A stretch of DNA of 64,000 bases from Chloropicon primus (taxonomy: Eukaryota > Chlorophyta > Chloropicophyceae > Chloropicales > Chloropicaceae). The stretch lies in assembly GCA_023205875.1 (NCBI GenBank), contig CP060755.1, positions 620,001 through 684,000 of the forward strand, in the 5' to 3' direction. Below the pieces are notes generated by a model, which ran no database searches, had not been told where the DNA came from, and saw nothing but the letters and a program-made list of their open reading frames with translations. Positions 1 through 64,000 of this stretch are shown here, in pieces. Both the position numbers and the translations under genes were made by a program. Numbering within the stretch: position 1 is the first letter of the stretch; every line of letters starts with the position of its first letter.

Positions 1-3000
1 AATATCAGGGTGATCTCCGATTTATCGCCCGCATTCATGTCACCGTGCTCAAGGAAAACGTAACTTGACAAGACGTGCACGAGATACTTTCCAAAGTTTT
101 CGCTCTGGCTCGCAAGCTCTTTATACAAGTCACAGACATACGATGCAGCACTCCTCAGTTTCACCATCAGGTCATCAAGTTCCTGCGCACCGCTTCCATC
201 CGCATTCTCGACTTGCTTGGCGATCAGGCTCTCGACGGAAAGTATCTTGGACTGCAAGCACGAAGAACTCTGTATGATCAGTGCTGCCGATCTTCTGCAC
301 TGATTTCCTCTGAATTTTACGCATCCATGGATGAGCCTGCAGCAGGTCGCCACGATGTTGCATTCTTGCTTTGCGTCAGGCATGGCCCCGCTCGTGGTTC
401 CAAACAACGAGAGTGGCAAGCACAGCAGTCTCCCAATGGTGTTGACCCTCAACTTCATGGAAGGGGCCCAAGAGACTATGGATATGAACGTCAAGATGTG
501 CTCTTCCAGCACCTTGGGGGAGCCACAGGAGGGCAGGTCATTCAAAAGGCAATTGATGTGCACGTCTGCGTAGTTAGACTGTATCCTAAGGCATTTCTTG
601 TCCTGAGTGCGCGCCCGCAGCCACAGGGAGCTTGTGGGAGACTCAAAGTAGCATTCCAGGGCAGCCAGGGACCACGAAACGTGCTTCTTTCCTGTCAGCC
701 TTCTTGAGGACATTTCACAATGGTTCAACGCCGCTTCACACTGGGTTCTGAGCTTCAAGAAGACTGTCAGCTTTCTCAAAGCAAGGGCGCTTGAGGTGAG
801 CTGTGCCGCGTCCAACTCTATCGAAAGCTCCAGAAAGTGAAGAAATTTTCTCCAAATAAACCTTTGAAGCCGATTCAGGTCACCATCAGTCGAGAAAGGG
901 CAGCCAGCCTTTGCCACGAGAGCCATCAAGATGCTCTTTGCGCATTGGATGTGCTCAAGACTCGACTCAATATAGCTTGAGGATTTTTCGCTACTGTGAT
1001 AGGTGATGATCTCAACGTAGGCATCGATCAAGCTTTCCACGTACAGTAATTCTCCAACAACTCCCCCCGACGGTGTTGTGTGGCCTCCACTAAGCTTCCG
1101 TCTCTTTGGCGATTCTCTGTCATTTGGTCTCCTCTCACCCACTTCCATGATCTCTCGCACCAGATCCTTCTGAAATCGACGAATGGCTTCTCTCGCGTCC
1201 TCGGAACTGCTTTCGTGGTATCTCACGGCCCGGGCCGCTGCCTTCCATGACAAACACTTTGCCTTACCTTTCGGAAACCCGAAGTAGTCCAAGTCATCCT
1301 CTGAAGCGCTTGATGGCGACTGCAAAAATTGCTCTGAAAGTTCTTTGAGCTCAGTAGAGTACGTGACCCCAACGATCTCCAGGAAATCGCTCAGGCAATG
1401 AGTCAAATCAGTTGCCAATCGATCCGAGATGCACACGATCGAACCCACAGCCCACTTTTGTAGTGACAGCCTCTTTCTGGATCCAATCTTAAACCCTGGC
1501 AATAGGACAGGCATCATGCACTTTCTTGTTCTACAAAGCACGTTCGACAGGGCTTTGATGCACTGGCTTTTTCTCGTCGATGCAGAAATCGAGGAAAGGG
1601 CGTCTATCTGGTCCAGCACAATCCCTTCAACGAGAGTCATGTGCACACAAACACTGCTAACTAGTTCAGAATCCAGCTCGCTCCTTCTCAGGCACAAGTC
1701 AATGCAATGGATCAACGCCCTCAGTCTGCTCGAAGTGATGAGATTGTATGCGTCCCATCCTCGCTCCTTCAATTCAATGTTTGAATGCCTCTTGTGTCCG
1801 AATGGTTGCCCAATCACGTGATCCTGAACCTGTTTGACAACCTGCTCCATCTTCTTTTCACCATTCCTATATTTTGTTCGGTACTTCCATATTTTCTCAC
1901 TCAATGTGGTTCTCAACTCCTCACGCCCCAAGCAAATCTCGAGCTGACTTTTCGTCAACTGCAGCAATCTCTCACGGATCTCGGTGTTTCTGCTCTGTGA
2001 CATCTTTTCAAAGAGCTTCAATGTTGTCGCCTTCACTTGAGTCAAGTACATTCCACCTCCCTCACCTCCCCTTTCCTCTTGCTGCAAGCACTTCAAGATA
2101 TCTTTCATCAAGTCGTCCGTGTGCTTGTTCGGACCGCCTTGCTGGGAATGAGACCAGTGAGAAAACGTCGAGCTCATCAAATGGTACATTGCCACATAGA
2201 CGTTCGTCTCGTCAACAGACGAGATCAGCCCATTCCATCTCTTGTGGCTGCCCTTGGACGACAGTACTTGATCCGTCAGCGTCGAGAACAAAACCTCCGA
2301 ATGCCGCTCACCACTGCTCTTGACCGATTGCTCCACAGACCTTGGGTCGAATTCACCTATGGACATGTACTGGATAGCAGAAGCACAGCAGACAAACCTG
2401 AAGTTTGCCACGACGTTTGTTTTCACCCCGCTTCTCACCGCGAATCTGGCGAGGTTCAGCAACGTCCGAGACAAGTCCGTCATCTCGATGGGGAAGATAA
2501 TCTCGGAAGACAGCGACGATGGCGGTTCCTCACCGCGAGACCTCTGGTCTTCCGCGAAGCCGGCCATTTCACAGTCAACGAATATCCTTACCAGGCTGCT
2601 GTGTACGCGGAGAAGTGAAGATATCCGGGCAATGTACTCTTTGCTCCATTCTTTGAGCAAGGAGCAGAATCTTGTTTCATCCTGATCAGACGCGGACGAT
2701 TTAAGTTCCGCCCAAACATCCGTACTCTGCATCCTTTCAAACATCGACCTGCAAGCTCTCGAGCACAATAGGGCATTCTGCTTTACCACTTTCAGGTGAT
2801 CGAGCACCGTGCAAAGCAGCTCCGAAAGGGACAGGTATGCTTCCGCGCTTGGGAGGTCCTTGCCCACAACCATGTCCATCCACGAATCAGAAATCGTCCT
2901 TATCATGTCAGGCACTGCGATGGGGGCTGCACTTTGTGCCACCTCCCCGAGGGCTTTGAAGAACTTGCAGTTTCTGATGACGGAGCCGCCCCTCACAAAC

Positions 3001-4694
3001 GTTTGCGAGAGGGATTCGTACAGAGTCTCGATCATCGCGCTGTTATCTCTTCTGCTTGTGAACGGGGACAGCAGGAATTCAAAGTCCAGGTTTGCGAAAT
3101 CCGGCCTAGAATTTGAGATCCACACAAGGCACCACAAGTGCGTCATCTCCTTCTCAGTGATACGAAGGTCGACCTTTGACATCTGCATCAGACACTTGAG
3201 CGCAACCTCGCACAAGCGAATCTTCTGGCCCCCGTCGCAGACTTTTGAGGATTCCAAAGACTCCACAGAAAACATGCGCGAGACTTGCTTCGCGAGTGCC
3301 GTGAGAACTGCCAATTGACTGAGTTTCGGGTCATCCACCCTGTGATACAGTCGCTTCCTCTCCATTACATGGTACAAGGCATGCAAGGCATCCAAAGCTT
3401 TCACCGCGTTCTCGAATCTGCGTTCCCCTCTTGGAGAAGTTTGCTCGCCATTCAGGCAGCCTCCCGCATGGTGGATGAGGTGGCATCCGACCAGAATCGA
3501 CAAGAGGTACTGGGCTCTGGCAGACAGAGGCAAACCCTCAGAATCGAGCTGGACTCTGCAATCCAGGGCGCTTCTCGCCTTGTCTTGAGGCTTGGTCCCA
3601 ATTTCTGCACCCCAAGCTGAGTGAAAGCAGAAGACTATCCACGGCAGAACCTCAGCAGCTCCGGGGAGGTTCTCGCGAAGGCCCTCGTTGAGCGTCAGCT
3701 CCAGCAAGTAAAGGCGCTCTCTGTTCTTCGCGTCCTTTTTTTGGATTGCCTTTGGCAGCATATGCTGCACGCAAGCCGACAGGCCTCCGGTGGTCCGCAC
3801 GGGACAGCTCTCCCACAAGCTGGCGAGCCAGCCTTCGTACTGCGAAATGCAGCCTTCCGGAAAGTACAGCCTCTGTATCCACAAAAGGGCTTCCTCGTGT
3901 AATGAGTGGTCCTTGCCCAGTGACTCCTTCGTCCCGTCTGCGACCTTTGCCTTCAGCACGCTCGCGACCTTATCGCTCGCTTCCAGGAGAGACAAAATGT
4001 TGAGGTAAAGCTTCTCGTTGGCTGCAAGGGGCAAGGACAGCTCCTGCGAGCTGCAGTGAAGCCTGGACTCCCTGAGGATCTGCACGCAGAGCAACTCCCA
4101 CAGTTCTCCCGTGCTCGAACCTGCATCATCAAAAACTTTGTAGCAAGAGATGACATTCCCCAACAGGTCGAGGGCAAGCTTGATCCCTCCCGACAGGAAG
4201 AAAGGCTCGCGATTGATTCCATCCCGTCGTCCAATCAATCCAACCGTGAAGCGATGCAGGGCCCGAGCAATTTCCTCCTGGCCCTCCTCGAGCGAACCAG
4301 CTTGCCTCCTCTCGCTCCAATCCCCCGCAAGGTGGGAGACTGCCCGTACCAATGATATCGTGACTTGCTCCACCGCGTTCGCATCGATCTCCATTCCCTT
4401 GGTCACGACATTCCACAAGGCGAAGGAATGAAACGACCCGCCGCCATCTTTGCTCCCCTTCTTCGCCAAGCTTCCCAAGGACTCGGCCGCCCAACGCGCC
4501 ACCTGCCTGGCCCTCAGCCTCACCGCGAAGTGACCGCCGAAAGGGATGGAGTGAGGAGTCGAGGACGACGAGGACGAGGCGTGAGGCTGCGACCGAAGGT
4601 GATCAAGCTCCTCGCAGCATTTCACGCCCACCTCGTGAAAGGATTTGGGTTCCTTCCACGCTCTCGCTGGGTTTGGCAGCCTCTGCGCCCCCAT
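1..4694 (-). CDS. very large unrecognised protein, possibly Urb2/Npa2-like (C-terminus beyond window)
   Basis: One uninterrupted minus-strand frame runs from an ATG at 4694 off the left edge (at least 1,564 codons), with an in-frame stop upstream near 4822. I read it by hand at both ends and the frame agrees. The N-terminus begins MGAQRLPNPARAWKEP; the body is rich in Leu/Ser/Cys helical segments without obvious catalytic motifs, as in HEAT-like scaffold proteins. A basic stretch lies near residue 1150 (RRPNDRESPKRRKLSGG). The size and an N-terminal helical segment around residues 60-110 recall the pre-60S ribosome factor Urb2/Npa2, but this is a weak resemblance and the gene should be treated as unassigned. 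No intron is visible. The start is the only ATG between the upstream stop and the well-formed coding region. Confidence 0.6.
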   Translation of the reverse strand, partial: MGAQRLPNPARAWKEPKSFHEVGVKCCEELDHLRSQPHASSSSSSTPHSIPFGGHFAVRLRARQVARWAAESLGSLAKKGSKDGGGSFHSFALWNVVTKGMEIDANAVEQVTISLVRAVSHLAGDWSERRQAGSLEEGQEEIARALHRFTVGLIGRRDGINREPFFLSGGIKLALDLLGNVISCYKVFDDAGSSTGELWELLCVQILRESRLHCSSQELSLPLAANEKLYLNILSLLEASDKVASVLKAKVADGTKESLGKDHSLHEEALLWIQRLYFPEGCISQYEGWLASLWESCPVRTTGGLSACVQHMLPKAIQKKDAKNRERLYLLELTLNEGLRENLPGAAEVLPWIVFCFHSAWGAEIGTKPQDKARSALDCRVQLDSEGLPLSARAQYLLSILVGCHLIHHAGGCLNGEQTSPRGERRFENAVKALDALHALYHVMERKRLYHRVDDPKLSQLAVLTALAKQVSRMFSVESLESSKVCDGGQKIRLCEVALKCLMQMSKVDLRITEKEMTHLWCLVWISNSRPDFANLDFEFLLSPFTSRRDNSAMIETLYESLSQTFVRGGSVIRNCKFFKALGEVAQSAAPIAVPDMIRTISDSWMDMVVGKDLPSAEAYLSLSELLCTVLDHLKVVKQNALLCSRACRSMFERMQSTDVWAELKSSASDQDETRFCSLLKEWSKEYIARISSLLRVHSSLVRIFVDCEMAGFAEDQRSRGEEPPSSLSSEIIFPIEMTDLSRTLLNLARFAVRSGVKTNVVANFRFVCCASAIQYMSIGEFDPRSVEQSVKSSGERHSEVLFSTLTDQVLSSKGSHKRWNGLISSVDETNVYVAMYHLMSSTFSHWSHSQQGGPNKHTDDLMKDILKCLQQEERGGEGGGMYLTQVKATTLKLFEKMSQSRNTEIRERLLQLTKSQLEICLGREELRTTLSEKIWKYRTKYRNGEKKMEQVVKQVQDHVIGQPFGHKRHSNIELKERGWDAYNLITSSRLRALIHCIDLCLRRSELDSELVSSVCVHMTLVEGIVLDQIDALSSISASTRKSQCIKALSNVLCRTRKCMMPVLLPGFKIGSRKRLSLQKWAVGSIVCISDRLATDLTHCLSDFLEIVGVTYSTELKELSEQFLQSPSSASEDDLDYFGFPKGKAKCLSWKAAARAVRYHESSSEDAREAIRRFQKDLVREIMEVGERRPNDRESPKRRKLSGGHTTPSGGVVGELLYVESLIDAYVEIITYHSSEKSSSYIESSLEHIQCAKSILMALVAKAGCPFSTDGDLNRLQRFIWRKFLHFLELSIELDAAQLTSSALALRKLTVFLKLRTQCEAALNHCEMSSRRLTGKKHVSWSLAALECYFESPTSSLWLRARTQDKKCLRIQSNYADVHINCLLNDLPSCGSPKVLEEHILTFISIVSWAPSMKLRVNTIGRLLCLPLSLFGTTSGAMPDAKQECNIVATCCRLIHGCVKFRGNQCRRSAALIIQSSSCLQSKILSVESLIAKQVENADGSGAQELDDLMVKLRSAASYVCDLYKELASQSENFGKYLVHVLSSYVFLEHGDMNAGDKSEITLI

Positions 4695-5103
4695 CGCTGC
4701 AGGTCTGAGGGACGGATCATCAGCATCAGCAGCAGCAGCCAGAGAAGAGGGGAGTGATGCACGATGGGGGGCATGGGTGGATGGATGAGAGAGAGGGAGG
4801 GAGGGAGGGAGGGAGGCTCAACATTAGCATCTCCGTCTCTCTTCGTCTCTCTCCGTCTCTCTCTGTCTCTCTGTGTCTTTCAGTTGAGTAGAGGAGAGGA
4901 GAGAGGGGAGAGGGGAGAGGAGTGGATGCACGATGGGGGGCACTGGTGAGTGGGTGGATAGTGAAGGTCTTCCACTTGGTTTGTGCGGGGGATCCAAGGC
5001 AGCGTACCGTTGTAGAGGGGATGGGGGTGTGGTGTCGCGTTTAACACCACGCCCGGGCAGCGGCCGTCAAGCAAGAAGTGAGTGCACAAAAGGATTTAGT
5101 TTA
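4695..5103. other. intergenic, low complexity
   Basis: Between the large minus gene and the EMC7 stop. Holds an AGC run near 4722, GGGA/GAGG purine tracts at 4788-4815 and 4893-4920, a CTCTCTCCGT-type pyrimidine tract at 4833-4880 and two similar ATGCACGATGGGGGGC blocks (4757 and 4926), a small direct repeat. No convincing gene. Confidence 0.6.
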
Positions 5104-5984
5104 TCATGACGAGATCCTTTGCTTTGCCTTGGCCTGGTTCTTGGCCTCCTCCATCTTCCTCATCTCCTTCTGCATCTCTTCCAAGGCGTCCTTATCGAGC
5201 ATTCTTGGAAGAAACACGGCGGCGAGCGCCGTCAGACCTATGATAACGTACATTGGGTTTTTCATCAACGTCTTGAGCGAGAAAAACCCGGAGCGCTGGT
5301 CGAAATAGAGAACCTTCCCAAGAGCTTTGATCCTCACTGGATTCCTGAAGAGCTTGTTGGGGTCCTGGTTCGCGGAAACGTAGATTCTCTCCTCTCCCTG
5401 AGAGTCCTGCTCGTCCGTGACCTCGACTCGGTACTGTGGAAAGGCCAGACCAATGGCAAGGACGTCAAGGGTGTGCGTCCCAGGGATCACATCCTCGAAC
5501 TCGAACTTGAATTCACCCTGCTGCCTGAGCTTTGCCCGCTGCCCGCCAGCCTCCTCGCCGCTGCTCGGGCTCGACTTCCTGAAGGTCTTGTAGAAGCCCT
5601 GTGGAACCTTCAAATACGCAGACTTCTCGATGAGCTTCGTAACACAAAAGCAAGAGCGAGAGCAAGACCAATAACGAACGAGGCAGAGGAATTCGTCAGC
5701 ACGAAGCTCGCTCCACGGCTCAAGCCTGACCATCCCTCGAATCTTTCTAGAGAGAGAGAGACTGAGACTTTGATTGACGATCGAAGGGGAGTACTCACCT
5801 CGTTCTCCGCGTTCCTCTGCTTGAGGACGAGCCTCACTTGTGCGGGATCGACCCTGCCGTCATGCAGAAGGACCGACCCCTTGAACGTCACCATCGACCC
5901 GTCACTCGCTCCCTCGGCAAACGGAGAGGAGCCGAGCAGGACAAGGGATGCCAGCACTAGGATCAGCTTCATCTTCATCTTCAT
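5104..5984 (-). CDS. EMC7: ER membrane protein complex subunit 7 (EMC7)
   Basis: Two exons: 5799-5984 and 5634-5104, joined over a 164-nt intron (donor GTGAGT; acceptor after a pyrimidine-rich stretch ending ACGAAG), giving 238 residues, close to the family's usual ~240. It starts MKMKMKLILVLASLVLLGSS, a signal peptide, then a lumenal beta-sandwich domain (FKGSVLL near residue 33; VIPGTHTLDV and FPQYRVEVTDE in exon 2), one membrane segment (PMYVIIGLTALAAVFLP) and a charged cytosolic tail. EMC7 is part of the insertase that places tail-anchored and multipass proteins in the ER membrane. Upstream in-frame ATGs exist, but the KMKMK start gives the clean signal peptide. The exon 2 acceptor is inferred from family homology. 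Confidence 0.75.
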
Positions 5985-6480
5985 CTTCCTCGTCACCGTC
6001 GTGGAAAGAAGGCGAGGTCGAGGAGGTCGCTCCGTCATGGTGGAGTGGTACTGGCGCGGGTTCGCGTCCTTGGCCCAAGCGTTACGATACGATGCGACGC
6101 GAACGCGACGCGCGTGAAGAAACAAACAGCCTCTGCTGCACCTGGCAGCCTCTGCTCGAGAAAAAAATAACTCAAGGACAAAATGGGATGGGTGGTTGGA
6201 TGAACACAGAGAGAGAGAGAGAGAGGGAGGAGGAGAGGGAGGCTGTGCTGGTTGGATGGTGCTGGAAGGGTAGTCCTTTTCCTTTTCTTCTTGCTCTTGC
6301 TCTTGCTCTTGCTCTTGCTCTCTCCGGAGAGGAGAGCTCTCAATCACTTGGTGGGGAAAGGAAGAGGCACGAGGACCGGCGAGGGTGGTGGACTCGTCGA
6401 GCCTTTCAACCATTGCGCGGCGCTTCAAATCGATAAATGCCATGGGTGTGCAATGTTGTGCTTCGATAGACAAAATTTTT
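5985..6480. other. EMC7 upstream region with microsatellites
   Basis: Separates EMC7 from the ceramidase stop. Contains GA repeats (6209-6240) and a CTTGCT hexamer array (about 6289-6321). At 6384-6411 the minus strand has a match to the third and second boxes of the shared promoter element (TTGAAAGGCTCGACGAG) but the first box is not at the expected distance. No gene seen. Confidence 0.5.
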
Positions 6481-7680
6481 TTAAGTTCGCTCATCGTCTC
6501 CCTTGAACAGGTCGATGTAGAACGTCCAAGAGGAGGACAGAGGATTCATGAGAATGGTCTGGGAGGTGTCGTCGTTCCTCACGGGCCACTTGCTCAGGAC
6601 GCCGTTCACCTCCTCCAAGTTGACCTGGTTTGGGTCGATCGCGTTCATGTACTGCAGTCCATACTTCCTCCTGTCGTCGAAGATCGGTGGCTGCACCCAG
6701 TGGTCATAGTTCGTCTGAAGAAGGTACCACTTGTTGTTGTCCAGGAAGAGGGGCTGGACGGACTTGGTCCTGTCCCTAGTCAGCAGGGCCCCGTCGTTCG
6801 CGCTGATGCCGGCGATGATATAGTAGACGGGGGCAATCAGGGGCGCGGTGGAGAGCATCTGAACCGCCTCGTCGTAGTTGCTCGCCTCCATAAGAGTCTT
6901 CCTCAACAAGTGAGACGGCTGCAGGCTGTTCTTGTTGGTGACGGCCATGATCATGTTTCCCAACAAGTCACCTCCCAAACCCCTCTCGTCGATCGAGACG
7001 CTGAACAATCCAGGCTTCAGTCCGGTGAGGATGCCCATGTACCCCACAATAGTTCCTCCCGTGAAGACGTGCTGCCCGTTCTGCGTGAACTTGACGGTCA
7101 TGACAAAATTGCGGAGATCCGCGGGGATGTTCCAGTCGAGGTTCCTTCCGTGAACGATATTCCCGTCCGGCTGCCTGGCAACGATCGAGGTGCACATGTT
7201 GCCCCCCTGGCCCTCGTGCATGCAGTCGTCGCAAGGTCCTGTCGTGTTGTGGATCCCTCCCCCGAGCCTTCTCACCTCGTATCCCAAGTTCAGCACCATG
7301 AGCAAGCCAAAGTCAACTCCCAGGGCGTCCGCACATCCCTTGATCTCGCCCCTCATGTCCCTTCCGTAGTTCTCGAGCAAAATCTCACCCAGCTTCTCTA
7401 TCATCTTCTCCTCCGCCGCATTCACATGCACGCTCTCCATAAGGTATTCCTCCAAGTACTTGGACTCGTTCTTCAGCGCCCCGCAGACCTCCCTCCACCT
7501 CTCCTCCGGCGGCAGGTCCAGATTCACCGTCCCCTCCGCGGCCAACCGCTGCGTCCAGTTGCTCTCCTTCTGAAGCCCATCGAACTTCATCACTGGCTTA
7601 CCCATGTCAAACCGGGGTGGCCTAGCCGCCTGCACGGTGGCGAGCAACCCCAACACCGCAGCGGCGAGACACAACTTCAT
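6481..7680 (-). CDS. ASAH1: acid ceramidase / N-acylethanolamine acid amidase family hydrolase
   Basis: Single exon, 399 residues, usual length for the family. Starts MKLCLAAAVLGLLATVQA, a signal peptide for entry to the secretory/lysosomal route. The N-terminal nucleophile cysteine is visible at about residue 163 in NMCTSIVARQPDG, followed by the family's HGRNLDWN segment; these enzymes self-cleave just before that Cys to give alpha and beta chains. Activity expected: hydrolysis of ceramide to sphingosine and fatty acid at acidic pH; an N-acylethanolamine substrate cannot be excluded. A longer reading frame extends upstream, but the signal peptide fixes this start. It is divergent from S1P lyase (8219), the enzyme two steps downstream. 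Confidence 0.85.
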   Translation of the reverse strand: MKLCLAAAVLGLLATVQAARPPRFDMGKPVMKFDGLQKESNWTQRLAAEGTVNLDLPPEERWREVCGALKNESKYLEEYLMESVHVNAAEEKMIEKLGEILLENYGRDMRGEIKGCADALGVDFGLLMVLNLGYEVRRLGGGIHNTTGPCDDCMHEGQGGNMCTSIVARQPDGNIVHGRNLDWNIPADLRNFVMTVKFTQNGQHVFTGGTIVGYMGILTGLKPGLFSVSIDERGLGGDLLGNMIMAVTNKNSLQPSHLLRKTLMEASNYDEAVQMLSTAPLIAPVYYIIAGISANDGALLTRDRTKSVQPLFLDNNKWYLLQTNYDHWVQPPIFDDRRKYGLQYMNAIDPNQVNLEEVNGVLSKWPVRNDDTSQTILMNPLSSSWTFYIDLFKGDDERT

Positions 7681-8218
7681 CTTTCTCGTCCCAAAGAATG
7701 CAAGAACCAAGAAGAAGACAAAAAAAGAAAAGAAAAAGAAAAAGCCTCGACAACCAAACACCCGACCCGTGGCCCCTCTCTCCTCCTCTCCTCTCTCTCT
7801 CTCCTCCTCTCCTCTCTCCGTCCTTGTCAGGATTGGTCTCCGCCTTGGGTCCTTTATCCTCTCCTCCTTCCCCCTGGACACTTTTTACCGAACGAGTTTA
7901 CCGAACGTCGTCGTATTTCCTTAATCAGAACCAAGGCGCATTGGACCAAAAATGGAACGAAATCCATCGAAAAAGGGTCCCATGGGTTTACGACCGTTGT
8001 TCTCGTTCAAAGAGGTTACTGGGTGTGTGTTGAACCCACATGGAATTGAACGTCTTTGGAAAAAGAGCCTTGGCGGCGAAAGGAAGAAAATCTGGGGAGG
8101 GAGAGGGGGTGAGAGGTGGAGCCACGTCGATCCATCACGACGAGGAGCAGAGCGAGCAGGAGGAGGGGAGAGGCCTCTTGCATTAGCATTGGTTGAGGTT
8201 GAGGTTGAGGTTGAGGGG
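7681..8218. promoter_or_regulatory. shared upstream region of ceramidase and S1P lyase genes
   Basis: 538 bp between two divergent start codons. Near the ceramidase lies a poly-A/G then CT-rich tract (7720-7812); near the lyase lies a GAGGTT hexamer repeat (about 8187-8216). The shared CTTTC/GAAAG promoter element seen at other genes is not clearly present. Any regulatory role is inferred from position only. Confidence 0.45.
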
Positions 8219-10045
8219 ATGGAGAGCGTTGCTGGAGTAGTGGAGGGTGCGGCAGTGGCCACAGGAGCTGCCTACCTCTTGTCCAAGTACCTGATGAAAC
8301 ACTTGCCGCGGGATGCTGCGGAGTTGTTCAAGGCAGGGGAGAAGGACTTGCTCGGGCAGGTGTACAAGGCAATGGAGAGGATGGACTCCTCGATGAAGAA
8401 CCAGCCTCCTTCGGTGATCTTCGCCAAGGCTTGTGCGGCGACGCTGGTCGCTTGCTGGGCCTTCAGGACCGTCACCAAGGCCTCTGACGCCACCCTCGAG
8501 AACGGAGTCATCCAGACCATCCTGGGAGGACTGAAGAAGATACCAGGCATCTCTGGTTTGGTCCAGAGCGAGAAGGAGAAGATCTACAAGAAGCTCCAGG
8601 ACCAGGTCTACGGCCAGAGGTACGGCGACGGGGAGAGCGTTCCCAAGTTCACCGAGCTCCCAGCCAAGCCTTTCACCTTTGACGAGTGCATGGAGACCAT
8701 CGAGAAGATCGACTCGAGGGACGAGAAGTACGCGTACGAGGACACCAAGCTTTCCGGTGCGGTGTATTTCAAGAACAAGGAGCACGCGGACTTCCAGACC
8801 AAGGTTTACGCCAGGTTCATCGCCACGAACATCATCCACGCGGACCAGTATCCATCCGTTGCCAGGATGGACGCCGAGCTGATCTCGATGACTGCTTCCA
8901 TGGTGAAGGACCCTGCAGGAAAGGTGATCCCTTGCGGATCCGTGACCAGCGGCGGTTCCGAGTCGATCTTGTGTGCCATGAAGGCCTCGAGGGACTGGTG
9001 GCTGGCGAACAACTCGTATGGGCTGTTCAGGAACTTGTTGACCACCCTTCCTTGGCGCAAGAGCAGCAACTTGCCGGAGATCATCATCGCGGACTCCGCC
9101 CACGCCGCGTACATCAAGGCCGTGGACTACTACAACTTGAAGATGGTGACCATCCGCTGCGACGACACGACGGGGTTCAGGCTGACCGCGGATGCCGTGA
9201 AGAAGAGGATCACAGCGAACACCGCTATTATTGTCTGCTCGGCCCCATCGTATCCACACGGAGTGTTCGACGACATCGAGGGAATCGGCAAGCTCGCGGC
9301 TGAGCGCGGCATCGCAGTCCACGTCGACGCCTGCCTCGGTGGCTATGTCATCCCCTTCGCAAAGGAGGCTGGGTTCGATAGGCCTGCCATGCACTTTGGT
9401 ATCGAGGGAGTCACCAGCATGAGTCTTGACACGCACAAGTATGGCCTTGCGCACAAGGGAACGTCTGTCGTGCTGTACAGGCACAAGGAGATCAGAAAGC
9501 ACCAGTTCACGAGCGTGACAGACTGGACTGGAGGTTTGTACATTAGCCCAACGATGGCTGGCTCGAGGTCTGGAGCGGTCGTTGCGGCTGCCTGGGCCTC
9601 CCTCCTTACCGTCGGAAGATCCGGGTTCGTGGAGCAGACGAGGACTCTGCTCACTCTCGCAGAGAAGCTTGTGGAGGGGCTCGAGAAGATTCCAGGCATT
9701 CGCGTCCTCGGAAAGCCGGACTCCTGCTTGGTGGCCTTCGGTGCCAAGGATCCAAAGGCTATTGATATCCACAAGGTGAACGACGCCATGACCAAGAGGG
9801 GGTGGCATCTTGCGTCTCTGCAGCGCCCCGCGGGTCTCCACATGTGCTTGGCGCCATCTCACACCGCGGCCATGGTCGACAACATGGTCAGAGACTTGGA
9901 GGAGTGCATCGCTGAGGTGAAGAAAGGACCAAAGAATGGTGAGGAGGGCATGGCGCCGATCTACGGCATGGCCGAGTCCCTTCCCGACCGTCACATCATC
10001 GGGGACGTGCTCGTCGCTTACCAAGAGGCTGCGTTGGACAGCTAA
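8219..10045 (+). CDS. SGPL1: sphingosine-1-phosphate lyase
   Basis: Single exon, 608 residues (animal enzyme ~570). Group II PLP-dependent decarboxylase fold that cleaves sphingosine-1-phosphate to hexadecenal and phosphoethanolamine, the exit step of sphingolipid catabolism, on the ER membrane. Visible features: N-terminal hydrophobic segment at about 64-87 (PSVIFAKACAATLVACWAF), SGGSES phosphate-binding motif near 244, HVDACLGG with the cofactor Asp near 370, and the PLP lysine K407 in SLDTHKYG. A longer frame begins at 7952, but ATG 8219 is the first Met that gives the expected N-terminus and excludes low-complexity sequence. Head-to-head with ceramidase. Confidence 0.93.
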   Translation: MESVAGVVEGAAVATGAAYLLSKYLMKHLPRDAAELFKAGEKDLLGQVYKAMERMDSSMKNQPPSVIFAKACAATLVACWAFRTVTKASDATLENGVIQTILGGLKKIPGISGLVQSEKEKIYKKLQDQVYGQRYGDGESVPKFTELPAKPFTFDECMETIEKIDSRDEKYAYEDTKLSGAVYFKNKEHADFQTKVYARFIATNIIHADQYPSVARMDAELISMTASMVKDPAGKVIPCGSVTSGGSESILCAMKASRDWWLANNSYGLFRNLLTTLPWRKSSNLPEIIIADSAHAAYIKAVDYYNLKMVTIRCDDTTGFRLTADAVKKRITANTAIIVCSAPSYPHGVFDDIEGIGKLAAERGIAVHVDACLGGYVIPFAKEAGFDRPAMHFGIEGVTSMSLDTHKYGLAHKGTSVVLYRHKEIRKHQFTSVTDWTGGLYISPTMAGSRSGAVVAAAWASLLTVGRSGFVEQTRTLLTLAEKLVEGLEKIPGIRVLGKPDSCLVAFGAKDPKAIDIHKVNDAMTKRGWHLASLQRPAGLHMCLAPSHTAAMVDNMVRDLEECIAEVKKGPKNGEEGMAPIYGMAESLPDRHIIGDVLVAYQEAALDS

Positions 10046-10086
10046 AAAAGTATCCTTTAAACGTTTCATAAATAATGAGCCAAGAC

Positions 10087-10133
10087 ACACAACACACACA
10101 CGCGCGCGCGCACACACACACACACACACACAA
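10087..10133. repeat. AC/CG dinucleotide microsatellite
   Basis: CA repeats with a central CGCGCGCG block in the 3' region of the S1P lyase gene, between it and the convergent ESF1 gene. Confidence 0.95.
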
Positions 10134-10172
10134 ATGTGCTTTCTCCGAAGCAACCGTTCTCGCAGCCACCAG

Positions 10173-12368
10173 TTAGTTTCTGCTTCTGCCTTTGAGCTTC
10201 CGCTTCAGAGATTCCACGGCTGCCGATAAATCGTGGCGGCCCGACTTGTTGCCGTCGGAGGCGGGGCCCGATCTTCCTCTGTCCGGGATCTTCTTCTTGG
10301 AGTGGAACTTCTTCACCAGGGTCTCTGGAAGCTGCTTGTACTGAGGCTCTGTCGGGTCAAGAGCGAATTCCTTGGAAGAGTACATCTTGGAAAATCTTGG
10401 ATCTTCGAGGTTCATCTCGAAGCCCTTGCCGCCGTTTTCAGAAGCAGCAGCTCCGCTGGACGACCTCCCCTTCTTCTTCTTGCTCTTTTTCTTCCTCGAA
10501 CCCTCCTCGTCCTCTTCATTGTCCTCCCCCATGCCATAAACCTTGTGGCCGCTCGACAAAGCCTTGAGGTGCGTGTCGCTTGTCAGGAGCAAATCCAGTT
10601 CCGCTTCGGCCTTTTGTGCCTCGTCCGATCTCCCCTGGTTCTTCTTCTTGCCCTTCTTCTTCCTTTCCTCCCTGGAGCCCGTGTCGTCGCCTGGTTCATC
10701 AAAAGTCTCCACGCCCTTGGGGTCGACCTCGTTAAAGAAGGGGTCATCAAAGGCATCGTCGTCGCCTTCCTCGTGTCCCTCCGTCTCTTCCTGTTCGACC
10801 TTCTTCTTCTTCATCATCTTCTTCTCCTTCTTCTCCTGCATCTTCTGTTCCCACACAGTGAGATCACCCTTGCCGGACTTGATCCTCTCGTGCTTTGCCT
10901 TGAGCTTCTCGCCCAGGTCATCGATCCCACTGTCAAAAGTCACAACCATGTCCACGTCCTTGTCCTCCTCAGCGACCCAATCTCTCGTGCCAAACACTTT
11001 GCCAGACTTTTTGCTCCGCCCATCGTCACCCAAGTTGAGCATGCTCCTGAACTTCGCGCGTCTCGTCTCCTCACTCTCCGATCCTGACTCCTCGCCCGAG
11101 GAGCTGTCGGAGGCCAAGTAGGCTTGGATGTCAGCGTCCATCACAGCATCATCCTTTTTGAACCTCTGGAACTGCTCCTTGAACGTGTTTCTCCTCTTCT
11201 TGTCCTCTTGGTCCCAGGTAAGGTTCACGTTCGTGTGCTGGATTGCCGAGTTGTAGAAGGTGCCGCCATCCAAAGGTGCGCTGTATCCGACGGGAACGTC
11301 ATGAGCCTCATCTCTGACCGGGCGGCCGTCTTCGACCCTGTCGTCCTCGGCCACGAACCTCAAATCGAATCTCGACGAGGAGCGATCAAACTCCAAGCCA
11401 TCGCAGGCGTCGTAGATGTACTTTGCAATCTTCTTGTCGCTGAATTCTGCGATGGCAAAGAAGTACCTCAGCTTGGACCTCTCGTAGGCGCGGAGGGCGT
11501 CCTTGTCGACCTCCTTGCCCGCGCTGTCGCTGTCGTCGGTGTCCGACCCTTCGTCGTCACTATTCGAGCTGCTCGCGCCTACCTTGCTCGTGAAGAACAC
11601 CCCGGGGCCCTGCTTGTCCTCGATTTTCATTCTCTCCATGCCGTAGTCCGATTTGTACACGGTAACCCTCTTCACCGACTCGGACACGCTCTGGTTGTGT
11701 CCCTGAGGGACAAACGAGCGCAGGACTGCGAGGATGTCGCATGCGGTAAAGTTGTCCCAGGCCAGATCCACCACAGCGACTCTTCGGGTCGCATCCTCCA
11801 GCTGGCAGCGCTCTCCTTCCACCAGCTTCTGGTACTCTGTATTCCCTTCGAGATCCACTTCCTCGAGCTCGTCGTCGTCCAAGTACCTTCCGGCAAAAGC
11901 ACCGATGCCGAAGCGCTCGACCGCCCTCAGCCGCTTCTTCTTGAACTCCTCCTCTTCGATGACGTCCTCGAAGCTGGAAGACCCGCTGTCGCTGAGATCC
12001 CCGTCGTCACTCTCGCTGCTCGTGGACGAGGCAGGCTCCTCCTCCACCACCACCGCTCCCTTCGCCTTCTCCCCCTTGGCATCGTCCCCGCCCTTCCCAC
12101 GCCTGTCCTGCCTCTCCCTCCCCCTCTTGTCCACCTTGAGCGCCGACGTGCCTACCGCAAACCTCTTGTCGTTCTTCAAGATGGTCGCAAACCTTGGGTC
12201 CTCCTCCATCCTCTCCTCCACCTCGACAAGGTCATCCTCTCTGCTCTTCGTCCTCGCCTTCTTCCCTTTCTTTCCAGGGAACCGCGCGAAGCGAGGGTCG
12301 AACCCAGCGGACGCGAACCTCTCGTCCACCCCCCCCGCCCCTCCCTTGCTCTTCCTCTTCCCCTTCAT
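10173..12368 (-). CDS. ESF1: pre-rRNA processing protein ESF1
   Basis: Single exon, 731 residues from ATG 12368 (a further frame reaches 12470). ESF1 is a nucleolar factor of 18S rRNA maturation. Seen: N-terminal DERFASAGFDPRFARFP and EEDPRFATILKNDKRF, characteristic of the family; a long acidic/serine tract (residues about 125-165); the conserved central region with WDNFTACDILAVLRSFVP; many K/E-rich nucleolar segments; and the C-terminal NUC153-type segment LEDPRFSKMYSSKEFALDP. The start at 12368 is preferred because the extra 34 residues would be encoded by the promoter element at 12432-12480. Divergent from EMG1, also an 18S factor. Confidence 0.88.
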   Translation of the reverse strand: MKGKRKSKGGAGGVDERFASAGFDPRFARFPGKKGKKARTKSREDDLVEVEERMEEDPRFATILKNDKRFAVGTSALKVDKRGRERQDRRGKGGDDAKGEKAKGAVVVEEEPASSTSSESDDGDLSDSGSSSFEDVIEEEEFKKKRLRAVERFGIGAFAGRYLDDDELEEVDLEGNTEYQKLVEGERCQLEDATRRVAVVDLAWDNFTACDILAVLRSFVPQGHNQSVSESVKRVTVYKSDYGMERMKIEDKQGPGVFFTSKVGASSSNSDDEGSDTDDSDSAGKEVDKDALRAYERSKLRYFFAIAEFSDKKIAKYIYDACDGLEFDRSSSRFDLRFVAEDDRVEDGRPVRDEAHDVPVGYSAPLDGGTFYNSAIQHTNVNLTWDQEDKKRRNTFKEQFQRFKKDDAVMDADIQAYLASDSSSGEESGSESEETRRAKFRSMLNLGDDGRSKKSGKVFGTRDWVAEEDKDVDMVVTFDSGIDDLGEKLKAKHERIKSGKGDLTVWEQKMQEKKEKKMMKKKKVEQEETEGHEEGDDDAFDDPFFNEVDPKGVETFDEPGDDTGSREERKKKGKKKNQGRSDEAQKAEAELDLLLTSDTHLKALSSGHKVYGMGEDNEEDEEGSRKKKSKKKKGRSSSGAAASENGGKGFEMNLEDPRFSKMYSSKEFALDPTEPQYKQLPETLVKKFHSKKKIPDRGRSGPASDGNKSGRHDLSAAVESLKRKLKGRSRN

Positions 12369-12431
12369 CCCCTCCCTCGCTCCTCTCTCTGCTCCCTCGA
12401 AGCAAAACAAGACCTTCAATCCTTCGTCCAA

Positions 12432-12480
12432 TCCTCCCCAGTGCACCAAATCTTCCAAGAGAACGCTCAAACGAAAGAAC
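12432..12480 (-). promoter_or_regulatory. shared promoter element, ESF1
   Basis: Read on the minus strand: CTTTCGTTTG, then TTGGAAGATTT, then GGTGCACTGGGGAGG beginning exactly 30 nt after the first base of CTTTC. Ends 64 bp before the chosen ATG. Confidence 0.6.
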
Positions 12481-12733
12481 TCGACACAAGCTTTCCCAAG
12501 GCGCGATCCCCCCTCTCCGCTCCCCCCTCCGTCGCCCCTAATCCTCCGCCAAAGTCAAAAAAGTTGCCTCCTCGAACTCCTGGAGCTTCTCTCGATCTCC
12601 AGCGCCGACTCTTGCAGACTTGGCAACAGGGAAGGGGTACGAAGGCTCCAAGGGAGCGGCTTGAGCGGCGCACGGGGAACGGGGGCGCGAGGGGGCGGCA
12701 AAGAGGTGGGAAGGAAGCGAAATATTATCTCAC

Positions 12734-12783
12734 GAGCTTTCGGTAGACTGTTTGGTTAAAGGTTTTGGCTCACGGACGCGGTC
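12734..12783 (+). promoter_or_regulatory. shared promoter element, EMG1
   Basis: CTTTCGGTAG, then GGTTAAAGGTTTT, then GGCTCACGGACGCGG at the 30-nt offset. About 69 bp upstream of the EMG1 ATG, and head-to-head with the ESF1 copy. Confidence 0.55.
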
Positions 12784-12851
12784 TTGCCAAGGGGATTGGC
12801 ATTGGGTTCGAGTCGATTGAGTGGTTTGGGTTTAGGGATTGAGTGAGGAGC

Positions 12852-13250
12852 ATGGAGGGAGAGGAGGGGGAGGGGCCGAGGGGGAGGGGACTGGGTCGGG
12901 AGGAGGACGATCAGGACGACAACTTCGAGTACGGAGGAAAGAAAGGCAAGGCGGGTGCTATCTTTGTGCTGGAGAATGCCTCGCTGGAAGTCGGCAAAGT
13001 TGGTGAGTGGCTCGCTTGTGAACGATTCGTGCGTGGCCGGGGGACTGACGAATGATTGGCTCTTCTGCAGGAAAAACGATGACTCTTCTGAATTGTGACG
13101 ATCACGCCAATTTCTTGCGGAAGCACAGGAAGGACCCCGCTGATTACAGGCCTGACATTGCGCACCAGGTGGGTTGAAGGAACAGGGTCACGGCGGCGAC
13201 AACACTTTCGCGTTGCCCCCAAGGTCTCTTTCAACTCTGACACACTGGTT

Positions 13251-13288
<38 letters not shown>

Positions 13289-13788
13289 GCGTGTCTCAAT
13301 AGGCTCTTCTGGCCGTGCTGGACTCGCCACTGAACAAGGCTGGGTACATCAAAGCCGTCTACGTGAAGACGAAGAAGAACGTCCTGTTCGAGATAAGCCC
13401 GCAGGTGCGTATTCCCCGAACCTTCAAGCGATTCTGCGGGCTCATGTCCCAGCTGCTTCAGAAACTGAGCATCCGGTCCTCGAGCAGCCCCAAGAAACTG
13501 CTCAGGGTCATCAAGCAGCCCGTCACAAAGTACTTGCCGGTGACACACTGCAGGAGAATCGGGTTCTCCAGAAGCGCGGACAAGATTAGAAACCTGAAAG
13601 AGTTTGCCGACTCCGTGAACACGAAGACGGGCGAGACCTGCGTCTTTGCGGTTGGGGTCATGTCTCACGGAAAGATCGACACGCCTTGGGTGGATGAGAT
13701 GATTTCGATCTCTCAGTACCCTCTCAGCGCCGCCTGCTGCATATCAAAAATAACAAATGCTCTCGAAGGAAAGTTCAATGTCGTGTAG
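12852..13788 (+). CDS. EMG1: rRNA small subunit pseudouridine N1-methyltransferase EMG1/NEP1
   Basis: Three exons: 12852-13002, 13071-13168, 13303-13788; introns of 68 and 134 nt, GT-AG, the second with a (CT)n tract before the acceptor. Product 244 residues, standard for NEP1. Family signatures are nearly unbroken across the joins: LENASLEVGKVGK, LNCDDHANFLRKH, DSPLNKAG, VRIPRTFKRFCGLMSQLLQ and, at the C-terminus, PLSAACCISKITNALE. It is a SPOUT-fold enzyme that methylates a hypermodified pseudouridine of 18S rRNA and acts in the small-subunit processome. An in-frame GTG lies 9 nt upstream; the ATG is used. Convergent with the carrier gene, 171 bp apart. Confidence 0.93.
13254..13286. repeat. 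(CT)n tract in EMG1 intron 2
   Basis: Perfect CT dinucleotides placed where the polypyrimidine tract of the 13169-13302 intron is expected, 15 nt before the acceptor AG. Confidence 0.9.
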
Positions 13789-13959
13789 GAATAAGCCCTC
13801 TGCTCTTGCCCTGTGTCCTTCCTTCTTCCCGGCGGCTCCTCCCGTAAGAATAAGAACGTCTAGACAGTATTTTACAACAAAACGAGAATGAATGAATGAA
13901 TGAATCAAGGCAATGGCCCTGCAAGTTTCGTTTCGTTTCGTTTCGTTTCCCTTCCCCCT

Positions 13960-15164
13960 TCACTGCTCTGGGATCATGCAGTTTCGCTTCAAGAACTCGT
14001 AGGCCAAGATCATGCTCGTGCCCCACAACGAGGACGCGGTCATTCTGGGAAAAAGGCCTCTGTAAAACCCCCAGAGGCCCTCCTTTTGGAAAAGGTGGGT
14101 CACCTCCTTGTAGGCGCTGGGCCTCTCCACCGCTTCCGCTGCTGCGCCGCCCACGGCTTCCGAGACCTTCCTGTTCGCGACTTGGAATCTCGTTTTGATG
14201 ACATCCAGGGGGGTGGTGACCAGGGACGTCGTGCAGCCGGCGCTCACGGCGCTCACGGCTTGGATCCCAATCAGTCGCCACCCCCCAGAAGGCGCGCCAC
14301 CTTTGTCTCCTTGGCCACCTTTCCCGAAAGAGTGGCTCTCTTGTTGCCCCGCTCCGCCGAGCAGCTTCCAGTACTGCTCCTTGTAGATGCTGTAGGACCC
14401 CCACCATATTGCACTCCCCGGCACAAACAGGCCGACTGACATCCAGTATCCCCTGTAAAACCCCCTGAGCCCCTCGTTTCTGAAGATGGTCCGTACCTTG
14501 TGTTTCCCAGAGAGAGAGAGGGAGAGGGAGAGAGAGAGAGGCAAAAGAACAAGCAGAGAAAGAAAGTCAGTCGAGTCAGGAAAGTCCCACGCGATCGATT
14601 CGTCGTCTGGCCTTCGCCGAATCTCACCTTCTCCCCCAAACCTATCCGGTTCCGCGACACCATTTGCTGCTGCGAGATCACGTCCACGGGGACGAAGATG
14701 GTCTGCGAGGCGAGGCTCGCGCAGGCTCCGCTCAGGAAGCTGCTGAACGCCACGACCTTGGTCTGATCGAGCTGCGTGTTTGCGAAAAGAACCTTCTTCA
14801 TCCGAGACTTGACCGACTCTAGCGTGCTGAGGTACACGAGCCTGGCGGGAAGGAAGCCCGTGACCACGGTGGGGAACCCCCTGTAGAGGCCAAGCACCCC
14901 CTCCTTCGACACCACCGACCTCACTGCCTTGGCAGTCGCCCGTATCCCTACATTCCCTCCCCCCCCCTGCGCGTCCAGCGTCATCATCCTCGTCTTGATC
15001 ACGGACAATGGAAACAGGCAGGTCGTTATCCCGGTGAACACCCCGGTGCCCACCAAGAAAAACCGTCCCTTGTCGATCCTCTCCCACTCAATGTCCGGCG
15101 ACTGCTGCGGCACCGAAGACAACGGAACCGAACTCCGAGGATTCCCAGCCGCCATCACGTTCAT
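13960..15164 (-). CDS. SLC25A44: mitochondrial carrier, SLC25A44-like
   Basis: Two exons, 14628-15164 and 13960-14496, separated by a 131-nt intron (GTGAGA donor, interrupted CT tract, AG acceptor), both phase 0; 357 residues. Three mitochondrial-carrier repeats with P-x-[DE]-x-x-[KR]-type signatures: FPLSVIKTRMM, VPVDVISQQQM and TPLDVIKTRFQ, each followed by a GLYRGF-type motif. The N-terminal DIEWERIDKGRFFLVG strongly resembles SLC25A44, whose animal member imports branched-chain amino acids into mitochondria. The substrate here is inferred. Residues about 190-235 of repeat 2-3 hold a Gly/Ser/Lys insertion. Either of two ATGs (15164, 15155) may start it. Divergent from the desaturase gene. 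Confidence 0.82.
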
Positions 15165-15216
15165 CGCCTCACAACCTCTACCTACCCACACCAACCAGCA
15201 ATCCTCGAACTCTTCC

Positions 15217-15273
15217 CTCCACCAAACGCTTCACCGCACCAAATCTTTCAAGCGACGGGTCATAGGAAAGACC
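15217..15273 (-). promoter_or_regulatory. shared promoter element, SLC25A44-like gene
   Basis: Minus strand: CTTTCCTATGACCCG, then CGCTTGAAAGATTT, then GGTGCGGTGAAGCG at the 30-nt offset, and GGTGGAGG beyond. CTTTC and GAAAG form inverted arms. Ends 53 bp before the ATG. Confidence 0.6.
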
Positions 15274-15970
15274 GCGACCGTGCGTTTCACCCTGTGTACC
15301 TCTCTCTCCGCCCTTCGTCCCCGTTCCGTCCCGAAACTCGCTCCGAAACTTGCTCCCAAAACCCCTTCTGCCTCCAGAGCGACTGGACGAGCAGCACAAT
15401 GGAGGAGAGAGAACGCACCACACGTAGTCGCGGATTCCCGAGTAAGAGCGAGGGACGGATCCGAGGGCGATGGAAGAGGAGAAAGGAAAGTTTTCGTCCG
15501 TTCCAAGACAAGACAAGCGTCGCTTTGGTTGCAACTGGAGTTCTCTTGCAGTTCCTCCTCCCTTCGATCGATGCCTTTGTTGCAACTGAATACGGTATTC
15601 CCGCCGCTCCTCTTGTCCTCGTCCTGTAGTCTTGCCTTGGTTGGGGCGGCGGGGGAGAGGAAGAGAGAGCATCGAGAGAGTGGCAAGGCGTAAACTTGCC
15701 AAAACTTGGTCACTTCTTCTCCGGCCAGCCGTCGCTGTTCTTTGAACCGAACCGAAATCCGTGTGCTGTCCACGTCTTGTCCTCGTCCATCGTCTTGGTC
15801 CTGCCCTTGGAGAAGAAACTCAGAAACTGACGTCCACGGACCGACGTCATCGATCGACGAAAAGATCCCATTTGAATTGTCTGAAAGCCTCCTCTTCTCC
15901 TCCTCTGTCCTGCTCTTCTCCTCTCTCTCTCTCTTCCTGCCTTACTGGTTGACAACTGGAAGGAGGCACG
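15274..15970. other. intergenic, desaturase upstream region
   Basis: About 700 bp with short overlapping open frames of arginine/serine-rich composition on both strands and no recognisable product. CT-rich from 15885 to 15945, next to the desaturase start. I see no gene. Confidence 0.5.
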
Positions 15971-16320
15971 ATGGCGCCTTTCGCAACGATGACTTCCGCC
16001 GTGGCGGAGACCGTGAGTGAGGCGAGCCTTCCAAGCGATTGGTCCAAGAAGCCGACCAAGGCCGAGCAGGAGGCCAAGAGGAAGGCGTGCTTGGATGCGG
16101 CGAAGAACGACCTCAAGGCGCCACGAAGGGAATACATCTTCAGGTGGGTTTGGGTTTGAGGTTGGGTTTGGGGTTGGGTTGGGCGCGCGTGGAAGGGGGG
16201 ACTGGGACGGGGCACCGCCGAGAGGTCCTCCTGTCGGAGTTTGATGTGGCTGACACCGTGAGCTTTTGCTTTCTTCTTCCGCCCCCGTCACTTGTTTTGT
16301 TTTGATTTGTTTTGATTTGA

Positions 16321-16352
<32 letters not shown>

Positions 16353-17373
16353 CAGCTTCCCGAAAGGGGGCTTCCTCGACAGATACGTCGACGGCTGCTT
16401 GAACGACCCGAGGGACAAGCCGCTGTTCAACATGCTGATGAACACGTGCTGCGTGTCGATACCGCTGCTGGTCGGGCTCTTCGCGTTCGCGCCCAACAAC
16501 AAGTGGGGACACCTCATGGGTCTGGGGTACTTCCTGACTCACTACGTCTTGTTCCTGCACTCGTACATCCTGGCTTTGCACTACTCGTCCCACAGGAGGC
16601 TGATGAAGAAGGGCTGCAGCTTGGAGTGGTTCAACCTGATGGCTCCGTACATCCTTTGCCCCATGTTCGGCATCCCGAGCGGGATGTACTACCTGCACCA
16701 CATCGTGATGCACCACTGCCACGACAACTGCATCCCTTACGACATGTCCTCCACCGAGCCGTACCAGAGGGACAACCTCCTGCACTTTGCGGTGTACTGG
16801 TTGAAGTTCTGGACGACCATCTTCTTCGAGCTCCCGCGCTTTGCGTTCAGGGTGAAGCTCTACAGGCTGTCCTTCATGAGCGTCGTCTACCAGTCTCTGT
16901 ACTTCACGTACGTCTACAAGACCTTCAGGTACAACCCGGTGGTCTGCATCTGGGGCATTCTCGTGCCCTTCATGTTCACCCAGTTCATGCTGGCGTACGG
17001 CAACTTCGGGCAGCACCAGTTCGTGGAGCCCGGCAAGCCGAGCAACTACAGGAGCACCTTCAACTGCCTCGATTGCTTTGACAACACCAAGTCCTTCTTG
17101 GACGGCTACCACGTGCTGCATCACAACAACTCGAGGCTCCACTGGTCCATGTTCCCGGAAACCTTCATGAAACAGGTGGACAAGATGAATGAGGAGAAGG
17201 CGCTTTCCTTTGTTAAAATAGGGTTTTTCGAGGCATCTTTGCTCATCTACCGCGGGAAGCTGGACGTTCTCGCCGACAAGGCCGTGACGCCGTGGGACGC
17301 CAGCAAGCAGGAGCTCATCGACATCATGAAGGCGAGGCTCAAGCCTATCAAGAGGGACACGAAGATCGACTGA
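15971..17373 (+). CDS. membrane di-iron fatty acid desaturase family protein
   Basis: Exons 15971-16143 and 16356-17373; the 212-nt intron splits a serine codon and ends in a long (CT)n tract and CAG. Product 396 residues. Histidine boxes of the integral-membrane desaturase/hydroxylase superfamily are present: HYSSH near 133, HHIVMHHCHDN near 172-182, and GYHVLHHNNSRLH near 300, interspersed with hydrophobic helices, so it should be an ER or organellar oxygen-dependent desaturase with two irons. It matches a family shared by algae and bacteria (also LLHF, GQHxFV segments) rather than the sphingolipid DES1 type, so the substrate is unknown. The N-terminal 55 residues are hydrophilic. Convergent with the kinesin gene (121 bp gap). 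Confidence 0.78.
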
Positions 17374-17494
17374 TCAAAGACAAAGACTGCTTTTTTTTTT
17401 GATTTTTTCCTCCACTAAATATGTTATTTGTAGTAATAGTAATATAAATACACAAAAAAGAAACTGTTCTCGATCCTCCTCCCTAAACCCTCCC

Positions 17495-19900
17495 TCACCG
17501 CCTCGTGTTCTTCACGATCCCCCTCGCTTTCGGAAACTCCTGCATGACGCTCTTCTTTCGACTCGCGTTCTGCTCCTTCAAGTTGGTCGCATCTCGGAGG
17601 TCCAGCTGCACGCTGGAGCGACGGGCTTTGGACCTGCTCGCTTTCGAGGCTTGGGAGGGCGCCGCTGCCGCTACACTTGCTCTTCTGGTCGCGCTCGAGG
17701 GCCTCCTCACGCTCGAGGGGCGCCTCTTGTCGCCCTGGTACTGGCCCCCCATGTCTTGAATCCCCCTGGACGCGTCCTGAACCTCACTGAAGTTCTCCTT
17801 GTAGCTGAAGTAAACGTTCTGGAGCTTTTCGGACAGGCCAGACATCACCGAGGAGCTGTTGTACGCGTGGTTCTCGAAGGGAAAGCTGCTCCCCTGGTCC
17901 GAGCGATCGTCTCCCTCGTACAGAGAGTTCTCCCTCGTCGCCCTCAAGGCGTTCCCGCTGTACTGGGACCCCGCGATGATCCACGTCTCCTCTTCCTCGT
18001 CCCACTCCGAGTGGTCCACTATGCGTTGCTGGTGCTCTGGGGGAATGTAGCTCGCGATCGTCAAGTCCTTCAATTTCAGTTGCTGCGTCAGCACCCGGAT
18101 GTTGTCCAGCAGGTCCTCCCTCTCCTGCTGCACTTCTTCCTGCAGGTCCTCGAGCTCGTCCTTAGCCTGCCTATACAGCGTGACCATCCGCTTGATTTTT
18201 CTGGTCTTGATCTCGAGCTCATCCTGAACGTTGGCGTACTGCTCATCAATCGCTTTCTGCATGTCTTCAAGCTCGTTGATCCTCTTTTGCTGCTCAGTCT
18301 CGTGCTCGATATGCTTCTTGTACTCTTGCTGCTGCTCGTTCATGACCTTTTCGAGCTCTTCTTGCTTCTCCACGAGATTCACGTCACCGTGAATCACTTT
18401 GCTCTCCATGGCCTTGAGCCTCTTTTCCATGTTCTCCTTCTCGATCTGTTCTTTCTGAAGATCGTTCGCGTACGCATCGAGCTCTTCCTTCTGCTGCTGC
18501 AGCTGGCGCTGGATCTTCGCCTTCTCCTCCTCGGTTTGGGCCTTGCTCTTGGAAATTTCTTCGATCTCTTGCTGCGCCTTTGCTTCCAGCTCCTTCCTCG
18601 CCTTGGACGAGATGTCTGCCACCAGTTTGGACTTGATCGAGTCTCTCATCTGGGACCGCATCTGCTCCTTGAGCTCCGCGAGGTTTGGGGACCCCGGGCC
18701 GCCCGGGCTTCCTCCAGGCCCACCAGGACCCACGCCCTTGCCCGCCAGCTGGGCCTTGAGCCTCGCGATCTCCTCCTGGAACTCCCGAAGCATGGCGTCC
18801 TTTGGATCCTCGTTGATCTTCGGCTTGTTCTTGATGTTCTTGGCGCGGTTGGCGTACCTCAGCGTGGACAGGGTCTCTTCGAAGTTCATGTCAGCTGGCC
18901 CGACGTTCGCGATCATGAGCGTCTTTGTGTTTCCGCCAAGGGAGTCCTGAAGCATTCTCGTGAGCTTGGAGTCTCGGTAAGGGATGTGCCCTCCCTTCCC
19001 ATCCACGAGGGCGCTGATCACGTTGCCCAACGCGCTCAGGGAGAGATTGATTTTTGTTGCCTCTTTCAGACGGTCCCCCGTGGCGCCGGTCTTCGACTGC
19101 CTCTCCGAGCCAGCGAGATCGACCAGATTGAGCTTCCCGACGCGGATCGTTGCCGCGGACTCCTTGTTCTCCATTCCGGGCGAAGCTTGCCCAGTCGTGG
19201 GGGCCGCAATAGTAGAGCTCTCGATGGTTATCATGAAGATAGCGTGACTCCTTGAAGAGTCCTGGTTCATCAGCGTCTCGCCCACAGTCCTGTTCCTCTT
19301 TCCGACGGTGATCACGTTCAGAATTTCCTTCACCCCCTTGACCACAAACGCGGTCAGGCCTTTGACATACACGCCCTTCTCGGGATTCTCTTTCAACTCC
19401 AAGCGGTTCTGTGGGTTCTTGGAAAGCAAGTCCCTGATCTCCTCGTTGTAGATCTCTATGTACGACGCCCTCACCAGGAACTCCGTTGTGTTGTTGCTCC
19501 TCGCGATCTCCTCAAAGATGTGGCAGCAAGAGTTTGGTATGATGCCACGCAACTCCGGCGGGTCGTCCTTCCCTTCCATGGTGTGGGACTTTCCCGTGCC
19601 CGTTTGTCCATACGCAAAGATGGTCCCGTTGTAACCGTCGATACTGGACTGGACGATAGGCTTCGCCGTGTTCTGGTAGATCTGCGACTGGGTGCTCGAC
19701 TCGTCGTACACCTGGTCGAACGTGAAAGTCTTCACAACAGGAGACTTTTGGTCCTTCTTCATCCCTTTGATAGTAATCTGACCCGACTTGCCATCCACCT
19801 GCACAGCTTTTTTCCTCTTCGCGTTGGTCTCCTTCGTGCTCAGTGGTCGGCAACGCACCACTACCTTGACGCACTCGGAGTTCTTCGCCGCTTCCACCAT
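17495..19900 (-). CDS. kinesin-2-type motor protein (KIF3/FLA10-like)
   Basis: Single exon, 801 residues from ATG 19900 (the frame extends to a GTG at 19960). Motor domain at about 9-360: P-loop GQTGTGKS at 98-105, switch I QDSSRSH, switch [12 protein letters not shown], and the neck region [19 protein letters not shown] typical of kinesin-2, with a following Gly/Pro linker ([11 protein letters not shown]). A long coiled coil covers about 400-640, then a basic Ser/Arg tail. Kinesin-2 drives anterograde intraflagellar transport as a heteromer. The gene lies head-to-head with TEX9, another cilium-linked gene. The subfamily is assigned from neck and motor similarity; a kinesin of another class is possible. 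Confidence 0.85.
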
Positions 19901-19981
19901 CTTGTCCTCCTCGAGCACCTCAAGCCCTCTCCCCTCTCCCCTCTCTCCCTCGTCCTCCACCTCTTCTCGTGGCCCTCAATG

Positions 19982-20028
19982 CCTCACCAGAGCGTCGTTT
20001 CCTTCGACCGAGGGGTCTGCAGAAAGAG
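19982..20028 (-). promoter_or_regulatory. shared promoter element, kinesin gene
   Basis: Minus strand: CTCTTTCTGCAGACCCC, then GGTCGAAGGAAAC, then GACGCTCTGGTGAGG at the 30-nt offset. 38 of 47 positions are identical without gaps to the element of the AspRS gene (47465-47511). Ends 81 bp before the ATG. Confidence 0.7.
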
Positions 20029-20209
20029 CAAGAGACGGTGCTTCGAATTCCACGCTCTCCTTTCTTTCCCTCTCCCTCCCTTTCCCTCAATCTTTCGCCT
20101 CTTTCGGCCTCCTCTCTCTCGGCGTCCTCTCCGCTCCCTTCGCTTTCGTATTGTTCTATTCAAATTTGAAACGAAAGCGACAGTTCTTGAGCTGAGAAGA
20201 GCGCAAGAG

Positions 20210-20245
<36 letters not shown>

Positions 20246-20614
20246 AGGGACTGTCAGGCTGAGGAGGGCAACGTCCATATCCATATCCATATCCATATCC
20301 ATCCACCAACTTCTTCTTGTGTCCCATTCATTCACTTTCATCTTGGGCACCAAACCATCTTGGGTACCATAGCAGAGAAGCGTTGACGAGTGAGTGAGTG
20401 AGTGAGTGAGAGAGAGAGAGGCGAAGGCGGAGAGGGAAGGAGAAAAGGGGTGTTCTCGTTCCCTTCTTCTTGCGTTGCCTTTGTTCGTGCAAAAGAACTT
20501 TGGAGCCTGAAGGTTTGTCTGCTTGTCAGGTAGAGGTTGGAGAGGTTAGAGAGACGCGGCCTGAGAGGAACAACTTCATCTTCATCTTTGTTCTCGTTCA
20601 TCTCTTGGTGAAGG
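20029..20614. other. intergenic between kinesin and TEX9, microsatellites
   Basis: Contains a GA run (20213-20241), four to five copies of a CCATAT hexamer (20274-20302), and a TGAG tetramer run (20388-20420). No clear copy of the full promoter element in the TEX9 direction. Confidence 0.6.
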
Positions 20615-21922
20615 ATGGAAAGGAAAGGGAGGGAAAGTGCAGGAGTCTCCGGGATGTCCCTGGAGGCGCTTGAGGCTCTGAACAATGAGCTGGAGCAGAG
20701 GGCGGCCACGAGCGTGGCAGCAGCGGAGCAGGCGTTGCGAGCCGTGCAACACAAGGAGGAGGACATCGCACAGAACGCGGAAAAGCTTGTGCAAGCGGCC
20801 GCGAAGAGGGCAACCAAGAGCGAGACCCCTCTGTCAAGGGCGAAGATGCAGGGGAAGGAGAACAAAGTTGTCGAGGATGAGTTCGAGCCGCGGGTCAGGA
20901 GCCAGGTGTCAAGGCCAAGCAGTGCGAGGCGCAAACCGCAGGAGGAGCTTCAACAGAAGCAGGCTCTGAAGACACCACCCGGCTCCTCGATTTCCAAGGC
21001 AGGCAAGGAGGGGACGCCTTCCAGTATCTCTTCGAGGTCAGGCGGCGTCACTCCTCACTCCTCTCGCGATAAGGATTCCCCAACGTTGTCCTCTCTTCCC
21101 AGCGACTTCGACCTGCCATCCCGGCCCGACGCGCAAGTGAGGCTATACAAGGCGAGGATCAAGGCCCTGGAGGCGGACCTTCAGGCGCAAGAGGTAAGCT
21201 TGTCCTTCTCCATCCATTCCCCTCACCATTGGGCCGGTGTTTTCTGACCGACCACCCCACCTTTGTGTTCCTCGTTACATGGTTGCTTCCCTCGAAGACT
21301 GTTTTGAGCCAGCGCACGAAGGAGCTGAACCAGAAAGAAGTTTTGGTCAAGCAGCTGAAAGGGAACCAGGCCAAGTTAGAGAAAGAGAACCGTGCGATGA
21401 GATCCGCGATCGAAAAGTATCAAAAGTCCCAGCAGGTTCTCAAGGGCGAGCTCGAGGAGAAGGACAACCTTCTCGAGGAAGCCACGAGGCACGGGGACAA
21501 GGCCTCCAGGGAGAAGCAGAAGATGGAGAAGGACATGAAGAGCAGAGAGGTTCGCATGCAGCGAGCTATCGAGGAGATCGATCGCTACAAGTCCATGGTG
21601 GACGAGATGAAGTCCCTGGAGAAGGACAGAAGGTGCGAACGGAAGCCACTTCATCGCGGCCCTCACGGTCGGTCTCCTTTTACTGACTCCTTCCTCACTC
21701 CCCGTCAACGCAAGGTACGTCAACCGGGAGGATCACTTGAGGCTCGTGCAAGAGAAGACAAAACTCGAGAAGCAGAAGAACGAATTGCTTTCCGTTTTCA
21801 AGAAGCAAGCCAAGCTTGTGGATGTCCTGAAGAAGCAAAAGATTCACCTGGAAGCGGCCACGGCTTTGAAATTTTCAGAATCCGAGTTCCTCCGCACCCT
21901 CGACGGCGTCGGTGGCCATTAA
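20615..21922 (+). CDS. TEX9: TEX9-like coiled-coil protein
   Basis: Three exons: 20615-21193, 21298-21632 and 21715-21922; introns 104 and 82 nt, GT-AG; 373 residues (animal TEX9 ~390). N-terminal half is polar with LEALEALNNELEQRA; the C-terminal half is a long coiled coil. The hallmark end, KKQAKLVDVLKKQKIHLEAA followed by LKFSESEFLRTLD, matches TEX9, a protein of ciliated and flagellated species linked to centriolar satellites. Only 68 bp separate its stop from the DDX52 start. Head-to-head with the kinesin gene. Confidence 0.72.
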
Positions 21923-21990
21923 CCACCTTGTGTAATACGACGACGACAACGACGACGACTGCTCTCCGTTCCGTGTCGGCGACAGAGACG

Positions 21991-23874
21991 ATGGGAGCCT
22001 CGGTCAGGTCCGAGCTCAGTTCCCTCTTGCGCGGCATCAAGCCTCGGAAGAAACGTGCGGCGCAAGCGGCGACGGCATCGGCATTGGTATCGGCAACGCA
22101 CGACGACGCCCATGCTCCTGCTCCCCGTGTTGGTGGTGCGGGTTCCGTCCAAGGGAAGGAGAGGAAGCAGGCCAAGGCCGCCAAGGTGAAGATCTTGGGT
22201 GACGGTCTATCGGGGACCAGCAAGGCGGGAGTCGACACCTTCGGTGGTCTGGCGGACCACAAGGCATTGAAGATACCGGCGTGGCTTGCGAGGGGGGCTC
22301 AACTCTGCACCAATGAGGGAGAGAGGTTGTCGGGGCTCGGGGACAATGCAGAGGGGATTGTTGGGGATGTCGGCCTGACGGAGATCCAGCGGCACGCGAT
22401 TCCGGTGGCGATAGAGGGGCGAGATCTCCTCGCCGTAGCGCCGACGGGATCGGGCAAAACGCTTGCCTTCCTCGTGCCCTCCGTTGCACTCTCGGTGAGA
22501 GCGAAGAAGGCGGAGAGAAGCAAGGCGCTCAAGGCGGGGAGGGGAAGCAGCCTTGGGACCAGTGACGCGGATGGTGAGCCCACGACGCCTGTGAGGGGCG
22601 GGGGAAAGGGGAGCAAGGGGCCTTACGCCGTGCTGGTGAGTCCGACGAGGGAGCTGGCCTCCCAGACGTACCGCGAGTTGCGCAGGCTCTTGCTGAAAAC
22701 GCCCAAGAAGAAGCGGTTGAACGTCCAGCTTCTCACGAATTCGAACACGAGAGGCCCCCAGGAAGGCGATAAGGTGGATGGATCGGAGAAAGCCAAGAGG
22801 ATCAGTGCCGACATTGTGGTGTCGACCCCGCCGAGACTGGCTCACGCCATCAGCGAAGGCGCCGTGAAGCTGTCAAGGGCGAGAATGCTGGTGCTGGACG
22901 AGGCGGACAAGCTCTTCAGCGACGACACTTTCCTGGAGAACATCGACGCCGTGATGTCCTCGTGCACTCACAAGCGGCTCAGGCGTTGCATTTACACGGC
23001 CACTCTTCCCGAGACAGCGGAAGAGATGCTGAGGAATGTAATGAGGCAGCCGGTGCGCATCACCGTCGGGGAAAGGAACGCCGCGAACTCTTTGGTGAAG
23101 CAGAGCTTGATCTTCTGCGGAGTGGAGGGGGACAAAGGATCTGCCAAGGGGAAGGGAAAAAAGGAGTCCGGCAGCACCTACATTTCTGGCAAGCTTGCTG
23201 CAATCAGGCAACTCGTCGCGAGCGGGAAGTTGATTCCGCCCGTCCTCGTCTTTGTCCAGTCCAAGGACAGGGCAACCCAGCTGTACGAAGCACTTCGTTT
23301 TGACGGCATGAACATCGATGGTAAGTAAACCTTTAAGAAGGCAACGACAACCAAGGGGGTTCGATAGATAGATAGATAGAGAGAGAGAGAGAAGAGAAGA
23401 GAGTACTGACTCGGAATTTTTCATCTTCACATGGTTTGGAACGCAGTGATTCATGCGGGCAGGACAGCAAAGGAGAGGGCCAGGGCTGTGCAGAACTTTC
23501 GATCCGGCTCCACGTGGATTCTGATCACCACTGATCTCATGGCGAGGGGCATGGACATTCTTGGCGTGAATACTGTGGTGAACTTTGACTGTCCGGGGGT
23601 TCGTTCTGACTACGTGCACCGTGTAGGAAGGACAGGGCGGGCCGGCCACGAAGGGAATTGCTTCACTCTGTACACGGAGGAGGACTTCGGATCGCTTCAC
23701 ATGATTGCGAGCTGCATGAAGACCTCTGGCAACGAGGCGCCAGAGTGGATGCTAAAGATTCCAAGGAAGCACGGAGGTCAAGCGAAAAAGTACGTCCCCC
23801 CAAAGAGGAAAGACATCATCACCGACGCCAAGGCGACGGCTGCGAAGAGGAGAAAGACTGGAAAGAAGAAGTAA
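21991..23874 (+). CDS. DDX52: DEAD-box RNA helicase DDX52/ROK1
   Basis: Exons 21991-23320 and 23447-23874 with a 126-nt intron splitting a valine codon; 585 residues. Motifs in order: Q-like LTEIQRHAIP, motif I APTGSGKT, Ia SPTREL, II DEAD in VLDEADKL, III TAT, and VI HRVGRTGRAG, plus the ROK1-type DVIHAGRT junction exactly at the splice site. ROK1 releases a snoRNA during 18S rRNA processing in the nucleolus. A Gly/Lys-rich insert lies between motif I and Ia. The reading frame is open far upstream through TEX9, but residues before ATG 21991 have no helicase similarity. Ends in a Lys-rich tail. Confidence 0.9.
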
Positions 23875-23951
23875 GTCATATTTGTTTTGTACAAAAAGTT
23901 GTTGTTTAGTTTACATACTTATATGAACAGACCTGCTCAGAGTCAAGAGTC

Positions 23952-24584
23952 TCACCACCTGCGCCGGAGCTGCGTTCTGAGATCATTCGGCGACTTCTGT
24001 CGGTGGTCCTCTCTGCCCCTCTTCGCGGACTTGTTCTTGTTCTTGTACATGTACCTGCACTCCGAGTGGTGGTGCGTGTCCTCTCCGCAACAAGCACAAG
24101 TGATGAATCCCTGGTAGTCACCACCACCGCTTCCCCCCCTCTTCTTGTCATTCACTGCGCCCCCTGCCACGTTGCAGGACAAGTGCCCCTTCTTGCCGCA
24201 GTCAATGCAAGTCACCAGCGCCAAGTCCTTGGTGTGATACTCAAAGGAGCACTTCTTGGCATCGAACTCGTGCTCATTGGAGTTGGCACAGTTCCTGCTG
24301 CCGCACCTCAAGCAGATCCGATACACGGCTCTCGCCTCGCGACACTCGCGCGCCGTGTGTCCCGGCTTGAGACATCTGTAGCACAGGGTGTTCGGGCACT
24401 CGGCCCTCACGTGTCCGAACTGTCCGCAAAGAAAACATGGCTTCTGGGTGGCATCGTAGGGACAATCCCTCAAAATGTGGCCCGCTCCGCCGCAGCGGTA
24501 GCACCTTCTCACGCGTCTCTCCCACTCGGTCTCCGGGTCGAAGTACCGCGGAACCCTGTCCGCTATCGGAGTCGTCGCCGTCAT
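23952..24584 (-). CDS. CCHC zinc-knuckle protein (ZCCHC7/Air-like)
   Basis: Single exon, 210 residues from the first ATG after an in-frame stop (near 24618). Contains at least four CCHC knuckles: CYRCGGAGHILRDC, CFLCGQFGHVRAEC, CYRCLKPGHTAREC, CIDCGKKGHLSC, plus an irregular CLRCGSRNC and CACCGEDTHHHSEC. This order resembles Air1/2 and ZCCHC7, the RNA-binding partner in the TRAMP nuclear RNA surveillance complex; a CNBP-like nucleic acid chaperone is an alternative. Basic C-terminal tail. Convergent with DDX52, 77 bp apart; divergent from the HARE-HTH gene. Confidence 0.75.
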   Translation of the reverse strand: MTATTPIADRVPRYFDPETEWERRVRRCYRCGGAGHILRDCPYDATQKPCFLCGQFGHVRAECPNTLCYRCLKPGHTARECREARAVYRICLRCGSRNCANSNEHEFDAKKCSFEYHTKDLALVTCIDCGKKGHLSCNVAGGAVNDKKRGGSGGGDYQGFITCACCGEDTHHHSECRYMYKNKNKSAKRGREDHRQKSPNDLRTQLRRRW

Positions 24585-24833
24585 CTCTCTCCTCCACTCC
24601 ACGGCGTCTGATCTTCACAGAGTCACCAGTTCGCAGCGCGCGCGCGGACGGCGACGAGGCTCCCTCCTCGGTGCGAAACCCTAATGGAGAAGGAGTTGAA
24701 AACGGGAGTGAGATTTAACGCCCGGGTTCGTCGCACGACAAGGGAGAGGGAAGGTGTTGTTGTCGAGGACTTTGCGCACGGACGGGGACGGCGAAGGGGA
24801 GAAGGTGTTGAAAGAACGGAAGCGCATCTCAAG

Positions 24834-24879
24834 GGCTTTCGATTGATACCTCGGTTGAAGGTTTTGGCGCACGGAGTGG
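24834..24879 (+). promoter_or_regulatory. shared promoter element, HARE-HTH gene
   Basis: CTTTCGATTG, then CGGTTGAAGGTTTT, then GGCGCACGGAGTGG at the 30-nt offset. About 157 bp before the ATG at 25036. The remainder of 24585-25035 holds no recognisable gene. Confidence 0.55.
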
Positions 24880-25035
24880 TCCTCTCGCTCGCTCGCTCTC
24901 TTTGCTACGACAGGCGTTACAGGAGGAGGTTGCCTCGAAGTTTGTTTCGTGAGTTGTTGGCTCGGTTGTGTGACGAGGAAGAGAAAGGCAAGTCTTCGTC
25001 GAGCTGCGCAGTGTCGTGCGGTGCTTTGTTTCATC

Positions 25036-26262
25036 ATGAGGCGTCCCACGAGACAGATATGCTGGACACGCACCAGGTCGACGGCGGCGATGATCGCGGC
25101 GGCGAGGGCCGACGACGGTGGTGATGACGACAAGGGAGGGTTGTCCCCAGGTGCCATGGACATGGACGTGGACGGAGAGTATTTGGCGAGCTTCGTGACG
25201 GGCTCTACGACGATCATCGAAGAGGAGAGTGACAGTGAGGAGGATAGTGGTGGTGCGGGTTCGTCCTTCCAACCTGAGCCAGCAGAGGTGACTATGATGG
25301 GAGGCAACGCACGTCCTATCAAGACTAGGAATGGAAAGAGAACGCTTGTGGCTGCCATCTACCTCGTTCTTCAAGATGCGGGAGAGAGCTTGCGTGTCAA
25401 AGAGATCCTTGGCCGGATCCGGGCCAAGAAGTTGTATGTGTTCAGGCGTATGGATGGTTCTGTTCATACTGATCCGAAGAAAATGCGGAGAACTGTCAGC
25501 TCTACTTGTTCAAGGAGCCCCCGCTTTCTTCGCACTGCACGTGGAACTCATGCCATTGCCAAGAAATACTTGAATGGGTCTAATACTCAAGGTGCTGTCA
25601 GCATCTCACCGCTTCGGGATGTCGTCTATCGCGTTCTTCAAGATGCGGGAGGGAGCTTGCACGTGAAGGAGATCTTTGGTCGGATCCGGGCCAAGAAGCT
25701 ATATGTGTTCAGGCGGAAAGATGGTTCTGTTCATACTGATCCGAAGAGAATGCGGAACGCTGTCAGCTCTGCTTGTGCACATGGCCCCCGCTTTGTTCGC
25801 ATTGCATACGGAAGATATGCCATCGCCAAGGAATACTTGAATCAATCATCCGCCGACAACCTCAATAAGCAGAATTCCAACACCACGACCAACAACAACA
25901 TGAAGACGACGAGATCTCCTTCTCCTTCTCCCTATGCTTTGGATTTGAGAGAGGCTCTCGAGTCCGGCCTGATGACGGAGGAGGAGTACGCCGAAGCCGT
26001 GCAGGAGGCCCAGCGTTATGACAGCAAGTCGCCGGAGAAGAAGAGGGAGATCGCGGACTACAACGAGGCGTTGAGGATCATCTTTGCGGACGCATCTCTT
26101 AAGCTGAGCGACAAGGAACAATGTATTGTGAAGAGAGAGTACCTCGGAAGAGGTCGGGCTCTGCAAGGCTCCTCGTCCTCCGTCGTCGAAGAGAACAAGA
26201 TCACGAAGCAAGACGGCCACTTCCATCGTCAAGGTCAAGCAGGAAGAGTGAGGTGGGAGTGA
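25036..26262 (+). CDS. protein with two tandem HARE-HTH (winged-helix-like) domains
   Basis: Single exon, 408 residues from ATG 25036; a Met at 25090 is an alternative. The first 100 residues are acidic and disordered. Two similar ~70-residue units follow at about 105-180 and 194-269, each running VLQDAGxSLxVKEI, GRIRAKKLYVFRR, DGSVHTDPK, then a RF-R segment: the pattern of HARE-HTH domains, which are thought to read DNA or chromatin state in restriction enzymes, ASXL and HB1 proteins. The C-terminal ~130 residues are polar with an Asn/Thr run and a charged helical segment (TEEEYAEAVQEAQRY). Nuclear role inferred. No full-length homologue recognised. Confidence 0.7.
   Translation: MRRPTRQICWTRTRSTAAMIAAARADDGGDDDKGGLSPGAMDMDVDGEYLASFVTGSTTIIEEESDSEEDSGGAGSSFQPEPAEVTMMGGNARPIKTRNGKRTLVAAIYLVLQDAGESLRVKEILGRIRAKKLYVFRRMDGSVHTDPKKMRRTVSSTCSRSPRFLRTARGTHAIAKKYLNGSNTQGAVSISPLRDVVYRVLQDAGGSLHVKEIFGRIRAKKLYVFRRKDGSVHTDPKRMRNAVSSACAHGPRFVRIAYGRYAIAKEYLNQSSADNLNKQNSNTTTNNNMKTTRSPSPSPYALDLREALESGLMTEEEYAEAVQEAQRYDSKSPEKKREIADYNEALRIIFADASLKLSDKEQCIVKREYLGRGRALQGSSSSVVEENKITKQDGHFHRQGQAGRVRWE
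25366..25842 (+). repeat. in-frame tandem duplication, two 210-bp units 267 bp apart
   Basis: 25366-25575 and 25633-25842 align without gaps and share long exact runs (for example GATCCGGGCCAAGAAG and GATGGTTCTGTTCATACTG). They encode the two HARE-HTH units. Confidence 0.9.
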
Positions 26263-26332
26263 AGTGCGCAGAGCGAAAAAAACCCAATAATGCCTACCGT
26301 CACCCCATAGAAACGTTTACTCCTTGATTACA

Positions 26333-27259
26333 CTATAACTTTTGTCTTTTGACTGGGGCCTGCATGACCACGGTTTTCGAGGAAAGCTTTGGCTTGTCGA
26401 AGCCAAGCTGCGAGGAGCTTCCCCCGGCCCCACCCATCACGGGATTGGTGCTTTGCAGGAGCTCCGTTCGCTTCTCCTCAAGCTCTTCGAGAATCCCCTC
26501 GAGCTCCCCAGGCTTCGCGTCCGTCTTCCTCAGGACGGAGATGGCTTTCTGGACCTCCTCCGCCGCTTCCCTCATGATCCCCGCCTTGGAGCTCGGGTCC
26601 TTTGCCGACAGCTGGAGGGCGAGGCAGAGCTTGTAGTGGATCTCCGCGAGGTTCCTCTCGGCGCCACTCACGCCCTCGAGGGTCTTGAGGGCACTCTTGA
26701 AGTCCGAGATTGACGTCTCGAAATCCTCCCTCTCCATGCTGAGCTCGGCGAGGGCCGTGTACACGTCCGCGACCTCCCTCTCGTGCCCCTCCTCCTTGGC
26801 GTAGATCAAGCGCGCCGTCTCCAGGTTCCTCCACGCGAGCTCCATGTCGTTCTCCTCCTCCTCGACGTCGTCCTCCTCCCCCTCGACCTCCTCCACGTTC
26901 TCGTCAGCCTCCTCGTTCTCCTTCCCTCCCCCCTGCTCCTTCTGCTCGTCCTCCTTGAGCTGCTTGATGGCCTTCTCGACCATAGCCTTCTGCACCGGCG
27001 CACCGAACACGTCGTTCTCCAGCTTCGCCTTGGAGAAGAGCGCCAACCCGTAGTTGTAGAACGCCGGGGCGCACTCCGCAGACAGCTCGCCGTACTTGCC
27101 GCACCTGTACTCCAGAACTTGCGTCAGCAAGTCTATGGCCTCCTCGCACACCTCTGGCGTAGCCTCCGTCGCGTTAATGATCTCCAGAGCCTTTTGGTAC
27201 CTCTTCTTGTCCTCCTCCTCCTCCTTCGTCACCGCAACCGCCGCCTTCCCCTTCTCCAT
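26333..27259 (-). CDS. NASP: histone chaperone NASP / SHNi-TPR protein
   Basis: Single exon, 308 residues from ATG 27259. TPR segments surround an acidic insert (NEEADENVEEVEGEEDDVEE at about 115-140), and the SHNi-TPR signature DMELAWRNLETARLIYAKEE follows, then further TPRs (VADVYTALAELSMERED, NLAEIHYKLCLALQ) and a basic tail ending KRQKL, a likely nuclear signal. NASP/Hif1/Sim3 proteins hold H3 and H3-H4 before chromatin assembly. Convergent with the HARE-HTH gene (70 bp), divergent from a bromodomain gene. Confidence 0.87.
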   Translation of the reverse strand: MEKGKAAVAVTKEEEEDKKRYQKALEIINATEATPEVCEEAIDLLTQVLEYRCGKYGELSAECAPAFYNYGLALFSKAKLENDVFGAPVQKAMVEKAIKQLKEDEQKEQGGGKENEEADENVEEVEGEEDDVEEEENDMELAWRNLETARLIYAKEEGHEREVADVYTALAELSMEREDFETSISDFKSALKTLEGVSGAERNLAEIHYKLCLALQLSAKDPSSKAGIMREAAEEVQKAISVLRKTDAKPGELEGILEELEEKRTELLQSTNPVMGGAGGSSSQLGFDKPKLSSKTVVMQAPVKRQKL

Positions 27260-27380
27260 CGCGCAGTCCTCTCTCTCTCTCTCTCTCTCTCTTGTGCTCT
27301 CTCGTCTGAGCAACCTATCCTTGGCATGGCATGGCACAGACACCAAAGCAAAACGATCTCGTTTCAGTCTTCTCCCATGC

Positions 27381-27427
27381 TCCACAGAGCGTCGTTCCTC
27401 TCAACATAGTAACCAAACGAAAGATCG
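27381..27427 (-). promoter_or_regulatory. shared promoter element, NASP gene
   Basis: Minus strand: CTTTCGTTTGG, then GTTGAGAGGAAC, then GACGCTCTGTGGAGC at the 30-nt offset. Ends about 122 bp before the ATG. Confidence 0.65.
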
Positions 27428-27600
27428 TGACGAGGAGAAGGCTCCAACGAAGCTTTCCCTCCCCTTGTCACTCACCCACTTGCCCTCCTCCCGTCCTGAA
27501 CTCACCTCCGATCGATTCGATCGATCGCCTCCGTCTCTGTCGTTTCTTCTTCGTTGCATTTCACGCGGGAAAAAATCTCTCTCGCCGAGAAACCCTACAG

Positions 27601-27606
<6 letters not shown>

Positions 27607-27650
<44 letters not shown>
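27607..27650. repeat. (GA)n microsatellite
   Basis: Perfect GA repeat between the divergent NASP and bromodomain genes, followed by GATCGATCGATCGATC. Confidence 0.95.
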
Positions 27651-27652
<2 letters not shown>

Positions 27653-27735
27653 TCGATCGATCGATCGGCAAGGGCGGAGGTGAAGAGGAAGGGGAGGAGG
27701 AGAGGACAACACGAACAGAATCTTCTTTTCGTGAT

Positions 27736-27781
27736 CATTCGTTGGACTCGTCGCTCAAGGGAAGCGGCGTTGTGGTGAGGA
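27736..27781 (+). promoter_or_regulatory. shared promoter element, bromodomain gene
   Basis: CATTCGTTGG (CTTTC box with one change), then CGCTCAAGGGAAGC, then GGCGTTGTGGTGAGG at the 30-nt offset. Ends 63 bp before the ATG. Confidence 0.6.
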
Positions 27782-27843
27782 CACACAGACAGAGTTTGTG
27801 AGAGAGGGGAGTGTCTGGTGGGCCAAGGAGGCCAGCAGGTGTT

Positions 27844-29022
27844 ATGGTGGATGACGCCAAGGTGAAGAGGCTGTGCGAGGAGGCCGACAGGGAGTGGAGG
27901 AAGAACATCAAGAGGAAGATATGCGACGCTTCGGTGGTGACGGACCAGATCGCGGAGCGGGCGATCAAGCTTCTCAGGGACCAGAACGTGAGGTTGGCAA
28001 CGTCGAAGAGCTCCACGCCTGCTGTGGCGCTGGTGGACGAGGCGGGCCTGGAGAAGATGGCGAACGACAAGGGGATATGCGCTGTGGCCGAGAAGCGGCT
28101 GGCCATCCTCGCGAACAAGGCGACGCTCCTTATCCTGGAGAGGTTGATGTCCCACAAGTGGGCGTGGCTGTTTAACGAGCCCGTGAACGCGGAGGAGCTG
28201 AACTTGAAGGACTACCACACGATAGTCAAGAAGCCGATGGCCTTGAGCACGGTCAAGAACCGCGCCCAGCTCGGCCTCTACAAGACGGCCACGGAGGCCG
28301 CGAGCGACATACGGCTCGTCTTTGAGAACGCCCAGCTCTACAACAAGCCGGGCTCGGACGTGAACATCATGGCCTCGGCCATGCTGGAAAAGTTCGAGGA
28401 GCTCTGGCACAGCAAAGTCACGCAGAAGTTCAACGAGGACGAGGCCATGGCCAAGCAGGAGGAGAGCGTCGCGAGGAAGAAGAGGGTGGACGCGCTGAAG
28501 GCCCAGCAGAACGGGGTTTTCCGACAGAAGTGCCTGAGCTACGAGAGGCTGCTGTGCGACGTGGAGAGCTACCTGGTCGACGTGCAGCAGCAAGTTATCG
28601 TAAGCTGCAAGCCGGTTGCTAGGGAGAAGAGGAAGCGGGCCCAGGACCTCCTGCAGACGCTTCCCTTCGAGAAAGTGAAGCCGGCGCTCGGGGTGGTGCT
28701 GCAGAGGTACCCGGAGATGCTGAACACGTCAACGCAGGAGATGGAGGTTGACCTGAACAAGGTGGACCCCCTGACCCTCCGGCACGTCCTCTTGCTGCTT
28801 TCCAAGGCGGAAAAGGAGGACGCGAAGAGGGAAGGGATGGAGGGCACCCCCGTCGAGGAGGACGACGGCGCGGTGAAGGACGATTTGAGAGCCTGGGTGA
28901 ACACGATGTGCAAACTCGTGAAGCTGAAGCACGGGGACGTGGGGGACAACAAAAATCTTGCCCGAGGGGAGGAAGGGCGCAAAGGGCCTCTCGAGGGCAG
29001 TCGGTTGAACATCACCACGTAG
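27844..29022 (+). CDS. BET-type bromodomain protein (bromodomain plus NET domain)
   Basis: Single exon, 392 residues. The bromodomain covers about 85-190: LMSHKWAWLFNEPVNAEEL, DYHTIVKKPMALSTVKNR, and the acetyl-lysine-binding Asn in LVFENAQLYNKPGSDV. A NET/ET domain follows at about 250-325 (KRKRAQDLLQTLPFEKVKPA and EMEVDLNKVDPLTLRHVLL). This one-bromodomain arrangement is that of plant GTE and protist BET proteins, which read acetylated histones and recruit transcription machinery. A charged coiled region lies between the domains. The preceding frame has GTG but no upstream ATG. Confidence 0.87.
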   Translation: MVDDAKVKRLCEEADREWRKNIKRKICDASVVTDQIAERAIKLLRDQNVRLATSKSSTPAVALVDEAGLEKMANDKGICAVAEKRLAILANKATLLILERLMSHKWAWLFNEPVNAEELNLKDYHTIVKKPMALSTVKNRAQLGLYKTATEAASDIRLVFENAQLYNKPGSDVNIMASAMLEKFEELWHSKVTQKFNEDEAMAKQEESVARKKRVDALKAQQNGVFRQKCLSYERLLCDVESYLVDVQQQVIVSCKPVAREKRKRAQDLLQTLPFEKVKPALGVVLQRYPEMLNTSTQEMEVDLNKVDPLTLRHVLLLLSKAEKEDAKREGMEGTPVEEDDGAVKDDLRAWVNTMCKLVKLKHGDVGDNKNLARGEEGRKGPLEGSRLNITT

Positions 29023-29149
29023 AGGTGCAGTGCGGCGTGTAAACAAATAATAGTTTTCTTCTTTGTAAAAGTAGCAGCGATAAAGTTAAATTAAACCTTA
29101 AAGAAGAATAATTTCCCGTAGCCCCCCCCCTGTCCTCCCCCCGTCCTCC

Positions 29150-30511
29150 TCACCGGTATGTGACCACGATGCCGTCGTGGATCCTGGTCCTTTGCACTTG
29201 CGCAATGCACTCAGCGATCCACATGATATTCCTGATCTCCTGCTCCTTGAGCTTGAAGTAGGAATAAAACACCCCGTAGTGGAACTGCTCCTGAAAGGTG
29301 TCCCTGCACATGTTCATCTCCTTGTCGTACCAGAACTTGTCGAGCATCTGGTTCCCGTCGTAGCGCATCTGAAGGAAGGAAGAAAAGAAAACACACACGA
29401 CCAAGTTTTTGCGCGCGTCAGTGGGAAAGTCATCGTCCCCCCCCCGCGCGCGTGGACTCACCTTGCTCACGATATCCGAGTACGACGGGTACCCGTCCAG
29501 CACCGAAGTGATTTGCTCGACGTCCTGAGCGGTTGCCAGGAATTTTCCGGCGCTGGGATAGAGCTGCCCAAAGTCCGTGAACAGCTTCATCTTGTCGTCG
29601 ACCGTCAAGTCCGTGTGCAAACTGTTGATCGCGATGCTGATCGTCCTCCTGTCGGCCTCGAAGTTCAGCAGGTGCTCCATCAGTCGAGAAGTGGTCGAGT
29701 TGAAGCCCTTGCAGTACGTCACAAAGTCCTTCAAGTAAGCCTTGTACAGCGTGTTCCTCAGGATCTCTATGTTCATCTCGTCCAGGTCCTCGGAGGACAA
29801 GTTCTCCGAAAAGTACTTTGCGAGCGGCGTGTCGATCAGAACGATCTTGTAAATGTCTTGCACGTTCTGGGCCACAGCCAGCGAGGCGATCCCGTCGAAC
29901 ATTCCCAGGGGGTGGCACTTCTCCAGGAGCTCCTGCACGTCTCGATCGTGAAGCGTTCCCGTGACGATGAGCACGACGTTGTCTATCATGTGCCCGTACG
30001 TGCAGTACTCGAGGAACGTGGACAGGGGAGCCTCCGAGTTGCACCGCAGGTAGTTGAACTCATCCAGGAACTGGTCCACGCACCTCTCCACGAGGGTTGT
30101 CGGGTGGAGGTTCGAGGACTCGTTCTGCAGGAACTTGCCGTAGCACGTTCCGGACAGCTGCAGCTTCAGGTCGTCCAGGGTCTCGCACTCGCACAAGTTG
30201 TTGTAGTCGCTCGTCGTCAACAGCTCTGACAGAAACCCTCGGAGGATGGCCTCTGCCAAGTCATTCAAAGAGAGTTGGCGACGGGGGTGGAGACAGAGAT
30301 TGGGAGAGAGAGAGACAAAGAGAAAGAAAGAGTCACAATGGCAGAAACGCTCGTCAGCACACGTCTACGTGCTTCGTCCTCGACCTTGGCGACGACCCCA
30401 GAGGCCTCTGGCAGACACCTTTGGGGCCAAACTCTTCCCTCGCCTCGCGTCGCCTCGCGCCGTTCACTCACCAAGAAAGCCATCTTTGGCGTTGAAGTAA
30501 AGAGCTTCCAT
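29150..30511 (-). CDS. ATP6V0D: V-type ATPase V0 subunit d
   Basis: Three exons: 30472-30511 (40 nt), 29462-30252, 29150-29368; introns of 219 and 93 nt, GT-AG; 349 residues against ~351 in the family. The first exon gives MEALYFNAKDGFL and joins precisely to EAILRGF, reproducing the family N-terminus. Further signatures: CETLDDLKLQL, TYGHMIDNVVLIVTGTLHDR, CHPLGMFD, LDEMNIEILRNTLYKAYL, FEADRRTISIAINS, QFHYGVFYSYFKLKEQE and RNIMWIAECIAQ. Subunit d couples the rotor ring to the central stalk of the proton pump. The last intron has a length divisible by three and no stop. Confidence 0.92.
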
Positions 30512-31108
30512 GCCGTCCCCTCTTCGAACAAAACCCTCCAAGGAGAAGCAGCACCACAAACCAAATCAAATCAAATCAATGATGGACAAGGCCAAGTCAC
30601 ACACACACAAAACTGCGAATGCTAAGGAGGAGGGTATCGCGGAAGCAACACGAAAGGATGACAGGATGCACCTCGCCCTTGCCAAAGTCAATGGAATGGA
30701 GATGAAAACGGATGTTGCGGATGTTGTGGATGCTCGTCCCCGTCCTGGCGTGGTGCTCTCTCTCTCCCCTCTCTCTCTCTGAGTTTTTCGTCTTCCTGGG
30801 TTTCCCTCACCTTGACTCTGAGATTTCGTTCCGGGAGGATCTCATCAATCGACGACGGCTGGATAAGACGCCACCAAAGGTAAGCGACGACGAGGACGAC
30901 GAGGACGAGGACGACGAGGACGACGCGTGCGCGGTCCCGTCCGAAGGTTCTCCTCTCCTTGTGCACTCGCCTCTCGAAATGCTGACGAACGAACTCGCGC
31001 GCTCCGTTGCTTTGGTTTGGCTTGCTCCTCTGATGTAGGTAGTTTGGTTTGGGTTTTGGTTTTGCCATTGATTGTTTTTGTTCGAGCAAGGCGTCCGTCG
31101 GTGGAAGG
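30512..31108. other. intergenic, V-ATPase d / HisG divergent region
   Basis: About 600 bp. Holds CACACA, CTCTCT and GACGAGGAC repeats. At 30512-30553 the minus strand carries CTTCTCCTTG, TTCGAAGAGGG and GACGGCATGG, a possible copy of the promoter element with 31-nt spacing that would abut the V-ATPase ATG. No gene seen. Confidence 0.45.
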
Positions 31109-32335
31109 ATGTCGGCGAGACAGGTGACGCGAGCGAAGGCAAGTACTGTGTGGTGCTCCGCGGGTGTTCCGTCCAGAAGGGTGGCGACCTGGCCAGCAAG
31201 AGGTAACGCGACCTCGCTGCACGGGAGAGGAAACGTCCTTGTGCCTGGGAGGCACGGTGGTGTCCTGGTGGCCAAGGCCAAGGCCGCGTCCGCTGAAGGG
31301 TCGAAAGCAGGGTTGAAGTCTCCGCTGAGGACGGGACCGCCGAGGCTGGCTCTCCCCTCCAAGGGGCGGATGGCGGAGGACACGTTGAGCCTGCTCAAGT
31401 CCTGTCAGCTCGCCGTCCGCAAGCCCAACCCAAGGCAGTACGTCGCCGAGGTTCCCAACCTTCCTGGGCTGGAGGTGTGGTTCCAGAGGGCTAGCGACAT
31501 CGTTCGAAGGCTCAACTACGGCGACGTGGACATCGGGTTCATCGGCTACGACATGTTCCACGAGTTCGCGGACGGAAACGACGACTTGGTGATCGTCCAC
31601 GACGCCCTGCGGTACGGTGGCTGCCACCTGGCCCTCGGCGTGCCGACCAAGGGAGACTTTGCGAGCGTCCACTCCATGGAGGACCTCAAGGGGATGGGGT
31701 GGTCCAAGGAGAACCCCCTCAAGGTGGTGACCGGGTACCACAACACCGCCAAGGCTTTCTTTGCTGAGAACGGCATGGCCGACTCGGTCACCTTCCTGGC
31801 GGCGGACGGGGCCCTGGAGGCGGCGCCTTACATGGGCTGCGCGGACATCATCCTCGACCTCGTCAGCACCGGGACGACGTTGAGGGAGAACAACCTTAGG
31901 GAAATCATCGGGGGGAGGGTAATAGAGAGCGAGGGCATCATGGTGGCGTCCAAGAGAGCCCTCAAGGAGAGGCCGGGGCTCCTGGAGATCGTGAAGCAAA
32001 TTCTCGAGAGGCTGGAGGCGCACCTCACGGCGGAGGAGTACTTCTACGTCACCACGAACATCAGGGCCGACTCGGAGGCGGAGATCGCCAAGGCGATGCT
32101 CGACAACGGCGTCGGGGGACTCCAGGGTCCCACGGTCTCCAGAGTCTTCTCCAGCGGCCTGAGGTCCCAGTCCCTGTTCGCGGCCTCCGTTTGCGTGAGG
32201 AAGAAGAACTTGCACGACGTCATCAAAACTCTGAGACAGATGGGGGGCACCGGAGTCCTCGTGTCGGAGCTCACGTACATCTTCGACGAGGAGCCTTGGA
32301 GGTGGACCGAGCTTCTGAAAAAGCTGGAAGAGTAA
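31109..32335 (+). CDS. HISG: ATP phosphoribosyltransferase (HisG), organelle-targeted
   Basis: Single exon, 408 residues. First enzyme of histidine synthesis (ATP plus PRPP). The catalytic region starts at KGRMAEDTLSLLKSCQLAV near residue 85 and carries NPRQYVAEVP, EVWFQRASDIVRRL, the PRPP-binding loop region ADGALEAAPYMGCADIILDL near 233, and the C-terminal regulatory domain ending in MGGTGVLVSELTYIFDEEPW. It follows the long plant/oomycete form. Residues 1-80 are Ala/Arg/Ser-rich with almost no acids, a probable transit peptide to plastid or mitochondrion. The frame extends to 31049 but without conserved sequence. Confidence 0.9.
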   Translation: MSARQVTRAKASTVWCSAGVPSRRVATWPARGNATSLHGRGNVLVPGRHGGVLVAKAKAASAEGSKAGLKSPLRTGPPRLALPSKGRMAEDTLSLLKSCQLAVRKPNPRQYVAEVPNLPGLEVWFQRASDIVRRLNYGDVDIGFIGYDMFHEFADGNDDLVIVHDALRYGGCHLALGVPTKGDFASVHSMEDLKGMGWSKENPLKVVTGYHNTAKAFFAENGMADSVTFLAADGALEAAPYMGCADIILDLVSTGTTLRENNLREIIGGRVIESEGIMVASKRALKERPGLLEIVKQILERLEAHLTAEEYFYVTTNIRADSEAEIAKAMLDNGVGGLQGPTVSRVFSSGLRSQSLFAASVCVRKKNLHDVIKTLRQMGGTGVLVSELTYIFDEEPWRWTELLKKLEE

Positions 32336-33102
32336 ATAAAGTATAATGAAACGATTTGCCCGAACCGTTCAAATGGATCCTTATTTTTGTTTTTCGTTCC
32401 TTGTGATCTTGATCTCTCTCACGTCGTCGTTCTTCTTGACCGGACGGGAGGACAGGACGGCATCCCTCTCTCCCTCTGGTCCCTCCTCCCAGTTTTCGGA
32501 TCTTGGGATGGATCCTCTTCCCTCCTCCTCCTCCTCTCTCTCTCTCGAGAAGAGAAGTCAACAAATCCTCCTGGTTTCTCGCGCGAGCCTTGGCTCCTCT
32601 CTCCCCAAGAAGGAAACGAAGAAGAAATTTGAAAATCAAAGACAATCCATCAATCCAGAGGGACGAGAGGGTGTAACTCGGGAGGAGGGGCGATCGGTCG
32701 CACCACTGTGCTGAGGACACAGGAGAGAGAGAGAGAGTTCAAAGGCAGTGACTCGTGGGGTCCCGTCCCCAAAGATTCAATCTTTGGCTTGAACCCAACC
32801 CACCCCTGGCTGGGCGTTCCTTGGGGCTTTACCCTTGGCTTGGGTTGGCTTGCCACTGGGGAGCGAGCGCAGGAACAAGCGACAACAGTGTTGTCTCTCG
32901 TGGACCACCTTGGCCAAGGTTGGTGGTGGCTCTACTGTGCTCTACTGGACTTGGGGCTTGGTCAGACATGAGCAAGGTGCCATTGGTGGAAGGGTATTGT
33001 TATCGTACACTCTCTTGAGCGCCTTGGTCAATTGCAGTTGAACCGAGCACAAGGAAAGGCATTTGCGACTGACCTAGGTTCGCAGGAGAGGAGGTGGTGA
33101 AG
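32336..33102. other. intergenic, dynein upstream region
   Basis: 767 bp with many TTGG/TTGGC-type words (32770-32965) and CTCCTCCTC runs. A CTGACCTAGGTTCGCAG sequence ending at 33085 resembles a 3' splice site, so a 5'UTR intron is possible. No coding exon recognised. Confidence 0.4.
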
Positions 33103-36100
33103 ATGGTCACGACACCGAGTAAGAACAATGTGAGGCCCGCGAAAGGCGGGTTCAGGCCGAAGGCGAGGTTCGACCTGAACAAGGAAGTCCCGGGGAACGG
33201 CGTGAACGGGAACGGGGCCCACCAGCCGGTGGAGGTCAATGACGCGAGCCCTGGCGCGGACGCCGAGGGAAGACTCGACTTCATTTCGCCGTCCGAGCCC
33301 AAGGTCATGATTCCGTACAAGACCAAGCCCGGCGAGGTTCCCAGGCAGGTCCAGATCGAGAGGAAGAAGAGGCTCTTCGCGCTTCAGGACATCTCCAAGC
33401 TGCTCGACGACGAGGACGTTGATTTGTCGGACAAGGACATGCGTGGCATGGGAAAGAAGTTGAAGATTGAGACGTTCGATAACACGACCTACGAGACGAG
33501 GAACCAGAGGGAGTGGTGCCCGCTAGACAAGACTTCGACTTCCACAGAGACTGAAGCGACGGCTGCGAGAAAGGGGCAGTTTGACACCCTCAGCTGGGTT
33601 CCGTGCACGGTGGTCGACACGAACGAGGCTGAGAACACCTACCTCGTGAGGTATGAGGACACCAAGGAGGAGGCTTGGCTGCCCAGGATGTACATCTGCT
33701 TCAGAGCGGAGGATCCCTTCTTGTTCGCCAAAAGGGTCGCCGAGTCGGTCCAGCAGAGAAAGTTGTCCGAGGTGCAGCTGCGCTACAACTTCTTTATAGA
33801 CAACATGCCCACGGAAGACATCCCGCCTCTCACGAACGAGCAGGTGAACAGGGTCCTCGTGTACGCCCTGAACTCGAAGAAGCTGAAGGACAAGTTGATG
33901 GACACGTCCCAGCTCATCAACGAGGTCAACATTGACTTTGCACGGACGATGAACAAGCTTATCTTCGACAAGATCAACGAGAGGGAAAAGAAAGCGAAGG
34001 ACAGCTCCATCCTTTCGATCGATGACATGTTTGACGTGGATCCAAAGGCAGAAGTACCGGAGTCTGGGACGTACCCGATCCCACTTTATGACTTCCCGGA
34101 CCAGTTCAGCGAGTTCTCTTTCCACACGTTTCTCACGAAGCCAGAAGTGATCTCGGCGATCGTGAAGGTCAAGTCAGAGGGCCTGAAGATACAAAAGATG
34201 AACATCTTCAACATTCACTACACGAAGAGTTCAAAGCTGCAGGAGTTCGAGCAGGCGCAGGGGCAGGCGACGGACCAGGTCTCGAACCAGGTGAAGGAGA
34301 CTTGGATCCTCACCCTGAAGAACTTGATCAGGAGTTCCTTCAAGGACGTCGGGAAGGGCTGGTTCAACTTGAACGAGCAGAACCAGGAGACCTACGAGTT
34401 CTCGAAGCTCAAGAAGTTCCTGAGAGTTGTCAGATTCATGATGGAGGACACCCTCCGCATACTGGTGGAGAGCTCCTACGAGAAGTTTGTGAACTTCATC
34501 GAGGCGGAGTGCAATTGCACCGTCGACATCGTGTCGCCGGCAAAGGTCGTTGTCCAAAAGTCTTCAGACAAGAAGCGAAAAGTGCCTCTCTTCTCTGTCG
34601 AGTTGGCGATGGACAGTGAGAACTTCTGCTTTCACTACAGCACTCCTCTTGACAAGTTCCTTTCCGCCATTTTGAAGGTGTTCGAGCAAGGCATCACGTC
34701 GCTCCAAGGGATTCCTAGCATCGAGCCATCGATCATGGAGAACCTGTTCTGGGGAAGCATCCCCATCCTCAACGCGGTCCACCCGATGGAAGTCAAGGTT
34801 GCTGCTGCAAGGGAAGAGTTGAAAAACACTGTGAACTTTTCTCTTGTTGCGCTGAACGCGTACCTGAAGCAGTACGAGAAGTACAACCACCTCCTCGAGC
34901 TGGATGTGAACCAGTTCTGCTCGGACTTGAGCAGTCGCGAGGACATCAGCCTAGACGTCCTTAAGAAGACGATCACGGAGGGCGAAGAGTACCTGGTTCA
35001 CTTGAAGAGCTCCATCCCGTCAAGCATTGTTGTGGGCTCGTACATGGTGAACACCAACAAGGTCAGAGAGTTCCTCATCACGAAACAGAGCGATCTCATT
35101 GCCAAGGTGAAAGATGTGGTGGTGGAGATTCCGAAGAAGAGGGTGAGGGAGATTTGCCAAAAGTACGAGGATATTGACAGGAAGTTGAAGGTCAAGACTC
35201 AGAAGCCAGAAGACGTTGACGACATGAGAAGGCTTATGGAGACTGTCCCTTCCAAGAACGCAGAGTTGAGGGAAGAGATCATGTCTCTCAATGATTACTA
35301 CGCGTGCTTGCACGACATGAGGTACAACTTGAGCGAGTCCGACTCTCAGAGCAAGTTCGTTGGCAGCTTCTGGGGCGTTAAGATCGAGAGACTCTTGGAG
35401 TCTACCTCGGAATCGATGGACAAGGACCAGGAGCGCTACGAGGATGAGATGGAGGAGGAGCAAGATAGCTTCCAAGCAACGATCGAGACTCTCACGGACA
35501 CCGTGGACAAGTTTTCCCAGTACACCGACCTCAGCAAGGTGGACTATGTCCACGACGACGTCCAGCAAATCAGTCAGCAGTTGAAGAAGGCCCAAGATGA
35601 CGCGAACTTGTTCAACAGGCGCGAGGGGCTCTTCCAAAAGGCGATCACCGACTACTCGCACCTGCAGAAGGTCACGACGCAGTTCGAGCCTTTCCAGCAA
35701 CTCTGGAAGTACGCCGCGGCGTGGAAGTCTTGGGAGAACGAGTGGATGAACGGCGTCTTTGTGAAGTTGAACCCCGAGAACGTGGACAGAAACGTGAACG
35801 TCTCGATCAAGAGCTTGCACAAGACAGCGAAGGCCTTCACGAACAAGGGCTTGGACAAGTGCGCAGAAAACTGCCACACGACCAAGGCCAAGATAGAGGA
35901 CTTCATGAAGTACGTCCCGATCATGGCCGCCTTGAGGAACCCCGGAATGAGAGACCGTCATTGGGAGCAAATAAGCGAGGAGATCAAGAAGGAGCTGAAT
36001 CCGGATGAGACCTTCACCTTGAAGATGGGCCTTGAGATGGGCATCATGGACCACGAGGAGAGGATCATCAAGATCGCTGACATCGCAGGAAAGGAGTTTT

Positions 36101-39100
36101 CGATCGAGCAGGCCTTGGACAAGATGCAACAGGAGTGGAGCACAGTCGAGCTGGAACTGAAGGAGTACAGAGAGACTGGTACGTACGTTGTCAAGGTCGA
36201 TGAGAACATCATCCAGCAGCTCGACGACCACATTGTGATGTCTCAATCCATGAGCTTTTCTCCCTACAAGAAGCCGTTCGAGGAGAGGATCACAAACTGG
36301 GAGCAGCAGCTCAGCCTTGTCAGCGAAGTCATCGACGAGTGGATCCAGCTCCAGCGCCAGTGGATGTACCTGGAACCAATTTTCAACAGTGAAGACATTC
36401 AGCACCAGCTTCCGTTAGAAAGTAAGAGGTTTTCTTCCGTCGACAGGATGTGGAGAAAGACCTTGCAACAGGCGTACATGACTCCACACATTCTCACGAT
36501 GTGCTCCTCTCAGAAGCTGCTTGAGACGTACATCGAGAGCAACAAAATGCTCGACTCTGTTCAGAAGGGTCTTGCCGACTACCTCGAGACGAAGAGGCTC
36601 GCTTTCGCGAGATTCTTCTTCTTGTCAAATGACGAGCTGCTCCAGATTCTTTCCCAGACGAAGAATCCTCTTGCTGTTCAGCCGCACTTGAGAAAATGTT
36701 TCGAGGCCATCTCGACGCTGGACTTTGCGGACGACCTCGAGATCAGCGCCATGAACTCCAAGGAGGGCGAGAGGATTCCTTTCGACAAGAGCATGTACCC
36801 CAAAGGAAATGTGGAGAACTGGCTCGGTGAAGTGGAAGAGAGGATGAAGGCTTCCGTGAGGATGCAAACGGAAGTATCGATCTACGATTATGCAGAGAAG
36901 GAGAGAACCCAGTGGGTGCGTGACTGGCCAGCAATGGTTGTGCTGTCGGGAAGTGCGATCCACTGGTGCCAAGGAGTTGAGACCGGGATCAAGGAAAGCG
37001 GCCTGAAGAGCTTCCAAGAGAAAGCCCTTGCTGAGCTGTACGACATGACAGCGCTTGTCAGGGGAAAGCTGTCCAAACTGGAGAGAATGTCCCTTGGAGC
37101 CCTCATCACGATTGATGTCCACGCCAGGGACGTCGTCCAGAACCTCGTGGATGCCAACATCACTGCCATCACGGACTTCGAGTGGGTGAGCCAGCTGCGT
37201 TACTACTGGAAGGAGAGAGAGGGCACCACGGGCCAGGCAGAGTGCTGGGTCGAGATGGTGCAGGCAAGCATCTGCTATGGCTACGAGTACCTCGGGAACT
37301 CCCCTCGACTCGTTATTACGCCTCTCACGGATCGTTGCTACATGACTTTGATGAGTGCCATGCACATTAACCTGGGAGGTGCGCCTGCTGGACCAGCGGG
37401 CACGGGCAAGACGGAGACGACGAAAGATCTCGCAAAGGCGATGGCCAAGCAGTGCGTCGTGTTCAACTGCTCTGACGGGTTGGATTACATTGCTATGGGT
37501 AAATTCTTCAAAGGACTGGCCTCGTCCGGAGCCTGGGCGTGCTTCGACGAGTTCAACAGAATCGACCTCGAGGTCCTCTCTGTGATCGCTCAGCAGATTC
37601 TCACCATTCAGCTGGCGATCCAGCAGAAGGTCCAGCGTTTCATTTTCGAGGACACTGAAATTGGGTTGAACCCTGCCTGCAACGTGTACATCACGATGAA
37701 CCCCGGTTATGCGGGAAGGTCCGAGCTGCCTGATAACCTGAAGGCGCTGTTCAGGCCTTGCGCTATGATGGTTCCCGACTATTCCCTGATCGGAGAGATC
37801 TCCCTTTACTCGTTTGGTTTCCAGAACGCGAAAGCTCTGGCCAAGAAAATGGTTGCCACGTTCAAGCTGTGCTCGGAGCAGCTCTCCAGCCAAGACCACT
37901 ACGATTATGGCATGAGGGCAGTCAAGTCGGTGATCACGGCAGCTGGAAACCTGAAGAGGGACTACCCAGACGATGACGAGGAAGTTCTTTTGTTGCGAGG
38001 TCTCAAGGACGTGAACGTGCCAAAGTTCCTGTCTCACGATCTTCCCCTTTTCAACGGCATCATCTCTGACCTGTTCCCTGGCGTGGAGCAGCCAAACATC
38101 CAGCACGACAAGCTCATTGAGGCGATCCACGAGAGTTGCAAGGAGCTTGGCCTCCAGCCAGTGGACTCTTTCGTGAGCAAGGTCATTCAACTTTACGAGA
38201 CGACCCTGGTGAGGCACGGGCTTATGCTTGTTGGGCCCACAATGGGAGGAAAGACGTCCAACTGGAAGAGTCTTTCCAGGGCAATGACCAAGCTCGTGGG
38301 CGTCGACGAGTTCCAAAAGGTGAGAGTCTACCCTCTGAACCCCAAGAGCATCACGATGGGACAGTTGTACGGTGAATTCGATGACAACACTCACGAGTGG
38401 ACGGACGGGGTCCTGGCCTGTTACATGAGAGAGTGCAGTGAGGACACCAAGCCGGACAAGAAGTGGATCATGTTCGACGGTCCTGTGGACGCAATCTGGA
38501 TCGAGAACATGAACACGGTGCTGGACGACAACAAAAAGCTCTGCCTTGTGAGTGGTGAGATCATTCAGCTTTCATCCGCGATGACGATGATGTTCGAAGT
38601 CGAGGATCTCGCCGTCGCGTCTCCTGCCACAGTGAGTCGCTGCGGCATGATTTACGTCGAGCCCACGACCATGGGATTCACGCCCCTCCTCGACTCCTGG
38701 ATCGAGACTTTGCCTGACTTTGCTGCTGGCAAAGGGGAGGTCATGAAGGAAATCTTTCTCGGAGTGGTTCCGGATGCCATCTATCTCGTGAGGAAGCAGC
38801 TGAAGGAGACGGTCACAACCACGGACAACAACTTGGTCACGTCCATCTTTAAGATCATGAGCTCGATGCTGAAGCCCTTCATCCGCAAGGAGGGCGAGGA
38901 CCCTTTGACGGAAGAGGTTTTGGGCCAGATACAGGACATGATGGTTCCGTACTTCATCTTTTCCATTGTGTGGTCCGTTGGCTGCTCTTGCGACGCCAAG
39001 GGAAGGGTGGTGTTCGACAAGTACTTCAGGGAGAAGGTTCTGTCGGTGAAGGCCCATGTCCCTGATTCGGCCATGATGCCCACGGACAAGTCAGTCTACG

Positions 39101-42100
39101 ACTGGTGCTGGGATCAGAACGAGATGGGATGGGTCGAGTGGATGAAGACGATTCCTGAGTTCAAGGCCGACCCTGACATGCCCTTCGCGGAAATGGTCAT
39201 CCCAACCATTGATACGGTGAGGTACGGGTATGTCGTCAACACTCTGGCAAGGAACAACAAGCACGTTCTTTGTGTCGGTGAGACTGGAACTGGAAAGACT
39301 TTGATCGTCTCGAGCAAGCTGATGAGCGGAATGCCCAAGGAGTACATTCCTATCTTCATGACGTTCTCTGCCAGGACGAGCGCGAATCAGACTCAGGATC
39401 AGATCGACGCGAGGATGGAAAAGAGGAGGAAAGGTGTTTTCGGCCCGCCTACGGGAAAGAAATACGTTTTCTTTATCGACGACTTGAACATGCCCCTGCG
39501 TGAGAAGTACTTTGCGCAGCCCCCAATCGAAGTTGTCCGCCAGTGGATGGATTACTCTGGCTGGTACGACAGGAAGCCCCCGTGCGCGTTCAGGCAGTTG
39601 ATTGACATGCAGTTCATAGCCGCCATGGGCCCACCGGGCGGAGGAAGAAACCCTGTCACCAACCGGCTCTTGAGGCACTTCAACTTCATCAGTTTCACTG
39701 ACATGTCAGAGGAAACCTTGTGCAGAATCTTCGAAACGATCCTGTCGTCCTTCGTGACGAAGTACATGGGCAATCTGTCCGAGCTGGTCCATCCGATCAT
39801 CACGAGCACGGTTGGAATGTACAACACCGTGAGAACGGAATTGCTGCCGACGCCATCCAAGAGTCACTACACGTTCAACTTGCGTGACCTCGGAAAGGTC
39901 TTCCAGGGAACCATGCGTGCGAATCCAAAGGTTATTTCTAACGAAGCGGGGTTCGTCTGTCTCTGGCTTCACGAGCTCCAGAGGGTCTTCAAGGATCGCT
40001 TGATCAACAACGAGGACAGGGACTGGTTCCTTGAGCTCCAGAAGAAGCACATCAAGGAGCACTTGAACATGGAGTGGTCGGACACGGTCACGACGCAGAG
40101 CTTGATCTTTGGGGACTACTTCATTCCTGGCGCAGACCCCAAGATCTACCAGCAGGTTACTGACGTGGACAAGCTCATCAGCGTGATCAACGAGTACTTG
40201 GAGGATTACAATTCAGTCTCAAACGCTCCGATGAACCTGGTTATGTTCTTGGACGCGATCGAGCACGTGTCGAGGGTCTGCAGAGTGATTGGTCTGCCCC
40301 TTGGAAACGCTCTGCTCCTCGGAGTGGGTGGAAGTGGTCGACAGAGTTTGACGAAACTGGCGGCCAGCATAGAAGACTACCAGCTGTTCCAGATCGAAAT
40401 CAGCAAGCAGTACGGTCAGAACGAATGGAGAGATGACCTGAAGACTGTTCTGAAGAAGGCTGGAATGGACGGGGAGAACGTCGTCTTCCTTTTTACAGAC
40501 ACCCAAATCGTTCAAGAATCCTTCCTGGAGGACATCAACAACGTTCTCAACTCGGGCGAGGTGCCAAACCTTTGGGGCACTGATGACATCGAGCAAATCA
40601 ACGGGGCCATGAGGCCACTGATGCAGCAGCAGGGGATCCAGCAGATCACAAAGCCTGCTATCGCTTCGTTCTTCACGAACAGGGTGAGGTCCAACCTTCA
40701 TGTGGTCCTGTGCTTCTCCCCCGTCGGCGACGTGTTCAGGCAGCGCCTGCGTATGTTCCCTGCTCTGGTCAACTGTTGCACAATCGACTGGTTCGCGGAG
40801 TGGCCACGGGAAGCATTGGCGTCTGTCTGCAAGTATTTCATGACCGACGTCGAGCTCGGAGAGAGCGAGACCAACATGCTGCAGGGAGTTGTGGACTCTT
40901 GCGTGTACATCCACCAATCCGTGGAGAGGAAGTCCAAGAAGTACCTCGAGGAGCTCAGGAGGCACAACTATGTCACGCCAACATCGTATCTCGAGCTGCT
41001 TGGGACGTTCTTGAAGGTCCTGGGCGAGAAGAAGAACGAGCTGGGGACGGTAAAGACGCGCCTTTCTGTGGGTCTTGACAAGCTCAACAACACCACGACC
41101 GAAGTCGAGAAAATGAAGGAGGATCTGAGAAACCTTCAGCCGGTGCTGACCAAGACGCAGAAGGAGGTGGAAGAGATGATGGTTGTCATCACCAAGGACA
41201 AGAAGGAAGCAGACGAGACCAAGAAGATTGTGACGGTCCAGGAAGCCGAGGCAAATGAGCAGGCTGCGACTGCCAAGGCAATCAAGGATGACGCCGAGGC
41301 CGATCTGGCCAAAGCCCTTCCCGCTCTTGATGCCGCCCTGGAGAGCCTGAAGAACCTCAGTAGGGCAGACATTGTCGAGGTCAAAGCTTTGAAGAATCCA
41401 CCAGAGGGAGTGCGACTTGTGATGGAAGCCACGTGCATTATGTTCGAAGAGAAGCCAAAGATGGTCGCGGATCCAAACAGAATGGGAAAGAAGATTCCGG
41501 ACTATTGGGAGAACGCAACCAAGCTTCTCGCGGACCCCACGAGGTTCCTCACCATGCTTACTGAGTTCGACAAGGACAACATAAAGAACTCAGTCATCAC
41601 AAAGATCGAGCCGTACATGAACAACGATGCTTTCACCCCAGAAGCTGTGGCGAGGGTGAACAAAGCATGCACGTCGATCTGTATGTGGGCGAGGGCCATG
41701 TACACGTACCATCAGATCGCTCTGCAAGTCGAGCCAAAGCGTGCAGCACTCAAGGAGGCTGAGGCTGCTGCAGCTAGGGCTGCTTCGACGCTGGCCGAGG
41801 CGCAAGCGAGCTTGAGAGAAGTCGAGGAGAAAATTGCGAAGCTGGAGGCGGATTATGACAAGGCGGTCACCAAGCAAGACGAGCTTGCGAAAGAGGTGAG
41901 CGATTGCAAAGTCAAGCTGGAAAGGGCCGAGAAGCTGATCGGTGGTCTGGGAGGCGAGAGGGTGCGCTGGACAGAGACGGTCGAGGCCTTGACGAAGGCG
42001 TTGGTCAACGTTATTGGTGACGCTGTCGTCAGTTCGGGTGTAATTGGGTATTCGGGGCCCTTCACGCCCATGTACCGCCAGGAGCTCGTCAAGGAATGGA

Positions 42101-45100
42101 ACGAAGCTCTTGACAAGTTCGGAATCCCCCACACGGAAGGCACGAACATCATATCCTGCCTGCAGGACCCTGTGCAGGTCCGGTCCTGGAATATCGCAGG
42201 TCTGCCCTCGGATGCCCAGTCCACGGAGAATGCGATCATTCTGAGCAAAGCCCGCCGCTGGCCTCTCATGATTGACCCCCAGGGCCAGGCCAACAACTGG
42301 ATCAAGAACATGGAAAAGGACAGGGGACTCGATGTCATCAAACTCAGTGAGAAGGACTACCTGAGAACTTTGGAGAACGGCGTGCGGTTCGGCCGTGCCG
42401 TCCTTTTGGAGAACATCGGGGAAGAGCTTGAGGCGGCCCTCGAGCCACTGCTTCTCAAGCAGGTGTTCAAGGATGGTAGCAACGACGTGATCAAGATTGG
42501 CGACAACGTCATTCCTTACCACGCCGACTTTTCGTTCTACATGACTACCAAGCTCAGGAACCCTCATTATTCTCCCGAAATCAGTGTCAAGGTGTCCATC
42601 TTGAACTTCTTGGTCACCCCAGAGGGACTTGAGGACCAGTTGCTTGGCATCGTGGTGACCCAGGAGCGCCCCGACCTCGCTGAGATGAAGAACCAGCTCG
42701 TGATCAGCAACGCGAAGATGAAGAAGGAGTTGAAGGAAATCGAGGACAAGATTCTTTTCTTGCTCAGCAACTCGCAGGGCAACATTCTTGATGACGAGGA
42801 GCTGATTGACACTCTCGCCAAGTCGAAAGTCACCTCGAATGAGATTTCTGCCAAGGTGGCGGAAGCAGAGAAGACCGAGAAAGAAATTGATGCGACGAGG
42901 GAGCTGTATCGACCCGTGGCGATCAGGTCCAGTTTGCTCTTCTTCTGCATTTCTGATCTGGCCCTCATGGACCCCATGTACCAGTATTCACTCACTTGGT
43001 ACATTGACCTCTTCATCCGTGGCATTGCTGCTTCAGAGACTTCAGATGACATCGAAGTGAGAGGAAAGAACCTGAATGACTACTTCACTCTTTCCCTGTA
43101 CAACAACATTTGTAGATCACTCTTTGAGGACCACAAGCTTCTGTTCTCGTTCACGCTGTCTATCAAGATATTGAAGCACAGAGGGGTCATCGATGACCAT
43201 GACTGGAGATTCTTGCTCTCAGGAGCCACGAGTGAGGATAAGTCAAAGCCAAATCCTGCGCAAGAGTGGCTGACCGACCAGAACTGGAACGAAATCGTGA
43301 ACTTGTCCAAGATCCCGAACTTTGAAGGGTTCGCGGACGATTTCACGGCAAACATAGGTGTCTACAAGACCCTGTTTGACTCGAACGATGCCCATCGCGA
43401 GGAGTTCTCCCCCCTGTTCCAAGAGAAGCTGACTTCCTTCCAGAGGTTGTGCGTTCTCAAGTGCATCAGGGCGGACAAGGTCGTCTTGGCCATTCAGGAC
43501 TTCATCTCAAAGGAGATGGGGCAGCAGTTCATCGAGCCTCCGGCCTTTGACTTGGGCATCTGCTACAAGGAGTCCCAGAACCTTGTTCCTCTGATTTTCG
43601 TGCTGAGCTCCGGCGCAGATCCCATGGCCGATCTCTTGAAGTTTGCGGACGAGATGAAATTCTCCAGGAAGTTCGACAAGGTTTCTCTTGGCCAAGGGCA
43701 GGGTGCCAAGGCAAAGAAGCTCTTGAGCAACGGCATGGAGCGCGGGCTTTGGGTCTGCCTCCAGAACTGCCACTTGGCAGGAAGCTGGATGCCGTCCCTG
43801 GAAAGGATACTGGAGACGACTGACCCGAAAACGGTGCACAAGGACTTCAGACTGTGGTTGACTTCCATGCCAAGCGAGACTTTCCCCGTTCTGATTCTGC
43901 AGAATGGCGTCAAGATGACACTGGAACCACCAAAGGGTCTGAAGAGCAACCTTACTCGGTCTTACAACAGGATCACGGACAACTACGTGAACGAGTGCTC
44001 CAAGCCAGACGAGTTTAGAAAACTGATGTTCGGCCTCTGCTTGTTCCATGCCGTCATTCAGGACAGGAGGAAGTTTGGCCCCTTGGGCTGGAACATCCGA
44101 TACGGGTTCACGGACGGGGATCTGAACGTGTGCCAGACTCAAATGAAGATGTTCCTCTCCGATTACGACGAGATTCCTTATCGCGTGCTGAGGTTCATGT
44201 GCTCAGAGATCAATTATGGAGGAAGGGTCACGGATGACAAGGACCGCCGCCTGATTAACAACCTCCTGGAAACGTTCATCAACGAGAACTTGCTGATGGA
44301 AGGCTATCAGTTCTCTGATTCTGGTGTGTACAAAGTGCCAGGAGCGGAAAACATCAATGGGTACCAGTCCTTCATCAGCGACTTGCCTATTGTCCCACAC
44401 CCAGAGATTTTCGGGCTCCACGAGAACGCAGACATTACCTGTGACTTGAACGAAACAACCAGCCTGTTCACGACTGTGCTGTCCATCCAGCCCCGAGTGG
44501 GAGGAGGCAGCGGGTTGTCCAGAGAAGAAATTGTTTCTAAACTTGCTGCGGACATCTTGTCGAAAACTCCAGGAGTGTTTGACACAGATGTGGTCTACAA
44601 GAAGTATCCTACGAGGCACGACGAGAGTATGAACACTGTCTTGAACCAGGAGTGCCTCAGGTACAACAACCTGTTGGCAGTGATGAAAAAGAGCTTGGAG
44701 AACTCCATCAAGGCCCTCAAGGGTCTTGTTGTGATGTCCCCTGACCTGGAGGCGGTGACAACTTCGCTGTTCAACAATCAGGTCCCCGATATGTGGGCAG
44801 GCAAGGCTTACCCGAGTCTCAAGCCGCTCTCTGGTTGGGTCACGGATCTGCTGGCGAGAGTCGAGTTCATCAGCCAGTGGATCAACACGGGAAACCCAGC
44901 GATCTACTGGATCTCCGGTTTCTTCTTCCCCCAGGCCTTCCTCACGGGAACCCTCCAAAACTTTGCGAGAAAAATGATGTTCTCCATTGACACCGTCAGC
45001 TTCTCTTTCCGGGTCATGGACACCCTGAGCGAGAAGACCACGACTTCCGGGCCCACGGATGGGTGCTACATCAGGGGTCTGTACCTCGAGGGCGGGCGCT

Positions 45101-45372
45101 GGGACCACGCCGCCCACGTCCTGGACGAGAGTCGTCCCAAGGAGCTTTACACGGAAATGCCAATCATCTGGCTCAAGCCCGAGCAGAACAGGATCAAGCA
45201 GGAGTTTGGAATCTACAACTGCCCGGTCTACAAGACGCTGACGAGGGCCGGAACCCTTTCCACGACGGGCCACAACTCCAACTTTGTGCTTTTCATTGAG
45301 GTTCCGTCCGACAAGCCCCAGAGCCACTGGATCAACAGAGGAGTTGGTCTATTCACGGCTCTCGCGTACTAA
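33103..45372 (+). CDS. DNAH1: axonemal dynein heavy chain, DNAH1-class
   Basis: One exon of 12,270 nt, 4,089 residues. Minus-end microtubule motor of the axoneme. In order: N-terminal tail with IPYKTKPGEVPRQVQIERKK near 70, a ligand segment WLPRMYICFRAEDPFLFAKR near 188, the linker, then six AAA modules. P-loops: AAA1 GPAGTGKT (1430-1437), AAA2 GPTMGGKT (1711), AAA3 GETGTGKT (2059), AAA4 GVGGSGRQ (2407). The stalk coiled coil runs at about 2647-2745 and 2880-2953 with the microtubule-binding tip between. The C-terminal domain ends WINRGVGLFTALAY. N-terminal features point to the single-headed DNAH1 type inner-arm chains; the class is less certain than the family. A GTG lies 9 nt upstream; ATG chosen. 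No intron despite its size. Confidence 0.93.
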   Translation: MVTTPSKNNVRPAKGGFRPKARFDLNKEVPGNGVNGNGAHQPVEVNDASPGADAEGRLDFISPSEPKVMIPYKTKPGEVPRQVQIERKKRLFALQDISKLLDDEDVDLSDKDMRGMGKKLKIETFDNTTYETRNQREWCPLDKTSTSTETEATAARKGQFDTLSWVPCTVVDTNEAENTYLVRYEDTKEEAWLPRMYICFRAEDPFLFAKRVAESVQQRKLSEVQLRYNFFIDNMPTEDIPPLTNEQVNRVLVYALNSKKLKDKLMDTSQLINEVNIDFARTMNKLIFDKINEREKKAKDSSILSIDDMFDVDPKAEVPESGTYPIPLYDFPDQFSEFSFHTFLTKPEVISAIVKVKSEGLKIQKMNIFNIHYTKSSKLQEFEQAQGQATDQVSNQVKETWILTLKNLIRSSFKDVGKGWFNLNEQNQETYEFSKLKKFLRVVRFMMEDTLRILVESSYEKFVNFIEAECNCTVDIVSPAKVVVQKSSDKKRKVPLFSVELAMDSENFCFHYSTPLDKFLSAILKVFEQGITSLQGIPSIEPSIMENLFWGSIPILNAVHPMEVKVAAAREELKNTVNFSLVALNAYLKQYEKYNHLLELDVNQFCSDLSSREDISLDVLKKTITEGEEYLVHLKSSIPSSIVVGSYMVNTNKVREFLITKQSDLIAKVKDVVVEIPKKRVREICQKYEDIDRKLKVKTQKPEDVDDMRRLMETVPSKNAELREEIMSLNDYYACLHDMRYNLSESDSQSKFVGSFWGVKIERLLESTSESMDKDQERYEDEMEEEQDSFQATIETLTDTVDKFSQYTDLSKVDYVHDDVQQISQQLKKAQDDANLFNRREGLFQKAITDYSHLQKVTTQFEPFQQLWKYAAAWKSWENEWMNGVFVKLNPENVDRNVNVSIKSLHKTAKAFTNKGLDKCAENCHTTKAKIEDFMKYVPIMAALRNPGMRDRHWEQISEEIKKELNPDETFTLKMGLEMGIMDHEERIIKIADIAGKEFSIEQALDKMQQEWSTVELELKEYRETGTYVVKVDENIIQQLDDHIVMSQSMSFSPYKKPFEERITNWEQQLSLVSEVIDEWIQLQRQWMYLEPIFNSEDIQHQLPLESKRFSSVDRMWRKTLQQAYMTPHILTMCSSQKLLETYIESNKMLDSVQKGLADYLETKRLAFARFFFLSNDELLQILSQTKNPLAVQPHLRKCFEAISTLDFADDLEISAMNSKEGERIPFDKSMYPKGNVENWLGEVEERMKASVRMQTEVSIYDYAEKERTQWVRDWPAMVVLSGSAIHWCQGVETGIKESGLKSFQEKALAELYDMTALVRGKLSKLERMSLGALITIDVHARDVVQNLVDANITAITDFEWVSQLRYYWKEREGTTGQAECWVEMVQASICYGYEYLGNSPRLVITPLTDRCYMTLMSAMHINLGGAPAGPAGTGKTETTKDLAKAMAKQCVVFNCSDGLDYIAMGKFFKGLASSGAWACFDEFNRIDLEVLSVIAQQILTIQLAIQQKVQRFIFEDTEIGLNPACNVYITMNPGYAGRSELPDNLKALFRPCAMMVPDYSLIGEISLYSFGFQNAKALAKKMVATFKLCSEQLSSQDHYDYGMRAVKSVITAAGNLKRDYPDDDEEVLLLRGLKDVNVPKFLSHDLPLFNGIISDLFPGVEQPNIQHDKLIEAIHESCKELGLQPVDSFVSKVIQLYETTLVRHGLMLVGPTMGGKTSNWKSLSRAMTKLVGVDEFQKVRVYPLNPKSITMGQLYGEFDDNTHEWTDGVLACYMRECSEDTKPDKKWIMFDGPVDAIWIENMNTVLDDNKKLCLVSGEIIQLSSAMTMMFEVEDLAVASPATVSRCGMIYVEPTTMGFTPLLDSWIETLPDFAAGKGEVMKEIFLGVVPDAIYLVRKQLKETVTTTDNNLVTSIFKIMSSMLKPFIRKEGEDPLTEEVLGQIQDMMVPYFIFSIVWSVGCSCDAKGRVVFDKYFREKVLSVKAHVPDSAMMPTDKSVYDWCWDQNEMGWVEWMKTIPEFKADPDMPFAEMVIPTIDTVRYGYVVNTLARNNKHVLCVGETGTGKTLIVSSKLMSGMPKEYIPIFMTFSARTSANQTQDQIDARMEKRRKGVFGPPTGKKYVFFIDDLNMPLREKYFAQPPIEVVRQWMDYSGWYDRKPPCAFRQLIDMQFIAAMGPPGGGRNPVTNRLLRHFNFISFTDMSEETLCRIFETILSSFVTKYMGNLSELVHPIITSTVGMYNTVRTELLPTPSKSHYTFNLRDLGKVFQGTMRANPKVISNEAGFVCLWLHELQRVFKDRLINNEDRDWFLELQKKHIKEHLNMEWSDTVTTQSLIFGDYFIPGADPKIYQQVTDVDKLISVINEYLEDYNSVSNAPMNLVMFLDAIEHVSRVCRVIGLPLGNALLLGVGGSGRQSLTKLAASIEDYQLFQIEISKQYGQNEWRDDLKTVLKKAGMDGENVVFLFTDTQIVQESFLEDINNVLNSGEVPNLWGTDDIEQINGAMRPLMQQQGIQQITKPAIASFFTNRVRSNLHVVLCFSPVGDVFRQRLRMFPALVNCCTIDWFAEWPREALASVCKYFMTDVELGESETNMLQGVVDSCVYIHQSVERKSKKYLEELRRHNYVTPTSYLELLGTFLKVLGEKKNELGTVKTRLSVGLDKLNNTTTEVEKMKEDLRNLQPVLTKTQKEVEEMMVVITKDKKEADETKKIVTVQEAEANEQAATAKAIKDDAEADLAKALPALDAALESLKNLSRADIVEVKALKNPPEGVRLVMEATCIMFEEKPKMVADPNRMGKKIPDYWENATKLLADPTRFLTMLTEFDKDNIKNSVITKIEPYMNNDAFTPEAVARVNKACTSICMWARAMYTYHQIALQVEPKRAALKEAEAAAARAASTLAEAQASLREVEEKIAKLEADYDKAVTKQDELAKEVSDCKVKLERAEKLIGGLGGERVRWTETVEALTKALVNVIGDAVVSSGVIGYSGPFTPMYRQELVKEWNEALDKFGIPHTEGTNIISCLQDPVQVRSWNIAGLPSDAQSTENAIILSKARRWPLMIDPQGQANNWIKNMEKDRGLDVIKLSEKDYLRTLENGVRFGRAVLLENIGEELEAALEPLLLKQVFKDGSNDVIKIGDNVIPYHADFSFYMTTKLRNPHYSPEISVKVSILNFLVTPEGLEDQLLGIVVTQERPDLAEMKNQLVISNAKMKKELKEIEDKILFLLSNSQGNILDDEELIDTLAKSKVTSNEISAKVAEAEKTEKEIDATRELYRPVAIRSSLLFFCISDLALMDPMYQYSLTWYIDLFIRGIAASETSDDIEVRGKNLNDYFTLSLYNNICRSLFEDHKLLFSFTLSIKILKHRGVIDDHDWRFLLSGATSEDKSKPNPAQEWLTDQNWNEIVNLSKIPNFEGFADDFTANIGVYKTLFDSNDAHREEFSPLFQEKLTSFQRLCVLKCIRADKVVLAIQDFISKEMGQQFIEPPAFDLGICYKESQNLVPLIFVLSSGADPMADLLKFADEMKFSRKFDKVSLGQGQGAKAKKLLSNGMERGLWVCLQNCHLAGSWMPSLERILETTDPKTVHKDFRLWLTSMPSETFPVLILQNGVKMTLEPPKGLKSNLTRSYNRITDNYVNECSKPDEFRKLMFGLCLFHAVIQDRRKFGPLGWNIRYGFTDGDLNVCQTQMKMFLSDYDEIPYRVLRFMCSEINYGGRVTDDKDRRLINNLLETFINENLLMEGYQFSDSGVYKVPGAENINGYQSFISDLPIVPHPEIFGLHENADITCDLNETTSLFTTVLSIQPRVGGGSGLSREEIVSKLAADILSKTPGVFDTDVVYKKYPTRHDESMNTVLNQECLRYNNLLAVMKKSLENSIKALKGLVVMSPDLEAVTTSLFNNQVPDMWAGKAYPSLKPLSGWVTDLLARVEFISQWINTGNPAIYWISGFFFPQAFLTGTLQNFARKMMFSIDTVSFSFRVMDTLSEKTTTSGPTDGCYIRGLYLEGGRWDHAAHVLDESRPKELYTEMPIIWLKPEQNRIKQEFGIYNCPVYKTLTRAGTLSTTGHNSNFVLFIEVPSDKPQSHWINRGVGLFTALAY

Positions 45373-45472
45373 ATTGTGGTGGTAACCGACGTTTTGAACG
45401 CGCGTTACGCCATTCATTCATGTTGTAGTAAAAAAACATATATTTACAAAACAAAAAGTCACTTCACAAGTT

Positions 45473-47416
45473 TCACTTCTCGTCCCCCTTCTCAAAGCTC
45501 ACCTTAAGGTCTTTCAATTGGTCCGCCTTGACACCAGAAGGAGAGCTTGTCAGAGAGCAAGACCCCTGAGTAGTTTTGGGGAAAGCAATGACGTCCCTGA
45601 TGCTCTCCTCCCCCGCAAGAAGCATCACGAGCCTATCCAGCCCAAAGGCCATCCCTCCGTGCGGAGGCGCACCATAATCCAGGGCATCCAGGAGATATCC
45701 GAACTCGGACTTTATCTCTTCCTCAGAAAGGCCAATGGCTTGGAAGACCTCGAGTTGCTCGCTTTGCTTGTGGTTCCTGAGGGACCCGCCACCAATCTCG
45801 TAGCCGTTGTAGACCAGATCATAAGCGTGGGCAGACGAGTCGTAAATGCTCTCCCCGCCATCAGCGTTTCGAGCGGTAAACGGATGGTGGAGAGCCTGGT
45901 ACCTTTCATGCTCGGGCAGCCACTCGAACATCGGAAAGTCCGTGATCCAAACGAGGCCGTCTTTGCCGTCTTCAACGAGATCGAGATCCTTTCCGAGGTA
46001 TTGCCTCACGACATCGAGCGTCCTGTGCACGACTGGGACCTCCCCCGCGACCAGAATGATCAAGTCCCCGTCCTCGGCACCCGTGTAGTCCAGAATGCTT
46101 CGAAATTGCTCCTCTGAGACTCCCCTCGTCACCGGGGGGGACCCTTCCATGGACGCGCCGCTCACCCTCAGGAACAGAATCCCCTGGGAGCCCGCGGACA
46201 CGGCCTCGTTGGAGACGTCTCCCTTGTTCTTCAGCCTCGAGTTCGAGATTCTGCTGCCGTCGGGGACCACGAGGCCCTTCACGATCCCTCCGTTCTCAAT
46301 TGCGCTGGTGAAGATCTTGCAGTCGGACTCCGCGAGGATTTCCGACAAGTTGTACTGAAAGAGGTCGTACCTCATGTCAGGTTTATCGGTGCCGTACCTT
46401 TCCATCGCGTGGGCGTACGACATTCTCGCGAAGGGGGACGCCAGAGACCCCTTCCCGACCTCGTTGAAGATGTGCGCCACAAGCCTTTCCATCAGCGACA
46501 TGATCTCCTCGGCGCTCATGAAGGACATCTCCATGTCCACCTGGGTGAACTCCGGCTGCCTGTCCGCCCTGAGGTCCTCGTCCCGGAAGCAACGGGCGAT
46601 CTGGTAGTACCGTTCGTAGCCCGAGACCATCAAGAGCTGCTTGAAGAGCTGCGGGCTCTGGGGCAAGGCGTACATTGTCCTCGGGATGATTCTCGCCGGC
46701 ACCAGAAAGTCTCTCGCTCCCTCCGGAGAGGACCTCGTCAGGATCGGGGTCTCCACCTCGATGAAGTCCTGGCTCTCCAAAAAGCTTCTGAACGCTCTCG
46801 TCACCTTGTGCCTCAGCGTCAAGTTCGCCTGCATCTGCGACCTCCTCAGGTCCAGGACCCTGTGGCGCAGCCGGAGCTCCTCCTTCGGCGCGGCCTCCCC
46901 GCTCACCTCGAACGGGAGCAGGTTGGACACCTTGTTCAAGACCCCAATGCTCTCCGCCACGATCTCGACCCTCCCCGTGGGCATGTTCGGGTTCGCCTGC
47001 AGGCGCTCCTGCACCGGGCCCTCCACGGACACGACCCACTCCGCCCGCAGCTCCTCCGCCACCTTGTGGGCACGAGGGAACTTGTCCGGCGAGGTGACCA
47101 CCTGCACGATCCCCGAGCGGTCCCTTATGTCGAGGAAAAGGATTCCTCCCATATTCCTCGACCTGTGCACCCAGCCGCACACCCTCACCCTCTCCGCCTC
47201 GCTCACCACCGTCCCCGCGGGTGACCTCACAGGGTTGGCCCCCAGCGCCGAGAACCCTGCAGCCTTCTCTCGCATACTCGTCGTCGCCTTCGTCGTCGCG
47301 GCGCGGAGCCCGACCCTCCTCGCCTCCCCACGAGCCGCACAGGGTATCACCCGATGCTTGCACGGCAGCACCGGAAGCACCCTGCTCCTCGTCCACTGCA
47401 CGAACGAAGACCTCAT
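45473..47416 (-). CDS. DARS2: aspartyl-tRNA synthetase, bacterial type, organellar
   Basis: Single exon, 647 residues. Class II enzyme charging tRNA-Asp. Residues 1-50 are basic and hydroxylated ([20 protein letters not shown]), a mitochondrial or plastid targeting sequence. The OB-fold anticodon domain follows ([20 protein letters not shown]), then motif 1 around [32 protein letters not shown], motif 2 [20 protein letters not shown] with [10 protein letters not shown], the bacterial-type GAD insert, and motif 3 [11 protein letters not shown]. Bacterial-type length and insertion distinguish it from the cytosolic enzyme. Convergent with dynein (100 bp), divergent from NOP9. Confidence 0.92.
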
Positions 47417-47464
47417 GACCTCTTACTCCCTCTCTGCCTCCGTTCCAATCGCGAACCTCCACGT

Positions 47465-47511
47465 CCTCCCCAGAGCGTCCCCGCGTTCGAGTGAGGGGTC
47501 TGCGGAAAGAG
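47465..47511 (-). promoter_or_regulatory. shared promoter element, AspRS gene
   Basis: Minus strand: CTCTTTCCGCAGACCCC, then CACTCGAACGCGG, then GACGCTCTGGGGAGG at the 30-nt offset. Ends 48 bp before the ATG. Confidence 0.7.
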
Positions 47512-47776
47512 GAGAACGTGACGCTTCCGACTGTGCCTTCCTCCGCGCCTTTCCTCTCGGCTCCCGACCGTCCTCTCCCTTTGAAGACACGCAAAGGTTC
47601 CTCGCGTTCTTATCCAGAATGAGAATGATCTGACTCACGAAAACGAGAGAGGAGGAGGGAGGGGGACGAAGCCACAGGCGGCGGAGACGACGGTACGAAG
47701 GAGGTTTGAGACAGAGAGAGAGGGAGAGGGAGAGGAGGGAGAGGGAGAGAGGCGTGAGGTGGATCGACGTCTCGAG

Positions 47777-47823
47777 GGCTTTCCATTGCTTCGCTCGCTT
47801 GCATTGTTTGGTCGCCGGAAGGG
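47777..47823 (+). promoter_or_regulatory. possible shared promoter element, NOP9 gene
   Basis: GGGCTTTCCATTG, then CGCTTGCATTGTTT, then GGTCGCCGGAAGG; spacing one nucleotide longer than in the other copies. About 70 bp before the ATG. Confidence 0.35.
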
Positions 47824-47842
47824 TTGACCAGGAGGACAAGAG

Positions 47843-47844
<2 letters not shown>

Positions 47845-47873
<29 letters not shown>

Positions 47874-47874
47874 C
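47845..47874. repeat. (TTG)n trinucleotide repeat
   Basis: About ten TTG units just upstream of the NOP9 ATG. Confidence 0.95.
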
Positions 47875-47892
47875 AGAGAGGCATTGAGAGCG

Positions 47893-49818
47893 ATGAGGAA
47901 CGAGAGGGGAGGGAAGAGGTCGGGTGGGAGGAGGGAGGGGAGAGGTGGGAAGAGACCGAAGGTGGATTACCTGAAGCAGTACGAGCAGGGCGGAGAGCAC
48001 GACAAGAGCGGGAGCATGGGGCACCAGGGCAGGGGGTATGCTGGGAGCCAGCAACGATACAGTGGAGGGAGGGAGCACATCCAACTGGTTTCGGACGACA
48101 TGCAGATGTACGTGAAGGAGCTCGCGAACCAGCTCAACGACGGTGGCATCGACGAGGAGAGCAAGGAGATCCTGGTGAACAACGCCCTGGAGGAGTTCGT
48201 CGGGAAGGAGGCCCAGCTCTGCAAGGACCCGGTCTGCAGCCGCGCCGTGGAGACTCTCGTCGACCTTTTCACGACCGCCCAGCTGATCAGCTTCGTGAGG
48301 AGCCTGAGCCAGGGGGACGAGGAGCGAATCACCGGGATTTACATCGACCCCTTCGCGTCCCACGTCGTGGAGCGCCTCTTCAGCCGAATCAGGAGCATCC
48401 TCAAGGAGGACCACGACGGGGCGGAGGTCTCGGCCGAGCTCCTGAGCGCCCTGGAGGAGCTCTGCCAGTGTCTGCACACGGAGAGGCTGGTGAACATAGC
48501 GACGCACAAGTACGGGTCCCACGTCATGAGGAGCCTGTTCGTGCTGATCTCCGGGGTGGAGTACCCGACCACGAGGAGCAACAAGGGCTGGAACAAAATA
48601 TTCAGCTTCTCGATAGAGAAGGCCCAGACGTACGCCAAGTACAGGACGAACAAGAAGCTCTTGCACTTGAAGGACAGGCTCGCGCAGCGGTACTTGGAGC
48701 TCGACGCCAAGGACATCGCGAGGATGGCTTGCGACCAGTACGGAAGCCCGCTTCTGCAGACTTTCTTGCAGTGCACCATCGGGGAGGACTACGGGACCCA
48801 AATGATATTCAAAATCCTCGAGCGCAAGGACGGCGGCGGAGGCGAGGGCGCGGACACCTCGATGAACCTGTGCCCTTCGACCTTCCAGAGGCTCGCGCAG
48901 CACAACTTTGGCAGCCACCTCATCGAGTCCGTCTTCATCTCCGCGGAGGAGAGCATCCGGTCGGCGCTGTTTGAGAAGTGCGTCAAGGGGAAGATCAAGT
49001 CCTACGCCTCCCACCCCTTGGCCAACTTCGTGGTCCAAGCCCTCGTGACGTGCGTCACGAACAAGAACGTCGCCAAGGCCCTGGCGGAGGAGCTCTTTCC
49101 AATTTTCGACCAGCTCATGCAGTCGAACAAGGGAGGGGTCGTCGCGGCCACCCTGAACATGTGCTCCCGCCTGAACGTTCGGACCAGCAGGGCCTTCAAG
49201 GCCATAGAGGGAGTTCTGGAGGCAAAAGCGGAGGCGCGGGGGGAGACGCTGGAGTCGGACAGCTCTGCGCTGGTCCTGTCCCTCCTGGCGGTGGAAAGTG
49301 GTGGCCAGTACCCGAACTCGGACAGGCTCTTCGTGTCCAAAGTGGGCGGGACGATCCTGTGCACGCTCTTGAAGTTCCCTCCGGAGAAGTGCAAGCACCT
49401 GATGAAGTCCATGAAGTGCCTGAAGACCAACGAGGTCATGCAGATGACGGAGGACTACCTGGGGATCAGGGTCTTGGAAGCGTTTTTGGACTCGACTGCC
49501 GAGAGCAAGCTGAAGCAGCCACTCATCAGGAGCTTGAAGGGCAACTTTGGCTCCATCGCCAAAGTCACTCACTGCTCCTTCTTCCTCGAGAAGTGCTTCA
49601 GGGAAGCGGAAATGGACCTCAAAGAAGTCATCGTCGAAGACATGATAGGTTCGAAGAGCGCGATCCTGCAAACGTACCGGGGTCCCGGCCTGTTCAGGAC
49701 GTGCGCCGTTGAGATCTATCAGAAGAGCAAGCGGGAGTGGGCGAGGCACCTGGACAAGATGGAATCGGTGCAGAAATCGTACGAGGAGATGTTCGCCCCC
49801 ACTTCGAAGAGGCGCTGA
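47893..49818 (+). CDS. NOP9: Pumilio-like nucleolar protein NOP9
   Basis: Single exon, 641 residues from ATG 47893. N-terminal 60 residues are basic and Gly-rich (nucleolar). Pumilio repeats follow, marked by IDPFASHVVERLFSR, THKYGSHVMRSLFVL, CDQYGSPLLQTFLQ, QHNFGSHLIESVF, ASHPLANFVVQALV, and NKGGVVAATLNMCS, with HxxGSH-type RNA-binding helices spaced through a horseshoe of about ten repeats. NOP9 binds the 3' end of 18S precursor RNA and delays its final cleavage. The ATG follows a TTG repeat in the leader. Convergent with the SCI1-like gene, 53 bp apart. Confidence 0.88.
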   Translation: MRNERGGKRSGGRREGRGGKRPKVDYLKQYEQGGEHDKSGSMGHQGRGYAGSQQRYSGGREHIQLVSDDMQMYVKELANQLNDGGIDEESKEILVNNALEEFVGKEAQLCKDPVCSRAVETLVDLFTTAQLISFVRSLSQGDEERITGIYIDPFASHVVERLFSRIRSILKEDHDGAEVSAELLSALEELCQCLHTERLVNIATHKYGSHVMRSLFVLISGVEYPTTRSNKGWNKIFSFSIEKAQTYAKYRTNKKLLHLKDRLAQRYLELDAKDIARMACDQYGSPLLQTFLQCTIGEDYGTQMIFKILERKDGGGGEGADTSMNLCPSTFQRLAQHNFGSHLIESVFISAEESIRSALFEKCVKGKIKSYASHPLANFVVQALVTCVTNKNVAKALAEELFPIFDQLMQSNKGGVVAATLNMCSRLNVRTSRAFKAIEGVLEAKAEARGETLESDSSALVLSLLAVESGGQYPNSDRLFVSKVGGTILCTLLKFPPEKCKHLMKSMKCLKTNEVMQMTEDYLGIRVLEAFLDSTAESKLKQPLIRSLKGNFGSIAKVTHCSFFLEKCFREAEMDLKEVIVEDMIGSKSAILQTYRGPGLFRTCAVEIYQKSKREWARHLDKMESVQKSYEEMFAPTSKRR

Positions 49819-49871
49819 AGCTTTATTATTTTTTTGTACAACTACAGTCAGCCAAACAAAAAACAAACCTT

Positions 49872-50774
49872 TCACCCGTTGAGCTTACTCTTCTTCCTGT
49901 ACTGCCCGGTCTTCATGTCAAACTCGATTTCGTCCTTCTCGTTCGGCCGAAGAATGTCGGCGATATCCCTTGCCTGCTTCATGTCCCCTGTCTTGTAAGC
50001 CACCTGCTGCGCCGCTCTCAGGCGCTCCTGCTCCCTCATCATGGAAAGCTTGCCGCTCGCAAGGAGATCCCTCCTGGCAGCCTCAATCTTTTGGTTCTTG
50101 GTGGAGTTCCTCTCCCTCTCGAGCTCCCTCTTCCTCTCCTCCTCGTCGTTGAACACGACCTTTTCCCCGCCCCCACCCGCGTCGCCATCCCCAGCTTCCC
50201 TCGCCTTGGCCTGCTCGTAACGCCAGGCGTCCAAGTTGTAGTACTTGGTGCTCGGGAGGGTCGCAGTGTTGTACAAGTCCATGAACTCCCCGAACATCTT
50301 CTTCTCTTCCCACCGAGCGAGTGACTCCACCTCCACGCTCTTCACCTCGTTTGCCCAAAGCATGAACTCGGTCCTCTTGTCGCCGTTCAGGTCAGACTCC
50401 TTGAGAATGCCGTACTTTCCATACACCTCCCCCTCGTCCCTGTTGCTTCCCTTCCTGTCCCCGTCCCTGTCCCTGTGCCTCCGCCGGCGCCTGTGCTTCC
50501 GCCTCGCCCCCTCGTCCTCCTCCGCCTCCCCACCCCTCGCCCCCCTCGCCCTCTTCCGCTCGCCCCTCTCCTCCTCCCTCCTCAAGAACATGCTCAGCAA
50601 CCTCTCCGCCGTCTCCACGTCGAGGTCCGCGTAATCGAGAGCGTGCGCCCGTGTGAGGGCGTGAACCTCAGGAACCCTCCGTTTCAGCGCCTTGTCGGCC
50701 TTGGAGAACTTCGTGTCGTATAGCTTCTGCCGGTGCTTGGCCACCATCGACTGCTTCCCTTCCGCCATCGCCAT
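49872..50774 (-). CDS. style cell-cycle inhibitor 1 (SCI1)-like protein
   Basis: Single exon, 300 residues. N-terminal MAMAEGKQSMVAKHRQKLYD is followed by a long Arg/Lys/Glu-rich segment with RRKHRRRRRHRDRD (nuclear localisation). The conserved core is YGKYGILKESDLNGDKRTEF, then LWANEVKSVEVESL, EEKKMFGEFMDLYNTATLPS and KYYNLDAWRYEQ, close to the core of plant SCI1 and its uncharacterised eukaryotic relatives. The C-terminus is a charged helix ending QYRKKSKLNG. Biochemical role is unknown; a spliceosome- or nucleolus-associated function would fit the composition. Divergent from INO80B-like. Confidence 0.65.
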   Translation of the reverse strand: MAMAEGKQSMVAKHRQKLYDTKFSKADKALKRRVPEVHALTRAHALDYADLDVETAERLLSMFLRREEERGERKRARGARGGEAEEDEGARRKHRRRRRHRDRDGDRKGSNRDEGEVYGKYGILKESDLNGDKRTEFMLWANEVKSVEVESLARWEEKKMFGEFMDLYNTATLPSTKYYNLDAWRYEQAKAREAGDGDAGGGGEKVVFNDEEERKRELERERNSTKNQKIEAARRDLLASGKLSMMREQERLRAAQQVAYKTGDMKQARDIADILRPNEKDEIEFDMKTGQYRKKSKLNG

Positions 50775-50837
50775 CGCCTCCGAGGACGACCGCCAGCGTC
50801 CTCACGAGCTGCTGCTGCTGGAGGCGAACGCGAACCC

Positions 50838-50839
<2 letters not shown>

Positions 50840-50879
<40 letters not shown>
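50840..50879. repeat. (GA)n microsatellite
   Basis: Perfect GA repeat between the SCI1-like start and the bidirectional promoter element. Confidence 0.95.
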
Positions 50880-50887
<8 letters not shown>

Positions 50888-50933
50888 TGTAGAGGAGGGA
50901 GAGGAGGGGGAGGCTGAAGGAGGGGCTCGAGAT

Positions 50934-50980
50934 CTTTCGAACGAGTGCTCGCTTGAAAGGAGCGACGCTCTGGTGAGGAG
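50934..50980 (+). promoter_or_regulatory. shared promoter element, INO80B-like gene; two-way copy
   Basis: CTTTCGAACGAG, then CGCTTGAAAGGAGC, then GACGCTCTGGTGAGG at the 30-nt offset, 61 bp before the ATG. The first 26 bp form an imperfect palindrome, so the minus strand also shows CTTTCAAGCG, then CGTTCGAAAGATCT, facing the SCI1-like gene. Confidence 0.7.
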
Positions 50981-51040
50981 TGACGGGACACGAGAACGAG
51001 AACGAGATAGGTGAGGGCGAGGGAGGGAGAGAGCGAGGAG

Positions 51041-51961
51041 ATGGCGAGGCGTGCGGGAGGGAGGAAGGAGGAGGGAAGAGCGGAGGAGGGAGGAATGGAG
51101 GGCGAAAATTCTCGAGAAGCGACTCCGCTGAAGTTGAAGCTGAAGTTCAGCGTGAGCCCGACGGGAAAGACTCCGGCATCCACGAAGGAGGTTGCCATGG
51201 CTGAGGCGGGTGGGGAGGAGGAGGCGACGATGTCGGAGAGCGAGTCGACGAAGAGCATCATGAGTGACGACGAAAGCGAGGAGGAGAACTTCAACGAGGA
51301 TGCCGTCATGTATGCGGACGACATTGAGGTGGTTTACGGGAAGAGCAGTCGGAGGCCGGAGCGCCTGACGGCGAGGCAGCGGGCGATGGTTTACGGCGAG
51401 GACGACGGGAGCCAGGCTGCGGGTCAGGCTGCGGGCGCGAGTGACCAAGGCCAGTTCAACTTCAAGGGGGGAATCGACTCGGTGTTCGCCAAGCCGAAGA
51501 AGCAGCTCACCGCGGAGGAGCTCATGAAGAAGGCTGAGCTCAACGAGGAGAGGCGAAGGAGGGCCGTCAGGATGAAGAAGGAGCAGCAGGTCGCGGCCCA
51601 GAAGGCGATCCGGGAGGGGAAGGGCGCGAAAGCGAAGAGGGAGGACAAGATCAACGAGAAGCGGAGGGAGAGGCTGAAGAAGAGGAGGATGGGGGGAAAG
51701 ATGGAGAGCGATACGGTCAGGGTGAGCTACAAGAGTGGGGGCAACACGGTGACGTGGAGCGAGGACGGGTCCCTCCCTGACCTGCTGAACCAGCCGCGGA
51801 GGGGCTACCCCTCGAGGGTGGACGAGGCCAACCTCATCACGGTGCCTTTGGATCCCAAAAAGTGGAGCTCCGTCAAGTGCGGCAGCGTCATAGAGCTCAA
51901 GGGAGAGAAGAGAACGGTGAAAAGCATCAACCGGAAAGGGAATGTCCTGGTGGTGTACTAG
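51041..51961 (+). CDS. INO80B: INO80 complex subunit B-like (PAPA-1 domain) protein
   Basis: Single exon, 306 residues from ATG 51041 (the frame opens with GTG at 51011). N-terminus basic then acidic (SDDESEEENFNEDA at about 85). RRPERLTARQRAMVYGE resembles the conserved LTxRQRA motif, and LTAEELMKKAELNEERRRRA with VRMKKEQQVAAQKAIREGKG is the PAPA-1-like charged helix of INO80B/Ies2, which activates the INO80 nucleosome remodeller. The C-terminal 90 residues (VTWSEDGSLPDLLNQPRRGY) complete the family pattern where a zinc-finger HIT would sit in animals; none is seen here. Confidence 0.62.
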   Translation: MARRAGGRKEEGRAEEGGMEGENSREATPLKLKLKFSVSPTGKTPASTKEVAMAEAGGEEEATMSESESTKSIMSDDESEEENFNEDAVMYADDIEVVYGKSSRRPERLTARQRAMVYGEDDGSQAAGQAAGASDQGQFNFKGGIDSVFAKPKKQLTAEELMKKAELNEERRRRAVRMKKEQQVAAQKAIREGKGAKAKREDKINEKRRERLKKRRMGGKMESDTVRVSYKSGGNTVTWSEDGSLPDLLNQPRRGYPSRVDEANLITVPLDPKKWSSVKCGSVIELKGEKRTVKSINRKGNVLVVY

Positions 51962-52090
51962 TTACAAGTTCGATAGAATAATACTGCTGTAAATGCCCAA
52001 CCACAGGCTTTGCCCTCGTCGTAGTCCAGCTCCCTCCCCTTTCTGCTCTCCTCACCTGGAAGTTGAAGCAGCAGCTGCAGTAAGGACAAG

Positions 52091-53158
52091 ATGAAGGGAG
52101 CGCGATCGTCGTCACTCCGTGGTGGTGGCCAAGCCCTCGGACCGGGAGTGTCTTCAGCCCGCCCGCTCGGCCGGAGAGGTGCGGCGCTGGTGGCGAGCAG
52201 GGCGGCGAGCACGAGCTCGAGGGGCGCGAACGACGGCCGTCCCAAGCGACTCGTCATCTACAACAACAGCGAAAGCGTTCAGGATGTGCAAGAGCGGACT
52301 GGGATTCCTCTCGAGAAGCTCCTGAGGGCCAACAACGGGAGGAGGGAGCTCGGGGACAGGCACGTCCTGGTGGTCGACGAGGGGTCCGCCGCCCCGGCGT
52401 CGACGTCGGCTCGGGCGAGGGACGGGCTCTTGTCAGGGGGGCTCTTGGTGGGGGCTCTGTCCCTCCCTGTGATAATGGTAATGGTGGCCCTCGGGAGGAG
52501 GAAGGGAAAGGGGACCGAGTCTCTGGAGTCCTGGAAGGCGCCGGCAGCGAGGTCTGGGGACGCTCGAGGACTGGATGTGGAGGCTTTCGACGTGTCCGAG
52601 TTGGACTTGAGTGGCGACGCGGGTCCAGACTTTTGGAAGGACCTGCCCTTCGTGTGCGTCCTCCTCCTGGACGGGAGCCAGTGGTTCTCCGTGGGCATGG
52701 GGGAGGGCGGGGCGGGGGAGAACAGAATCTTGGGCTTCGAGTCCGCGGAGGACGCCAACAGGATGAGGTACTTCGTCAGGTATGACGACAGCAAGAACAA
52801 CAACACGAGAGAGAGAGAGAGAGACTTTGCGTTTGTGCTTTTTCCGCCGCAGTACTACTACTAATACTACTACTATGTGTGTGTGTGTGTGTGTGCGTGT
52901 GTGCCCGAAGACTGACCGACGGACCGCTTTTGTTTCCCACCCAGCAACGATCCCGCGTACGCGGCAAAACGCCCGAGAGTCCAGGTGGTCTCCCCCCAGG
53001 ACCTGTGCCATGCCTCCCACGTGTTGGAGACCGAAGTCTTCGTGGTGCCCGCCGGTCAGCCGAGCTCCGCAAGGTCTCTCGACGAGGGCGTCAGCGAGAT
53101 CTACGAGACGTACCACAGGGGAAAGCTCGGCCTGAGGAGGACGAGCAGCAGCAAATAG
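52091..53158 (+). CDS. LysM-like single-pass membrane protein, probably organelle-targeted
   Basis: Exons 52091-52779 and 52945-53158; the 165-nt intron contains CT/TACTAC/GT microsatellites and splits a serine codon. Product 300 residues. The first 50 residues are Arg/Ser/Ala-rich without acids, a possible transit peptide. Residues about 55-98 (LVIYNNSESVQDVQERTGIP, LLRANNGRREL, RHVLVVDEG) match a LysM fold pattern. A membrane segment follows (LLVGALSLPVIMVMVAL near 117), then an acidic linker and a unique C-terminal domain with VCVLLLDGSQWFSVGMG. Function unknown; no homologue recognised. The last 80 bp of the coding region are duplicated downstream. Confidence 0.62.
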
Positions 53159-53376
53159 TCATCGTCTTGCCAGCCCTGTTCCCTAACTTCAATAACACAT
53201 TGTATTGATGAAATGAACTTCTTCTTCTCTTTGGGCTCGACGAGGGCGTCAGCGAGATCTACGAGACGCACCACAGGGGAAAGCTCGGCCTGAGGAGGAC
53301 GAGCAGCAGCAAATAGTCATCGTCTTGCCAGCCCTGTTCCCTAACTTCAATAACACATTGTATTGATGAAATGAAG
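53078..53376. repeat. tandem duplication of gene 3' end (two ~141-bp units)
   Basis: 53078-53218 and 53236-53376, offset 158 bp, differ at one base by eye (GACGTACC versus GACGCACC). Each includes the last 27 codons, the stop and ~60 bp of 3' flank of the LysM-like gene. The second copy is outside the reading frame's gene. Confidence 0.93.
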
Positions 53377-53544
53377 TCTTCTTCTCCTCTGATTTTTTTT
53401 TCCCCGAGGTGCCAGGCAGAATGAAAGTAACCGATGGTCACGAACACCGGGAGAGCGCGAACGGAGATCAGAGGGAGAGAGAGAGAGAGGACACGAAAGA
53501 CGCAAGTGTAACGCTCGGAGACCGAGCTCGCCCAAGGAAGGAGG

Positions 53545-55521
53545 ATGGGGTCCCCAGGGCAGCCCCAGCAGCGCAAGGTCGGGGTGGTGAGGCCGTGCAA
53601 GGTTGGACCGGTCGCGGCCCTCGCGTTCCTCGCCCTCCTGCTCTTGCCCTTGTACTTGTTCGTCCTGTCGCCCCGCGCCAGCCCGGCGATCACGCGGGAC
53701 GAGGTCGAGGGCATGACGTACACGAGGCACACGGCCGCCCCCCACGGGCTCCTCCGCACGCGAGCCAAGGTGGAGGATAACGCAGCCATCCAGGAGAGGA
53801 GGGAGAGGGAGAGGAGGAAGAGGGAGCTGGAGTTGGTCGCCGTGCTGGCGCGCGAGATCCAAGTCGTCAAGACGGTCGGCCCCGACGACAACGGGGAGGA
53901 CGACGTCATTCCACGGGGCCTGAGGCCCGGGAGGACCTTGGGCGAGGGGCGGGCGTACATCACCGTGGTGCCCGGGGACGCTGGGGGCGGCGCGCTCCTG
54001 GAGAACGCGCTGGACTTTGCGACGAGGCTGAACTCCTCTTCGAGCGGGGCCACCTTGGTCCTCCTGGTGAGGGACAGGGAGTCCTCCCTCGACGATGCCG
54101 AGAAAGCCAGAGTCGAGTCCGCGGGGAACGTGAGGCTCGTGGACGTACCTTACGTGTACGAGCAGATCTTCCTGAACGATAGCGTCCCGAGCGACTTTGG
54201 GGGGCTGAAGCGAAAGATTTACAGGTACGCCAACTTTGAGGCTGCCTTCGAGGGGTACTTGAGGCCCATGATGTGGCTGCTCTGGGAGTACGAGACCCTG
54301 ATTTACGTGGACCCGGACACGGTGTACCACGGCCCCGTCGACGACTTGTTCGACCTGTGCGACAGCGCCACGCTGTGCGCCCCCGAGCTGTACCAGGACG
54401 AGTGCGCCCCCCGGGGCAGCGGCGGCCCGGACCCCCCCGCGAACAAGACCCAGCAGGACCTCTTCAACCCGAGGCTGATGGTGCTCAAGCCCCAAGCCGG
54501 CACCGCGAGCAGGTTCTGGGACATCCTGTCGTCCGCCCGAAAGTCAAAGTACGGGGCCGTCGACCACGACCTCGGCGTCCTCTTCGCGGGGCTCTCCGAC
54601 TCGTGGGCCCCCCTCCCGCCGTGCTACAGCGACCTGCTCGCGTTGGGGAGCGTGGCAGAGGAGGAGGAGGGGGAGGAGGGCGGTCGAGACGTTACGATCG
54701 CGGCGCGCGTGAAGGGGATGAAGTCGATCAAGGTGTTCGGCAAGAGCGTGAAGATCCTGCAAGGGGCCAGCGGGAAGGAGGCCCTGGGGAACCTCCTCAT
54801 CACGTCCAAGATCAACGCGTTGTACGCCCAGCTGCACGGGTTCGGGTACTCGTCCTTCGAGGGCAGGCTGCTGAACGAGTCGAGGTACACGAGCCACTGG
54901 GACAGGTACAAGCTGGCGAGGGACGAGCTCGCGGGGGGCTGGGACTATGTCGTGTGGATGGACTCGGACGTGATGGTCAGGGAGATCGACTGGGACTTGA
55001 GGCAGCTGATCTCCGCCGCGGGGGGCGGCGTGGACATCCTCATCAGCGCCGACTGGGAGTTCAGGCCCAAGGTCCGCCCGTTCCCCCCCGTGAACACCGG
55101 GGTCATGGTTCTCCGGAACAGCAACTGGACGCTGGACTTCCTGGACGGCTTCTTGTCCCTGGAGAACGCCTACTGCCGGAAGTGCGCCAAAAAGTACTGC
55201 TCGCGGATCAAGTTCCACGACCAAGGCTGCCTGGAGGAGTACATCATGACGGGCGCCAGGGAGATTCGGGACCACATGCAGGTCCTGCCCGTGGGAACCC
55301 TGCAGAGGAAGATCAACGACAACTTCAAGATCGGGGCGCCCATGATGCCGAGGTACAACAGCAACTACAGCTTTGCTGTGCACGCCGCCGGCTTGCCGAA
55401 GAAGCGAGAGGTGATGGAGAAGAACGCTGAAGCGATACTCAAGCGACTCGGTGCTGAGGACCCTGGACGACGACGAGACGAGAAAGAACGACCCGGAGGA
55501 TTGGGATATGCGTTGTCGTGA
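53545..55521 (+). CDS. two-domain glycosyltransferase (GT8-like plus GT34-like), type II membrane protein
   Basis: Single exon, 658 residues. A single membrane anchor lies at about 21-42 (VAALAFLALLLLPLYLFVL) after a short basic cytosolic end, as in Golgi transferases. Residues about 135-370 form a GT8/glycogenin-like domain with MMWLLWEYETLIYVDPDTVY (DPD metal site) and FNPRLMVLKP. Residues about 415-620 form a GT34-like domain: NALYAQLHGFGYSSF, TSHWDRYKLARDEL, WDYVVWMDSDVMV (DSD site), LISADWEFRP, NTGVMVLRNSNW and FHDQGCLEEYI. Both DxD sites look intact. It may add two sugars of a wall or secreted polysaccharide; substrates are unknown. Tail after residue 620 is basic. Confidence 0.75.
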   Translation: MGSPGQPQQRKVGVVRPCKVGPVAALAFLALLLLPLYLFVLSPRASPAITRDEVEGMTYTRHTAAPHGLLRTRAKVEDNAAIQERRERERRKRELELVAVLAREIQVVKTVGPDDNGEDDVIPRGLRPGRTLGEGRAYITVVPGDAGGGALLENALDFATRLNSSSSGATLVLLVRDRESSLDDAEKARVESAGNVRLVDVPYVYEQIFLNDSVPSDFGGLKRKIYRYANFEAAFEGYLRPMMWLLWEYETLIYVDPDTVYHGPVDDLFDLCDSATLCAPELYQDECAPRGSGGPDPPANKTQQDLFNPRLMVLKPQAGTASRFWDILSSARKSKYGAVDHDLGVLFAGLSDSWAPLPPCYSDLLALGSVAEEEEGEEGGRDVTIAARVKGMKSIKVFGKSVKILQGASGKEALGNLLITSKINALYAQLHGFGYSSFEGRLLNESRYTSHWDRYKLARDELAGGWDYVVWMDSDVMVREIDWDLRQLISAAGGGVDILISADWEFRPKVRPFPPVNTGVMVLRNSNWTLDFLDGFLSLENAYCRKCAKKYCSRIKFHDQGCLEEYIMTGAREIRDHMQVLPVGTLQRKINDNFKIGAPMMPRYNSNYSFAVHAAGLPKKREVMEKNAEAILKRLGAEDPGRRRDEKERPGGLGYALS

Positions 55522-55937
55522 TACACGGGGAGGATCCGCGTCGTTGTTGTTGTTGCTGTGTGTCTGTAAAGTAGTAACTGATGTGATATGTGATCGTTTT
55601 GGCACCTTTTAAAAGATGGGGACTCTTTTTTATTCTGTACGTGGTAGGCAGTCCAGCATGCTGTGCCAAGAGGAAACCTTTGCCTTTTCGATAGGCCCGA
55701 AGGTCTCGACGGAACGTGGGGGCCACGTGTTTTTCGCAAGCAAGATTTTTCTTCTTTTTTCCCAAGGGAGCTCAAGTGTAGAAAACCCCACATTGAGCCC
55801 CCTCCGCTTGCTTTGAGGTTTCGCGCCATCTCCGTTTGGGGAAAAATGGGAGCAGGGAGTAAAAAGGCAAGGTTCACTTTTTGTAACGGGCGGCGACGTA
55901 ACCGACGAGAGAGAGAAAGCACTACAACAAGTTCATC
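55522..55937. other. intergenic, ammonium transporter upstream region
   Basis: Contains a GTT run near 55545 and T-rich segments. CCTTTTCGATAGG and CGAAGGTCTCGACGG at 55683-55711 recall pieces of the shared promoter element but at the wrong spacing. No gene. Confidence 0.45.
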
Positions 55938-57440
55938 ATGGACGCGGCGACGGGAGACGGGGCGCGCCCCCTCGTGGAGGCGGCGCAAGTGAGCTACGTG
56001 ACGTCGGACGAGTTCACGACGGTGGTGGACCACCTCTGGCTCCTGATCAGCGCCTTTCTGGTTTTCCTCATGCAGGCCGGGTTCGCGATGCTTGAGGTCG
56101 GCACGGTGCGCCAGAAGAACGCGAAGAACCTGATGATCAAAAACATCATGGACCTCGCCGCGGGGGCCTTCGTGTGGTGGGCCTTCGGGTTCGCCTTCGC
56201 GTACGGGGGCGGGGACTACAGCGGCGGGCCCTCGAACGGGTTCATCGGCGCCCAAGGTTTCTTCTTCATCAAGGGCTACGACGCGTGCGACGACGCCAGC
56301 GAATTCTGCCTGTACCCCATCAAGCCCAAGTACGACTCGTTCGCGGGCTGGCTCTTCCAGTGGGCCTTCGCGGCGACGGCCACCACCATCGTGAGCGGGG
56401 CCGTGGCCGAGAGGTGCTCCTTCCTCGGCTACGTGATTTACGCCGTGTTCATCACCGGCTTCATCTACCCCGTGGTCGTCCACTGGATCTGGTCGGAATA
56501 CGGGTGGCTGTCCGCGTTCAGGAACCCGGACGCCCCGGGCGTCTGGATCGCGAGCGGGGTCGTCGACTTTGCCGGTAGCGGCGTCGTGCACTTGGTGGGC
56601 GGGACGATCTCCCTGGTCGCCGCGTACATCCTCGGCCCCCGAATCGGTCGGTTCGACGCCACCGGGAAGGTCGTGCCCATCATGCCCCACAACTCCGCCT
56701 TTGTCGGTCTCGGAACCCTCCTCTTGTGGTTCGGCTGGTTCGGGTTCAACTCGGGGTCCACCCTCGCGCTGTCCGGCGGCTTCATCCTCGCGGCGGAAAA
56801 GGTTGCGGTGGGCACCACTCTCGCCGCCAGCGGCGGGGGACTGGCCGGAATCTGCATGTGCTTCGTCAAGGACGGGTACCTCGACCTTCCCGCCCTGTGC
56901 AACGGAATCTTGGGAGGCCTCGTGGGAGTCTGCTCGGCGGTCGCTGTCGCGGAGCCTTGGGCCTGCTGGGTCATCGGCTTCTTCGCGGGCTGCGTCGAGT
57001 TCTGGTTCGCGATCGGGGTGCAAAAGCTGAAGATCGACGACCCCCTCGACGCCAGCGCCGTCCACATGGGGTGCGGCTTCTTCGGCTTGATCTGCGGAGG
57101 ACTCTTCGGGACCAGGCTCAACACTGACGCGACGTACAGCGCTGACCAGCCTTGCGGGGCCTTCTTCCCGGGCTGTGGCGGACAGCAGCTCGGTGTCAAC
57201 ATCCTCGGCGGGGTCATGATCATGGTCTGGTGCTCGGGCATGGCGTTCCTTGTCTTCGGTGGAATGAGACTGGCTGGCATCTTGAGAATTTCATCAAAGC
57301 AGGAGCACGAAGGCCTGGATGTGTCCTATCACGGCTCCGCCGCTTACGATGACACTATGGACGGCTCAGGCAGCGCGAAGTACAGGAACAAGGTGCAGAG
57401 AGCAATGATCGCTGAGGAAGTCGAACCCCCGACCGAGTAG
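55938..57440 (+). CDS. AMT1: ammonium transporter, AMT/MEP family
   Basis: Single exon, 500 residues, eleven predicted hydrophobic helices. Extracellular N-terminus without signal peptide; the first helix is LLISAFLVFLMQAGFAMLEV, then RQKNAKNLMIKN. The two pore histidines are present in SGVVHLVGG (near 216) and ASAVHMGCG (near 377), with FNSGSTLALSG between. The cytosolic tail after about residue 450 is acidic with Ser/Thr sites and an ISSKQEHEGLD helix like the regulatory tail of AMTs. It imports ammonium across the plasma membrane and is a plain AMT, not a Rh protein or sensor fusion. Confidence 0.93.
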   Translation: MDAATGDGARPLVEAAQVSYVTSDEFTTVVDHLWLLISAFLVFLMQAGFAMLEVGTVRQKNAKNLMIKNIMDLAAGAFVWWAFGFAFAYGGGDYSGGPSNGFIGAQGFFFIKGYDACDDASEFCLYPIKPKYDSFAGWLFQWAFAATATTIVSGAVAERCSFLGYVIYAVFITGFIYPVVVHWIWSEYGWLSAFRNPDAPGVWIASGVVDFAGSGVVHLVGGTISLVAAYILGPRIGRFDATGKVVPIMPHNSAFVGLGTLLLWFGWFGFNSGSTLALSGGFILAAEKVAVGTTLAASGGGLAGICMCFVKDGYLDLPALCNGILGGLVGVCSAVAVAEPWACWVIGFFAGCVEFWFAIGVQKLKIDDPLDASAVHMGCGFFGLICGGLFGTRLNTDATYSADQPCGAFFPGCGGQQLGVNILGGVMIMVWCSGMAFLVFGGMRLAGILRISSKQEHEGLDVSYHGSAAYDDTMDGSGSAKYRNKVQRAMIAEEVEPPTE

Positions 57441-57849
57441 GTGAGCCCCGCTGGAAAGTTGGCAACGCCAAACTCGCATCAAGAAGTTCTTAAGAGTTCT
57501 TAAACAACAGCAGTTACAACACATCTAGATCGATTATTCCATTTCACTGCTTATAAGAAAGACGGACAATTCCCCCTCCGCGACGATCGACAGAGACCTC
57601 TACTCGATGCCTTCCTTTGTTGGTCACGCCACCAGAGAGGCTCTGGTTCCTCCTCCCTCTCTTTGTTTCTTTCTCTTCCGGTGGATTTTCTCCCTTCCGC
57701 TGAACGTTCATCATAACGGCCGAGCACGAGGGCGAGGGCGAACGAGGACGAGACGAGCACGAGAGAGAGAAACAAACGAGGACGGGAGCGCGCGGCGGAG
57801 GAAAAAAGAAAGACGGAGGACAGGAACGAAGGAAGCGTCTTCTCTTCCT
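57441..57849. other. intergenic, no gene seen
   Basis: 3' flank of the ammonium transporter followed by a sequence rich in CTCCTCC, GAGGGCGAGGGCG and GAAAGA words. Short arginine-rich frames only. Confidence 0.5.
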
Positions 57850-57894
57850 CTTTCGAAAGAGTCGTAGCTCGAAGAAAGGACCCGTTTGTGAGGA
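57850..57894 (+). promoter_or_regulatory. promoter element, distal copy, F-box/ankyrin gene
   Basis: CTTTCGAAAGAGTCG, then GCTCGAAGAAAGGAC, then CCGTTTGTGAGGATC, one nucleotide shorter in spacing. Followed by TGAGGAGCAC, also found after the proximal copy. Confidence 0.5.
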
Positions 57895-58026
57895 TCTGAG
57901 GAGCACGAAACGGGAGAGAGGAAACAAAAGGACGAACGAGAGGAGGGGGGGCTAATACGAGGAGAGCGCGCGTTTGTTCGGGAGGTTTCGCGGGTGACAG
58001 ACGAGCGGAAGGAGCTTCTTCTTGCT

Positions 58027-58072
58027 CTTTCGAACGAGCCCTCACGCGAAAGAACCGACCCGGTGGTGAGGA
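58027..58072 (+). promoter_or_regulatory. promoter element, proximal copy, F-box/ankyrin gene
   Basis: CTTTCGAACGAGCCC, then CGCGAAAGAAC, then GACCCGGTGGTGAGG at the 30-nt offset, with perfect CTTTCG/CGAAAG arms. Ends 47 bp before the ATG. The distal copy lies 177 bp upstream. Confidence 0.65.
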
Positions 58073-58119
58073 TCATCTGAGGAGCACGGACACAACTTGT
58101 GTCACACAAGGACGTGAAG

Positions 58120-59463
58120 ATGGAAGTGACAAGGGAGCAGAGAAAAAAGCAGAAGAAGGAAGCCGAACATGCGTTGGATGTGCTTCCGGGGAGTGCGTGG
58201 CTTGTGATTGTGAAGCACCTGAGCCCCTACGACCACTTTGCTTTTGCGATGACCTGCAGAACTTTCCTCGAGGCGTTGAGGGTGGTGAACCCGAAGGAGA
58301 GGATTCATCTTAGTACCGACCTCACGGACAAAGCGTTGTACGAGCGAATGCCGTGCTTCAGTATGGGTTGGTTCCAGTGGGTGTTTCTCGCTTCTAATGC
58401 ATCGTACCAAATGATGAGTGGAACAGCGAACCCAAGAAAAAGAAATGGAAGATATTCGCGCTACTTGTATGACACTGACCTGATGTACCTCGCCGCGTTC
58501 CAAGGGGACAAAGAAGTGATGAGGTGGTTGAGGAGCTGTAGGACGACCCCTTCGTATGGTGGAAGGCATTGGGTTGATGCAATAGAAAAAGGAGCTTCTG
58601 GCGGAGGTCATCTTAATGTCTTGGTATGGTTGAGGAGCGACGGGTGGCCGCGGCGTGTGACTGCAGCTTGGGCAGCTCGAGGTGGCCACCTTCACATTCT
58701 GATATGGTTTCACATTGATAGCCAGAGACAACAAGGTCACCCTCCATCTGGAGCTCTAAGATGGGGAGAGGCGTTATGTGAGGCAGCTCGTGGAGGCCAC
58801 CTTCATATTCTGCGGTGGGCTCGAAGCCAGGATCCGCATTGTGTTTGGAACTGGAGGACTACTTGTGCGCAGGCGGCTCGGGGAGGCCACCTTCATATTC
58901 TGCAGTGGCTTCGAAACCACAACCTACCTTGTGATTGGGACCACAGGAGTTGTGCCGGTGCAGCTGAAGGAGGTCACCTTGCTGTTCTGCAGTGGCTTCG
59001 CAGCCAGGACCCGCCTTGTGATTGGGACGAGTGGGCTTGTCAATTGGCAGCTCGAGGAGGTCACCTTCATGTTCTGCAGTGGGCTCGAAACCAGGACCCG
59101 CCTTGTGATTGGGACGAGAAGACTTGTTCTCGAGCAGCTGAATATGGCCACATTGATGTTCTGCAGTGGGCTCGAAGCCAGAGTCCGCCTTGTGATTGGG
59201 ACAATAGTATGGCTTGTGAACAGGCAGCTAAAAGAGGTCACCTTCATATGCTGCAGTGGCTTCGGAGTCACGATCCACCTTGCCCTTGGAACAACGAGAC
59301 TTGTGTTGGTGCAGCTCGAGGAGGCTACCTTGATGTTCTGCAGTGGCTCCTAAGCCAGGATCCACCTTGCCCTTGCAATCCAACACATTTAAAGAGGGTA
59401 GCAATGGTTTATGAGCACAAACACATCCGCAAGTGGCTCAAGGAGAATTATATTGACGAATAG
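58120..59463 (+). CDS. F-box and ankyrin-like repeat protein
   Basis: Single exon, 447 residues from ATG 58120. An F-box-like segment lies at about 20-55 (LPGSAWLVIVKHLSPYDHFA, then CRTFLEAL). From about 145 a run of some nine to ten ~32-residue units follows the pattern AARGGHLHILQWLRSQDPPC then DWDExxC, a cysteine/tryptophan-rich ankyrin variant abundant in brown algae, thraustochytrids and giant viruses. Such proteins are thought to be substrate adaptors of cullin ubiquitin ligases; targets are unknown. Repeat regularity at DNA level (about 96 bp) creates long open frames in other phases, which are shadows. Upstream lies a doubled promoter element. Confidence 0.78.
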   Translation: MEVTREQRKKQKKEAEHALDVLPGSAWLVIVKHLSPYDHFAFAMTCRTFLEALRVVNPKERIHLSTDLTDKALYERMPCFSMGWFQWVFLASNASYQMMSGTANPRKRNGRYSRYLYDTDLMYLAAFQGDKEVMRWLRSCRTTPSYGGRHWVDAIEKGASGGGHLNVLVWLRSDGWPRRVTAAWAARGGHLHILIWFHIDSQRQQGHPPSGALRWGEALCEAARGGHLHILRWARSQDPHCVWNWRTTCAQAARGGHLHILQWLRNHNLPCDWDHRSCAGAAEGGHLAVLQWLRSQDPPCDWDEWACQLAARGGHLHVLQWARNQDPPCDWDEKTCSRAAEYGHIDVLQWARSQSPPCDWDNSMACEQAAKRGHLHMLQWLRSHDPPCPWNNETCVGAARGGYLDVLQWLLSQDPPCPCNPTHLKRVAMVYEHKHIRKWLKENYIDE

Positions 59464-61378
59464 ATGGTACAACTTCATGAAATTTTGAGAACTTTAGAAA
59501 CCCATTCTCGATGCTTTCTCACATCCCCGCGCGATCCCTGCCTCGTTTCGTTACTCTCAGCTGGTTGTTTTGTTGCTTCCACACAGCGGGCGATCGCATG
59601 GACACGAAAGGAGAAACTAATGGCTAATGGACGTGACGGATGTTGTTGAAGACTGGATTAGACTTTGACAACAGTCGCAAGCATTATTCCACATTTCGTC
59701 TGGAAGAAAGCACCTGTCCTCTAATATGATATTAGAACAAGGACTTTATTGAAAAAGACATGATTATATCAAAGACCATGATGATGATGACCATTCGATC
59801 TCGCTTGCTCGCTCCTACTCTTTTGGATAATTGGGCAATTGTCCTGTCTAGGGATTGATTTGTCTTTCATGAATTTGCAAGTGACTGCCCGAGGGACTTT
59901 GTCCCCCAAGGGCGAAGAAGTGCAAGGCGTCAACGTCGCTGCAATTTCTACCTCGTGCAATGGTGAGTGCATTGAGGCGACATCATTGGTATACGAATCA
60001 GTTTCATGAAATATCTTTCATTTCATAAAGGGAAAGGCAAAATATGTTAAAAAGGAGTTTGTTCATCTGGTGCTACAAGTTTCGATCAAGTTCCTTATTA
60101 TGCAACGCATGTCATTTAAGCAATTAATGATTTTTTGGCTTCTATATCAAAAGGAAAACGAGATGATGTATTGATCTCCTTTAGTTCTCGATTAGATATC
60201 ATTCTATCGTCCATAGAACACAAGACCACCTTTCTTGTTCGTCAACGAAGACGAAATCGCATAAGAAACGAACAGGAGTTTATTCATTGGTTTACAATTG
60301 TTTGCCTTGATTCCTCAACACGTATTGTCCTTTATTTGGCTTGAGATACATAATTCTTATTAAAAATCAATTATCACAAACAGTATTGTTGTGTTTTACT
60401 TAATGGAGCGCTTCATTTTATCATCATGAGCCATGTCGTTCTCTACTTGTTAATAAATATTGCAGAGCAAACGCAATTTATAATTGTATTTCAGATAAAC
60501 GCTCTTGTTTGAGAGAGTGAAGAAAGGGTGAAAAGGAATTATAGTTAAATTGTCGCCGTGCCACTTGAGTATCTCAATGCTACTGTTTTTTGTTTCACTC
60601 ACTCGTTTACCTAAGTAAGCGTGTTCTCAAGTGTGTCATAATATTGTATCCTTATTAACGTCTCATAGTAAGATATTGAATCCATAATATTCCAATAAAT
60701 TTTATCCATACTGCAAAAACTCGTCATAACGAATGTCCAGAATGTTTATGATCATCTTTAGCATTATAATAACATATTAATTTTTCTGTGTATGTACATA
60801 CCTAAAATGCACCCTCAACCGTAAAAATAGACTGAAAATCAACGCGTTCAAGGTAAACAATACAATTATTCAATAATTCATTGGAGAATGTTCCTCATTG
60901 GTATCTTTTCCTTCAGACCAGAAGGTTGAAAAGCAAAACGTCAAACAACAGTGAATTCAGAATGCAGTCTATTTGGCAATTCATGTGCGTGCCTGTGACT
61001 ATAATTTGCTATAATATAAAAGGAGGATTCCATTCCAGATTGGATCTTTTAAATTATGAGCGGGCCCATTAATGAACAATATATATATTGGAGCGTTTGT
61101 AAAACCAAAGTTTAAACAATCAAATTATATATACACTGTTAAAAGGGCGCACAGGCTTAGCTATATTTTCCACGCAAACGTTGTACGGCTTTTCGCATGC
61201 AAATGCTTTTTTTGTCCAGGTAGAAATATACATGAAGCAAAGCAATTAATGAATTTATGCTTTAGGACGGTGTGTCGGCAAAAAAAACAACAGGGTTGCT
61301 CCGACGTATTTTTTTGGTATCGCATCGGAATTGAAATCTCATACGTTTGATGCCAAGATTGCTGCAATAAATATTGTA
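59464..61378. other. AT-rich island, no recognisable gene
   Basis: Composition falls from GC-rich coding DNA to about 45% GC and then, from about 59,990, to roughly 25-35% GC (three lines counted by hand at 60361, 60661 and 60721 gave 25-27%). Only short frames exist (69 residues at 60135, 92 at 61072), none with recognisable motifs and both of ordinary chance length for such DNA. No terminal repeats or target-site duplication found by eye. It abuts the inverted dynein copy. Confidence 0.7.
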
Positions 61379-61848
61379 AGAGCCGTGAATAGACCAACTC
61401 CTCTGTTGATCCAGTGGCTCTGGGGCTTGTCGGACGGAACCTCAATGAAAAGCACAAAGTTGGAGTTGTGGCCCGTCGTGGAAAGGGTTCCGGCCCTCGT
61501 CAGCGTCTTGTAGAACGGGCAGTTGTAGATTCCAAACTCCTGCTTGATCCTGTTCTGCTCGGGCTTGAGCCAGATGATTGGCATTTCCGTGTAAAGCTCC
61601 TTGGGACGACTCTCGTCCAGGACGTGGGCGGCGTGGTCTCAGCGCCCGCCCTCGAGGTACAGACCCCTGATGTAGCACCCATCCGTGGGCCCGGAAGTCG
61701 TGGTCTTCTCGCTCAGGGTGTCCATGACCCGGAAAGAGAAGCTGACGGTGTCAATGGAGAACATCATTTTTCTCGCAAAGTTTTGGAGGGTTCCCGTGAG
61801 GAAGGCCTGGGGAAGAAGATACCGGCGATCCAGTAGATCGCTGGGTTT
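61379..61848 (-). pseudogene. inverted duplicate of the dynein heavy chain 3' end
   Basis: Minus-strand copy of dynein nucleotides 44892-45362 (the last ~157 codons without the stop). By eye only a few substitutions are seen over 470 bp (for example at 61517 and 61642 and several near 61817-61826), plus one single-base deletion in a G run near 61811 that shifts the frame. No start, motor domain or promoter is present, so it cannot make a dynein. Ends are blunt against unrelated sequence, with no target-site duplication seen. The near identity says the copying is recent or is kept alike by gene conversion. Confidence 0.93.
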
Positions 61849-61910
61849 TTGTCTGCTCATGATACATGCATATGGACTTCGCTTTCTCGAAATGTTGTTG
61901 TTGTTGTTAT

Positions 61911-63004
61911 TCATGAGTTGATATCCAAGTTCTTTAGTTCTTCGAGGCGATTGAAATCTACTGGAAAGCCATAGATAGCCTTCTCGGATACTGCCCTTTT
62001 GCTGTCTTCTGGCTTGCATAATCGAAGCTCTGCATCGGATTCGCCTGAATTCTCCAGCAGCTCCTCCCATGAGAAAAGGAGGGAACTCGTGGGCTCCCCA
62101 TAAGGGTTGACATCAAGAATTGTTATCCTTTCCTTTCTGCTGATGTGGATGTCAAAGGCGTACGAGCTGAGACTGTCGAGTCTCTCCGTCACAACTTCAG
62201 CAAAGAAGGCGTTGACCTTTTCCATGATCTCGTCCTTGTCTGCGGCAAGGTCACTGGTGTCCTCGCTCAGGTACCTTTGGCTGACGCCTATGAGCCTCCC
62301 TTTCACTACGAAGCACCTTAACTCCCGCCTCCTATCAAAGTCATACCACTTCTTCAAATTCAGGACTTGCTGGCACGCTCTCACACTTGCTTCTGGGTCA
62401 TAGTCAGAGCAGTTCGCAAAAGCGTGCAGGACGTCGCTTAAGACTCTGTCCGAAGCTTTCAACATCAATATGACCTCCTCCGCGTTCTCGCAACGCAGTG
62501 AAGACAGCGGGTTGATCCAAGTTGCATCCTTCGGGCATGACCAGTTCAGTTTTGGCATGACAGACCCTTCGAACTCACAGATCGCTTGATCGATGCGTGT
62601 GACTAGATCACCAAACCCACTGAGCTTGTTGTCTTGAGTTCCCCCTTCCTCTTCCTTTTCACCGTCGCTCTCCTCGGCCTCATCGTCCCCAGCACTCGAG
62701 CTTGAGCTGGACGACGTCGAATCACGCCTTCCGAACTAGGACCCAATCGATAAGATAACGTCGTCAGCGATCTCAAGGTTCCGGACAACTACCCTTTCGC
62801 CTCACTTACCACCCTCGAGTCGTCCGGCACGCTTATTCCATCCTCCTTCAAGTATTCCACGAAGTCGCCCGCCAGGTCCAGCGTCACCACCTTCCCCGCA
62901 TGCTTCGGTCCGAACTTTGGATACCACACGTGGAATTGACACACCCTCACCTCCTCCACCGTTGGCCCTTGACGCTCGTCCCTCCCCTCCATCGCCATCT
63001 TCAT
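61911..63004 (-). CDS. CDC123: CDC123, eIF2 assembly chaperone
   Basis: Exons 62810-63004 and 61911-62735 with a 74-nt intron (GTAAGT...TAG), phase 0; 339 residues, standard length. N-terminus: VCQFHVWYPKFGPKHAGKVV and VEYLKEDGISVPDD; after an acidic Ser-rich insert come GDLVTRIDQAI, MPKLNWSCPKDATWIN, the long region with LRCFVVKGRLIGVSQRY, and the metal/ATP-grasp end ITILDVNPYGEPTSSLLFSW. CDC123 joins eIF2 gamma to alpha and so controls translation initiation. The stop lies only 62 bp from the inverted dynein copy, so the natural 3' flank may have been replaced. Divergent from alpha-SNAP. Confidence 0.9.
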
Positions 63005-63340
63005 TCTCCTGTGCTCCACACCACCAAGTAAGTTCTCCGTGGAATCCGGCGACCGAGGTCTCGTTCGAAAGGCCGTGAGGTGATTCTTCTGTCAGTGTGG
63101 CCCGTGGCGTGGTGTTCCTCCCCAGTGGTTCCCTCCTCCCTCGTTTCCAAGACTCCCCTCCTTCGCCCTTGTTCGCCGAGACGGTCCTGTTCTCTGCAGA
63201 GAAGCAGAGCAGGCAGAGAGAGGAGGAGAGCAGAGAGGAGAGAGGAGCAGAGAGGAGAAGGCTTGAGGCTTGAGGCTTGAGGCTTGAGGGTTTTGTAGGG
63301 AGTGGAGGAGCGAGTGGGTTGAGGCGAAAGGGTTGGAAAG
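63005..63340. other. CDC123 / alpha-SNAP divergent promoter region
   Basis: 336 bp. TCTCGTTCGAAAGGCC then GTGAGGTGATT at 63057-63084 resembles the central box of the shared promoter element without the first box. A GAGGCTT heptamer repeats about four times at 63263-63292, just upstream of the alpha-SNAP ATG. Confidence 0.5.
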
Positions 63341-64000
63341 ATGTCTGACGTGCACGTGAAGAGGGCGCTGGAAGCCAAGGCGAAAGCCGAGAAGAAGCTC
63401 AAGGGTTGGGGATTGTTCGGAAACAAGTTCGAGGACGCTGCTGACTTGTATGAGCAGGCGGCGAACAGCTTCAAGCTTGGGAAGAAGTGGGAGGAGGCTG
63501 CGCAGTGCTTTGATCAGCTGGCGGAGTGCCACGTGAAGCTGGATAGCATCCACGAGGCGGCTTCTGCCATGAGCAGCGCGGCCGGTTGCATAAAGAAGGC
63601 CGACCCTAAGAAGGCCATACCATTCTATAACAAGTCGGCTGACTACTTCTGCAATCTCGGGCGCTTGGGCATGGCTGCCAAGTCCTACAGGGAGGCGGCG
63701 GAGCAGCTCGAGGGCGTCGGTGCGAACGAGGAGGCCCTGGACTTTTACGAGAAGGCTGCTGACCTGTTCGAGACCGAGAACCAGACGTCGGAGACGAACA
63801 AGTGCAAGCTGAAGATTGCGACGATGTACGCGGAGCTGGAGAAGTACAACAAGGCCATCAAGCTCTTTGAGGACGTCGCGAAGAAGTCTGTCGACAACAA
63901 CTTGCTCAAGTACAGCGTGAAGGGTTACTTGCTCCAGGCCGGAATCTGCCACCTCTGCATTGGCTCTCTGGAGGGCTCGAAGGAGGCCCTGGAGAGGTAC
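63341..64000 (+). CDS. NAPA: alpha-SNAP (NSF attachment protein), 3' part beyond window
   Basis: The first 220 codons are in the window, all in one exon, open to the right edge. Starts MSDVHVKRALEAKAKAEKKL, then the membrane-contacting loop region WGLFGNKFEDAADLYEQAAN with its exposed Phe, then TPR-like helices: KKWEEAAQCFDQLAECHVKL, DPKKAIPFYNKSADYFCNLG, RLGMAAKSYREAAEQLE and EEALDFYEKAADLFE. Alpha-SNAP recruits the ATPase NSF to disassemble SNARE bundles after fusion. The expected remainder is about 75 residues. Confidence 0.93.
   Translation, partial: MSDVHVKRALEAKAKAEKKLKGWGLFGNKFEDAADLYEQAANSFKLGKKWEEAAQCFDQLAECHVKLDSIHEAASAMSSAAGCIKKADPKKAIPFYNKSADYFCNLGRLGMAAKSYREAAEQLEGVGANEEALDFYEKAADLFETENQTSETNKCKLKIATMYAELEKYNKAIKLFEDVAKKSVDNNLLKYSVKGYLLQAGICHLCIGSLEGSKEALERY

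Follow-up and report, generated by a model that had tools for sequence, protein, structure and literature searches.

A 75-bp oriented element with a palindromic core upstream of unrelated genes in Chloropicon primus: a candidate gene-start switch

Introduction

To our knowledge, little is known about gene switching in picoplanktonic green algae. The window analysed here, by which we mean the whole 64-kb stretch of DNA, comes from the nuclear genome of the green picoalga Chloropicon primus RCC138. A first-pass annotation had reported that three short boxes, A, B and C, recur with a fixed geometry and in the orientation of the gene upstream of at least ten genes with no function in common, and had proposed that they form a core promoter or start-site element. 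What is this arrangement, is it more frequent than chance would have it, and what could it do at these genes?

Results

Architecture and occurrence of the element

The whole element is about 75 bp long and oriented, and its parts follow each other in the order upstream box, 26-bp dyad and box C. Its core is the imperfect palindrome CTTTCGANNGANNNNTCNNTCGAAAG. The upstream box, GGAANCNTCGTCTC, spans about -31 to -19 and box C, GRCGCNCTGGTGAGG, +17 to +31, counted from the centre of the dyad. The three boxes described earlier are real, but the layout was incomplete, as boxes A and B turned out to be the two halves of a single dyad and the upstream box had been overlooked. Averaged over 74 elements, the information above the local background is concentrated between -38 and +38 and is weak beyond. 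Conservation is mirrored about the dyad, with a half-to-half r of 0.78 compared to a maximum of 0.49 in 2,000 permutations. A division into two discrete subtypes was rejected: a two-matrix mixture was worse than a single matrix by BIC (difference -285), and hence we treated the variation of the element as continuous.

Scanning with an ungapped 74-nt weight matrix, the scores of which are given in bits, located 12 elements in the window, to which a copy with a one-nucleotide insertion upstream of NOP9 has to be added (Table 1). All ten copies named in the first-pass annotation are present on the strands given there, and its kinesin and AspRS copies do match at 38 of 47 positions. The two copies that it had fitted with a one-nucleotide shift were also recovered. 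The distal F-box/ankyrin element, in which box C is one base early, was found by the matrix, whereas the NOP9 copy, which carries its insertion inside the dyad, was missed by the ungapped matrix (-7.8 bits) and found by gapped profiles.

Table 1. Copies of the element in the 64-kb window
Copy	Position	Dyad	Strand	Score	Gene identification
Upstream of ESF1	12428..12501	12452-12477	-	56.2 bits	ESF1 by Pfam
Upstream of EMG1	12713..12786	12737-12762	+	41.2 bits	EMG1 by Pfam
Upstream of mitochondrial carrier gene	15221..15294	15245-15270	-	46.5 bits	Pfam Mito_carr
Upstream of kinesin	19977..20050	20001-20026	-	70.8 bits	kinesin by Pfam
Upstream of putative HARE-HTH gene	24812..24885	24836-24861	+	48.8 bits	name from first-pass annotation
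Upstream of NASP-like SHNi-TPR gene	27374..27447	27398-27423	-	35.4 bits	Pfam SHNi-TPR
Upstream of bromodomain (BET) gene	27712..27785	27736-27761	+	56.0 bits	Pfam bromodomain
Upstream of AspRS	47460..47533	47484-47509	-	51.7 bits	AspRS by Pfam
Upstream of NOP9 (diverged)	47759..47825		+	nhmmer 21.3 bits, E 4e-5; cmsearch E 0.005	
Upstream of INO80B-like gene	50910..50983	50934-50959	+	67.5 bits	name from first-pass annotation; no Pfam match
F-box/ankyrin gene, distal	57826..57899	57850-57875	+	46.6 bits	
F-box/ankyrin gene, proximal	58003..58076	58027-58052	+	55.2 bits	
Upstream of D123-family gene (new to the list)	63022..63095	63046-63071	-	39.3 bits	D123 by Pfam

The element is no chance pattern, as it is enriched over both shuffled sequences and reversed controls. 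In 264 kb, 37 dyads were found, whereas four Markov-1 shuffles gave 2.5 on average. The genome-wide enrichment on which the first-pass annotation had staked its proposal is pronounced: at up to three mismatches, the dyad occurs at 1,022 places in the genome and its reversed control at 9. Furthermore, GACGCTCTGGKGAGG occurs 18 times in the genome, counting both strands, and its reversed control not once. We estimate the number of copies at 1,515 to 2,864, which corresponds to at most about 17% to 33% of genes. At least one low scorer (coordinate -47221, 15.4 bits) among the 43 elements in the 264 kb resembles a chance match. The exact palindrome was also encountered in 16 IMG/VR stretches, none of which has the flanks (scores of -22 to -31 bits), and viral use of the element was discarded.

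Orientation and position relative to genes

Across the stretches that were read, the element nearly always lies upstream of a gene and is directed at it. When the orientation was learnt from the flanks alone, the gene on the box-C side pointed away from the element in 35 of 37 cases. With a second automatic gene rule, this was true of 38 of the 43 elements in the 264 kb, or 35 of 39 after merging tandem elements (p 1.7e-7). Judging from Pfam genes, the gene calling had missed the gene in three of these five exceptions (ESF1 and both ankyrin copies), so that the corrected count is 41 of 43. Elsewhere, of 33 elements that have a coding neighbour, 31 behaved in the same way; two elements of locus L001, one pointing away and one toward, repeat the training region, and without them the count is 30 of 31. 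The strand and position bias predicted in the first-pass annotation is thus borne out in these stretches. Although coding sequence makes up 69% of the region, just 2 of 43 element centres lie inside a called coding sequence, one of them (ESF1) through an error in gene calling. When we looked for a first coding ATG between +14 and +700 relative to the dyad centre, 70 of 80 elements had one; the nearest is at +34, just past box C, and the median is about +134. For two of the 43 elements, no gene was detected near box C.

The other side of the element is of interest as well. There, too, the gene points away in 36 of 43 cases, and in only 26 of 39 promoters does the gene at box C lie closer than that on the opposite side, so that bidirectional use is possible. 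The G-rich character of the sense strand starts about 140 bp upstream of the dyad, and transcription could therefore begin upstream of the element. The element was found at 25 of 88 divergent and 5 of 43 tandem gene starts (two-sided Fisher p 0.045), which is only suggestive of a preference for divergent starts.

Spacing between elements

Elements that occur in pairs keep set distances. Among 80 elements, all 11 same-orientation pairs within 700 bp are 172-193 bp apart, adjacent back-to-back pairs (n=14) are 262-351 bp apart, and no face-to-face pair was found. In the window, the ESF1 and EMG1 elements stand back-to-back at 285 bp and the NASP and BET elements at 338 bp; the NOP9 copy lies, by arithmetic from the coordinates, about 295 bp from the AspRS element, which is the usual back-to-back distance. 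The distal and proximal F-box/ankyrin elements are 177 bp apart. Genome-wide, 105 pairs have gaps of 142-172, compared to 26 in the control, and 37 have gaps of 111-141, again compared to 26.

Recent duplication was considered as the source of the tandem spacing and rejected: in 7 of the 11 pairs, the regions between the elements are no more alike than those of random pairs (95th percentile). Pair 81166/81348 is a clear duplication (U side 0.84). Pairs 257825/258002 (U side 0.65 vs 0.632) and 177457/177629 (D side 0.69 vs 0.619) exceed the limit, and pair 1281/1463 of locus L044 is right at it (D side 0.62).

Alternative explanations

The element could be part of a promoter-carrying repeat, such as a short non-autonomous transposon, which has dispersed in the genome and of which the copies in front of genes were retained. 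Like a MITE, it has many scattered copies, a few of them recent duplicates. Two pairs, the members of which are separated by about 35 and 42 kb, remain similar well past the element (98.9% over 179 bp, 92.8% over 209 bp), as does a third pair (77% over 184 bp). One tandem pair is clearly duplicated, as described above. A number of further pairs outside the ankyrin family can be aligned over 70-180 bp at about 71-85%, and their similarity extends to as much as about 110 bp upstream of the dyad. The pairs that are alike beyond the element, both the three local ones and some others, have differing ends. Against a repeat stand the weakness of the average information outside -38 to +38, a constraint that is specific to positions and symmetric about the dyad, the near-strict orientation and placement, the scarcity of element centres in coding sequence and the 7 of 11 tandem pairs that show no excess similarity between their elements. 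We regard a repeat origin as unlikely. The copies did not prove to be the one dispersed repeat family that the first-pass annotation named as the outcome that would overturn its proposal, though a few promoters were copied in blocks of about 180-209 bp.

Instead of a general promoter element, this could be a transcription factor site that serves a single regulon, such as that of growth or of ribosome biogenesis. The element is carried by ESF1, EMG1, NOP9 (the diverged copy), an RsmB-type RNA methyltransferase, AlaRS and AspRS, and none was assigned to the ammonium transporter, HisG and V-ATPase genes of the window. However, it is also found at the genes of Vps53, SYS1, kinesin, a penicillin-amidase-family protein, an ABC1 kinase, carriers, an AAA ATPase (RFC1-like) and ankyrin proteins, whereas RIO2 and a class I tRNA synthetase, which belong to translation and ribosome biogenesis, have no assigned element. 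In line with the first-pass annotation, the element genes show no single function as judged from their Pfam annotations, and a single regulon appears improbable. The dyad, which is close upstream of ATGs, might instead be the hairpin of a structured RNA in 5' untranslated regions. It could form a 12-bp stem, in which 72.4% of cells pair compared to 31-51% for slid partners, as in any palindrome. But there were only 3 compensatory cells compared to 8.3 in shuffles (499 of 500 shuffles were at least as high) and RNAalifold predicted no pair. In the window, Rfam gave no match at gathering scores, and no known RNA family or tRNA gene was found by Rfam and ARAGORN. On covariation and RNAalifold we rejected the hairpin, to which we assign hardly any probability.

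The fixed geometry, the orientation and the closeness to the gene would also suit a common version of one of the known core promoter motifs (TATA, Inr or DPE). This is an equally remote prospect in view of the length of about 75 bp, the 26-bp dyad and a consensus that, in line with the first-pass annotation, contains no TATA. Upstream of genes that lack the element, TATAAA is at chance level, with 1 sense match among 90 sequences where 1.1 would be expected, and k-mer counts for another motif class there gave only simple repeats and intron-like words. Heat shock elements consist of contiguous alternating nGAAn pentamers; compared by eye with this definition, the dyad consensus has no 5-bp alternation, and this candidate was rejected.

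Discussion

Taken together, we consider it probable that the element is a directional promoter element that works as double-stranded DNA, with a putative homodimeric factor on the dyad and a transcription start at or shortly after box C. In this mechanism, the factor would sit on the 26-bp dyad, and added contacts on the upstream box and box C would make the complex asymmetric. Such a complex may behave like a general regulatory factor, which keeps the start region open, and would steer the transcription machinery toward the box-C side. In promoters with two elements, these are spaced by one set unit, of about 180 bp head-to-tail and about 285 bp back-to-back. The unit may represent the stretch of DNA needed beside each complex, of the size of a nucleosome or an initiation complex; the fixed spacing of pairs is what is expected if each bound complex requires a set length of adjoining DNA.

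Long, information-rich sites near housekeeping genes are known for yeast Reb1, Abf1 and Rap1 and for metazoan ZNF143, BANP and M1BP. Like these, the element lies close upstream of unrelated genes, often between divergent ones, but it differs in its length, its 26-bp dyad, its oriented flanks and its pair spacing, and its sequence is, as far as we know, unrelated to any of these sites. With TATA, Inr, DPE and the oomycete Inr/FPR it shares the orientation toward the gene and a fixed internal geometry, whereas it is far longer, has a palindromic core and serves at most the fraction of genes estimated above; we know of no consensus that it has in common with Inr, DPE or the oomycete Inr/FPR. The nitrate-responsive element of plant RWP-RK factors is also a pseudo-palindrome of similar total length. 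However, its half-sites and spacer are different, and the genes with our element extend beyond nitrate use. A literature search gave no description of the element among the matches listed. The main text of the Chloropicon genome paper contains neither "promoter" nor "palindrom" (PMC6731263), and that of a second Chloropicon genome paper neither "promoter" nor "motif" (PMC12301720).

The element is hence a strong candidate for a gene-start switch of an as yet undescribed type. More tentatively, and with less confidence than we place in the directional promoter element itself, it may represent a promoter system specific to the Chloropicophyceae, in which a dimeric factor on an asymmetrically flanked dyad would replace TATA-type signals at many genes, fix the direction of transcription and line up elements at intervals of one nucleosome-scale unit, in which case sequence alone would reveal the start regions. 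An oriented 75-bp element, of which we estimate at least 1,500 copies, predicts the direction and the approximate start of a gene. It could serve as a bait to isolate the factor and as a natural promoter part in an alga of ecological importance, and its fixed spacing allows a direct test of whether promoter sequence and chromatin packing are linked.

Structure of the element

By iteration from five copies over the window, positions 620001-684000 of contig C2, and the preceding 200 kb (264 kb together), we obtained matrices for an oriented upstream signal of about 75 bp. At its heart is a dyad, the 26-bp imperfect palindrome CTTTCGANNGANNNNTCNNTCGAAAG, from whose center distances are counted. 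Two asymmetric flanks form part of the element: GGAANCNTCGTCTC upstream and, on the positive side, box C, GRCGCNCTGGTGAGG, often with ATTTGA next. A symmetric dyad matrix gave 37 matches in the 264 kb, whereas four Markov-1 shuffles averaged 2.5, and the halves of the refined matrix correlate with r = 0.78 (permuted positions reached at most 0.49 in 2,000 trials). With the refined 74-nt matrix, the 264 kb contain 43 elements, and the 324 kb that also take in the other loci contain 80; two 264-kb shuffles combined yielded 1 site above threshold. In the mean of 74 elements, information over local background extends from about -38 to +38. Weaker signal continues to about +48, and around -90 to -70 there are a few positions with little information.

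The first-pass annotation had proposed three boxes of fixed geometry upstream of unrelated genes. Every copy that it listed is present at its place, and its kinesin and AspRS copies are indeed identical at 38 of 47 positions. The boxes are real, but the first two are the halves of one palindrome, and the NOP9 copy, although present, is picked up by a gapped search that permits a 1-nt insertion but not without one. Gapped profiles add about four more diverged or partial copies, and at least one low-scoring matrix match is apparently due to chance (Table). The original observation is real, with more structure than first described.

Table. Positions of elements and associated features (window coordinates unless a contig or locus is named; negative values are bases before the window start on C2)
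Feature	Position	Remark
Further element	63022-63095	Found with the 74-nt matrix, beyond the original list
ESF1 promoter	12428-12501	
BET promoter	27712-27785	
F-box/ankyrin promoter region	57826-59463	
Long ORF	33103-45372	4,089 codons, uninterrupted, high coding score, no element assigned
ESF1-like tandem elements	C2 ~597,460-597,700	-22542 and partner
BET-like promoter	C2 ~605,452 (-14549)	No gene detected close by
Element	-68466	No gene detected close by
Apparent chance match	-47221	Low score
Partial match	L018:4206-4237	Upstream box and left dyad half only; by arithmetic, back-to-back with a full element at ~295 bp
Partial match	L016:2739-2769	Upstream box and left dyad half only
Partial match	L018:7063-7095	Upstream box and left dyad half only; ungapped matrix 16.8 bits
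Back-to-back half-site pairs	C5:111333, C8:342378, C8:379858, C8:521119	Examples picked by eye

Genome-wide number

The genome, that of a green picoalga, is compact and averages fewer than one intron per gene (PMC12301720); the assembly around the window comprises 17,584,162 bases in 20 contigs, the longest chromosome being C1 (1,855,637). Throughout it the dyad pattern with up to 3 mismatches occurs at 1,022 places, compared with 9 for the reversed pattern. As the 264 kb hold 29 such places and 43 elements, scaling gives an estimated total of about 1,515 elements, while plain density gives about 2,864. Set against the 8,693 genes that have been reported for strain CCMP1205 (PMC12301720), these totals correspond to no more than 17 to 33% of genes. 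On its own, the dyad lacks specificity, because the palindrome occurs in 16 IMG/VR stretches from which the algal flanks are absent. Most of these viral contigs (L045-L060) have a near-identical stretch in common around an exact palindrome, CTTTCGAGCGA...TCGCTCGAAAG, which looks unrelated to the algal element.

Orientation and distance to genes

Orientation was assigned from the flanks alone. For the 37 dyads of the 264 kb, the gene on the box-C side points away in 35 cases and the gene on the opposite side in 30. A second automatic gene rule gave 38/43 for the box-C side (35/39 with tandem elements merged, p = 1.7e-7) and 36/43 for the opposite side. Of the five box-C exceptions under this rule, three (ESF1 and both ankyrin copies) are missed gene calls; Pfam finds these genes there, which corrects the count to 41/43. 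The box-C gene is the nearer neighbor in 26/39 cases, at a median of 194 bp versus 437 bp on the opposite side.

In the other loci, chosen by box C (L001, L005-L008) or by perfect dyads (L029-L044), the coding neighbor points away in 31 of 33 elements; 5 of 38 elements have no neighbor in the stretch. Excluding L001, which lies inside the 264 kb, leaves 30/31, and excluding also the ankyrin-family loci L034, L036, L038 and L039, where homology runs into the genes, leaves 23/24. A first coding ATG, searched for between +14 and +700, was found for 70 of the 80 elements; the nearest is at +34 and the median about +134, ATGs starting directly after box C.

Elements (33 of the 37 dyads) occupy 22/44 divergent, 4/43 tandem and 1/43 convergent intergenic stretches. 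The divergent excess per gene start is only suggestive (p = 0.045). A single element may therefore be used in both directions.

Spacing between elements

Of the 80 elements, those that share an orientation and lie within 700 bp of each other form 11 pairs, each spaced at 172-193 bp; the 14 adjacent back-to-back pairs are 262-351 bp apart, and there are no facing pairs within 700 bp. In both L043 and L044 there are four elements, a pair for each direction with 177-182 bp between its members, and the inner elements are 294-295 bp apart.

Genome-wide, we counted the half-site pair TCGAARG...CYTTCGA by gap. Gaps of 142-172 hold 105 pairs (control 26), compared with 37 (control 26) at 111-141; gaps of 173-203 hold 67 (control 29), which are partly the same elements recounted via the inner TCGAAAG. 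Gaps of 235-265 and 266-296 hold 75 each (controls 28 and 29); the bins counted stop at 203 and resume at 235, so this back-to-back peak is compared with its control and not with an adjacent bin. Judged by eye among the matches listed, the element-like pairs at 142-172 mostly combine one box-C end with one upstream end, i.e. the same orientation, and those in the back-to-back range mostly combine two upstream ends.

Of the 11 same-orientation pairs, three come from the ankyrin family and another is a recent tandem duplication, so that seven remain. Recent duplication does not by itself account for the spacing, as in 7/11 pairs the sequence between the elements is no more alike than random pairs. 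One unit from about -142 to +38 would yield both distances and would be comparable to a nucleosome repeat. Over the 80 elements, the sense strand is rich in G between about -140 and the gene and rich in C farther upstream; this skew switches near -145, which nearly coincides with the midpoint between back-to-back elements.

DNA element, RNA hairpin or dispersed repeat

The element probably acts as DNA and not as RNA. In a 32-sequence alignment, changes on both sides of a putative hairpin occur in 3 cells versus 8.3 in shuffles (499/500 shuffles matched or exceeded the observed count), and no pair is predicted by RNAalifold. Stem pairing, at 72.4% of cells, is above slid controls, which is expected of any palindrome. 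Rfam and tRNA searches of the window gave no match.

The best rival explanation is a repeat dispersed through the genome, and some promoters are indeed near-identical. Over 179 bp, the ESF1 promoter shows 98.9% identity with a copy some 35 kb distant. Between the BET promoter and another some 42 kb off, identity is 92.8% across 209 bp, and in a third pair it is 77% across 184 bp. A number of further pairs outside the ankyrin family reach about 71-85% over 70-180 bp, with similarity extending as far as about 110 bp before the dyad. However, in the average of 74 copies the information lies mainly within the element, and the constraint on it is position-specific and symmetric.

At the distant site, the second tandem element is also similar to the ESF1 promoter (70.8% across 192 bp), which would fit the fusion of two tandem elements by recombination. 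The F-box/ankyrin promoter region has extended homology with L034, L036, L038 and L039 on other chromosomes; in several of these loci, picked by perfect dyads, it enters the gene start, and they look like a dispersed gene family.

Genes and function

An element is assigned to 32 of the 131 coding blocks in the 264 kb. Pfam annotation covered 26 of these genes, 9 without a match, and the remaining six in another scan. It identifies AlaRS, AspRS, an RsmB-type methyltransferase, ESF1, EMG1, Vps53, SYS1, carriers, an ABC1 kinase, kinesin, a bromodomain protein, D123, ankyrin genes, endonuclease III-like and SNAPC1-like proteins and an RFC1-like AAA ATPase, whose RFC1 lid domain is below the curated score. 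Genes without an assigned element, in the part scanned, are likewise mixed. A single regulon is not evident from this annotation.

Among the matches listed for Chloropicon promoters and motifs, Ostreococcus and Micromonas core promoters and green-algal palindromic motifs, no comparable element is described. The main text of PMC6731263 does not contain "promoter" or "palindrom"; that of PMC12301720 does not contain "promoter", "motif" or "transcription factor".

There is good support for reading this signal as an oriented DNA promoter element. A dimeric factor bound to the element would fix the start of transcription, in conjunction with packing on the scale of a nucleosome.
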